From Arctopsyche grandis (lineage: Eukaryota; Arthropoda; Insecta; Trichoptera; Hydropsychidae): a stretch of 64,000 nt of DNA. Positions 1 through 64,000 of the stretch are shown in pieces (the stretch's first letter is position 1; each line of letters opens with the position of its first letter). Location of the stretch: positions 28,830,001 through 28,894,000 of the forward strand of contig NC_135365.1 in NCBI RefSeq assembly GCF_051622035.1, given 5' to 3'. Under the pieces are notes generated by a model that searched no databases, was not told the DNA's origin, and saw only the letters and a list, made by a program, of their open reading frames with translations. The position numbers were made by a program, and so were the translations under genes.

Positions 1-1060
1 GTTACGCGTCCCCTGGACGAATCGCGTATTTCCGCGGTACGAAGATTCCGCTTGCCGAAGCGCAATGTACCCGCGCCCTTTAACCCTCACATCTTTCGAC
101 CTTCCCAACCCAGCTCCCATAACTCCTGGCCAGTTCCTAGTTGGCGCACCACTAGTTGCGCAACAGCAGGAGGATCTGGTCGATCAGCCCGGAGCGAGGG
201 TGCTACCACACCAGCACATGCAGCAGCGGCCCCTGGCAGACAGGGGCACAGGAGTAGGTCCTACTACTCCTCCATCAGCAACACCAAGCGAGCAGTCCGG
301 CGAGTAGCTCGACTGCCAGTCGAGCAGCACTCAGTGAATTTGTGCAACGGTGTGGCGAACGTTCATAACGTCCCACATTAAAGTTGGCGCGTTGTTTGTA
401 TCTGTGTTGTGGATTCAGTTTATGTGTTTTAACTTAAGTTTTTGAGTTGCTTTTCTTTTATGCTTCTCTTGTTGGTTTGATTGGTGCTTTGTAATAGAGC
501 TATCAGGATAGATTGGGACATATAACGATTGAACAATATTGTTACCTAGCATTGGTGTTGGTTATTTGTTGGTGTTTTGGTTGTTTGTTTGTCTATTTTT
601 TGTTTGTTTCATGCCGGCTTAGTCAGCTGCTTATGTAGGATGGGAAACTGACGGTGGACTAATGTTATTTTGTTTGCTGACTGGGTTATTTTGTTGTGTT
701 GTTTTTTATTTTGTTGTTATTTTTTTGCTTATTTGCTTGGTTTTTGTGTATGTCATTAGTCGCTTGTGCACCATTAATTCTTGTTTGTTTTGGAATTCGA
801 TCCTCTGACTTCCAACGAGGGGAGTATGTTCCGACCAAGTCTTCATGGTCAGCTTTCGTGGCGTTACGACCAAAGGAGCCGTTTTGGAGGGAGATCGGCG
901 CCGAGCGCGCGTCCCCGCCTTCTATTCGTTTTCCGCTTCGGTCGAGTGAACATCTCTGTTCGCTACCGAGTTTGTTCCCACCACCGAGTCCCGATCAGCT
1001 CAGCCTGGATCGGCAGACGATACTGGAAGTACAGCTTCAGTATACGTCCGGTGAGTAGTG
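1..1060 (+). mobile_element. Decayed LTR-retrotransposon 3' part (BEL/Pao-like pol end)
   Basis: A short open frame ending at 307 contains the motif ITPGQFLVGAPL (nt 119-154), preceded by RPLT. This resembles the LTPGHFLIG segment near the C-terminal end of BEL/Pao-type integrases. After the stop comes about 500 nt of T-rich sequence, a purine run at 816-824, then TATGTTCC, which could be a polypurine tract followed by an LTR start. AATAAA at 1537-1542 could be the LTR poly(A) signal. No matching LTR end or target duplication was found and the upstream frame is broken, so this is a truncated relic. Assignment to BEL/Pao is by motif resemblance only. Confidence 0.42.
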
Positions 1061-2445
1061 AGGAAATCCTGGTCTTTCTTCGTCGAAGTCAGATCACGTA
1101 GTCACGTGAGGAGTGAAGTTATCATAACCTCTCGAACACGTGCGCGCTAATTTCACGACGGACTCCCCCCCCCCCTGCTTATTCTCTGTATTTATACATA
1201 TATAAAATACAGTCACCATACAAACAGAATTACAACCTGTTTTTATTATTATACAATTTCCTCCCTTTTTCCACATCACGCATCCCACGCACATTACGAA
1301 GGAGAAAGGGACATAGCAGAGCAGCCGACATCAGCAGAGACCAGACCACCGACGACGAAGGAAGGCACCTTGAGGAAACCAGCCCCGCCCAAGCTTACCA
1401 CTAGCTATCTCAGAAAACCGACTTCCGGGGTGCTCTCGAGTTGAACATCCCTGGAGTCTGTACAGTTATCATGTAAAAATTATTTAATATGTATGAACAC
1501 ACAGTTAGCTCCATTGTATTTTTGTGTAAAAGAAATAATAAAAGCCCAAAAAACTATTAATAGTGACTTATTGTTTAAATTTAAGGTACATTTTTAGCCC
1601 ATTCTCAAAGACTTCAAAGAGTGTTTGTCTGTAATAGTCCCCTGTCCAAAAAATGTTTGTATTTTAAGTTAAACCAATGAGTGAGAGGTGACTACGAGCT
1701 TGTTAAAATACAAAGTGTTCTATGGCTCAGGTCTTCTATGGCTCAAAGTGTTCTATGGCTCAGGTCACGCAGGGCTGTTTTGGTCTTTCGGACAAATGTA
1801 TCTCTGGACTCCGGAGAGATATATGTAGTTAGATTAAGCGTTTCACACCCGGTGATTTCTTAGTCGTTCACATTTTTATACATTTGGTCTGGTCGGTGAA
1901 GCCGAGAGCTATGTTCTGGGACATGTGTAATGAAATTAAATATTTATAATATAATATTGATTCTTCAAAAGGTAAAAAAATTCCGACTGTTAAAATATTG
2001 ATCAAAATGTATAAAAATAGCATTAATTTATGTACAAGTCGTATGAGATGATCGAAACATATGTATGTAGTCATATTATACATAATAATGTGGCGGCTCG
2101 CTTATACGACATGGTCGAGTTTGGTTGCTTTCCTGCGAGTGGGGACCAACCCGGCTGGGTTCGGAGAGCCACTACTCACTCTGTCTTCAGCTGTCATATA
2201 ATAAACACGTGCATTAACATGCCAGTCGTCTCATTCGTTCATCCTCCATAATAATATGTAAATTAAACATCCTCATTCAGCTGTCACTTTGACACTTGGT
2301 TATAATATAACACGCTGTCCAGTTCACGCATTCGGCAAATAATTTACGGAATCCGTGAACTGGGCAACGTGCTTGCATTTTCCATGCATTCTGCAATTCT
2401 CTTGCCGAATGCTTGTAATAGACAATTTCATGGATTCGGTGTAAC
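1061..2445. other. Intergenic; no gene seen
   Basis: No supportable gene. The stretch holds a C10 run near 1168, a direct repeat of TTCTATGGCTCA around 1718-1764, and a 45-bp imperfect palindrome at 2319-2363 with arms CCAGTTCACG and CGTGAACTGG. Part of 1061-1560 may still belong to the LTR element on its left. Confidence 0.5.
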
Positions 2446-2447
2446 AT

Positions 2448-2713
2448 ATATATAAAAATGAATGTCTGTGTGTATGTATGTGTGTGTGTCTCGAATAGGC
2501 TGCACTGAAACTTTCAGGATTTGTTGTGGGCATGTCCGGAAAGATTACTGTGAAAAAAAAACGGGAACGGAAACGGGAATGAGTGACATTGTAACGCAAT
2601 ACTTTCAAATGTGTTCGCTACCTGCGTTTTTCCGATAAATGGAAACGAGAACGAGAACGGGAATTGCATGCGTTATTATGGCATTGCAACGCATGCCGGG
2701 GTTCAGCTAGTAT
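2448..2713 (+). mobile_element. Helitron-like non-autonomous element
   Basis: Begins near a TATATATAAAAATGAATG motif followed by a TG-rich run and CGAATAGGCT, and ends GCATGCCGGGGTTCAGCTAG/T, a CTAG-type terminus. The same end occurs inverted at 49291-49330, and the same beginning recurs at 63950-64000, so this is a dispersed family. GGGAAC/GAGAAC-like short repeats fill the interior. The Helitron assignment rests on the CTAG terminus and resemblance to common insect elements; no Rep/helicase gene is present. Confidence 0.45.
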
Positions 2714-2973
2714 ATAAATAAATAATAAATTGTGAAAGTGGTCGACGAAGATAGGGGGCGGCGAAAAGGGCTTAGCGTTGTGTCGGCGGCGGGTGAGCGG
2801 CGAACGAGTCGCGTCTAGGAGTCGGGCCATGCTCTGAGCGGCGAACTGCACGCCGCGAACGGAGACGAAGACGAAGTCGAAGACGAAGACGAAGACAGGA
2901 GACCGAACATCGGCCCGTCTCGTCCCGTCGCGCGGGCGCTCTCCTTCGCCGCGCCCCCCCTCGCCGCGCCCCC

Positions 2974-14971
<11,998 letters not shown>

Positions 14972-15010
14972 GTGCACATTTGGAAGACGGCGACAACGGC
15001 CAGAACTTAG

Positions 15011-15016
15011 AATAAA
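15011..15016 (+). terminator. Mi-2 poly(A) signal (AATAAA)
   Basis: A canonical AATAAA 40 nt after the Mi-2 stop codon. It would give a very short 3' UTR and end transcription about 550 nt before the signal of the convergent DONSON gene. Confidence 0.5.
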
Positions 15017-15568
15017 TAATGTTAATACGATTAGATAAAATTAAACATTGGATTATTTCCGCAAGAGAATGGGATTTTAATTTTTAACAGTGATAGTGGT
15101 TAAGCCGTGATTCTTAGTGTGAATTTTTGATGTATCTCTATATCTCGGTTATAAGATGACTCCTTTCCATTTTACATCTATTTTATAAAGTTAATTTATT
15201 GTGTTGAAGGAAATCTTGTATAATTTCGTCACTTTGATGATGATTATGTATAATGATAACATGTCTTACATACGCATGAAATACATTTACATTAATTTAT
15301 TCATCACAATGTCGTTTAACTTGCATTCTTCTACCATGTTTAAGCTCCTATACCATTCCTCAATTGTGATTCACCATACATCCTTTCAATATCATGCCAA
15401 AACGTATTAAATTGGACTCCAAAAAACCAGTCACACATTGAAGTATCTACTGGAAGTTTGAATTCAATTTACCGATCTTTTTGATCAGATCTATTTATGT
15501 ATATTATAGCTTTTTTTCAGGATTTACATACATATATTGAAACAATTAGAGAAATCAGGTTGATTTAG

Positions 15569-15574
15569 TTTATT
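15569..15574 (-). terminator. DONSON poly(A) signal (AATAAA on - strand)
   Basis: TTTATT on the plus strand reads AATAAA on the minus strand, about 140 nt beyond the DONSON stop. AT-rich sequence offers other candidates, so the choice is tentative. Confidence 0.35.
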
Positions 15575-15711
15575 AAATTATAAAAAAATACATGCATATA
15601 TAACAATATGTACATTCACTGTTAATAAATAATGCTTAAAAATCAGTCGTAAAACAATCACAAAATCAATGATTTAATAAAACACAAATAAATAATTAAA
15701 TAATGGTAGGG

Positions 15712-18700
15712 TCATGACCACATGTAGGTCTTTTTGTCCGAGCAGTATTTTAGACTGTCTATAGTTTCGACGACGGATGGATCCGAAGAGCAGAAGTGTT
15801 CGAGTAGATTGGCGTTGAGACCACAATCGGACAAGTTTTCTCTTCCGAAGACGCTCGGAGCTTTACCTGACGCGTTCTCTTTACACTTTTCATCTGTAAA
15901 CATTAAAAAATTAGAACAAAATGGAGAAGAAACAAAGCGTGTTGAAGCTTTGACTCAGTAGTCAAAGAACTCACCGTCTGTAGTCAACCGTGCTGCTTTA
16001 GAAAAAGCAACAGTGTGTTGCGAATTTGCGAACGTCCCACTGAACGGATTCGAATTGCTCTGAAGCAGCGAGCACAAAGAGTGCACAGTTGTCGGAAGTA
16101 TCGGACCCTTCAGCTCAACTGAAAAGTATTTCCCGCCTTCCGAGTGTACCATACTCTCCCGTACCTTCGAAACAAAACGAAAGTCAATAAAAAAACACGA
16201 TACAAATGCCCATCAATGCAGAATTAAATACGGCACCTTCAAACACTTGAGGGTTCCACCCTGGAAGGAAGTCGGCGAGAGCAGAGTGGGCGGGATCCCA
16301 CCGAACGTTCCCGTCACAGCAATCGAGGACTTGCAATTCAACAGAAAGTTGAATAAGGCCTGCGCGTCCACACCCTGAACGCAGATCATCGACTCGGCGC
16401 TGCTGTCGACGGAAGACTCGGCCACTTGGTTCAGTCTGATCTGGGAGTTGTTGATCTTTTTGATCTCATCGGCTGCGACGCCCAAGCTTTGCAACCACTC
16501 ATCGGATTCCATATCGTCGTCGTCTTCGTCCTCGTCATTCAAATTGTCAGACTTTGTATTCCTATCGGCGTTGTCATTGTCCATTGTATCGTAGCAGCTG
16601 TCGGTGGATGAATTTTTAGGCGCGTCTCCATCGTCTTTAGCGTCCGATTTTCTTTTACCCTCTTGCTTCTTCAGAGGCATTGTGAATTCGATTTCTGTAA
16701 GTTTAATCATTAAAATACATCAGATAGGATCATGTATTATTTTAATTTTAATTTATACCAGGAAGGCCTAAAACAGGTAACCCCAATGCGCCTTCCTGAC
16801 CAGAAACATTGTACATACATTTGATACAAATATTATTAGTATTGTACAAATTACAAAAATACATAACAATTAGCATTTTATACAATTCGGCGAAATTCGA
16901 GATTGCTGAAAACTCGAGATTTTGCGAGAAAATGGGTAAGGTTGCCAATTTGTTGGAACTGTTTCAATGGAAATCAGATAAGTTGGCAAACTCTGATAGG
17001 AAACGATCGACTTGGAGTCACACATCCAAGGTCTGGCCAGCAGAAACCAGTGGGATTTGAACCACGCGTGACCATTCTTCAAAACATATATGCTAACCTC
17101 TGGTCTATTCTGCTATTATGATATGTATGGCGCCCCTAGGCAGATTGGTTTTAGCGCCCTCTCGCCTTAAATTTTTAAACAATAAATTTTATGTTGAAGA
17201 AAAATATTTAAACAAAATTAAATTTAAATATGTACGTCAGAGCTAAAATAATGCCAACAAAACGTACGAATATAATAAAAAAACTTCTATATATACTGTT
17301 TCTACCAATGAAACTTCTAGGCTTATAGTCTGTCTCCGAGCATTTACCGCCATTTATTTAATTAATTAATTTTTTCTATGGGTGTTTTATATTGTTTGTA
17401 AGTGGGTAGTTTTTACCATATTTTTTTTCATATTAAACAATCAAATATAAACATTAAATTAAATATATTTAAAAGGCATTTGAAAAAAATTTGACCGCGT
17501 ACAGATCAAACACAGGATCGACACATTTCTTTAATTTTTTTTTTAATTAATAATTTAATATGCCAACACCCATGCGATGATATTTAATATAACACAAGTA
17601 TATAAATAAATGTGATATTGGGAAGACCAAGCTATGCTTGGTAAAGAGGATGATTTATTTGCATACATATTTTCTATTAGGTTTGAGCGAAAAACAAAAT
17701 TGAACTATGATCTCGACACGTTCAGACAGTTTCGACACGTCCAGACTCGCCTACTTGTCAGAATATTACAATTACCTAACCTAACTACATGGGATTGGCT
17801 TGTTTCCTGTATCTTGCTCGCACACAGCTTACATTCTACTTGCGAATCTCATTGTGAATTTTAGGCCAGAATTAGATGTGAAAGATATTAGTCAAGTTTT
17901 CTCATACAGATAACTTCGTTTAATAATATACATATAGTATTGATGAATTTACCTTCTTGTTTGAGTGTTTGTCGGAAGCCACGAGTCGTCGGCGCTACGA
18001 AGGCACACGTTTCAGCTATTCCGCCGATGCCGGCAGCTCGGAACAAGCACGTGAAAGTATTGGCACACACGTAGAAATAGGGACACTGTCTGACTCGGAG
18101 CAACTGCAAAATAAAAAAATTGATTCGATTCTTTCGCCATCGGACAATCATTTGCCCGATGCTCACAATCGCCACAATACGTATACCTGAAATAGAGATC
18201 GGAAACTTTCCGTCCACTCTTGGTGTAGAGCGTTTTTGATCTCGTCGTTGGCTGCTATGAAATTCTTGTTCGACACTCGGCCGCTCGTTCTCGGGAAGAG
18301 GTTCATCCACGGCAAGCTCGGATGCTGCCAGTACAAGCAGTTTTGGTGAAACCGAGCATGGTGCGACGTGTCTAACGTGCTCGAGTTCGACGTATCCAAA
18401 CAGCGTACGAACCTAATAAATTACACAAATAAAATAACGCACAAAATCATATTGAACGATTGATTCAGAATTTGAATACGCACCCGGTAATTCCGGAAGC
18501 TTCCTCGCTGGCTTTGAGCTTTTGATTCCATGCAAATGCATTCGGTGACATCAGCCTGATCCTCGACTTCAAGGACCAGTCTATCGGAACGTAGTGTTTA
18601 CCTTCGACGGCGTCTTGTATCTTAATATTCGAAAGTGCATATATTATTGTATAATAAACAGACAAAATCAAAAATCAACAGACTTAATGTAGCTTATACT

Positions 18701-19294
18701 TTACTTACTATTTCTTCAGCATTGTCTTTTTTGATTAAATTGTTTAAAATATTAGTAAATGATGCGAGTGTGGCGTCAGTTTGTATAGGTTGTTCTGGTT
18801 GTGTTTGTTTATTATCAGGAATTCCTAATATTTTAAATAAAGTACTGTCGGTAGACTCGTCAAGTAACGATGCGCTTGTGTCTGTGCCGTTGCAAAAAAC
18901 TTTGTCATCTTTTTCTAGTGAATTTCTGGAATTATACAAATATGTATGATAAAGATTTCAACGATTATTAAGAATGAATTGTGAATATTGTAAGGTGAGT
19001 ACTTCGAAAAGGGATTCTTCCTCTTCTCGCTGCCTAATATCCTGCTCAAGTTGAAGGAATTATTTGGCTTGCCATAAGCCTTCGTCGAAGCGGGACAACT
19101 TTGAGAGGGTTGACACATGCGGTTCTGAAAAGCAATCAATGTAGAAGTTATATTTATAGGTTATGTCAACTGTAGTAAATAAAAAACTTGTTGAATACCT
19201 GAAGGGCTCGTTTTTTCATCTTCAATCGATGAAGCTGCATCACTTCGTTGGGTTTCTTCCATGTTGGAGAGTTTTGAATGTCGTTTGCAGACAT
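15712..19294 (-). CDS. DONSON: DONSON / humpty dumpty replication-initiation protein
   Basis: Nuclear protein needed for DNA replication, known to help load the CMG helicase and stabilise forks; humpty dumpty in Drosophila. Coding exons in order of transcription: 19294-19199, 19124-19003, 18925-18709, 18620-18484, 18412-18187, 18103-17953, 16694-16237, 16164-15975, 15893-15712. All junctions are GT-AG and in phase, giving 592 residues (human DONSON is 566). Family hallmarks are visible: an N-terminal TWKKPNEVMQLHR segment; KRKNPFSK at the exon 2/3 junction; WSLKSRIRL; the CPYFYVCANTFTCLFRAAG core; PTTRGFRQTL; an acidic run followed by WLQSLGV; and GGIPPTLLSPTSFQGG. The last residues are YMWS. 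Intron 6 (16695-17952) contains a SINE. Exon 1 starts just downstream of an E2F-like site. The ATG at 19294 is the first in frame giving the conserved N-terminus. Confidence 0.93.
16756..17114 (-). mobile_element. SINE, head II + tail A, in DONSON intron 6
   Basis: Minus-strand SINE. The tRNA-like head lies near 17040-17114, with B-box relic GGTTCAAATCC and flanking CTGCTGGCC. The common body (GATCGTTTCCTATCAGAGTTTGCCA) is near 16970-17012, and the tail hairpin CCAGGAAGGC/GCCTTCCTGG-type at 16758-16798. It is in the same orientation as the host gene. Confidence 0.75.
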
Positions 19295-19307
19295 TTTGGA
19301 ACGAAGC

Positions 19308-19315
19308 GCGCGAAA
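19308..19315 (-). promoter_or_regulatory. E2F-like site upstream of DONSON
   Basis: GCGCGAAA on the plus strand reads TTTCGCGC on the minus strand, matching the E2F consensus TTTSSCGC, 14-21 nt upstream of the DONSON start codon. A replication factor under E2F control is biologically expected. Binding is inferred only from the motif. Confidence 0.4.
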
Positions 19316-19469
19316 CGGTCGCGGACAAAAACCATACAACCAATCGTAAACAACTGACAGCTGCTGTTTAAAAGTTTGTAATTACTGTAGCATCGAAATT
19401 TACGGCCATTAATTTAAGCTAAAAATTTCATCTTTTTTTATAAAACATAGATATAGACTAATATAAATA

Positions 19470-19660
19470 AGACATTGCAAAAAAAATCTGGAGAAAGCGT
19501 ATCAAACAATGGGGAGGTGCGGGGGAATGAATGAAAAAAGGGAACGAAGGCAAAAATAGCAATCGACTTAGAATCCAGCTACCTACTGAAAGAGTGTACT
19601 TTTTGTGTACACTGCAAAAGAGAGACAATTTTTCAAATGTCAGGCCCCAGCTACATATAT
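19470..19660. repeat. Dispersed repeat, first copy
   Basis: Shares ordered blocks with 23215-23345: ACATTGCAAA, GAAAGCGTA, AGCAATCGACTTAGAA, CCAGCTA, then GTGTACTTTTTGTGTACACTGCAAAA-like sequence. The two copies are diverged and differ by an insertion near 19510-19555. Class unknown. Confidence 0.4.
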
Positions 19661-19702
19661 TAATCTATCTATGGATATATATGACATACAATGTGACTGC
19701 TT

Positions 19703-20054
19703 CAGTGGCGGCTCGTGAAAATTCCCAGTGGGGGGGGCTGCAGAGATGATTCGGGCTGTAGTATCTCGTTAATCATACCGGTGATCAAATGCAAACGAAA
19801 ATAGCATTGTATATGTATTAAACCAGTGGGGCCCCAGCCCCGCAGACCATATGAACGGCAAAAATATCATGCATATTTACTATACTGTAAGTACTGCAGC
19901 CCCGCAGACCATATGAACGGCAAAAATATCATGCATATTTACTATACTGTAAGTACTGCAGCCCCGCAGACCATATGAACGGCAAAAATATCATGCATAT
20001 TTACTATACTGGAAGTACTACAGCCCCGCAGCCCATATAGACGAGCCGCTACTG
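19703..20054. mobile_element. hAT-type MITE
   Basis: A 352-bp element with terminal inverted repeats CAGTGGCGGCTCGT (19703-19716) and ACGAGCCGCTACTG (20041-20054). It is flanked by GACTGCTT (19695-19702) and GACTGTTT (20055-20062), an 8-bp target duplication with one mismatch. CAGTGGCG ends and an 8-bp duplication are hAT hallmarks. No transposase is present. Confidence 0.78.
19835..20044 (+). repeat. 62-bp tandem repeat inside the hAT MITE
   Basis: Units start at 19835, 19897, 19959 and 20021 with CAGCCCCGCAG, an exact 62-bp period and 3.4 copies. The first two units look identical; the third carries small changes before the array runs into the right terminal repeat. Confidence 0.9.
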
Positions 20055-20559
20055 GACTGTTTCCCAAATTTTGTGTTTAATGAATCCACAGGTTGTGAAT
20101 TCATCCGGGACGTGTGAAACATTACATACCCTCTCATACAACACTGAACCTAGTTCCTGGTGCAGGTACGGTGCCAGTCTAATCCACCCTTCCCGTGTAA
20201 CGGTGGGCTAAGGCCATTTCTAAGTATGTATACAGTCGTAATTTCATCAACCAATGAGAAGAATGGGCTGATTTTCGAAAATATCTGGTGTATTAATATG
20301 GATTGATGCAATTATACAACTCATATAAATCATTATCATTAAATATTGTGTGCTTTTATTTATGAATACATACAAGAAAATGATATAATGCACTAATTTA
20401 TGAATTTTACACACTGAAACACAATAAAAACATAAAGTTAGAAACATTGTATATCAAATCTGTATTCATTGGCGAGTTATTCTCATCTTAAACATGTTCG
20501 TTACTTCATTATTTACATACATTATTACGATTTTACATTATCACGAGAGGATCATGTGA

Positions 20560-20795
20560 GGAACAATAGCTTCTTGACAAAGCGCCGTAAAATGGAATAT
20601 TTTGATCACGTTATTTGTGCCCCAATATTGCCTTCTACAAACAATAATAGAGGGAAAAGTAGAAAGCAAACGTTGGCTTGGGAAATCCAGAACATTAGGT
20701 CATGGATGGGACTCGGACTTGAAAATTTGTTTCAGCCTGCGCATGATAGGGCAGAATTTGTACGGGTCATAAATAATATGTCGTCTACGTCCAAA
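20560..20795 (+). pseudogene. RTE-like LINE ORF2 C-terminal remnant
   Basis: The reading frame ending near 20843 contains RRKMEYFDHVI, then a Gly/Arg-Lys segment, WEIQNIRSWMG, and FQPAHDRAEFVRVINNM. This order resembles the extreme C-terminus of RTE/BovB-like endonuclease-reverse transcriptase proteins (RRKLEYFGHVMR ... GRRRISWLKNLRxWxG ... AADRVRxAxVIANL). The segment between the blocks is shortened, and only this end survives. It is a relic, not a host gene. Confidence 0.6.
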
Positions 20796-21073
20796 TACAG
20801 ATTTGGCATAAGAAAAGAATACTTATTATTTATTAAAAAATAAAAACATACAAATGCCATTTAATTACGAGCCAAAGTAGCTTGATTTTAATGGATTTGA
20901 CTCGGGATAAAAATCTATAACTTCATGACTCTTATTTAGATTCCACAAACCAGAATAAAAGAGAAACATGAAAAATAACATAAAAATGAGCGTAGCCGTA
21001 CAAATCGCTGTTACGGTCCAAAGTGAGAACTGTCACCTGTCAAATATCTGACGTGTCTCAGCACAACCTGAAC

Positions 21074-22076
21074 ATGAAGCGAGTCAACGAAAAGTCGACG
21101 GAAGTTTCCGTCGACTTCCTCAGACAGAACTTGGTTCAGCATGACCTTCAAATGAAAGCCTTAATTCAAGTAAAGTCTGAAATGTTAACCTAAAACTATT
21201 ACAAATAAAACTATTACATGCTCACTATACATACTAATTTTAGGACATTCTAGTATGTAAACGATCGATGACTGAACTGAACCATCTTAACACTTTAGGA
21301 CGAACCAAATTAGCAGAATTGAGGAAAGACATCGAATCGCTCGATCAACTTGCTAAAGATCACTGCAGTGTAAAATTGATGTCGGAAGCAGAGTCGCACA
21401 GATTGCAACTTTCCAAGTAAGAATTGCTTTACATTTACCGTGTTGATATCTTTAATATTTAATTTATTTTTAAATATACGAATTATTCAGCTCATTACAG
21501 GCGTTTAAAAATGCAAACATAACGAGCGCATTCGCCATACAAAAAGTTCAAACTGAAGAATTGTTCAATACGAATACAAGCGATCCGGAAGTGCGACAAC
21601 GGAAAAAGACAGATAAATCAAGTTTAATTAAATTATCATCAGGTACATATATACACACATATTTAATATGTTTTTTTATGAATAGATTTTATTTGTAATA
21701 TGAATTGTAACGAAAGTAATTAATTAGGAGTCACCGATCAATTGCTCTCTATAAGCCGACAGTTGGCTGAAACTACTCAAAGAAGCGCCGAAACCTTGGA
21801 CAGTCTCGTCACGTCCAGTACGAACGTTCATGTAATGCTTTATTACATAATATTTTGTAGTTTACTTTCATAATATGTATGTATATACTGATTTCATCCA
21901 TGTGTTTTTAGAGTACTAAAGATGAGTTGGAAAGTACCGCTGGAACGATTTCACAGTCGGGAAAACTGCTGAAGAAGTACGGCCGCCGGGAGTTCACCGA
22001 CAAATTAGTTATCGTCTTTGCTTTCATTTTCTTCGCCGTAGTCGTATTGTACATTTTAAATAAGAGATTAATTTAA
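21074..22076 (+). CDS. Sec20: Sec20 / BNIP1 SNARE
   Basis: ER-resident SNARE that mediates Golgi-to-ER retrograde fusion. Exons: 21074-21169, 21244-21416, 21491-21642, 21728-21831, 21912-22076. All are GT-AG and in phase, giving 229 residues (human BNIP1 is 228). The N-terminal coiled region begins with LVQHDLQMKALIQ. The SNARE region runs through QLLSISRQLAETTQRSAETLDSL to STAGTISQSGKLLKKYGRREFTDK. A single C-terminal membrane anchor (LVIVFAFIFFAVVVLYIL) is followed by a short basic tail, NKRLI, with no KDEL-type signal visible. It lies in divergent orientation to DONSON across 1.8 kb that now contains transposons. The ATG is chosen because it gives the expected length and conserved N-terminal helix. 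Confidence 0.93.
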
Positions 22077-22362
22077 TTAATTGATGTATTGTTGTCATTC
22101 CTTTCCTACTTTAAATTATTATATAATTATGTGATACGTATTAATATTAAATTTGTATTACAATCGATCTTTATTAAATACTTTTTGTTATATTTAGTAA
22201 GTTTTCTATACTTGTTTAAAAATAAGTCATATCACACTATCCTTTATATAAATCATATGACTTATTTTAGTCATTCCTTCAATTATAAAGTTTCCCATTC
22301 ACACACTGACAAAGCCTACATCATGTACATATTTTATTTTATTTTTACATAGATATATAACA

Positions 22363-22796
22363 GGAAGGCCTAACAGTTAGACCCCGATTTGCCTTCCTAG
22401 ATAATTAATTACAAACATTGCAGCATTTATTTATTTTTTATTACATAAATCGCTGTATTTGGTGATGCTGAAGAACATGAAATTAACAATTAATTAATTA
22501 ATGAATTAATCCATAGAGGCATATATGGATTTAGACTTGTACATAAATTTTTAAATATTGTATATAAATCAAATTCATTTATTTGTGACATAACGGGTAG
22601 GATGGATTTTGCCAATTTGATGGAGGAACCGTTTCAACAATGAAATCAGATATATTGGCAAACTCTGATAAGAAATAATCGACTTGGTGTCACAAATATC
22701 CAAGTCTGACCAGTAGTATTAAAGATTAGCACGGGATCGAACCCGGTAACCTCTCTGTGCTAAATATAAAGGCAACCACTGAGCCATACTGCTGGC
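22363..22796 (-). mobile_element. SINE, head I + tail A
   Basis: Tail hairpin relic at 22366-22398 (AGGAAGGC ... GCCTTCCT). The common body (AGAGTTTGCCAATATATCTGATTTCATTG-like) is near 22620-22675, and a Gly-like tRNA head near 22730-22796 with CAGCAGTATGGCTCAGTGG and B-box GGGTTCGATCC read on the minus strand. Confidence 0.7.
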
Positions 22797-22959
22797 TAAA
22801 ACCTTCATTCATAATTTGAGATTCATGATAAAAAAAAGCTTGTAACAATCGCAAAGTGTAACAAAGATAAAGTTGTAAAATAAAAATAGGCATCTTTGAT
22901 GGTGTTTTTGAAACATTTTTTGTACCCGATGCAAGTAGAGACATTACATTGAAAATTAA

Positions 22960-24300
22960 TCTTAACCAAAACTACATGCAACATATTGTTCGCTTGTTAA
23001 TGGAACCTGAAAGTCAAGCTGACGAGTCTGCACGCTATCTACTTGTCGCAAGTCGAAGCCCCTATCACTAAAGTCATATCATGCGAGGGATCTAAGTGTG
23101 GTTAAGTTGTTGTTAGATAGCAATTTAGATATACTATGTGAAAGCACAACTTTTACTTTTCAATTTGACATCCTAACTTACAGCGTTTAAAGCCCTAGAT
23201 ACAGAATAATATAGATGAGGCATTGCAAACAAATTTGTCTGAAGAAAGCGTACCCAACAACAATAGTAATCGACTTAGAAGCCAGCTAGCTGCTGGGAGA
23301 GTGCACTTTTTTGTTTGCACTCTTCAAAAAGGAGACTATTTTTAGAGCATCATGTCCCATCTATGTTATTCTACATACAATTGTGTAAGACAAATAACGA
23401 AAAAATAGTCAATTTTAAGTTTGTCATTACTTAAATCACATTTTTTTCATAGATCTTATGCAGAAAGAAGTATAAATTACATTAAATAAAACCTAACCTA
23501 TTCAAACGTTAAATAAGAAGTCATATTTAAAGGCGTGGTTTTCTCTGATTGGTCGATCTGATGCTTGGCTCTGATTGGCGCAAACAATCCGATACACTCT
23601 TAAAGTGCGACGGAGCTCGCCGAACTGCCAAATTACATCGCAAGCGTCACAGAAGATCTTGAGCGGACAAAATTAAACACTTTGAGAAGTGTACGCGTTC
23701 ATCTTCTATTTGATTTGGACGTTTTTTTCTCTCCTTTCGTCTTTTAATCGCCGGGGCCGGACTTCTACTGACATGTTGTAAAAAAGTAAATGTAAGCACG
23801 ATAATCTCACAAGTAACTAGTCCTGGGTTCTTGACCGCCCGTAACCTATAAATGTTGGAGACGATGACCAGAAAAAAACACACACCCAATATACCCAGAA
23901 AGAGAGGGAGACAGATGTATGAATAGAGAGAGGCGCGATCGCCTGTGAAATGCTTCCAGTGAAAATTGTTGTTAATTTTGTTTATTGATGTTCTTTTTTT
24001 GGTTTGTGACCGCGAAATGGCGCCAATTTCGCTAGCGGTCGTTCGCCAGGCGCCATGATAATTGCGCTATTCCCTTTCTAGGCGCCTTTCTAATTTCACT
24101 CGTTAACCGCTCGAGCTTTCTCTTTCGCCATCGATCGCTATTCTCTCCGTAGCAGATTAAATCCGAGCGAAAATTTCCGAGCGTTACTTTCCCCTAAACG
24201 GTACAATAAAAAGAAATATAACAGAAATCTTTCAATAGAATACTTGTACAATATTTTTATGTCATGAAGGCGTATTGTACTAATTCTACCCGATATATTT
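22960..24300. other. Intergenic; no gene recognised
   Basis: Contains the second copy of a dispersed repeat (23215-23345, first copy 19470-19660) and a more GC-rich block at 23570-24190 with several CpGs and GGCGCC-type motifs. The block could be an old promoter, but no coding exon with splice sites follows it convincingly. Confidence 0.4.
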
Positions 24301-24334
24301 CATATGTACATGTAGGAAACAAACTCTCAGATAC

Positions 24335-24640
24335 TCAGATACTTTCTTCAATGTGAAAAACTACGTCCCCTTTACCAGTGCAAATTTTGAGATTAAATAC
24401 GACGTCGTGAGATGTAAACGCTACATTTATTTTAATATGTAAAGACTTAAACACATTCGTCAAAGACAATTTTAATAAAGTATTGTATAAAATCAAACTT
24501 TTCAGAGAAGTACTATGATATTTAATAAAGCCCGGATAACCAGCGTGCCGTTCATTGTTCAAATGTTGTAAATGCATTGTTTAAGGTTTGCTGAACCTTT
24601 TTTACAAAGCATTTACAACAATTGAACAATGAGCGGCGCG
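24335..24640 (-). repeat. Young dispersed repeat with terminal foldback, copy 1
   Basis: On the minus strand the part from about 24577 down to 24430 is nearly identical to 60935-61095. It carries an open frame containing RHAGYPGFIKYHSTSLK. At 24555-24640 the sequence folds back: CATTGTTCAAATGTTGTAAATGC pairs with GCATTTACAACAATTGAACAATG. Class unknown. Confidence 0.6.
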
Positions 24641-24754
24641 CTTTGGGTCCGTACTCTAATGATATAGTATACCAGACTAGGTGTACCTGAATGAAAAATG
24701 TGGATTTGCATATAGTTGAAACAAACATTCATATTATAAAAAACAAAATTTTGT

Positions 24755-25136
24755 TGATAGAGTAGTGGTTAGCATTTTATGCTTTGAACAGAGTGGTCAC
24801 GGGTTCAAATCCCTCTGGTTTCTGCCGGATAGACCTTGGATTTGTGATCCCAGGTCGATCGTTTCCTATCAGAGTTTGCCAAATTATCTGATTTTCATTG
24901 AAACGGTTCCAACAAATTGGCAACCTTACTCACTTTCTCGCAAAATCTCGAGTTTTCAGCAATCTCGAATTTCACCGAATTGTATAAAATGCTGCAAATT
25001 TACAAATTTGACCATAGATGTCTCTGTGGATGTTAATTGATATATATTTATGTACTTTGTATAATACTAATAATATCTGTATCAAATGTATTTAGTGTTT
25101 CTGGCCAGGAAGGCACACTGGGGTTAATTGTTAGGC
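24755..25136 (+). mobile_element. SINE, head II + tail A
   Basis: tRNA-like head with GTAGTGGTTAGC and B-box GGTTCAAATCC (near 24801), then the body with GATCGTTTCCTATCAGAGTT (24857-24876), then a decayed tail hairpin (CCAGGAAGGC at 25105-25114, right arm mutated), ending in an AAAATAAAATA tract. Confidence 0.78.
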
Positions 25137-25139
25137 ATT

Positions 25140-26480
25140 CATGGAATCAATTAAAGATAAAAATAAAATAAAATAAAATTAAAACAGTTGTCATTTCATG
25201 AAATCGACAAAAAATGTTTAGCTAATGAATGTGGCAAGCCTGATGATTTTTTCATGAAATTGTCACAATATCAGCCGATTCACGAATTAAGAGTAGCATA
25301 TACGATTGTAATTTTTTTCTTAATTGTCAACGCATTTAATAATCATATTTAATAAATACAATGTATTAACGATTGTGAATACAGACTTTCTGCATTGTGA
25401 CAGTAATGGAAAGTGTAGGCTGATTTTATCTGAGTCAATTGTCGACGGTCTCTACAATTGAGTCAGACAAAGTCGACAATCTCGATTTGGGTTTTATAAC
25501 CATCCAAATTTTGCCAGCACATTGAGTAAAACTTGAAGTCATCGACAATACAGAATGCGTGTCGTCTTTTGGCCAAAAGTCGGCCATTTTAGAACCAGGC
25601 TGCAAAATAGACAAAACTAAAGTGTACACGGAAAAGATGAGCGGTAGACAAATTTGTAATTAATTATTTAAAAAATGTTCCCGGCTTTAAGAAAAAAGGA
25701 TATGTACGTGTATATTGAATAATAAATGAAGCGAGTATTGATGAGCAATTAATTTTTATTGGTTTTAAAAATGGTGCTTCCACCTTAAGCGGGATATCCT
25801 CAAGAATTCGAAACAAGACTACAAAGAGTGTCTCGTGTGAAATTTGGGCACACAAGTTTCGACCCGAGCTGCGCCAAGCGCCATTACGCGTATCGTAAGG
25901 TGAAACTTATGTGCTGAAGTGTCGGTTAATAAAATGAACTCGTAAAAGTACAACAGAGATGATATGGTGAGCTCGTCGCAGGCAATGCTCTCAAACCATT
26001 TTATATTCAAATTAATGCAGACCTGCAGAACGGAACCAACCCCCAACTCAAAAACTCTGTATATATTTTTAAGTGAAAACTTTTTGGGGGTGAAAGTGGC
26101 CATTACCCGCTGAAGAAACTATGCAGAAGTTTCGTTTCTACCGTGCGTGACGGAAATATGTATGTAATTCAAAATGGGGTATCGTTCATTTTGATATGGA
26201 ATTTATATGTACATATGTATTTGAGGCTGTTTTTCGTGGAATGTATCTATAGGGCTACAAGAGGGGGGGGGGGGGGGGACAATGCCCTGGGTTTTTGCTA
26301 TTTAAAGAGCCTTATTTTATTGTAATCTTAGGTAAAAGTCGAGTTTCTAGACGAGGTGGACCCGCTAGGCTCGGTCGACCCACTCCTTCCTGTGATTGGC
26401 TGCTTTTTGCGAGTATTAAAATGTACTTTCTTTTTTAAAAAAATTGCCTGCAACGCAACTTAAGGATAATTATATAGTGG
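25140..26480. other. Intergenic; no gene recognised
   Basis: No reading frame resembles a known family. Contains a long G run (about 26263-26278), the longest homopolymer of G in the window. Confidence 0.45.
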
Positions 26481-26487
26481 TTTTGGT

Positions 26488-26750
26488 CGTTTCCTATCAA
26501 CGTATCGATCGTTTCCTATCAGAGTTGGCCAATTTTCTCTGATTTCATTGTTGAAACGGTATCTGGTAAAATTGGCTTAATATCTTTCCTACCTACTATG
26601 TCACCACTATTTGAGATTGATCAATATACAATAAAATTTATGTACATTCATTTTTCAGTGTCTCGTAATTCAGCGACTAGTAAAAATGCTGCAATGTTTG
26701 TAATTGGCCAGGAAGGCGCATTGGGCTTACCTGTAAGGCCTTCCTGGTAT
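26488..26750 (+). mobile_element. Headless SINE with intact tail A hairpin
   Basis: Starts in the body (GATCGTTTCCTATCAGAGTT) and ends with the best-preserved tail A: arms CCAGGAAGGC (26708-26717) and GCCTTCCTGG (26738-26747) around the loop GCATTGGGCTTACCTGTAAG. Confidence 0.72.
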
Positions 26751-26759
26751 ATATGTAAA

Positions 26760-26791
26760 AAATACTGAGCGAAGCCGGCTAAAACAACTAG
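26760..26791 (+). mobile_element. Helitron-like 3' end
   Basis: ACTGAGCGAAGCCGGCTAAA then ACAACTAG/T: a GC-rich hairpin around GCGAAGC followed by the CTAG terminus. The same end appears at 42543-42574, 58554-58582 and 58740-58771, and inverted at 61657-61687. Confidence 0.45.
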
Positions 26792-26813
26792 TATTACATA
26801 TATATTACATATT

Positions 26814-27315
26814 AGCCAGCAGTTTGGCTTAATGGTAGCGTATATATTTAGCACCACTGAGGTCGAAGGTTCGAGTCCTCGTCAAACTGCTGGATAGGTT
26901 TGGCGGTTTTGTGACTCCAAATCGATCGTTTCTCTATCAGAGTTTGCCAATTTTATCTGATCATTGTTGAAACGGTTCCTGAAAATTGGTATTAGATCAT
27001 TTCCCGTTTGTCACAAAATCTGTGTGTATAATTTGTAGAAATTATGCACAGTAATCTGAAATCTATAGATATCTCTATAGACATCTCTATAATTTCGTGT
27101 TTATTATATGTATAAAATTGTAATAATAATTGTACACAAAAATCTAAAAATAATCCATAGATGTCTCTACGATTATTATTTCTGTACTGATTAATTGTTA
27201 TATGCTATGTATTCTGATTGTATATGTATTATTGTATTTCTGACCGTTATCGTACACTCGTCGCATTGGAGCGATCTGTAATGACGAGTGTATATTGATT
27301 GTAACAATAAAATAT
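26814..27315 (+). mobile_element. SINE, head I + tail B
   Basis: Gly-like tRNA head (GCCAGCAGTTTGGCTTAATG, B-box GGTTCGAGTCC), common body at 26921-26980, then tail B: perfect 10-bp hairpin TACACTCGTC (27253-27262) / GACGAGTGTA (27283-27292) with loop GCATTGGAGCGATCTGTAAT, followed by AACAATAAAATA. Confidence 0.85.
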
Positions 27316-27489
27316 GATACATTAAAGTGGGGAGTGGCCATAACAATATGAAGATTGTCCAACGTTAGTTTGAAAGACACTTTTCGTTACAGATTTCATA
27401 ACTGAAGCGTACTCACATCAAAATAGGAAGTATGTATGTAGATAGATTAGAGTGGATTCAATTACGTTGAATTGGCAGTAGCAGCGTGT

Positions 27490-27533
27490 TATCAATTTAT
27501 CACAAACCGGGCGACGCCGGGCACACGCGCTAG
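27490..27533 (+). mobile_element. Helitron-like 3' end (CTAG)
   Basis: ACCGGGCGACGCCGGGCACA then CGCGCTAG/T. A CCGG(G)CG/CGCCGG hairpin precedes a CTAG terminus. The left boundary is not visible. Confidence 0.35.
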
Positions 27534-27539
27534 TAACAA

Positions 27540-28196
27540 TAATAAGATTTCCGAATATTGCCCGCAACAATAGAGTGTGGGAGCGCGGGTGCGTTAACCC
27601 CTTAAAATAAAACTCACAATGAATTTCTTCTGTAAATAAAAGTGTTTAACATTTCGGGTTGACTGCACCACGAAAACGTGTCCCGATCATCACACCGCTT
27701 CCATCATCATCATCATTATCATCATCTCGACAGATCTCCGAACCAATTTTTAAATTGCGCAATCGCGGATTCGCGAACGTTCGTCATACATCATACATAC
27801 GTACGAAAGTTCAAGTCACGTTTATCGCTCGTCGGATAATCCGCAGTGTCAACATTGGAGATGAAAAGCGTTCAAATTTAACACACATTTACACTTAACA
27901 CGTTCTCCGGTAGCGCTTGGCGCGTTAAAACGTCCCGCATTCGGTCTGTTGACATTGCAGATTTCGAACGATTTTTTTTGGTCGAATTTTGGGTATCTAA
28001 ATATACCCAAATGCGAATTTTAGTGGTGGTATTATTAGTTTATGCAAATTTTAGTGTAGAGACGACTCTTCAGCTTGTATAATGGCTGATGGAATCATAA
28101 TTTGCCGTGAAATATACACTACGCTTTCATATATAACACGGTTGCTATTTAAAATTTTTGGCGGGAAAATGTTTCATTCTTTGATTTAGTGCATCT
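27540..28196. other. Intergenic; no gene seen
   Basis: CpG-containing sequence with a CATCAT microsatellite near 27702-27725. No recognised open frame. Confidence 0.4.
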
Positions 28197-28199
28197 TTA

Positions 28200-28711
28200 G
28201 GGCCAGGCCGCACCGTGCAACTTTGTCGGCCGACTAGTTGCGCGACACGAAAAAATTTATGGAAATGTGTGCGACAAACATGTTGACGGGTGTGGCATGT
28301 CCCATCTCGGTCTCTGTGACGAGACAGAATGTTAAATTACAGAAAACGCAAATATCGGAAGGCAAAGATCGAAAATCGAAAGATCTTCAGTCGAAAGATA
28401 AAACAAAATGGTGGATGGTAAACTGTACATACTCACTTAATTTGCGCGAGCAGGATACAACAGGAACAAGGGAAAAGCATGTTCTTCTTGTTCCTGTTGT
28501 ATCCTGCTCGCGCAAATTAAGTGAGTATGTATGTACGTGAGTATGTAACGCTTACTATGCACCATTTTTTTCGATCTTTGCCTTCCGATATTTGTATTTT
28601 CTGTAATTTAACATTCTGTCTCGTCACGTAGACCCGTCCCATCTACTTGCATGTATTGGTATGGTCGCCCTCAACCAAGTCGCTCGCAAGTCGCACGGTG
28701 CGGCCCGGCCC
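28200..28711. mobile_element. PIF/Harbinger-like MITE, family 1, with an insertion
   Basis: Terminal inverted repeats GGGCCAGGCCGCACC (28200-28214) and GGTGCGGCCCGGCCC (28697-28711), flanked by TTA on both sides (28197-28199, 28712-28714). A 3-bp TWA duplication is typical of PIF/Harbinger. The uninterrupted copy is at 30031-30205. This one is split by the foldback element at 28308-28636. Confidence 0.8.
28308..28636. mobile_element. Long foldback element nested in the MITE
   Basis: A 329-bp insertion flanked by an exact 8-bp duplication, TCCCATCT (28300-28307 and 28637-28644); the intact relative at 30031 shows a single TCCCATCT. The arms are long and imperfectly inverted: GTGACGAGACAGAATG to CATTCTGTCTCGTCAC outside, ACTTAATTTGCGCGAGCAGG to its complement inside. 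The 8-bp duplication suggests hAT, P or Merlin type. Confidence 0.8.
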
Positions 28712-28827
28712 TTAGGCATACATATGTGGATCAATGTGCAAAAATAATATTGTCAAAAATCATTGTAAAGCTTAGAAGAGTTAATAATTTATTTATTTTT
28801 CGCACTTTAGATAGTTGCGCTCGTTAA

Positions 28828-29340
28828 CCCTTTGAATGCTGACCAACGCCGATCGGCGTTTTGCCGACGGGCCTGAAAAACGCCGATGGGCACTGTATTT
28901 TGAGCATGTACAAAGTAAACAAGAATACTTCACGCTAAGCCTTTCCAGGTAGCATTGAAAAAAAAATGCATTGAACATGGGTCGTGTCCGTTTGGTTTAC
29001 AGCGGACTTTCTGAATTAATAGCCCATAGCAGAATTTCCCGATGGAAATCCCTAACTGCTGAGTATTTCAACAACAATGAAGGAAATGGAACTAGTTTTT
29101 GAAAAATACATTCATTAATATACTTATTTGTTTATTTTATATTGTTGCAAGATATATTAGAGAGTCTAAACACACCTTTACAAAACTGGAAATCCTCGGT
29201 AGTTATCTAGGGTTTGTTTGGATTAGCTACAAGTTTCATAACTGCTTTTTATTGGTTTTTTTAATTATTCTAATTGGAAATGTTGGCGAAACTTTCAGTT
29301 TGGCGGGCTTTCAACAGAAAAGACGTCAGCACTCAAAGGG
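28828..29340 (-). mobile_element. piggyBac-type MITE
   Basis: 513 bp flanked by TTAA (28824-28827, 29341-29344). Ends CCCTTTGAATGCTGAC and GTCAGCACTCAAAGGG form a 16-bp inverted repeat with one mismatch. The orientation is opposite to the copies at 4041 and 31046. An ACGCCGATCGGCGTT palindrome lies inside the left end. Confidence 0.82.
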
Positions 29341-29344
29341 TTAA

Positions 29345-30027
29345 AGGAACAAACCAACTAAAATAGACGCGTCTAATGGCATAGGAAAACTCGTGTGAAG
29401 TCACCGTAGGTAGTCGACCGGGCTTGTTCCTTGACCGAGTCAGTCACAGTGCACGTGTATATGCAAATATTTATTTTATATATAATATCATATCATGTTA
29501 TCATCATGTCATATTATCATATAATATCACATTATCATAATAAAGGAACCCAGCAAATATTTTTTACAAGATTTTTATTAGCTTCACTCAGTTAGTCCAG
29601 TGATATTCCTGCCCGTCAAAAACTTGTGATCTGATTTTGAACCAGTTGCATTTTTCAGGTCGCTTTGATATCTTGCCAACATACGAGGGTAGGCTAACAT
29701 AAAAGTAAGCTAATGTCTCCGACATTAGTTTTATTGAAATTCTAATATCATTAACGAACTCATTAAAATTTACATCGGAATCGAAGCGATTACAGCTAGC
29801 TATCCAAACGCGCCTTTCTACCGCCCCTTTGCAACTAACAGGCAAATAATTTTTTTCACTCTCATTTATTTTACTGTACTCACCTGCTTAAAATTTTCGT
29901 TGAGCTTTGACGTATGTATGTATGTATGTATCAAATATAAATATTATATTATAACGTCAGCCATAGTGATACGACGGTTTTTTTATTATTTTGAAGTGAC
30001 AGGTCCCAGTGCCATGACAGGTCACCC
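29345..30027. other. Intergenic; no gene recognised
   Basis: A minus-strand frame at 29588-29845 is open for 85 codons but resembles nothing I know. An AT-rich TATCATATT repeat lies at 29478-29540 and a (GTAT)n run near 29911-29930. Confidence 0.35.
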
Positions 30028-30030
30028 TAA

Positions 30031-30205
30031 GGGCCGGGCCGCACCATGCAACTTTGTCGACAGACTTGTTGCGCGACACGAAAAAGTGTATGGAAATGTG
30101 TGCGACAAACAAGTTGACGAGTGCGGCATGTCCCATCTACCTGCATGCATTGGTCTGGTCGCCCTCAACCAAGTTGTTCGCGAGTTGAGCGGTGCGGCCC
30201 GGCCC
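30031..30205. mobile_element. PIF/Harbinger-like MITE, family 1, intact
   Basis: 175 bp. Ends GGGCCGGGCCGCACC and GGTGCGGCCCGGCCC are perfect 15-bp inverted repeats, flanked by TAA (30028-30030, 30206-30208). The interior matches both halves of the 28200-28711 copy. Confidence 0.85.
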
Positions 30206-30208
30206 TAA

Positions 30209-30516
30209 GAGCGTAGACACACAGAGTGGCACGTGGCAAATTTTATTTAGATAGTTTTGCACATGTAAAAATCGCTAGCACTACTAATCTATGCCAAGCC
30301 AAAACTCTCCCCCTGAAGTGTTTTCGGAGAAATATTTTCCTTGTATTGACATAAGTTTGGCAGTGATCGATAATAACCATTTTCAAATTTGAAGAAATGT
30401 AGAAGAAATTTTCGAAATAATAAGATCATACGAATTAACAATGACATAAGACACGCCCTTTTACAGTTGGAGTCTATCTAAGCATTCCGTGCAGTACAAT
30501 TATGTGTGTCTGCAAC
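30209..30516. mobile_element. MITE-like element abutting the family 1 MITE
   Basis: Begins GAGCGTAGACACACA directly after the TAA of its neighbour and ends TGTGTGTCTGCAAC before TTAA, giving roughly inverted ends. It shares GTGGCACGTGGC, TTTTTAGATAGTTTT-like and CAGTGATCGATAA blocks with family 2 (31736, 62795). A further fragment with CGCAGACACACAGAGAGGCACG lies at 30724-30800. Confidence 0.45.
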
Positions 30517-31045
30517 TTAAATCAATACTATTGACGGCTAACTGTGTACATTAATTTTTATGTATATATTTAAACACATTATACAATAGAAATACAAACC
30601 GCAAGCTTATTGTATTGCTTGCAACAATCAAAAAATTTGCACCAACCAAATTTGCGAGAAAGGATGTCGATTTTATAGCGATTGTCACAACAATTAAGTT
30701 AGATGAATCTGCAAACTTTAACGGCGCAGACACACAGAGAGGCACGCAGCATGTGATTTTTTTAAGATAGTTTTGCTCATGTAAAAAAACGCTAGCACGG
30801 TGATTCCTATATGTGAAGAAATGTCGGATAAACTTGTCAAAAAAAAGAACCAATGCAGACAAACCTTCTTTACGTTTTTAAAACTGGAGTCCAAGAACGT
30901 GCCCTTGCCGTTAGATTCGGTGTGCTTTCGCCCTAACAGGAGACGGTCGATCTGGATTTAAATAACCAAACAATCAAAGATGATTGTCGTACAAAAAATG
31001 GTTCACTATTGTCAACCATGTTTTTTTGCTCTCTTGCTTTGTTAA

Positions 31046-31617
31046 CCCTTTGATTGTTGACGTTTTTTCTGCAGAAATCCCGTCACGCTGAAAATTTCGC
31101 CATCATTTCCAACTAGAATTATTTAGAAATCCATTAGAAAGGAGGTATACAAATTTTAGCTAATCCAAACAAACCCTAGATAACTACCACCGAGGATTTC
31201 AAGTTTTGTAAATGTGTATTTAGACTCTCTAATATATCTTGCAACACTATAAAATAAACAAAACAAGTCTATTAATGAATGTATTTTTCCAAGATTAGTT
31301 CCATCTTCTTCATTGTTGTTAAAATGTAATGCTCACAATTTAAATGCCAAGCCACAATCTAAAATACTCAGCAGATTTTTTAAATCTGCTATGGTTATAA
31401 ATTCAGAAATTCCGTTGTAAACCAGTCTTTATAAACATTGACACGGATTACACTACCAATGTTCAATGCATTTTTTTTTCAATGCTAGCTGGAAAGGCTT
31501 AGCGGGTAGTATTTTTGTTTACTTTGTACATGCTCAATATACAACGCCTATCGGCGTTATTCAGACCCATGGACTTGTTGGCAAAACGCCGATTGATGTT
31601 GGTCAGCATTCAAAGGG
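31046..31617 (+). mobile_element. piggyBac-type MITE
   Basis: 572 bp flanked by TTAA (31042-31045, 31618-31621). Ends CCCTTTGATTGTTGAC and GTCAGCATTCAAAGGG. Collinear with the copy in Mi-2 intron 1. Confidence 0.82.
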
Positions 31618-31735
31618 TTAACTAAAGGAGGGATTTATTGCTATTTGAAAAGCACCAAGCCAACGCCCAAGTCTTCTCGTAATCATCGAGAAAATCGAAT
31701 GAAACCTTCGAACCCACGACCTCTCGACTATTCAA

Positions 31736-32759
31736 GGGCGAAATCACACAGCGGCGAATGTGGCACGTGGCTGTTTTTAGATAGTTTTAAACATATAGAA
31801 AAAATGTGACATTCATGGCACGCATGCATGGCACACGTCCTTTCAATACGACACATTCGACCTATGTCGTTGAAATTGTATGGTAGTATTTATCCTTGCT
31901 TGACAGTGATCTATGTATACCAAAACGACCCTTTGGACCATTTTCGGTAAAATTGTGTATCCTTGCTTGACAGTGATCGATAACGGTGTATCCCATATTC
32001 GTTATCGATCACTGTCAAGCAACGATACAATTTTACCGAAAATGGTTAAGGGTTGTTTTGGTATACATATATCATTATCAGGCAAGGATAAATACTACTA
32101 TACAATTTCAACGACATAGGTTGAAAGTGTTGTGTTGAAAGGACGTGTGCCATGCATGCGTCAATGTTTAAAAATATATAAAAATCATATTAACAATTAG
32201 ATACAACATAACTTCTTATTGAATACTTATCTCGCAGATAAAACTCCGTGAAGAGATATACATTTAGCCGTGAAATGTTAGATTTGACCATAAATCTATA
32301 TATATCGTGTATTACATTACATGAAGCTAGATGCCAAATTTGAAATTTATATATACATATGAGAGTTTTAAATATTAGAGATAACGAGAACCTATAGAGC
32401 AAATTTTATAAAATATAGAGTGAATTATAGGCGTTTAAACAATTAAAATCTAAAATGGCCATATCAAGGCGAAAAGGTTGAAGGTTGATTATGGTAGCTT
32501 GCCGTACCGTCATAGATGTCACCGTACCCGAGATTCTGGATATTTGATACGCATTGTATACGATATTTTATCTCCAACGTAATGGCAGACGATACATTAA
32601 CGTATATTGATGACCAAAATGAGCAATATGGCAAAGTATGAAAACGATCGGATAAGAGATAAAAATGACCACTAACACGAAAGCCATGTGAAACGTAAAG
32701 GAGGTAAGTAATAAGTAAAAAAACCCACGTACCACATTCACCTCTGCGTGGTTTCGTCC
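31736..32759. mobile_element. Harbinger-like MITE, family 2, 1-kb copy with large palindrome
   Basis: Left end GGGCGAAATCACACAGCGGC and right end complementing to GGACGAAACCACGCAGAGG form inverted repeats of about 40 bp with mismatches. The right flank is TAA and the left CAA, so the 3-bp duplication is imperfect. Inside, 31821-32160 is a long imperfect palindrome centred near 31992 (GATCGATAACG ... CGTTATCGATC). The 259-bp copy at 62795-63053 carries only one arm. Confidence 0.65.
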
Positions 32760-32939
32760 TAAGAATCGCTTGACCAATGAGCTACGCTGCTATCGATTGG
32801 TAGTGAACCGTAGCACCATCGCGGGCCCACAAGGCTCGCGCGAATGCTACTTTTTCCTTGAAAAATCGCAATAGCCGACTACTATAGTCGTAATTTGTAT
32901 ATTGGGGCGTATTTAAGCCGCTACATTGGACTTTTTGGA

Positions 32940-33500
32940 AGTGAGCAGTGTCGAGGAGTGACGTAGGGCAACCACTGCGCCACCGAGTCTCGGGACAGCC
33001 TCTCATCCACAACAATTACCGGAGTGTGTGCGTCGCGTCGGTTCGTTCACCTCTTCGGTACAACTTTTTTCTCGGTAATGTCATAATTACAGGCCGTTCG
33101 CCGGAAACGGATGCTCTGCCCGGGTCTGGAGCTGGTGCTTGGTCTGGTGGTGGAGCACGTTTTCCAGCCGGTTCGACCGCAACGCGCACTGTGTGTATTA
33201 TACTACACTATATACTATGCGGTATGAGTGTCCACGGTGTCTACGTATGTAATGTACTTTTGTATATACAAACACACCCCGACGCCATTCACTCGCTCCG
33301 ACACCGGGCAAAAAGAATCCCTCGCTCGGTTTACGCAGATTCGCACGCTCGGATCATATCGGACGTGTTTGTTTGTCATTATCGCGTGTTTGTTTTTGTT
33401 TGCGAACGTGAGGCGGCCTTAATTCGCGGCTTCTCTGCACTTCTCCTGGTAGGTGGAGATCGTGTGACTTCGGCCGTCATCGGCTACTGTATGATTCTAG
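32940..33500 (+). other. GC/CpG-rich block, possible promoter or 5' exon; unassigned
   Basis: GC-rich sequence with a long plus-strand open frame (32948-33643), a possible acceptor (ATTACAG at 33086-33092) and a possible donor (CCTG/GTAGGT near 33449). The predicted peptides show no family resemblance and composition alone can keep the frame open. I do not call a gene. Confidence 0.25.
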
Positions 33501-33508
33501 TTCTGACT

Positions 33509-35480
33509 GTTGGCCGTTTCTTTAACTGTCGAATTTGGACGTTAGAGTTCATAGTGCATTGGTCAGAGGAATTAATGTGCGTTTTCCCGCCGACTTTTGA
33601 CGTCCTCGACTACCGTATGATTTACATTCTGACTACTTATTAGCTGTTTTTCTGTCATCGCGTCGGGTAAATTCAGAAGTTGGCGAAAATATGTTTCTTC
33701 ATATTGCTTTGGTGTATGAAATTAATCTGTACTTTCCCGATGACTTTGGTCATCTTCGACTACCGTATGATTTGAATTCTGACTTCTTATTAACTGTTTT
33801 TCTAACTGTCATCGCGTCGCGTAAATTTGAAAGTTGGGGATAACAGGTTTCTTTATATTGGTTTGGTATATGAAATTAATGAGTGCTTTCCCGGTGACTT
33901 TGGACAACTTCGACTTCCATATGGTTTACAATCTGTTTGTATGTTGGTCGTTTCTTTAACTGTCGAATTTGGACGTTAGAGTTCATAGTGCATTGGTCAG
34001 AGGAATTAATGTGCGTTTTCCCGGCGACTTTTGACGTCCTTGACTACCGTATGATTTACATTCTGACTACTTATTAGCTGTTTTTCTGTCGTCGCGTCGG
34101 GTAAATTCAGAAGTTGGCGAAAATATTGTTGCGTAGGGGTGGGTGGAGGATCCAAGTAAAAGGCCAACAGTCGTTTCACAGCATTTATTGATGATTCAGG
34201 AGATACACGCAGTGTCACGGCTAAGTCCAGAATGAATTATATCGCCTACGTACCGCCTTATAAAGGGTAGATCTCTCAGGACGCCTAATCTGTTTACCTG
34301 TTGTATAGTCACGTATTCGGATATGTATTTCCAAGAAATTGGGTCTTCCCATACCGATTCTGAGAAATAACTAATAAAGGTCATTGTTTAGCCTAAATGC
34401 ACTTAGAGTCCAGATATAATCTTTGGAAGTAAGTGCATGCATTTAGTTAACCGATAACAGATATCCGTTGGTCTAAGTACAATTCGCTCAATCCACGGCG
34501 TACGTAACAATATGTTTCTTCATATTGCTTTGGGGTATGAAATTAATGTGTGCTTTCCCGATGACTGGTCATCTTCGACTACCGTATGATTTGAATTATG
34601 ACTTCTTATTAACTGTTTTTCTGACTGTCATCGCGTCGGGTAAATTTGAAAGTTGGCGATAACATATTTCTTTATATTGGTTTGGTATATGAAATTAATG
34701 AGTGCTTTCCCGGTGACTTTGGACAACTTCGACTTCCATATGGTTTACAATCTGTTTGTATGTTGGTCGTTTTTTTATAACTGTCATCACATCGGGTAAA
34801 TTTAAAAGTTGGCCATCATATGTTTCTTTTCAAATAGCGTTCGTCTCTGAAATAAACATGTGTTTTTCCGGGGACTTTTGACGTCTTCAACTACCGTATG
34901 ATCTACATTCTGATTGTTTGTTAGTTGTTTTTCTTACTGCCATCGCGTCGGATAAATTTAAAAGTTGGCAATCACATGTTTCTTTATATTGGTTTGGTCA
35001 ATGAAATTAATGTGTACTTTCCCGGCGACTTTGGATATCTTCGACTACCGTATGATTTACATTTTGACTTTTTATTAGCTGTTTTTCTAACTGCCATCGC
35101 GTCGGGTTAATTTGAAAGTTGGCGATAAAACGATTCTTCATATTGCTTTGGTATATGAAATTAATGTGTGTTTTCTCTGCGACTTCAGACATCTTCGACA
35201 ACCGTATGATTTACATTCCGACTGCTTATAAGCTGTTTTTCTAATTGTCATCGCGTCCGGTAAATTTGGAATTTGGCGATCACATGTTTCTACATTGCTT
35301 TAGTCTATTAAATACATATATGTGCTTTCCGGCAACTTTGGACGCCTTCAACTACCATTTGATTTACATTTTGACTGCCTATTATTAACAGTCTTTTTAC
35401 ATATTTTTACGTCTATTTGCATGTATCTACATAGAGTCTTGTTCTATGAAATGATTTTTCCGGTGACTTGAGGCATCTCG
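33509..35480 (+). repeat. Tandem satellite, about 152-bp unit, with 433-bp higher-order duplication
   Basis: The anchor GAAATTAAT ... CTTTCCCG recurs near 33574, 33719, 33871, 34004, 34539, 34691, 34851, 35003, 35158 and 35305, mostly 152-155 bp apart once an inserted LTR is removed. Each unit contains CTACCGTATGATTTACATT, a TTATTAGCTGTTTTTCT block and CATCGCGTCGGGTAAATT. A block from GTTGG at 33509 is repeated from 33943 and again from 34762 (433-bp step). Degenerate units continue to about 35790. Confidence 0.85.
34127..34509. mobile_element. Solo LTR inserted in the satellite
   Basis: 383 bp beginning TGTTGCGTAG and ending TACGTAACA, with inverted TGTTGCGTA/TACGTAACA termini. It is flanked by ATAT at 34123-34126 and 34510-34513. 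The sister satellite copy at 33689-33700 reads straight through with one ATAT, so the empty site is visible in the same window. No internal retrotransposon sequence remains. Confidence 0.88.
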
Positions 35481-35799
35481 GTTATCATACGATTCAATTA
35501 CGTATTTCCATTTTGAATTCCTATAAAATTTGGACTTTTTGTATGTATAGCTTCTTTTCTGATAGTTTAGGGCGTTTTCGATTACCATGTGGTTTCCATT
35601 TGGACTCTACCATCTGCTTGTTTAAATGTCGTCCTGTTGGCCAAATTAGGATCGCTTCGGTTTGCATCTTCATGGTGGTCTATTAAACGAATTAAATGTG
35701 AACATTTCTCCATTGGTTTCAGGCACCTTCGGTCACCGTATGATCTGTTCAATTATCATTGCGTTGGCTAAATTTGGAAATCAGAGTTTGTAGTTCCAC

Positions 35800-36590
35800 A
35801 GTGTATCATGTAATATTTGGCTTGTCATCGTGAAGACAGGTTGTCAATTCTCAGTCTCAATTCTCAGGTTGACATTCATTTCAGTCATTATGAAACTTTT
35901 TGGTAAATATTTCTTCAGTTCACCGTCTCGAAACAGCCATTAATTTTACATTTGTAAAAAATATAAATGTGAAATTCAAACTTGGTAATTATAATTAATA
36001 ATATGTACATGTACAAATAGTTGTATGCTATTTTTTGGAATTATTTTTCATTTGGGCAGCTTTAAACATTGTGAATGTGGGCCATTATAGGTTAAGTATC
36101 AAATTTTATGAAATAATTAAAAAAAAAAAATTAAATCGACTATAGTGTTTGAGTGTGTGTGCTTATAATGAGGTCCATAACCTTTTGGAAAAATGAAAAA
36201 AAAATGTAACGCTTTGGTCATCGTGACCATAAAACAGGAGGAGGAAATCAATAAAATAAATATCTGACTTTATCTTCTTACCCGTGTTTCACGTCATGAA
36301 AAATTAAATAATAAAAATCAAGCATCATCTTACGCTAATTACGCTCGACTTGACAAAACGATCGACTCCGTGTTTCCCAAATTTGTTTTCATTCAAATTG
36401 AAATAAAATTTGATTCCAATTGGCTGAAGTGAAATATTTTCACGCGCCGCTGAAACTTACGGAACGAAATTTCATTGTCCAATTAGCGAAAGCGTTGATT
36501 AGGCTAATCTTGAAAGCATTTGACTACAAGTCTTCGATTTAGAAATAAAGTAAGATAATTTAGAAATAATATAAGAAAGTAGAATCGATA
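35800..36590. other. Intergenic; no gene seen
   Basis: AT-rich single-copy-looking sequence without a recognised frame or element ends. Confidence 0.4.
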
Positions 36591-36607
36591 ATGAAGATAC
36601 TATAATC

Positions 36608-36840
36608 AGAATATAGTTGGAATTGGAATTGGAATCATAGTTGTAATTGGAATCGTAGCCGTAATCGGAATCGTAGTCGCAATCAGAATCTTAGTCGGAT
36701 TCGGAGTGGTAGTCAGAATCAGAATCGTAATCGGAATCGAGTTGGAATCTCAGTTTGGGTTGGAATCAGAGATGGAAACTGAATTAGAATTTTAGTCTGA
36801 ATTGGAATCGGATTAAAAAAAAACAATTGGAATTTCAATC
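36608..36840. repeat. Degenerate GGAATC/GTAATC hexamer array
   Basis: About 35 diverged hexamers of the type TTGGAA, TCGTAG, TCGGAA run without interruption. A shorter relative is in Mi-2 intron 8 (7320-7425). Confidence 0.7.
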
Positions 36841-36944
36841 AGAGTTGTGACATGAATCCAATTACAATATTATCTTGAGTAAATGTTCCATTTTAAAGTA
36901 CAAAAAAACTTAAGTATCATATTCTGAAGCCTTTTCTGCGTCAT

Positions 36945-37300
36945 TTATCCCATAAAGCTGGTTTTGGAAGATTATTGCTAACCTATAAAGACAGACTCTC
37001 TCATTTGAAGATCATATTTTCGTCTCATCGCAGAAAAGTATCTGATCTAATACTTTTATATAAAGTAGTTAGTGGTGTATTTGATACGTCTGTTTTGGAA
37101 GACATTAATTTTAATGTCAATACACGATTCACAAGATGTTCAAACCTTTTTTAATGCCTCATTTAATAGTAAAATTGCATGGATATGCCGTGTTTACAAT
37201 TGTACAGATGATTGCCCTGATTTATTTTCTAACTCCATCAGTGCTTTTAGGGCCAAGTTGAAGAAGCAAATCTTTGATTCATTGTCAAATGGTTGATTCA
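36945..37300 (+). pseudogene. LINE ORF2 C-terminal remnant
   Basis: Conceptual translation gives SHLKIIFSSHRRKVSDLILL, then YKVVSGVFD ... NFNVNTRFTRCSNLF, stop, and after a frame change AWICRVYNCTDDCPDLFSNS ... FRAKLKKQIF. This order (RR-x-DLILLYK ... NxR ... R-x-YN ... F-x-LK) is the end of many insect LINE reverse transcriptases (CR1/jockey-type). It is frameshifted and 5'-truncated, followed by a T-rich 3' UTR to about 37510. Confidence 0.68.
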
Positions 37301-37517
37301 TTGTCATTCATTGTTTTATTTATATTTACGATGTTTTTGTATTTTTTTTTATTTTCAATATATTACCATGCGGTGCTCAATTTAATAAGAATTTAAATAT
37401 TTTCTTTTATATTTGTATATTTTTTTATTTCTCTTTTATTGTATTTTTATTCTGTACATATGTGTGCCATTATATTAAAAAATACTTGACAAATGCATAC
37501 TGATTTATTTAGTACAT

Positions 37518-38050
37518 AGCCAGCAGTTTAGCTTAGTGGTAGCGTATATATTTAGCACCACTGAGGTCAAAGGTTCGAGTCCTCGCCATCTGCTGGTTAA
37601 ATTTGGGGGTTTTGTGACTCCAGATCGATCGTTTCTCTATCAGAGTTTGCCAATTTTATCTGATCATTGCTGAAACGGTTCCTGAAAATTGGTATTAGAT
37701 CTAATCCTGTTGTCACAAAATCTGCCTGCGTATAATTTGTAATAATTATACACAGTAATCTGAAATCTATAGATATCTCTATAATTTCGTATTTATTATA
37801 TGTATGTGCAAAAAAATTGTAAAATTGTAAAAAAAAAAATCTAAGAATAATCCATAGATGTCTCTATGATTATTATTTCTGATTAATTGTTATATGCTAT
37901 ATATTCTGATTGTTTATGTATTACTGTATTTCTGATTTGTGATTGTTTATGTATTCTGTATTTCGTTAACGTACACCCGTCGCATTGGAGCAAATCTGTA
38001 ATGACGAGTGTATATTAATTTGTAACAATAAAAATAAAAATAAAATAAAA
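37518..38050 (+). mobile_element. SINE, head I + tail B
   Basis: Head GCCAGCAGTTTAGCTTAGTG with B-box GGTTCGAGTCC, common body at 37623-37690, tail B hairpin at 37972-38012 (one mismatch) and an AAAATAAAATAAAA end. Collinear with 26814-27315. Confidence 0.85.
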
Positions 38051-38454
38051 CATCTGAATGTATCACGTATATTAAAAAAACATTTTTGTCTCCCTTATAT
38101 AGGGAATTCAACTTGGAAATGGGAAAACTTTAAAACACGATTCCCATTGGTCAATAAGCCATGTATGGACTTTTAATATTCGCAAACCTCAATATACACA
38201 AATCTTATTGGTCCGAAAATATTAGTTTTTTTCTCTACTAGCAAATTGTCTGAAAATAGTATACCGATAAAGACATTAACCATATAAATTATACATATGG
38301 AACTTACTTCACCCTTACTTTACCAAACAATAAAGGGTAAAAGTAGTATCAAAATAATATGAAGAAAATCTTAAATAAAATTGTCTTCCCCAAAAAAGTA
38401 CCCACCGAAAGACACATACATATAACGTGAAGGTTCTCTTGGTGAAGATTTGTT

Positions 38455-38657
38455 TGATTTTGATTTTTAAATGCTTTTTATTATTACTAAATTGTATTCA
38501 CAATATACATTTGATATATATTTTAATAGCTGCTGATATCTACTGATCATTTTCTATTTTACAATTTTAATTTAATTTTGTTAGTAATCATAGTATTATA
38601 TTATTCTAATGTTAATGTACAGCATAATAGGAAAAAGAGCTCAAAAACCTATTTATA
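38455..38657 (+). repeat. 195-bp AT-rich repeat, copy 1
   Basis: Starts TGATTTTTAAATGCTTTTTA, passes CTACTGATCATTTTCTATTT and ends AAAAAGAGCTCAAAAACCTA. Further copies: 42226-42420, 50773-50955 (inverted), 51061-51250. Confidence 0.8.
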
Positions 38658-39022
38658 ATTAAATAGTTGAATTGTATAGTATAGCTGTCGTTCCGACAGA
38701 AAAATGAGGAATACCTACCTATAGTAGTACTGAATCATTCACATTATCATTACTTGGGTGTAGCCGGACGCACAAAAGCAAGTACGAAATGAATTAAAAC
38801 GTTAGTAAGTGCATTCAGTGCACACGTACAATACGTACGTATGTAGATATTTTCGGTGCATTTACATGAAAATGCACTTGGACGTGCATACGCGGTCTCT
38901 CATGCTAGTCCTTTTTACACGTTATTCGTTATGTTCCCGACTCGCCATATATGTAAGTCTAGCTTGGGTGGGTAGGTCTCAAAGTGGTCATAAGTGTTGG
39001 ATTAATGACCTTAACCTCTGCA

Positions 39023-39023
<1 letters not shown>

Positions 39024-39099
<76 letters not shown>
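39024..39099 (+). repeat. (CA)38 microsatellite
   Basis: Uninterrupted CA dinucleotide run of 76 bp. Open frames of repeated His-Thr or Cys-Val across it are artefacts. Confidence 0.97.
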
Positions 39100-39104
<5 letters not shown>

Positions 39105-39320
39105 ATAAACACCAACACAGGTTTATTTCTCTCGCTAACACCAGGTTCAAATTTAGCTCGTTACTCTTTTGTCGCAGTATTGGCAATATCGTATATCAAA
39201 TTTTGACTTTTATCAGAACATGGAAGATTCATTAGTAGTTGGCCGACCAGTGTGTAGTGGTTGGCCTTTGAATTTAAATTTAAAAATTCGCATTTGTGGC
39301 CCCATATTAACATACATACA

Positions 39321-39708
39321 TACCAGGAAGGCCTAACAGGTAAACCCCAATGTGCCTGCCTGGCCAAGTTATTTTAAAAAATCATCTATGGATAATTTTT
39401 TGGAGCATTTGACGATTTGAATATACATAGAATATACAAATCGTCAAATTTCGAAAAGATAAAAAACTCGAAATTCGAGAGACATTTGTGGACAAATTTT
39501 TAGCATTTTAATACGAATCAGAAAAATTCGAAATGAGTAAAGGTTGTCAATTTGTTTCAATGAAAATCAGATAAATTGGCAAACTCTGGTAGCAAACGAT
39601 CGACCTGGAGTCACAAACTAAGGTCTGGCCAGCAGTAATCAGTGGGACTTGAACCCGTGACCACACTGACCATATCAAGATATCCTAACCACTTGTCTAT
39701 GCTGCTGG
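39321..39708 (-). mobile_element. SINE, head II + tail A
   Basis: Tail hairpin at 39323-39364, common body near 39560-39605, head II near 39630-39708 with GGTTCAAGTCC B-box and CCAGCAGCATAGAC end on the minus strand. Confidence 0.78.
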
Positions 39709-39751
39709 TTATGTATGGGAGTTCTACGGTTTAAAGCTTCGCACAATTCTT

Positions 39752-40073
39752 CGCTTCGGTCGTTTCTTATCAGAGTTTTCCAATTTTTCTCATTTTCATT
39801 GAAACGATTCCCATTTATCTCGCGAAATCTTGAGTTATTGTGTTATATCTCAGAATTCGCCGGTTTTCCCCCCATAGATGTCTCTGTGGATGTTTATTGT
39901 ATACAATTCGTATTGTTGTATAAAAATGTCTATTGATCGTATTGTATATGATGTTTATTGAACTTTTTTATACAATATTTGCAATGTCTGACCATAGTCA
40001 TATCAAACACTCGTCGCATTGAAGCGATCTGTAATGACGACTGTACATTGATTGGTTGAATAAAAAAAAATAA
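39752..40073 (+). mobile_element. SINE body with tail B (5'-truncated)
   Basis: Body starts TCGTTTCTTATCAGAGTTTT. Tail B hairpin ACACTCGTC/GACGACTGT at 40007-40044 with loop GCATTGAAGCGATCTGTAAT, ending in A-rich AATAAAAAAAAATAAA. Confidence 0.72.
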
Positions 40074-40195
40074 AAAACTCGATTAACGCTGTGTAAAACT
40101 ACAGTTTTCAATAAAGATATGATAAATTTTGGCATGATATCTTATAGAACCCTAAATTAGACTTTATTTTATTTATTTTTTATTTTTTATTTAAT

Positions 40196-40945
40196 TTACA
40201 CCAAGAAGGCCTAACAGGTAAACCCAATGCGCCTTCCTGGCCAAAGACAATTATATAAACATATACATATGTACACCATCCATATATACACAAATACTTA
40301 CACGTATACACAAATACACATACATACATACATAAATATAAAAATACACATATATACATATACATACATACACACCTACACATATATATATATATATTCA
40401 CATATACATACATATACATATACATATACATATACACATACACATACATTACATACATCCATAAACATACAAACATTATACATGCATATACACATAAATA
40501 AAGATAAATTACTCATATATGTATATAAAAATAAAAAATAGCATACATATATAAATAAAGATATAACCAACATACATACACATTATGCTAAATAATAAAA
40601 TTACAAAATGAAAACCACATGTGTAAATATGTATGTAGCTAGAAGTCATTTAAAATATGCTGCCTGACAACTGTATGATGAAGTAAAAACATCAAGGCTC
40701 CCAGAAAGCAGGTTAAATAGTCGAATGGCTCTTGAAAGGGGTGAGTCATCAAGCACATTAGTTCTGGCCCGAATAGGCAGGAATAGAGTTCTGGAGCGAG
40801 ATTCTCCCAGTTTCTCAGGTAACCTAAGTTTAAGATTACACAGAACTTCAGGAAGATGACATTCACCCCTTAGAATTTTTAGAAAAAGTTTACTAATATG
40901 ATTGTTTCTACGTGAAGCTAAGGAGTCAAAGCCCAAGGAGCCCAT
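40196..40945 (-). pseudogene. LINE ORF2 C-terminus and 3' UTR ending in tail A
   Basis: The minus-strand frame from 40945 to 40646 reads MGSLGFDSLASRRNNHISKL ... LPEVLCNLKLRLPEKL ... SRTLFLPIRARTNVLDDSPL followed by SRAIRLFN. This pattern (LESRR ... FxKIL ... LNLRVP ... RTNxxxxSPLSRxxRLYN) is the classic C-terminal end of CR1/jockey-like LINEs. It runs on through an AT/TATG-rich 3' UTR (40250-40630) to a tail A hairpin at 40203-40243 and an AAATAAAAAATAAAA end. It is 5'-truncated. Because the tail is the one on many SINEs here, this is a candidate partner LINE family. Confidence 0.68.
40255..40600. repeat. Impure (TA/CA)-rich CATA microsatellite
   Basis: CATA, TATACA and ACATAC units over about 340 bp, inside the 3' UTR of the LINE remnant. 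Confidence 0.7.
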
Positions 40946-40949
40946 GACA

Positions 40950-41765
40950 AACTCACTGGGAAATAAGTAGGGATAACGCCCTATGCTTTAAAACATCTGG
41001 GTACATTTTTTTCAATTTTCGCCCACGCAAGCAATGCGGCCATTTTGAATGCAGGTTAAAAACAATCTTTTGATTGGGTCATAGGCAGAAAATGGTACAA
41101 AATTTTGGATGAAATAAATTACCAAGATTCGTCCACGGTCGGGAAAGGGTTTAACAAGCGTATTCGTGTAATGCAAACGTTGGTGTAGCGGGGGTGTTGT
41201 TCGAGTGTGTTTGTTGTGCGCACAACACGAATTAATCCCGGTATTTACAAGGATGTTAACACGCCGTGAGCAAAATACTCGTTTCATACGCACCGATCGA
41301 ATTGTCCAAAGAGCTACCTACGACCAAAGGCGCCCTCTGCGACCAAAACGAATATACATAATAGACAAATAGTCTAGTGTAAGGTGTGTTGTGCAACGTG
41401 TAAATATAGTAGATACGTATGCATTCGAGGCGAGGCAACACCCACGCTCGCTGATTCACACACACGTGTCACACGAAACTCGTAAACTACGATTTAGATG
41501 CGTTGCAAAGCGTGCGTGCAAGATGGCGGACGTGTGAGGTTATGTGTGCAGTGTGACGTTTCGACACGCATCGCAGCGCCTCCTAGCGGTTTTGAATGTG
41601 AACCGCTCGATTCTTAGTAGCTAAATCGATTTGGAGAAATATGCTTGTGCATAATAGCGCCACCAGCTTTTCATGGGATCTGATTATTATGGCAAAGGTC
41701 CCTTATTATGTTTTCTATTTTCTTTTTGAAAAATGGTATTATAAAGAAATAAATATTTACATCAT
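40950..41765. other. Intergenic; no gene recognised
   Basis: Two minus-strand frames of 69-93 codons show no family resemblance. At 41518-41531 there is GCAAGATGGCGGAC, resembling a YY1/Pho-type AAGATGGC motif within a CpG-containing block. Confidence 0.35.
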
Positions 41766-41766
41766 C

Positions 41767-42574
41767 ATATAGTATATAATTTCGAAAGAGACTTTGCATA
41801 CATGTAACCTTCGTTGGTTGGTTCGTAGACAACACATTTATTTACGTTATCTATGTACGTAGTAACAATATGCGAAAATTCGAACTCGAGATTTTTATTG
41901 ATTCCAACTCTGAATCGATTACTGATCACGTTTTCATGAACTAGTTTTTTTCCGATTCATATGCGCCGATTCGATTTTTTTCGATTCAAATGATTTGAAG
42001 TCCCCGGGGGCGCCTGGGGCGAAGGCTCCGGGGGCAACGGCGCCTAGGGCGAAGGCGCCCTCGCGCTGTGGGGGCGGGGGTAAGGCGCTGGATTCTGGTA
42101 TACATATAATTTCGAAAAAGACTTAGTATATAATATGTTTGTTTGTTCGTGACAGTTAATTTAATAATAAAAAAATGAGTATTCAAATAAATTTATATAA
42201 AATAAAACTATTCACATAAATTTAATTTGATTTTGATTTTTAAATGCTTTTTATTATTACGAAATTATGTTCACAATACATCTTATATCTATTTTAATAG
42301 CAACTGATCTACTGATCATTTTCTATTTTACAATATAATTTTATTTGGTTAGTAATCACAGTATTATATTATTCTAATGTTAATCTAAAGCATTATAGGT
42401 AAAAGAGCTCAAAAACCTAATCCTTATAAATGTTCATAATACATCTAATACATAATATTAATTAAAGACTCTCTAAAGTCGATGACCTAAAGCAAATACA
42501 TAAATTTAATAAAATGTTTAGGCACTATTAGATTATAGATAGAAATACCGAGTGAAGCCGGGTAAAACCACTAG
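41767..42574 (+). mobile_element. Helitron-like elements (5' motifs and CTAG end)
   Basis: ATAATTTCGAAAGAGACTTT (near 41777 and again at 42107) is the 5' motif of the family seen at 58355 and 58586. The 3' end ACCGAGTGAAGCCGGGTAAA then ACCACTAG finishes at 42574. A GC-rich inverted block (42001-42088) lies between. A copy of the 195-bp AT repeat is embedded (42226-42420). Confidence 0.5.
42226..42420 (+). repeat. 195-bp AT-rich repeat, copy 2
   Basis: Collinear with 38455-38657, with small indels. Confidence 0.78.
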
Positions 42575-42576
42575 TA

Positions 42577-42925
42577 CTTAAAAACTACCGACCCATTAGA
42601 CTACTTTCAGCGGTTTACAAGCTCTTCACAACGATTATTTTACAGAAAGGCTGAAGAATATCCTCGACGAAAACTAATCTATAGAACAGGCAGGGCTTAG
42701 GGAAAATTTCAGCACAATGGAATTCAAAGGATTCAAAATTAACGTAGATGATACCAAACTAATTTGCAATAGTTATTGCATTTCATTAGATGATAAACCA
42801 GTAGCAGTTGTAAATAATTATTTATATTTACATTGGTCAAATGATTGATATGTCTGGTAGTAATGAAGTAGAAATAAAGAGACATATGAAATTAGGATGG
42901 AGATGGAGTATGGAGGTTTTAGTTA
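42577..42925 (+). pseudogene. Internally deleted RTE-like reverse transcriptase relic
   Basis: Segments in shifting frames spell KNYRPIRLLSAVYKLFTTII (RT motif with NYRPI), a QAGLRENFSTMEF-like segment, FKINVDDTKLICNS, VVNNYLYL and EIKRHMKLGWR. Their order matches the fingers, then the later palm and post-RT part of RTE-type endonuclease-RT proteins, with the catalytic centre deleted. It begins directly at a Helitron-like CTAG end. Non-functional. Confidence 0.66.
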
Positions 42926-42929
42926 CTGA

Positions 42930-45200
42930 CGTAATTAAAAACTGAATATTGAAATGATGAAATATTAACTATGATATTAATGTAATATCGTTTTGAAAAA
43001 TTTCAAAACGATATTGAATCTGAGCTACATAGATACGAAAAAAATATTTAAGAATCTTTTCAATGCACATTATGTATATCGAAAGCTCAGCGCATTACAT
43101 TAGAATAAAGAATCTTCCAAGAAAACAATTTCTTCTTTGTATAATAAATATTATAATATAATAATGTACCTGTAGAAGAATTTTTGAAAGATTTCAAGAA
43201 AGTCTAAGCAAAAAAGGTTTTTACAAAAAAAAAAACACATTGTAAGCTATGGTTTTTGTGTCCGATTTTTGATATTATACGCGCTATTATTATGTTAACT
43301 TTGCATCGTTGGGTATAAATTACCGAAACCCTTGTTTTTTAACGCGGAAGAGATTTTTTTGTGACCACCTGCCCTTTTTCGTATTTCTTTCAACCCTTTC
43401 GCACCCGAACCATTTATTTCTTATTATTTGTGGAAGGTCAGGTAGACTTAGACATTCTTAAGATGAAAAAAAAATTGTTAAATCATTATTTATCTTAATT
43501 AGTTTATTACTGTCGGAGCAAAGAATATCATCAAAGTAATAGCTAATTTGTATGAAAGCACTATTTTAGTAAGTGTTACACTAAAAGGTGGTTTAAGTTT
43601 GTGTTACACTAAAGTGTTTTAATTTTGAACTATCATATGATTTAAATTATTTATTAATACATAACAAATACGGCGAATTTCTAAAATATTTTATTGAAAT
43701 CAAAATTTTAATTAAAAGTACTCAAATGTACGAGTCTTTTAAATAAAAACGTTCCATTGAAGAAATGAATACATTCCTTGAGTACGTATTTTAAATTTTT
43801 AGTTTGACGCAATATAATATATATTTAACCTTTTCGTACTTTTTAAAAGAAAATGATTTGTTCAATGATAAATAACAAGAAAAATGGTTCTAAATATTGC
43901 AGTTAATTCATTCAATAATGTTAATGGAATATTGAACGTGCAAATTTAAGTATATATATAGATTGTACATTTCAAATATTTTTTAAATGTCATAACATCA
44001 ATAATTCTAAACAAAATATAATCGAATAATAAACTAGAACACTCAAGCAACAAGTTTGTAATTTTTCACTTTTATTATATATTCGTTTCGAGGCAAAAAT
44101 ACAAAAACGCATCGCGGAGTGCATCAGAACGCGTTACCTGCGCTCGCGTTTTTTGGCAATTTTTTTACCCGATTCTCGTAAAAAATAGCGTATAAAAAAT
44201 ATGATAGAGCCTATCTATCCCTTGATGCTTTTTTTCATTTTATTTTACCCAGCAGTGATGTTTACTATTTTATACACGTCTATATATTGTCAAATCTTCG
44301 GGACGTATAAATTTCGTATCTCGTACAAAAGAATCGGACTGCGGTTGTACAATGGAATAAATTTGATATCAGGATCGTATTGTTTACCACCATTGACAAC
44401 AAAAAAACAACCTTAGAATTCACATTGATATACATAAATATAAGTGTGACCGATTCCAAAAGGGCGCATCTCCAATTTTGTACGAAATTACGTATCAGAA
44501 GTCAACTCTTATATTTGTAAATGGATTCACATCGAAATGATACGTTGATGTAATATATTTATATACAGATGCATCTGTCTTTTAGTCCTTTTTTATGTTC
44601 AAACTCATCATCCCTTCCACGTTCGATTTCGATGGTAAAATAAATCGAAAGTTAGATAGCAAAAAAAACGAGTGGGCTTTTTGTGTCGCTTGTTCCCTTT
44701 CGTCTACCAAGACTTGGAAAGAAAGATGATATCGCAGCTATCAAATATGTGTAAGAACGAGGGGTGAGTTTTTTTCGCATTCACGTTCAAGCAAATGTTA
44801 CGAAAAAGAAATATTTATATAAATACATTATATGTTTATTTGCTCTTGATTATAAAAAGGTAATTGATAAATTCTAGTACATTTTAACTACCATTGAATA
44901 ATAAAATTTAGGATTTGTATTAAAAATATATACATGCATTGAGTACTTAATTTTTTTTTTTGCTTTTAGTGTCTCTGTTAGGAATTGTGATTAAAATTTA
45001 AAAAAAGTGTTTTTTTGTAGGATTTATGTATGATATAATGTGTTAGACAGAACAAAAATATAGCTTATTTGTTGAATGTATGCGAAACTTCGGGATTGAA
45101 TCCAATACAGTAAGAGAGGATGTATCATTAAAAATATATTTAATAAGGAGAGACAGAAATCAAAACAAATGGGTGAGGCTATTTATTTATTTATTTTTTA
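42930..45200. other. Intergenic; no gene recognised
   Basis: Strongly AT-rich with scattered short open frames, none recognisable. A hyphenated palindrome AATATCGTTTTGAAA / TTTCAAAACGATATT lies at 42985-43015. Confidence 0.4.
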
Positions 45201-45204
45201 ATTT

Positions 45205-45560
45205 ATACCAGGAAGGCCTAACAGGTAATGATAATGTGCCTTCCTGGCCAGAAACATTGTACATTTGATACAAGTATTATAATACAAAGTAAACACATAT
45301 TAATTAACATTCACAAAGACATCTATGGTCAAATTTGCAGCATTTTATACAATTCATCGAAATTCAAGATGACCGAAAACTCGAGATTTTGCGGGAAAAT
45401 GGGGAATTTGTTGGTACCGTTTCAACGAAAAGCAGATAAATTGGCAAACTCTGATAGGAAACGATCGACCTGGAATCACAGATCCAAGGAAAATGTTTTT
45501 CCAGCAGAAAATAGTGGGATTTGAACCCGTGACTACTTTGTTCCGAAGTGATGGTTATGT
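45205..45560 (-). mobile_element. SINE, head II + tail A
   Basis: Tail A hairpin at 45208-45249 (perfect 10-bp arms), body near 45425-45470, B-box GGTTCAAATCC near 45520 on the minus strand. Confidence 0.76.
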
Positions 45561-46735
45561 CTAGAAAATCAGATATAGCGAGTGAAGAGACTGACATGTA
45601 ATAAAAGATGAAAGATTGATAAGAACGGTACCCAAGAATTTGTCAAATAAAAATGTTATAAAAACAATAGAGGCTTTCATACATCAGTGGATGCTGAAAA
45701 TGATGATGTATGTGATTTGTTTTCACTGGAAAATATTATTTTAATTACAAAAAAATTTAAATGAATATATATCTTATATATGTAGGTATTGCACAAATGT
45801 TAAAGAATTTCGAACCGATAATGCTATATATATAAATATAAAATATTCAAAAAATATTATGATAATTAACAAAGCGACACTGCATCGAATTTCCCCGAAG
45901 GACGACATTTTTTCAATTTCGAATTTCCACGGTCGTAAGAGAAACTCGAATTTGCATATGTTCAATCTCAAGGTAGCACTGCGTCGTTTATGATTATTCA
46001 CGATGTACATTTAATTTTGCGAATTCATATTAATATACATTAAAAAAAATAGTTCTGCATTGTGAATTTCACCGCAACGTTATCTATCACTCATTTACAA
46101 AACGATCTATCTGTCCACATTCTATCTATCTGGGATCAGAGAGCACAAAACAGATCATCCAACATCAGTAATAATATATTTTATTTATAAGACATGGCAA
46201 TGATAATACGTCGTGACGTTTAAAAATAAAAATTCAAATTCAGCTGCATTATTTTTTTTTTTTTTGATTCGGACAATTCTATTGCAAATCAATACATGCA
46301 TTCATAATAGTATTGCAATTATCTTCAAATAAAAAAGCAGCTTTCAGGATGCACTTTTTTGCGGGTGCACCCGCTTTTATTTGCAGCGGATCCTTAAAAA
46401 ATTGTCCTGAGAGGGGACTTTTGGATTCTTCGGACCAATTTGTAGAATACCAGTGGCGCATCGTAGAAATTATTTATTTTTGATATCGCTTCAAAATGAT
46501 TTCGAACATTTCAGTGCTCACAAAAAAAATAACCTCTTATATTATATAAATATGAATGATTGTTTGTTTATGCAAATCTTAGCAATGCAAATTTTAAACT
46601 ATTCTTTGCCACCAACAAATTTGTTATATACATATGTACGTACCTAATATTTCATTTAGACTAGATTTTCTGAAAATATTTTATTTTTCTTGTCTTTTTC
46701 AACTTTCCTTTCCTAATGCCTTTCAATTCGAATAA
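45561..46735. other. Intergenic; no gene recognised
   Basis: AT-rich; no frame or element ends identified. Confidence 0.4.
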
Positions 46736-46838
46736 CTAGCAGAATAGACTAGTGGTTAGCATATAATGCTTTGAGCAAAGTGGTCAAGGGTTCAAATCCC
46801 ACTGATTTCTGCTGGCCAGACCTTGGACTTGTGACTCC
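46736..46838 (+). mobile_element. SINE head II fragment
   Basis: CTAGCAGAATAGACTAGTGG ... TTAGCATATAATGCTTTGAG with B-box GGTTCAAATCC and CTGCTGGCCAGACCTTGGAC. It breaks off before the common body. Confidence 0.7.
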
Positions 46839-46904
46839 ATCTAGACATATATCAATGAAAGTCATAACGATGGAGTTCATTACTGGTTCTGAGTCCACTT
46901 AAAT

Positions 46905-47575
46905 TGGGCTCAAACTAGTCCTTGTCAATATTTTTTATAATGAAATCAAGCAGAATATCAAGTCTGCCCATAATATAGTAATCGATCGACTGTCCTCAAT
47001 TATTGAGCAGACTATCATTGCGTGTGCCAAATAGAATGACTAGATGTAATGAGCTCCTTTACATACCTAATACTTTTTCTAATTATGGAAGAAGCTCATT
47101 CATCTGGCGTGCAAGCTCCACCGTCAACACACTAATTTTAACAATTTCTATGTTTGACTTATTTAATATTAATGCTATACAAGCTAGAGTGATTATTGCA
47201 AATTTGTTTTTCGATGATTAATTTTATTGAAAATTTACGATTGTGATTATGAATTTTTATTTTGATGTATTTATTTTGTCTTTTTGTTTTTTGTTATATA
47301 TTATGTTATTTTTATTATTTCATAATTTTTATCATATTATTATTCTTATTATTTTGATATTTTTATTATACTGTTATTTCTATTTTTTTTCTTTTTGTTT
47401 TCTTTAACTATCTTACTCTATTATCATTTTTGTTTCTTATTTTAAATGTTTGAGCTTTTCTTTTTTTTACCTATATGTGAAAATTATTAATGGTTTACTT
47501 AACATAATTATGTTTTTTTACTATCAATCTATGTAACTTAATAAACTGTAAATTTTCCAAATAAATAAATAAATA
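46905..47575 (+). pseudogene. LINE 3' end with T-rich UTR
   Basis: The frame at 47003-47221 includes SLRVPNRMTRCNELLYIPNT and YGRSSFIWRASSTVNTL, resembling the LRVP ... R ... FxYRxxxxWNxLP end of LINE ORF2. A 330-bp T-rich UTR follows, finishing in (AATA)n. This tail lacks the hairpin found on the 40196-40945 element. Confidence 0.5.
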
Positions 47576-47579
47576 ATAT

Positions 47580-48478
47580 AGTAATGAAAGTCAGTTTCTA
47601 TATAAACTGGACTCAAACCACCATCTGAAAGCTGTAGGTGTGGATCGATCAAAATTAATTAAGAAGCGGATCACTTTTTGGTATAGTCCTTTGAATACTT
47701 TTTTATTGCGTTGCACTGGTCGTAAAACGAGGTAGGTAGTTGAGAAAAAAAAAATTAAAATGATACTCGTAAAAAGAGGACGATGGCACTGAGTGCAACA
47801 ACATCCTGGCACGTGGTTCTCGATTCGACCGTGCAAAAAATAAATATTTGCACGTGCTCCGCGATGCGTAAAAAATGGTGCAGATTGCGCCATTTGCATT
47901 TCCTCGCTTGCACTTCTTTTTACGGCATTCTCGACAATGGTCTTTGTATTGAATTGATTTGGTTTTAGACCGAGAGGGGGGGATGTCCTTTGTATGTAAT
48001 TGCAATGTTTAAATGCGGTTTCGGTTCTTAAAAGACCGATGTCGTGTTTCAAAATAAAAAAAAATTACTTCAACTGAGATGTTTTCAAGCTTTGACTTCG
48101 TGATGGATTCACTTCTTGCTGCGGTTATTCGATAATTCGTTAGTTATTTTACTAACTCCAAGATTATGCTGGTCATTTGGTATTTAGAAAATACTCAGTC
48201 TCACTATGGGATTGAGTTAAAGAACGTTTACATTGAGTATTGAAATGAAACATTTTATTTATTTGTTAATTTATATCATTTTAGATATCTAGCTAATTTA
48301 AAAATACATTCGTAATTAGTTATAAGTCTTTAGTAATATTACTGTAAGTTTTACAGTCCATAACATGACGTTGACAATTACTTTTAAAATCTAAAAAAAA
48401 ATTATTTCCATTAATATAAAATATATGTATGTGTTCCATAAATAAATTTATAATATCAACAACTTACGTCTTTAATAT
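47580..48478. other. Intergenic; no gene recognised
   Basis: A minus-strand frame at 47591-48052 is open for 153 codons but has no recognisable motif and no start context. Rated as chance or an old element. Confidence 0.35.
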
Positions 48479-48840
48479 TTATTTATTTATTTATAGTAGT
48501 TTTGGACCATTGTGGCTTTACAGGAAGGACCGAATGCGCCACAATGGCCTACATTTGATTATGAAAAACAGAAAAATAAAAAATAAAATAAAAATCAAAA
48601 ATGCAAAAGCAGAAAAACATGATAAAATGAAAAAAAAAATTATACATAAGAAAAAAAATGTACAAAAGTGTAAAAATCAAAAATCACATTCTTAGTTTCA
48701 TATTAAATAAAAGAAATATATATGTAGTACATAAAAATGTACATAAGAAGAAATAAAAAGAAAAAGTAACATAAAATAAAACAATATATAAATAAAAATA
48801 AAAACATACTTTTATTAATGTAAATATTTCAAAATACGAA
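48479..48840 (-). mobile_element. LINE-like 3' UTR ending in tail C hairpin
   Basis: On the minus strand a T-rich tract (48840-48560) leads to arms CCATTGTGGC / GCCACAATGG (48538-48547 and 48507-48516, both perfect), a 21-nt loop beginning GCATTCGGTCC and ending CTGTAAA, and an ATAAATAAATAAATAAA end. The layout equals that of the tail A LINE, but with a different stem. Confidence 0.6.
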
Positions 48841-49290
48841 ACACGAACTCAAATCTAACAACAAATAAAAGTCAAATTCTACTGACCGCTATATGCACGA
48901 ACAATGTGGTATTTATTGACCAAAATGCAATGTGAAATTGAAACGAAATGTAATTGGCCATTGCGGGTCGAATAAGTCTCATGCTAGATTGATTCGCCTA
49001 TATTTTATATAATTAAATAACTATTTCACTGCCGCTGCTTCATTGTTTACTTTAATTAAATTGTATTAATTGGTTTCCTATTAATTGAAGAAGTATTGGA
49101 AAACATTCTGAAGTCCGCTCAATCTTGAAAAAAAATCATCTTTAATTTTTTATAATTGCTTTTTCAATTTCTTTAATTCAAATTTACGTGTCACTGCAAT
49201 ATTTGAAGTTTTGTGTCATGAAAAAAAAATCATATATAGCGCATTTTTTATCATTTCATCTAATGTTTGATATATATAACATGTAACTAG

Positions 49291-49420
49291 CTGAACCCGG
49301 CATGCGTTGCAATGCTACAATAACGCATGCAATTCCCGTTTCCGTTCCCATTCCCATTCCCGTTCTCGTTCCCGTTCCCGTTCCCGTTCCGTCCCGACAA
49401 AAAATTTAAACTTCAAAAAT
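49291..49420 (-). mobile_element. Helitron-like 3' end, inverted copy of the 2448 family
   Basis: ACTAGCTGAACCCGGCATGC then GTTGCAATGC ... CGTTCCCGTTCCC is the reverse complement of the end at 2640-2713. Confidence 0.5.
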
Positions 49421-50756
49421 TGAATGTGAAATAATATATGGAGAATTTAAATTACCTTACGCAATATCTAACATAACTTAAGTTAGATTTTTGAAGTTAA
49501 CTTAAGTTAGATTATATTTTTTAAGATAGTTTTAAAGGTAAGGGGAGGGGGAGGGGGTTGTTTCAGCGTTGCAAACGTTCGTGATGTGTGATGTAACACC
49601 AAATCAATTCAAATTCGACAAAAGCCAGATATATTAGCATTAGAATGATATTAAAGTCACGTACATATTTATAATATTGCCAAACACCCGTCATTTACAT
49701 ATGCGAGATGCACATTTTGCGACGCATCTGCCTTTATTGCACATTCATTTCGTCGGACACTTTGGATAGTAAATCACGCGGTTTCAGGCAATTAAAATTT
49801 CAGCCAAAAGGGAACCAACAAATGAGAGATAAATCCACATAATGTGACAGTTTTATATGCTCGTATAGGTATTCTAAATAATATATTAGGTGAGGATATA
49901 TCCATATGCGTATCTTCCCGTTGAAATAACATGCTTGTGTTGTTTTTTTTTTTTTTTTGGAACAACTGTCGTTCCCGATTTTTTAATATTTTTACACTAA
50001 TAATAAGAGAATTATATGTGTAATATATTATACACGTATAAAGACAGATGTTTGAGGTTTTCGCGAATTTAAAAAACTCCATTACTACAAGGCTTTGTGA
50101 TCTATCTATGTATACGTTATAATTTGATACGAAATAGTGCTCGGGATGGCGTTTTTTTTTGTTTTTTAGTTTTCTTATATAGTGGAGCGTGTCCAGGATT
50201 TTTTTATCAACTTAAAAAGCTATAGTAGGGTAGCAGTTGGTGTCTTGGATATAATTCTGATTAAATGAGTGGGCGTAATGGCGGTCAAAATTGCACTATC
50301 CAATTTACGAAAGGCGTATGTATATGCAGGTATGCGTGTCGGTAGTTGTTTAATTTTTTTTTATTAAAAACTATTGAATATATTGAGCTATAATTTTGTG
50401 TGCGTATTAAAAACACAATTTGGTATAATTGATAATTTTTTTGTTGATTTCAATTCATTGAAACTGATGTTTAAGTCGTTGTTTTTAAGCGACTGTGATT
50501 GTCAAATTGGTTTACTCGTCGCGAAATTGTTACATCTTCTATGTACATATGTTTGTATGTTTATTATTAATTATTATGTATTATTTTTAATTCAATATCA
50601 ACAATTTCTCATACATTTGGATTGATGTTGAATAATAAATGTAAAATTAAATAAATAATATTATTATAAATGTATGCACTTTTAAATACGAATATAATAC
50701 TTTTATATACGAGTATAATACTTCTAAATACGAGTATGCACTTTTATATACGAGCT
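49421..50756. other. Intergenic; no gene recognised
   Basis: AT-rich. Contains a short G-rich tract GGGGAGGGGGAGGGGG (49541-49556) and no recognised frame. Confidence 0.4.
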
Positions 50757-50772
50757 AAAAAATAAGAATTGT

Positions 50773-50955
50773 AAATAGGTTTTTGAGCCCTTTTTCCTAT
50801 TATGCTGTACATTAACATTAGAATAATATAATACTATGACTACTAACAAAATTAAATTAAAATTGTAATAAAAAAGAAAAGGATCAGTAGATCAGTAGCT
50901 ATTAAAATATATATAAGATATATTGTAAACATATCGTAATAATAAAAAGCATTTA
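50773..50955 (-). repeat. 195-bp AT-rich repeat, copy 3 (inverted)
   Basis: Reverse complement of the 38455 copy. Forms an inverted pair with 51061-51250. Confidence 0.78.
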
Positions 50956-51060
50956 AAAAAAAAAATAATAATAATGGAATAATTTTTATATATGTAGATT
51001 ACTTTTGAATAGAATAAATAAATGTTTTTGATTTTATTTTTGGATTAAAAAGTGAATAAT

Positions 51061-51250
51061 TTGATTTTAAAATGCTTTTTATTATTACTAAATTATGTTC
51101 ACAATACATCTTATGTCTATTTTAATAGCTACTGATCTAAAGATCATTTTCTATTTTACAATTTTAATTTAATTTTGTTATTAATCATAGTATTATATTA
51201 TTCTAATGTTAACGTACAGCATAAAAAGAAAAAGAGCTCAAAAACCTATT
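51061..51250 (+). repeat. 195-bp AT-rich repeat, copy 4
   Basis: Collinear with 38455-38657 and inverted relative to 50773-50955, 106 bp away. Confidence 0.78.
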
Positions 51251-53290
51251 TGAATAATTTAATTGATTTTAGTTAATTGTATGGGAATAAAAAGAAAAAC
51301 AGAATTTAAGTTAAATTCTAGTTAGGCTAAGTGCCTTTTGCATTATCTTTGAAATATATACATACATACATATGTAAAAAGTTCCTAATTATATATTTTA
51401 ATAATAATGCATTATAACAAAAGTAAAATTGAATAATATTGAGATTTGGATGCAGAATTTGATTACCAAAAAAATATTAATATACAAATACATCGATACA
51501 AAAAAGTTTAGTGTAAGAAAATCAAATTGTTTTTTACACATGCTTATTATTATTCCAAATTTGCGTATCACGTATTTAATATTTGCATATTACATAATAT
51601 ATTCCAGGTCCACTTATCGAAAAGCCGATATTGTCAACGCGTGCATTTTTATGCATCGCCGTCACACACATGTCCACATGCTAAAACAACTTTTTTCAAC
51701 ATTTTAAATACAATATCGCAAAAAAAATAATAGCACCAAAAAAAACAACACAGTGGCGCACGTACCAATTTATTCCATCTGCGCACACGGCCTCTGGCTG
51801 ACTGCCATTTTTTAACACAATCTATAAGCACGTTTTTTCAAGCCGAGACCGCACCAAAAAATTTAAGGCTCCGATGCAAAAAAAGTGCATTATCGAACAA
51901 CACCGGAAGAAATTGTGCACCGTAGATCATTGATTCATTTCCGCAAACCGTTTTTTTCGTGTTGCCGGTTTATTTATGTTGTATTATATTATATCGTTCG
52001 GAGTTAGAGAGAGGCTACTACTGTTGCATATTAACCTTATGGCGTTATATGTTTCTTGTCTTCTTTTCTGTGCCGATTTTTCCGCCAAATTTACGACTAA
52101 TGCGCTGTTTAATGTACTGTCGACCATTTGGCGGGATGTCGACCGTCAGCCTAATGGAAAATATTAGCGAAATAATAATAATGATCATTGGGAAAAGAGG
52201 GATGTGATTGTGGAAGATGAGAAATTTAACAAGTTTTTTTTTAATACTGAAATTTTATTATTTTACCATAATAAGATTTTTTTTTTAATATGTTTATACT
52301 TAACATATACAAAAGTAATGAGCTCTATTTCATTTAGACGGAAATTCATTACTATTTTTTCAAATGAACCAAACGAAAATTAATAATTTGTTACTTCCCA
52401 CATATATATGTATCTGTTACAGTAAGAGTGTAAAGCTCGAATCAGTATACACTGACTAGTAAGTGTATGCATCATCAAAATCACCCAGTAGCACAGAATA
52501 CACGGGAGAATGAATGAACACGCTTAACCCTCCCTCACCGAAGTGGGGTATGCAAGTGCCCCAATTTTTACGTTTTTCATAATAACTATGAGGTTTTCAA
52601 AGCTATACACCCTATATTTTTTGTATTCCTAGAATGAACTACAAGAAATTTATTTTAATAGATTTTGTTTGATTTAGAAAAGGGGTACATCGTAAAAAAA
52701 TACATTTCTACGTTCCAAAGTATGATTTAAAGACGGTAGCGATAAGTCATGTTTTTGACTGTTCGCTTGCATATTCTTGTTGATTGATGAATCAATGCGA
52801 GAGAAAGAGACAGCTATATTTTCGTAAGCTATTGTTTTTGTCACTTTTGGCGCGTGGCTATTGAGTCATGCAGTCGCCTGTTGGCTCTACCTATGTGCGT
52901 TTGCATGTTGATGCTTGTTGTTATTTTTTAATACAAAAATAGTCAAAAACAAGCTATAGGACTAAAACTTTTTTATGTTGATGTATAAAATGATTTATAA
53001 TATATATATTGAACCCATTTGTATTGAGAAAAGCTGTATTTTGATTAAAAAATACTGGGGTCTTACTCGACTCCGGTTCGGGACATTCGTTCGATCTCGA
53101 CGCTCCGTCCTTCAAAGGTTAATAGTGAATTCATACATTAGCTATCTGTATGCAGTAAATGTTTCCGAAAGGAATAACAAGTTGACATTCTTAACAAGTA
53201 TACAGTCGACTTATGGCGAATTAAACTAAAAAATGAAAGAATGCGACATTATATCAAAGAACATGTTATTAATGAACAAAATAAAATGTA
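51251..53290. other. Intergenic; no gene recognised
   Basis: No frame resembles a known protein. TTAA-bounded sequence at 52528-53118 (CCCTCCCTCACCG ... CCGTCCTTCAAAGG) was considered as a MITE but its ends pair poorly. Confidence 0.35.
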
Positions 53291-53291
53291 G

Positions 53292-53314
53292 CCTAACCTA
53301 ACCTAACCTAACCT
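53292..53314 (-). repeat. Short interstitial telomere-like (TTAGG)4.6
   Basis: CCTAA repeated 4.6 times. TTAGG is the ancestral insect telomere unit. A run this short also occurs by chance or from double-strand-break repair. Confidence 0.7.
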
Positions 53315-53754
53315 CGCCGAAAATTGTAGGTGTACGTGTTTATAAAACTTCTACAGTGGATTTAACCTTGTTAATTATTGTCTATTTCGTATCAATTCAA
53401 TAAATTAGTTATTTTGGATACAACCTGTTATATTCTTGAGCATAAAATTCATTAGAAGAGCAACGTCAAACTTTGGTCAGCTGTCAAACCACTCAAATTT
53501 CATTAGTTAGCAGATTAAATAGTGCACAGCAGCAAGGGCATGAATTTGCGCGTCAGTGTATACTTTGTCTTTCGAAAGGGTCTCATAGACTGAGGGCTTT
53601 AGGGTCAAAATCCTTGACCTTTAAAGCAGGCTTTGACACTTTGTCTATTAAGAGAATCTGACATCTTAAGCTTTAGCTAAAAACCAAAGCTAGTGTACAC
53701 ACTTATATACATATGTATGTATATGGCATCTTCATTTAAAAAAAATATGTTATA

Positions 53755-54105
53755 TACCTTTTGAACTTGAATCACTTTCTTATAACGAAAGGTTGAAAAT
53801 AATGAATCTCACTATGCTGGAGACGAGAAGATTAAGTTGCGACTTGATCGAAGTCTTTAAAATAATAAATAATCAGTATAATTGTCATATGTCCAATCTT
53901 ATTACGTTCAATGAAAACACTCATCTTAGAGGTCACACTCTCAGACTCCAATTGATCAAAGATTCCTTCATTTCAAACAGTGTGAAATAGTCTTCTCAAC
54001 AATGTAGTAAATTCAGAAAAAAATACTTTATTATTTGTATAAGTCGAACCTTGTGGGTCTATTGGCTATGCCACCTTACCCATGTATTTTAAATAAATAA
54101 ACACT
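53755..54105 (+). pseudogene. CR1/jockey-like LINE ORF2 C-terminal remnant
   Basis: The frame reads LSYNERLKIMNLTMLETRRL then SCDLIEVFKIINNQYN ... NENTHLRGHTLRLQLIKDSF, ending SVK. The pattern YxERLxxLxLxTLExRRxRGDLIEVFKI ... TRGHxxKL is the hallmark of LINE reverse-transcriptase C-termini. It is 5'-truncated, with an in-frame stop at 53988-53990 before the family's usual end. Confidence 0.75.
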
Positions 54106-54782
54106 TATTAGTCAGTGTATACTTATTCGAGATTTGACGCTCTTACTGTAACGTAGGTATACAATTAAATTTCAATCAAATAGCTCTTAGCCGTCACGGT
54201 GATTCATGGAATTACAGTTTAAATATACATAAGTATGTATTTCCAATTCATCCAGCCAGAAATTTATACTATAATAGCTCGATTGAAAATGCATATATTG
54301 AAACACTCCATACTATGACGTCAACTATGACGTAATTGCTGAAATAAGCAATCGTGGCTTTTTGTCTAGAATCGAATTTTTTAAATCAATACAATGCAAT
54401 TGTCGCGACGATCGACAGATTTGGAAGGTCTAACGGTGATAAAAAAATATTTTAAAATAAAATCACTCGAACCATTTTACCTATGTATACGTATTCCAGA
54501 ATGGGCCAATACAGCACGGTTCGTACGGACACAATGGCACTCGTAGAGCGAGCTCGCTGTATGCAAATGTGTGTCACGCTCGGTATAACGGTCCGGCTAG
54601 CGTACCTGAGGAGTTGCCCTTTACCTTGAACCGCTACACATGCATACATATATACAGGTGTTGTACAACGACTGTGTAACAGTAAATAAGATAAAAAAGA
54701 ATAAAAAGAGCGGTCGCACCGTGAAGACGAATAAGAAGAAGAACTGTTACACCGAAATAATGGCTACCTGTATAAACATCAT
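54106..54782. other. Intergenic; no gene recognised
   Basis: Mixed-composition sequence with no recognised frame. It leads into the exon-like segment on the minus strand. Confidence 0.35.
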
Positions 54783-54798
54783 TAATTCCATAACTTAC

Positions 54799-54977
54799 CT
54801 GAGTCAAGGCGGTCGTGTGGCGGTGAAAGTCCGCTGACAAATAAAAGGCCAGAAAGGGAAACCAGCACGCGATCTCCGACGCACAAAAACTGCACCTGTC
54901 CCCCGGCCAGGGGCGTCCAACGCATCGGTGAACCCACGGAGACTCTTCCCCGACCGAATTTCAGATGCATGACAGAT
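54799..54977 (-). other. Exon-like segment, unassigned
   Basis: A GC-rich island on the minus strand lies between an acceptor-like ATGTTTAG/ATC (54978-54985) and a strong donor, CTCAG/GTAAGT (donor at 54793-54798). One frame is open throughout (MHLKFGRGRVSVGSPMRWTP ... FLCVGDRVLVSLSGLLFVSG) and contains a hydrophobic stretch that could be a signal or membrane segment. I recognise no family and no neighbouring exon. It could be the first or an internal exon of a gene extending leftward on the minus strand, or chance. Confidence 0.28.
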
Positions 54978-55139
54978 CTAAACATTACGAATGATGATGT
55001 AAACAGTTGTTTCAAAAATATGAAGCCACTAGTCAACAGACAGTCATTGGGCGGAAGACAAGTGGGCGGTATGTCTTAAGGCGACGAATTAGCCTAGGTC
55101 CTAGGCCACAACTTTTGGGGAACAGTGTATGTATGTATG

Positions 55140-55370
55140 TATAACCAGCAGACCTGGCTTGCGCTAGTTAGACTTTGCAAGCTCTGCTTAGACTACGATT
55201 AAAGATAATCAGAAATTGACTCGTTTCATGAAGAATTTCGGTGTTGCTGCTGGTCAGATCTAGAGTACAAGTGCATCAGAGGTTGCTAAATTTTCTGATT
55301 TAACTGTTGAAATGGTTCTTCACCAATTGGCTACAGCTACCTCACCACTTCACCATTTGTCACCACAGTA
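55140..55370 (+). mobile_element. Decayed SINE-like sequence
   Basis: AACCAGCAGACCTGGCTTGC, then GCTGCTGGTCAGATC and ATTTTCTGATTTAACTGTTG with AAATGGTTCTTCACCAATTG, echoing the common SINE body in order. No hairpin tail; the minisatellite starts at its right edge. Confidence 0.35.
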
Positions 55371-55374
55371 GACT

Positions 55375-55945
55375 AGAATGAACAGAATGAATAGGATGAA
55401 CAGAATGAACAGAATGAACAGAATGAACAGAATGAACAGAATGAACAGAATGAACAGAATGAACAGAATGAACAGAATGAACAGAATGAACAGAATGAAC
55501 AGAATGAACAGAATGAACAGAATGAACAGAATGAACAGAATGAACAGAATGAACAGAATGAACAGAATGAACAGAATGAACAGAATGAACAGAATGAACA
55601 GAATGAACAGAATGAACAGAATGAACAGAATGAACAGAATGAACAGAATTAACAGAATGAACAGAATTAACAGAATGAACAGAATTAACAGAATGAACAG
55701 AATTAACAGAATTAACAGAATTAACAGAATTAACAGAATTAACAGAATTAACAGAATTAACAGAATTAACAGAATTAACAGAATTAACAGAATTAACAGA
55801 ATTAACAGAATTAACAGAATTAACAGAATTAACAGAATTAACAGAATTAACAGAATTAACAGAATTAACAGAATTAACAGAATGAACAGAATGAACAGAA
55901 TGAACAGAATGGACAGAATTAATAGAATTAATGCATATAATTAAT
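55375..55945 (+). repeat. 9-bp minisatellite (AGAATGAAC / AGAATTAAC)
   Basis: About 62 units with no frame slip. Thirty ATG-type units come first, then an alternating ATT/ATG block, then twenty ATT-type units, then ATG-type units again. Degenerate units (GGACAG, GGATAGA, GGACGG) continue to about 56160. Both strands stay open because the period is a multiple of three; this is not a protein gene. Confidence 0.96.
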
Positions 55946-56160
55946 AGATTTAATAGAATTGATAGAATGGATAGAATGAACAAAATTAAGATCCTGGGCA
56001 AAAATAATATAATGGAAATAATGAATGGTGAATAAAATTAATAGAATGGATGGAATTAATAGGACGGACAGAATACACAGAACGGACAGAACGAATATAG
56101 TTGATGTATTGGATGAATGGGTGAATGGACAGAATTAAATGGATGGATTGGATTGAAATT

Positions 56161-57362
56161 CTTTCTGGTTATAGTGGCTCATATCAAATAACTTTTTAAT
56201 GCCACCGTGCTTTAATTTATATAATAATTTTAAATAATCTCAGTGTTTTCTATGAATTTTACCTATACAATTTTGTCATTCTCCCCATTAAAAATAAATG
56301 TATGTATTTATATTATATTTATTATGAGTAATTCAAATTATATACTTTCCGAAAAAATGTATAAAAATAAAGGGTAATATTAATTTTCCAAAAACCAAAT
56401 TGAGAAATTTGTAGATTTCTCGATAATTTTAGTGCATTTTTTTATCATTAAACATTCAATTTGTATGAATATTTTTAAAAGCTTTACACCCACAGCCTTT
56501 TTATATAAGTACATAGTATGTACATACATATGTAGCTGTTTGGAAAAATGCATACTTCTTAATGTTTTTTGAAAAGGGTGTGTAGTATTCGACTCTTTGA
56601 TTTTGAACTTTGAAGAATGAGGAAGTACGGGAATTCTGGAATACTGTAAAATTTAGTAGTTTCGCAAATATTATGTTCATATTTCGATTGAAAGCCTCTG
56701 AAAGCTGCACAGAAGCAGCCTCGTAAAATATGAGTCTACATAAATTTTCTCCGCTTAAACGTATGCTATTGTGCAAATTGTTTGATCTTGATTTGGTCCG
56801 TATTATAAAATAAATACTTATGTTATATTTTTAAACGGTCATCACGGACGTCATTACTTTCACGCTAACAGTGAAAGTGCATTTTTTCTAAGATGTTTAC
56901 GACGCAAATCTAATTTTTTTCCACTACTTGGAATAATATAATATTTTCCTCGTACGAAAGAAAGTGATAGTGCTTACGTTCGAAGAGAGCTATAACATAA
57001 TAATAGTCATCATCATTTCAGAAAATCACCCAAATGGATACCGATGTCAAATTTTAGTAGATCTTTTTTGGAATCGAAGATATGTACTACATATATTGCA
57101 TCATCACATCTCTTATTGACTTTTGAGTTGTAGGATAATAATTATTTTTTTGATACGATGATAGTGTTAACGATGATGGTGTGATCGAAATTGATTATGT
57201 GGTCGTAATCGAAGTTTGAATTATTGTAATCAAACTCATTAGATTGATAATTTGATAGTAATCGATTTATTATGCTAAATTGAATGACTTTTCTTGATAA
57301 GTCAGTTGTTTGTATTAATGATGATTGAAGGGTGACAAGAAATGAATTTTTAATATTGGTTG
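56161..57362. other. Intergenic; no gene recognised
   Basis: AT-rich; no frame with family resemblance and no element ends seen. Confidence 0.4.
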
Positions 57363-57565
57363 TTAGTTCATATTTATTTATTTATTACAGTTAAGCTATA
57401 GTGACATTACAGACTTAAGCTATAGTGACATTAGTGACATTACATACACGAAAAAACAATTTAAAGATTAAATATCAAAATGTAAACAAAAATAATGTAA
57501 AGTAAAGAAAAAAAATAATAGCAAAAATAAACAATTAAATGTGAGAACACATTAACGATTTCAAA
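57363..57565 (-). mobile_element. LINE-like 3' UTR and tail
   Basis: On the minus strand a T-rich tract leads to GTCTGTAATGTCACTATAGC followed by TTAACTGTAATAAATAAATA. The CTGTAAT motif matches the loop end of tails B and D, but the expected left arm is replaced by a direct repeat of CACTATAGCTTAA, so the hairpin is lost or rearranged. Confidence 0.4.
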
Positions 57566-57750
57566 TAAAACAATTATGTATGTATATGATCAATTTATAT
57601 ATGTATATATTAGTTCGTTAGACCGCCCACACTGCTATGTGGGAATGGAAGAATGTGAAGATGGGCGGCCTTATAGCCTCTCAAATCACATGATTAATTT
57701 TTATACATTTTTATTTTTACATACATATACGTATATATGTATATATGTAT

Positions 57751-58217
57751 ATACCAGGAAAGCCAAACAGGTAAACCCCAATGCGCCCTCTTGGCCAATT
57801 ACAAACATCGATATACAAATTTTAGAATAATTTTAACAAAGCATCATAGAGATGTCTATGGATAAATGTTGGCACATTTTTGATAAACTTACGTTTTCGT
57901 AGCATTTTTTTTCTATATATAAATCGTCAAATTTCAAGATGCTGAAAAACTCAAAAATTTGCGAGATATTTATGGACAAATTTTTACGAATCGGTGAAAT
58001 TCGAGATGCTGATCTCGAAAATTGCGAGAAACGGGTAAAGGTTGCCCATTTTTTAGAATGGTTTCAATGAAAATCAGACAAATTGGCAAAGTCTCATAGG
58101 AAACGATCGACCTGGAGTCACGAACCAAGGTCTGGCCAGCAACAACCAATGGAACTCAAACCCGTGACCACTATGTTCGAAAGCATATATGCTAACCACA
58201 AGTGCACGTTGCTGGTT
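57751..58217 (-). mobile_element. SINE, head II + tail A
   Basis: Tail A relic at 57754-57796, body near 58070-58110 and head II near 58130-58217 with CCAGCAACGTGCACTTGTGG and B-box GGGTTTGAGTTCC, all read on the minus strand. Confidence 0.74.
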
Positions 58218-58354
58218 ATGATTTTATGGCTTAAGGTAGAGATTTGTCGGTGGACAAACCGGAAGAAAAGTTTCTAGTAATTTGTAAAAAGCATCAAATA
58301 ATAGACCAGATATTACATATTATCAAAATACATTTTTTTTAACAATAATTTTAA

Positions 58355-58582
58355 TATCTAATATGTGATTTCGAAAGAGACTTTGTATGTATGTATGTTA
58401 GGTTTGTTGGTAATCGAAAAACAAATCAAAGTTTCTATGACGACGATTCGATATGGTTGAGTTTTTTTTCTTTTTGATTAAAATAAATTTAATAAAAAAA
58501 CAAATTAATATTTACTAATAGATTCGCTATGTTTAAGCTGTTTCTATTACAAATACTGAGTGAAGCCGGGTAAAACAACTAG
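58355..58582 (+). mobile_element. Helitron-like non-autonomous element, tandem copy 1
   Basis: Starts TCTAATATGTGATTTCGAAA (a Helitron-type TC start is possible) and ends CTGAGTGAAGCCGGGTAAAA then CAACTAG. The next copy begins immediately. Confidence 0.55.
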
Positions 58583-58771
58583 TAATATATAATTTCGAAA
58601 GAGACTTTGTATGTTACTATTGTTGGTTCGTAGAAAAACAAATGAATATTCAGATAAATTTAAATATAATAAAACTATTTTAAATAAATTTAATAAAATG
58701 TTTACTTTTAGATTGGCCATGCTTAAGCGGTTTTTTTACAAATACCGAGCGAAGCCGGGTAAAAACACTAG
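58583..58771 (+). mobile_element. Helitron-like non-autonomous element, tandem copy 2
   Basis: Starts TAATATATAATTTCGAAAGA straight after CTAG of copy 1 and ends CCGAGCGAAGCCGGGTAAAA then ACACTAG before T. The interiors share TTTAATAAA ... TAGATT and AAGCGGTTT/AAGCTGTTT blocks. Confidence 0.55.
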
Positions 58772-58799
58772 TTATATATATATACATAAATGTATGTAA

Positions 58800-60880
58800 A
58801 TATAGGTCACGTCGACGCTTGGGATTATCGTTAATACTATTTTAAAATCGCATTTTTTTCTTTTTAGGTCTGTCGTGGTGTTTCTGACTACAGTAAATTT
58901 CATAGCCAGAAACCCTAAGAGATACATGTTTACTGAAAAAACATTTTTTTTGGGAATCTAGATCCGGAAAGTACATAAGCTGAGCTTTTCGATATTTTAT
59001 AATGAAAAATAGCTGCAGTATAAAAAAAATGTTCTCGGAAAGCTAGAAAATTTGCTAGGGAAGATTGACATTGAATAACATAATGAATATCTTGTTGTTT
59101 ATGTTGTATGTTTATGTTGAAAAAATGTTTTTAGTGGAAATTAATAGAAAAATATAAACTTTAGATTAATAACTTTTACTTTTAAACTTTTATAAGTACG
59201 TATAAGTGTGAATACACATTTTTTTTTAAATTTAAGAAAGTCGAATGGTGGTCTCCGGAAGTTGCCAATATGAAATATAATATCTCAAACAATTCGGATC
59301 ACAATGAAATAATCGGCTCGTGCCATTTGCGTGATCGATAAAAAGAAAATACAATAAAAAATGCAACCTATTGTGATTTGAACAGCTTGTGCGCGCCATT
59401 TTTTTCTTAACCCCTTCGTTATTATTATTTTTGAGGAATCTGTTCGAGCATTTTCAACGGATTTTTTTCAGACAAGCGCGGAAACCCCTTCTCTCAACCC
59501 TTTGCGAAACACCTTTATCGATTTTTAATACACAACAAAAAAAAAACAACACTCGAATCATCGAATTTCGCATGTGCCCTATTGTAATACCTACATACAT
59601 ACATAGATATGAAAATAACATTTTATCCTGTTTTTTTTTTAATATAATAAAAGGATTTTTGTTTGTTTTGTGTATAAAACAGGGTTGTATTGTTATCGCT
59701 GATTTTTTTATGATTTATGACAGCAGAAGCGTGCTCGAGTCGCCTGCCGAAATGTGTGCGAGTACTGTGACCAAAAAATTCGTAATAAATAAGACTAATC
59801 GTCGGCAATCGAGATTCCGCGGATGTTTTCGAATAAAGCGTGTCGATAAAACGGAAATAAAAATAAAAATCGGAAAAAGGGGGGGTCGGACGATTGATAT
59901 TCACGGCACGGTGAGGATATCGTACCGCGGGGCAAAAATTTGTGATTTTTGGTCACCCTAATGTGCGTCGACGTCTCGGGCGAAACTGTGCAGATTTTCA
60001 AATCGGTCTCGAAACAATAACAAAACGAAAAAAAAACCGAAAAAAAGAAAAACAGACGGGTTTCCCAAATAAAGGCTCTCGGGCAAAAGCGACGATCCAA
60101 ATCTGTAATGTTCGAAAATGGCTATCGACAGCGTTTCTCAAGTTCAGCCTAAAATATTCATAATACTAACACTATAGCTACTTGGATGACTCTAAAATAA
60201 TTAAGCAGGAGTTCTCAAGTCAGGGTTATGCTATGCGCCAGTGACACGTTTCAGTCTAAGACTCATCACTTCTGTAATGCTTCTTGCTTTTACTTTGATA
60301 CGTGATCCAATGACTCTGGCATTGGTTTTAGACATTTGAAAGCATCTCCCAAGTTTGACATTTGAGATGCTGTGGTCGTCGTCTTGGATACAACAGTCTG
60401 GTCCGGTTGCAAGGGCATTCAACGACCGCGAGAGATGCACCACGTCACTATGATGGCTGCATCTATTGTCCACTCGGCAAAAACTACGAGACCAATGGTA
60501 GTATTTTCAGTAGTAGTAGTAGTAGTTCATCACGCCTCTTTGTCCAAGCAAGTCGAAAGGAGGAAGAAAATGCATCGACTTGGATTGCATTGTGCATTGA
60601 CAGTGCAAGGTCTGCTTAATCGACAGTGCTTTTTGATTGGATTTGTGTTGGACGACAGGGAATATAGGAAGTCTTAAGTAAGTAGTTCTTTTCATGTAGC
60701 AATATTGATCAATAGTATTGTTTGCTATCTATCAAATCATTGTCACTAATTAAGCTTCACCAGTTAGGACTAAATTGGGAGCAGGTTTATTTGCAATAGC
60801 AATCACAGATAGGTTTTCTTAATATAATCTTGGATAAGGGATAAAGAAGAATAATAAGTAGAGGTAGGATAGCCAAGGGG
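58800..60880. other. Intergenic; no gene recognised
   Basis: The longest frame (59389-59961, +) is unlike any family I know and spans low-complexity segments. A (AGT)n run lies near 60508-60527. Confidence 0.4.
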
Positions 60881-60887
60881 CCACTCA

Positions 60888-61097
60888 TTGTTCCATTGTT
60901 GTAAATCCTTTGTAAAAAAGGTTCGGCAAACTTTAACAATGCATTTACAACATTTGAACAATACGCGGCACGCTGGTTATCCGGGCTTTATTAAATATCA
61001 TAGTACTTCTCTGAAAAGTTTGATTTTATACAATACTTTATTAAAATTGTCTTTGACGAATGTGTTTAAGTCTTTACATATTAAAATAAATATGTAA
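60888..61097 (+). repeat. Young dispersed repeat with foldback, copy 2
   Basis: Nearly identical, in opposite orientation, to the minus strand of 24430-24640, including the RHAGYPGFIKYHSTSLK frame and the TTGTAAA foldback at its left end. Confidence 0.62.
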
Positions 61098-61320
61098 TAA
61101 TAAGAAAGGGGCTTTAATAATAAGAAAGTCTTAGCCAAAAACTTCTAGTACCAGGTGTCCATTTCAAGATATTTCCAGTGAAAATGCTCCACAAGTTAAA
61201 ATATTATACCTAATCACTTGTATGGGTGTATTTGTAAATGACGTCACATATGTGGTTCAGATTTCAGTAGACGTATTAAACCGAATTAGTTGAAATGTGT
61301 GCATCAATTGGGCGCGAACT

Positions 61321-61545
61321 GAATAAGAAGAAGAAAATTGAAAAAGGAAAGTAAAAGAAGAAAAAGAATTGGAGGATGAAGATGAAGTAGAAGACGAAGG
61401 CGAAGAAGAGAACGAAGAAGACGAAGGCGATGAAAAGGAAGAAGTAGACAAAGGCGAAGAAGTGAAAGATGAAGAAGAAGGCATAGAAAGGGAAAACTAA
61501 TAAGAGAAAAAAAATAAGGCAAAGAAGAAAAATAAAAAGAAAGCT
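61321..61545 (+). repeat. Purine-rich GAAGAA/GACGAAGGC array
   Basis: About 220 bp of nearly pure purine on one strand, built of imperfect GAAGAN and GACGAAGGC units. Minus-strand Ser/Phe-rich frames here are compositional. Confidence 0.75.
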
Positions 61546-61656
61546 AGGCAATTATGTCAAATTCCCTTGAAACAAAAAAAAATCATACCAAAAGTTTTGA
61601 AATCGACATAAAATAAATTTCAATTTATTGAGTAAAAAATTCCATTTTATTAAATA

Positions 61657-61690
61657 CTTAGTGGTGCTACCCGGCTTCGCTCGGTTCCAC
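61657..61690 (-). mobile_element. Helitron-like 3' end
   Basis: On the minus strand ACCGAGCGAAGCCGGGTAGC is followed by ACCACTAA, a CTRR-type end of the same family as 58771. Confidence 0.4.
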
Positions 61691-61975
61691 TTTTGACGAT
61701 CTCTTCCGTTTTACCACGGATATAATAGTACATGTAAATTCAAATGGACATGCAGTTTAGTAGTGAGAATGCCCTCGAGCCATGAACAAAATCTTCATTT
61801 CTTTTTTTCATTAAATTTATTTGAATTATAAAAAAATTATATTTTTTAACAACTGATCATAAACCTCTTTAACCAATCCACCCAATCAGAAACGACTTTG
61901 ACGACAGTCAATCAGAAATGAATTACAGACGCTGTGTCAGTTTTATATATGCATATATATTATTTAGCCAGCAGT

Positions 61976-62410
61976 GTAGCGTGTATGTTTAGCACCAAGT
62001 GATCAGTGGGTTCGATCCACCATACTGCTGGTTAGATTTGGGGGTATTTGTGACTCCGAATCGATCGTTTCTTATCTGAGTTTGCCCATTTTATCTGATC
62101 ATTGTTGAAACGGTTCCTCAAAATTGGCAAAAAATCATCTTTCCTGTTGTCACAAATCTTCTGTATTTATTGTGAGTACAATTTGTAAAAATTATGTACA
62201 AATCTAAAATCCATAGATGTCTCAACGGATTAATTATTTAATTAATTAATTAATTAATTGTTATTTCGTGTTCTTCAGCTTCTGGAAATACGGTGATTTA
62301 TGTAATAATAAAATGCTATTGTGATTTATGTAATAATAAAATGCTATTGTGATTTATGTAATAATAAAGGCGCTTTGGGGTCTTCCTGTCAAGCCTTCCT
62401 GGTATATATC
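61976..62410 (+). mobile_element. SINE, head I + tail A (decayed)
   Basis: Head GCCAGCAGTGTAGCGTGTAT with B-box GGTTCGATCC, common body at 62062-62125, and the right arm of tail A intact (GCCTTCCTGG at 62393-62402). A duplicated 3' part (TTCTTCAGCTTCTGGA ... CAGTGATTTATGTAATAAT) reappears at 62500-62610. Confidence 0.72.
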
Positions 62411-62499
62411 TATGTAAAAATAAATAAATAAATGTGCACAGTCCTTCACAGAGGTGTCTCCTCGCACCTTGATTGATTAATTAATTAATTTTTATTTCG

Positions 62500-62620
62500 T
62501 TTTCTTCAGCTTCTGGACATACAGTGATTTATGTAATAATGAAATGCTGCATTGTTTGTAATTAAATGTCCAGGAAGGCACATTGGGGTCTTCCTGGTAT
62601 ATATGTATCTCTGTAAAAAT
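62500..62620 (+). repeat. Duplicated SINE 3' segment with shortened hairpin
   Basis: Repeats 62268-62340 and ends in a tail A with a deleted loop (62574-62601). Confidence 0.6.
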
Positions 62621-62794
62621 AAAATATTTTCCAGCCAATCAGAAAAGACTTTGACGACAGCCAAACAGAAACGAATTAAATACGCTGTTTCAGTTTTATA
62701 TATATATATATGATCCAGCCAATCAGAAACGACTTTGCTTGACAGAAACGACATGTGGCATTCCTAGTGTGTGTGGCTAGGTCTGTCTCTTTTA

Positions 62795-63053
62795 GAGCGA
62801 AAACACACAGCACGGAACGTGGCACGTGGAACGTCGACAAGTTCTCCTTCATTTCTTCAAATATGGGATACACCGTTATCGATCACTGTCAAGCAAGGAT
62901 AAATACTACCATGCAATTTCAACGACATAGGTCGAAAGTGTCGTTTTGAGACGACGCGTTCCACCTTGTGCCATGCACGTCACATTTCTTCTATATGTTT
63001 AAAACTATCTAAAAAAAGCCACGCGCCACGTTCACCGCTGTGTGATTTCGCCC
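62795..63053. mobile_element. Harbinger-like MITE, family 2, short copy
   Basis: 259 bp. Ends GAGCGAAAACACACAGC and GCTGTGTGATTTCGCCC are inverted repeats with few mismatches, flanked by TTA (62792-62794, 63054-63056). The interior has one arm of the palindrome in the 31736 copy. Confidence 0.78.
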
Positions 63054-63059
63054 TTATCC

Positions 63060-63487
63060 GTGTATGATTTAAATCTCATACCCATTCCAAATTGGGCATG
63101 AGCTTGATGAGTAGCTTTTTCAGCTTGTTGGGTCTGAAGCATTGAACTTCAAGTCACTGAAGTCAGAGAGATTTTGAGAGGTAGATGCTAATTATGGGGT
63201 AAGGAGAGTTTGCCTTTTCAGGTTTTCAATTCTCTAAATCGAAGCTGCAAAGTACATGTGTGAGTAGTTGCAGCCAAGTTGCATTCGTGTGGTGGGTGAG
63301 AGTAGCCAGAATACCTGATGCATTCGTAGGTGCAGTTGGAGTGGAGGTATGGAGTGTGCGCAACAAAACCAAACAAAACATCAATCGGCCCGTTCCGGTT
63401 CGTTGTATTGTTTGGCGTGTGCCAAACACAGGAATGCCGCAGGGACTTAGGGGGCAGGGTTTCGCCACATGGCGATGAATCACCGCT
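63060..63487. other. Intergenic; no gene recognised
   Basis: Overlapping open frames on both strands (63218-63602) have no family resemblance. Confidence 0.35.
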
Positions 63488-63488
63488 T

Positions 63489-63600
63489 AACCCTTTCAAC
63501 GCAAAGATTGTCAACGTTCTGCCCCATAAGCAAATATACCTATGTACATACATAATACTCTACTCATATATTTATAATTTCTCGCAAGAAAGGCTCATTT
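63489..63600 (+). mobile_element. Possible left end of a TTAA element
   Basis: TTAACCCTTTCAACGCAAAG resembles the piggyBac-type MITE ends at 28828 and 31046. No matching right end is found in the window. Confidence 0.3.
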
Positions 63601-63825
63601 AATTTGCATTTTTAGGCCAAAATCAAGGGGGATGAAAATTTTCGTCAAAATCTCGGTTTGTAGATTTTTTCAACATTGTAAAAAACATCCTTCAGAAGAA
63701 AATATTAACAGAAGTCTACGATTCAACAGATAAATAGCAGGGAAATTTACGAATTTTCAACTACTCAACTACTAAATTTTTTTCTACGATAAAACCGCAT
63801 AAAAATGTGCACGCAAATAAATCGC

Positions 63826-63960
63826 ATATTCATTTATTAAAATTTTGCAATGGTGACATTACAGAGTAGTTCCACGTCGTCGCTATGGTTAAACAAAAAA
63901 AGAAATAAGTATACAATAAGATTAAAATAAAATAAAACATAATCTATGTACATATATATA
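63826..63960 (-). mobile_element. LINE-like 3' UTR with decayed hairpin tail (D)
   Basis: On the minus strand a T-rich UTR leads to arms CCATAGCGAC / GTCACCATTG (partly mismatched) around a 21-nt loop that starts GACGTGG and ends CTCTGTAAT. This is the same loop end as tails A-C. An A/T-rich end follows. Confidence 0.42.
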
Positions 63961-64000
63961 AAATTGAATGTGTGTGTGTGTGTGTGTCGAATAGGCTCCT
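63950..64000 (+). mobile_element. Start of a Helitron-like element (cut by window end)
   Basis: ATATATAAAATTGAATGTG, a TG run, then CGAATAGGCT, as at 2448-2513. Confidence 0.4.

Follow-up and report, generated by a model that had tools for sequence, protein, structure and literature searches.

Tail hairpins in the 64-kb window

The window (the whole 64-kb stretch of DNA analysed) contains SINE copies, a LINE relic and tail hairpins of several types on both strands. The features are as follows.

16757..16800, minus strand: tail hairpin A of a SINE, longer loop
22360..22400, minus strand: tail hairpin A of a SINE, decayed
25105..25144, plus strand: tail hairpin A of a SINE, decayed
26495..26760, plus strand: SINE-A copy without its head (by eye; limits approximate)
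26708..26747, plus strand: tail hairpin A of a 5'-truncated SINE, stem CCAGGAAGGC, inner helix TGGG/CCTG
26813..27316, plus strand: SINE-B copy (by eye; limits approximate)
27253..27292, plus strand: tail hairpin B, stem TACACTCGTC, inner helix TGGA/TCTG, GCGA tip
37971..38013, plus strand: tail hairpin B2, 5-nt tip
39322..39364, minus strand: tail hairpin A of a SINE, single stem mismatch
40007..40044, plus strand: tail hairpin B, partial decay
40200..40241, minus strand: tail hairpin A closing a LINE relic (A-LINE) at its 3' end
40649..40987, minus strand: A-LINE relic, C-terminal ORF2 remnant, 113 codons open (whole-genome match)
45207..45248, minus strand: tail hairpin A of a SINE, stem intact but loop altered
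48507..48547, minus strand: tail hairpin C, stem CCATTGTGGC, then a TAAA-rich end
57753..57795, minus strand: tail hairpin A of a SINE, single stem mismatch
62362..62402, plus strand: tail hairpin A of a SINE, broken 5' arm
63848..63888, minus strand: decayed D2-type tail, CCATAGCGAC / GTCACCATTG (by-eye comparison with D2 tails)

Tails A, B and C lie where they had been predicted, and each pairs perfectly over 10 bp around a loop common to all three. When the window was scanned for stems, A and B extended to 11 stem positions each and C to 14 (with one mismatch), and the three were surrounded by numerous weak hairpins with different loops. The original prediction held that the stems have almost no sequence in common, which applies to B compared with the others but not to A and C, which are identical at 6 of 10 stem positions. 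The window has at least ten further A- or B-type tails, part of them decayed, and half a tail (5' arm only) lies at ~62570, after the SINE tail hairpin at 62362..62402. The stem of tail C is that of the C' LINE family described below, and since the two have the same stem and different tips, the tip may matter; no LINE frame was recognised by eye upstream of tail C. A fourth tail, D, proposed to be a decayed stem, does resemble the D2 tails, of which nearly intact examples occur at other genomic sites, but its position had to be corrected to the minus strand at 63848-63888. A hairpin at 2311-2371, whose loop begins GCATTCGG, was set aside, its loop being 27 nt long and without CTGTAA. A known RNA family was rejected because Rfam gave no matches in the window at the gathering level and none in 26500-27400 up to E = 5.

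Abundance of the motif

The pattern GCATTGG-N6/7-CTGTAA had 3,424 + 3,453 = 6,877 matches in the 475.7-Mb genome, compared with 10 + 7 = 17 for its reversed pattern. At a strict threshold (score of 15 or more), a motif scan of 264 kb, comprising the window and twenty 10-kb stretches, identified 19 hairpins, two of which are probably chance-like in that the tail sequence is absent, while 20 permuted-motif controls yielded 0-8 hairpins (three or fewer in 19 of the 20, eight in one). At a loose threshold the same 264 kb gave 163 hits compared with 90-179 in the permuted-motif controls; weak hits are uninformative because there is no excess at this threshold. This lack of excess and the many weak hairpins in the window are what would be expected if the tails were chance hairpins or plain palindromes of AT-rich repeats, but the reversed-pattern control and the permuted motifs at the strict threshold make that reading hardly credible, and we rejected it. 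The tail types all come from one genome; viral contigs contained no matches to the stem-specific patterns for A and D, and a second species was therefore not obtained.

Covarying stems around a conserved core

The 20-nt loop is conserved, as predicted, but it is not an open loop: it consists of a GCAU internal loop, a 4-bp inner helix (UGGR/YCUG) and a tip of 4-5 nt. The internal loop, GCAU/UAA, is conserved and the tip is variable.

Compensatory change around this loop was seen as strong covariation on the tail types, measured by a shuffle test on one genome in place of R-scape. Among the stem cells of the 12 tail types, 96.7% were paired compared with 74.8 +/- 2.1 after shuffling, and the covariation score was 0.707 compared with 0.246 +/- 0.034, levels reached by 0 of 500 shuffles, which take no account of relatedness among the tail types. 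Two weaker measures were two-sided change, found in 9 of 15 pairs compared with 6.1 in shuffles (8 of 500), and further pair types, which numbered 26 compared with 21.5 (20 of 500). The 12-row alignment represents tail E by one copy and leaves out an A variant with the loop GCATTTGGGG (L002, L021), the L028 copy, the decayed window copies and the decayed D tail. With four tail types alone (leaving aside E, C, C'' and the subfamilies), 98.3% of stem cells were paired and the score was 0.944 compared with 0.340, again reached by 0 of 500 shuffles. The D1 tail has one stem mismatch and, folded alone, lacks the inner helix as drawn. That a shared hairpin occurs with differing stems is a real observation.

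Matched stem changes could also arise if one arm templated the other during hairpin-templated synthesis, with no selection for pairing. The outer stems are indeed perfect or near-perfect, and B is unlike the others wholesale, as such copying might produce. However, the C', D and E stems differ by scattered single pairs, including GU and UG wobbles, as expected of stepwise change, and the inner helix likewise contains a two-sided change, so that we regard arm copying as very unlikely.

LINE families ending in the hairpin

Three abundant LINE families, C', A and D, have different stems round the same loop, and the loop similarity persists across their copies rather than being lost. Their ORF2 frames encode 988, 979 and 972 amino acids, respectively, and in all three the hairpin closes the 3' UTR. 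The C' family gave 112 scored reverse transcriptase (RT) matches at 99-100% identity; among the 32 of these whose ends were examined, hairpin C' was present in the 3' UTR of 27, although the 32 ends are partly non-independent in that L033/L034 and L050/L056 have common 3' flanks. In L031, the hairpin begins 256 nt past the ORF2 stop. For L039 and L040, the flank match is confined to an AT microsatellite, and in L037 the hairpin sits on the opposite strand.

The A-LINE gave 150 scored matches, with the 979-aa frame in several, and hairpin A was found in 6 of the 9 copies read; of the three in which no tail was seen, L069 and L070 end within microsatellites and L064 passes into another repeat. 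The D-LINE also gave 150 scored matches, several with the 972-aa frame (the longest among the matches listed being 991), and hairpin D1 or D2 was found in all 10 copies read, although among the five D2 copies the 3' flank is identical in L082, L083 and L085 and similar in L084.

Alignments among the ORF2 C-termini of the A, C' and D families and one more LINE (L006) score 64-152, whereas those against two Jockey-like frames score 21-29. In 871 aa of the C' ORF2, Pfam recognised RVT_1 only, and the closest solved structures are those of LINE-1 ORF2 and R2. Stem B was seen in SINEs only, and no B-LINE was seen among the LINE families met incidentally.

SINEs sharing the tail

Tail A lies at the ends of both the A-LINE and SINE-A, in agreement with the proposal that the hairpin is common to SINEs and LINEs. 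The SINE-A copy at 26495..26760 consists, in order, of a shared central body (beginning CGATCGTTTCCTATCAGAG), a 3' half, hairpin A and an A-rich end, and whole SINE-A copies (L012 and L023) have an identical order of parts. The SINE-B copy at 26813..27316 consists of a tRNA-like head, the shared central body, hairpin B and a AATAAAAT end. By eye, against the box consensus, its head contains an A-box-like TGGCTTAATGG and a B-box-like GGTTCGAGTCC; ARAGORN found no tRNA genes in the window.

As predicted, A/T-rich ends of the (AAATA)n or (TAAA)n type follow the hairpin in most copies printed. These ends are short tandem repeats and not long pure poly(A); in L072, such a repeat end is followed by a long A run. 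AATAAA-like words follow many tails, and stable 3' hairpins generally protect RNA, both of which would suit a role of the hairpin in forming the RNA 3' end or in stabilising or exporting the RNA, instead of in RT recognition. Such a role is clearly unlikely, given that the hairpin is shared by LINEs, presumably pol II-transcribed, and by SINEs that have pol III-like boxes, two kinds of RNA whose 3'-end formation should differ, and that tail sharing and exchange track retrotransposition.

A natural tail swap

One tail swap was observed directly. In L033, a C' LINE body is joined to the 3' half of SINE-A and hairpin A; the sequences on either side have TCCC in common and run on without a break in a Jockey-like copy that lacks the insert. 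This composite was inserted as a single unit, with hairpin A at its end. The same junction is present in L057 and L059 with other 3' flanks. The swap could reflect the A-LINE enzyme acting in trans. Some LINE ends are also composite, having hairpin A followed by a second hairpin, C''.

A putative recognition element

We consider it likely that a group of related stringent-type LINEs, together with their parasitic tRNA-like SINEs, use the hairpin as a 3' recognition element. The original prediction of a stringent-type end recognised by the element's own reverse transcriptase fits a hairpin located 3'-terminally both in tRNA-like SINEs and in LINEs that have a long RT frame, but "own" may be too narrow because tails pass between element bodies. 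Recognition by an enzyme is suggested by this anatomy and by precedent, and the best explanation is that the enzyme would read the hairpin mainly via its internal loop while the stems drift in matched steps. The element RNA would end in a 10-12 bp stem holding the 5'-GCAU / UAA-3' internal loop and the short UGGR/YCUG helix, with the tip and the downstream A/T-rich repeats free to vary. The LINE ORF2 protein would bind this hairpin, and target-primed reverse transcription would begin just downstream of it. Stem pairing would count for more than stem letters, the stem sequence presumably being tolerated, and families could therefore rewrite their stems in matched steps.

Alternatively, each LINE family might have private recognition, with the loop alike by descent only, the stem forming part of the code, each enzyme using its own tail, and SINEs A and B each depending on one LINE. 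The presence of tail A on both the A-LINE and SINE-A is consistent with such pairings, as are the loss of activity in whole stem-loop swaps in zebrafish and the harm done by stem changes in eel UnaL2 (PMC4176376). Nevertheless, we find private recognition somewhat doubtful, since most stem positions have changed while the loop remained, hairpin A has terminated a C' LINE body, whichever enzyme acted, and the LINEs encountered included no partner for SINE-B. Tentatively, several concurrently young LINE families may instead share one core for recognition, made up of the internal loop and the inner helix, as a common pool in which any RT could begin on the tail of any member, stem sequences could drift freely, and SINEs and LINEs could exchange tails. 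If so, hairpin A on the C' body and the ends with hairpin A followed by C'' would be footprints of a shared code.

Several abundant LINE families and SINEs keep the core and vary the stem, which amounts to a natural stem-swap series. Which feature of a LINE tail is recognised can therefore be tested directly, as can the question of whether SINE parasites are common to related LINEs or divided among them.

Relation to known systems

Stringent-type tails as a kind are already known, and in the SINE and LINE literature searched we did not meet a description of a hairpin of this variant. In zebrafish ZfL2-1 and ZfL2-2 and eel UnaL2 with its SINEs, whose stringent-type L2-clade tails resemble ours in having a 3' stem-loop, the stem-loop is described as essential for mobility (PMC4176376). 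According to the same account, a zebrafish LINE remains mobile when given a foreign stem (at about half the rate for ZfL2-1) and hardly moves when given a foreign loop, whereas in UnaL2 altered stem sequence sharply lowers activity and a bulged stem base is required (PMC4176376); stem letters are therefore not always free. The zebrafish loop, as described there, differs by family and sets specificity (PMC4176376), whereas the loop here is shared, with a core of internal loop and inner helix, a variable tip, and several families and stems.

Monocot L1-clade LINEs and maize and sorghum SINEs are reported to share a hairpin that, like ours, varies in its stem through compensatory changes and keeps certain loop bases conserved (PMC3747384). 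It belongs to another clade and kingdom and, as reported, has a UCU loop and CGAG flank in place of the GCAU/UAA internal loop (PMC3747384). Compared by description only, a 40-bp stem-loop in the V-domain of mollusc and arthropod SINEs is of comparable length and likewise occurs in arthropod SINEs; it is described as central and of unknown function (PMC5135761), whereas the hairpin here is 3'-terminal and shared with LINEs.

Tail hairpins in the window and their covariation

Tails A, B and C, which differ in their stems, lie where reading of the sequence had originally placed them, and a stem scan recovers all three. Tail D had been placed at 63838-63880; a tail of D2 likeness is present there, but it runs from 63848 to 63888 on the minus strand. 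At least 10 further tails, several of them decayed, were found in the window.

Tail hairpins and associated features in the window
26708-26747, plus strand: tail A hairpin, 11 stem positions in the stem scan
27253-27292, plus strand: tail B hairpin, 11 stem positions in the stem scan
48507-48547, minus strand: tail C hairpin, 14 stem positions in the stem scan, one mismatch
63848-63888, minus strand: tail D, by likeness to D2 tails from elsewhere in the genome
Starts at 16757, 22360, 25105, 39322, 40200, 45207, 57753 and 62362: further A-type tails
Starts at 37971 and 40007: further B-type tails
40649-40987, minus strand: open reading frame remnant of an A-LINE relic, with its hairpin at 40200-40241

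Inside the outer stem there is a GCAU/UAA internal loop, followed by a 4-bp helix (UGGR/YCUG) and a tip of 4-5 nt. The conserved letters of the predicted loop were borne out, but not its open form of 20-21 nt, which is replaced by the internal loop and inner helix. RNAalifold, unaided, gave the same structure from an alignment of 12 tail types selected by us (180 stem cells, 15 pairs); the D1 tail folded alone gave a different fold from the drawn structure.

The original prediction also held that the stems had changed in a compensatory manner around a kept loop, and the 12-type alignment agrees with this. Compared with 500 shuffles, which ignore the relatedness of the tail types, pairing was 96.7% of cells (74.8 +/- 2.1% shuffled), the covariation score was 0.707 (0.246 +/- 0.034) and 40 cells were changed on both sides (11.3 +/- 2.8), with no shuffle as high on any of these three measures. 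Two-sided change occurred in 9 of the 15 pairs (6.1 expected; 8/500 shuffles as high), and there were 26 further pair types (21.5 expected; 20/500 as high). Displacing the partners by 1-3 columns reduced pairing to 36-51%. When the alignment was reduced to four types (A-LINE, B1, C' and D1), 98.3% of cells were paired and the covariation score was 0.944 (0.340 +/- 0.095 shuffled), with 0/500 shuffles as high on all five measures. One inner-helix pair showed two-sided change, from G-C to A-U. The list of stem types is partial and comes from one genome.

The loop pattern GCATTGG-N6/7-CTGTAA had 3,424 + 3,453 matches across the genome searched (475.7 Mb, 189 contigs), compared with 10 + 7 for a reversed-pattern control. 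A hairpin scan of 264 kb, which took in the window together with twenty 10-kb samples from fixed positions in contigs C1-C10, yielded 19 hairpins at a score of at least 15, 17 of them recognizable tails and two chance-looking; 20 permuted-motif controls gave 0-8 hairpins each. At a loose threshold, the same scan showed no motif excess (163 vs 90-179 for permuted motifs).

SINEs and LINEs share the tail hairpin

The hairpin proved common to SINEs and LINEs, as had been proposed: tail A ends both SINE-A and the A-LINE, and C' and D hairpins end LINEs. Among the elements read, tail B was seen on SINEs only. Read by eye, SINE-A and SINE-B consist of a tRNA-like head and a common central body followed by tail A or tail B. 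Three abundant LINE families, named for their tail stems, carry the hairpin; since the best candidates alone were scored, their match counts are lower bounds. The C' LINE had at least 112 scored reverse transcriptase matches at 99-100% identity, with open frames up to 988 aa, and 27 of 32 copies examined had hairpin C' in the 3' UTR, beginning 256 nt after the stop in one copy (L031). Four others had a swapped tail, and in the last, L037, the hairpin end lies on the strand opposite the reverse transcriptase, as after twin priming.

The A-LINE had at least 150 scored matches and open frames up to 979 aa. Besides the window relic, 6 of 9 copies had the A hairpin; the three in which no tail was seen end in microsatellites or run into another repeat. 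The D-LINE likewise had at least 150 scored matches, with recurring 972-aa frames and a longest frame of 991 aa among the matches listed; hairpins D1 and D2 each occurred in 5 of the 10 copies read. For four D2-LINE copies (L082-L085), one identical 298-aa open frame was listed; three have a common 3' flank and the fourth's is similar, suggesting that these copies sit inside a larger repeat.

The ORF2 C-termini of the A, C' and D LINEs and of a further LINE, L006, align with scores of 64-152; two frames that we take to be Jockey-like (in loci L009 and L019) scored 21-29 against them. Most of the C' ORF2 protein (871 aa) matches RVT_1; among solved structures it matches LINE-1 ORF2 and R2.

C' LINE bodies have terminated at three hairpins

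In two C' LINE copies, L033 and L034, the C' 3' UTR runs for 137 nt beyond the stop; from that point on, the sequence is that of the SINE-A 3' half and terminates in hairpin A. Since both have the same 3' flank, they were scored as one insertion. The 5' flank of the chimera was read in L033 alone; the L033 flanks are contiguous in the uninterrupted Jockey-like copy in L019, and TCCC is common to both flanks. Thus, the L033 chimera inserted as a single unit. Copies L057 and L059 have the L033-type junction and hairpin A, then another LINE-like 3' UTR with hairpin C''; their 3' flanks differ, so they represent two more insertions. Taken together, these ends indicate that hairpins C', A and C'' have all served as termini of C' LINE bodies. 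The tail swap is most simply explained if the enzyme switched templates in the course of target-primed reverse transcription; this enzyme may be either that of the C' LINE in cis or that of the A-LINE in trans. Positions 1-551 of L057 and L059 are composite LINE 3' ends, with two different hairpins (A, then C'') in series.

The hairpin most likely serves stringent-type LINEs as their 3' recognition element. Recognition would read mainly the internal loop and inner helix, and the outer stem would have to pair, with its sequence free to vary. Since the core is common to three abundant LINE families, shared recognition is suggested. Zebrafish LINEs tolerate a foreign stem (at about half the rate in one) but not a foreign loop (PMC4176376), stem changes sharply cut the activity of eel UnaL2 (PMC4176376), and monocot L1 tails combine compensated stem variation with kept loop bases (PMC3747384). 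A 40-bp stem-loop in the V domain of arthropod SINEs is described as central, whereas the hairpin here is 3'-terminal. The literature searched, outside which most subscription journals fall, yielded no description of this tail hairpin.

Other features of the window

10465-14175, plus strand: 1236-aa open frame with SNF2, Helicase_C, CHDII_SANT-like, DUF1087 and CHDCT2 domains
2311-2371, plus strand: long hairpin, loop beginning GCATTCGG
About 2666-2710, plus strand, and about 49290, minus strand: GCATGC..CCGGG(G)TTCAGCTAG ends
55350-56037: long short-period repeat

The 1236-aa frame is most of a gene for a CHD subfamily II (Mi-2-type) chromatin remodeller. The GCATGC..CCGGG(G)TTCAGCTAG ends resemble those of Helitron-type repeats. 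Within the short-period repeat, several frames are open on both strands (e.g. MNR/INR and HSV/NSV repeats).
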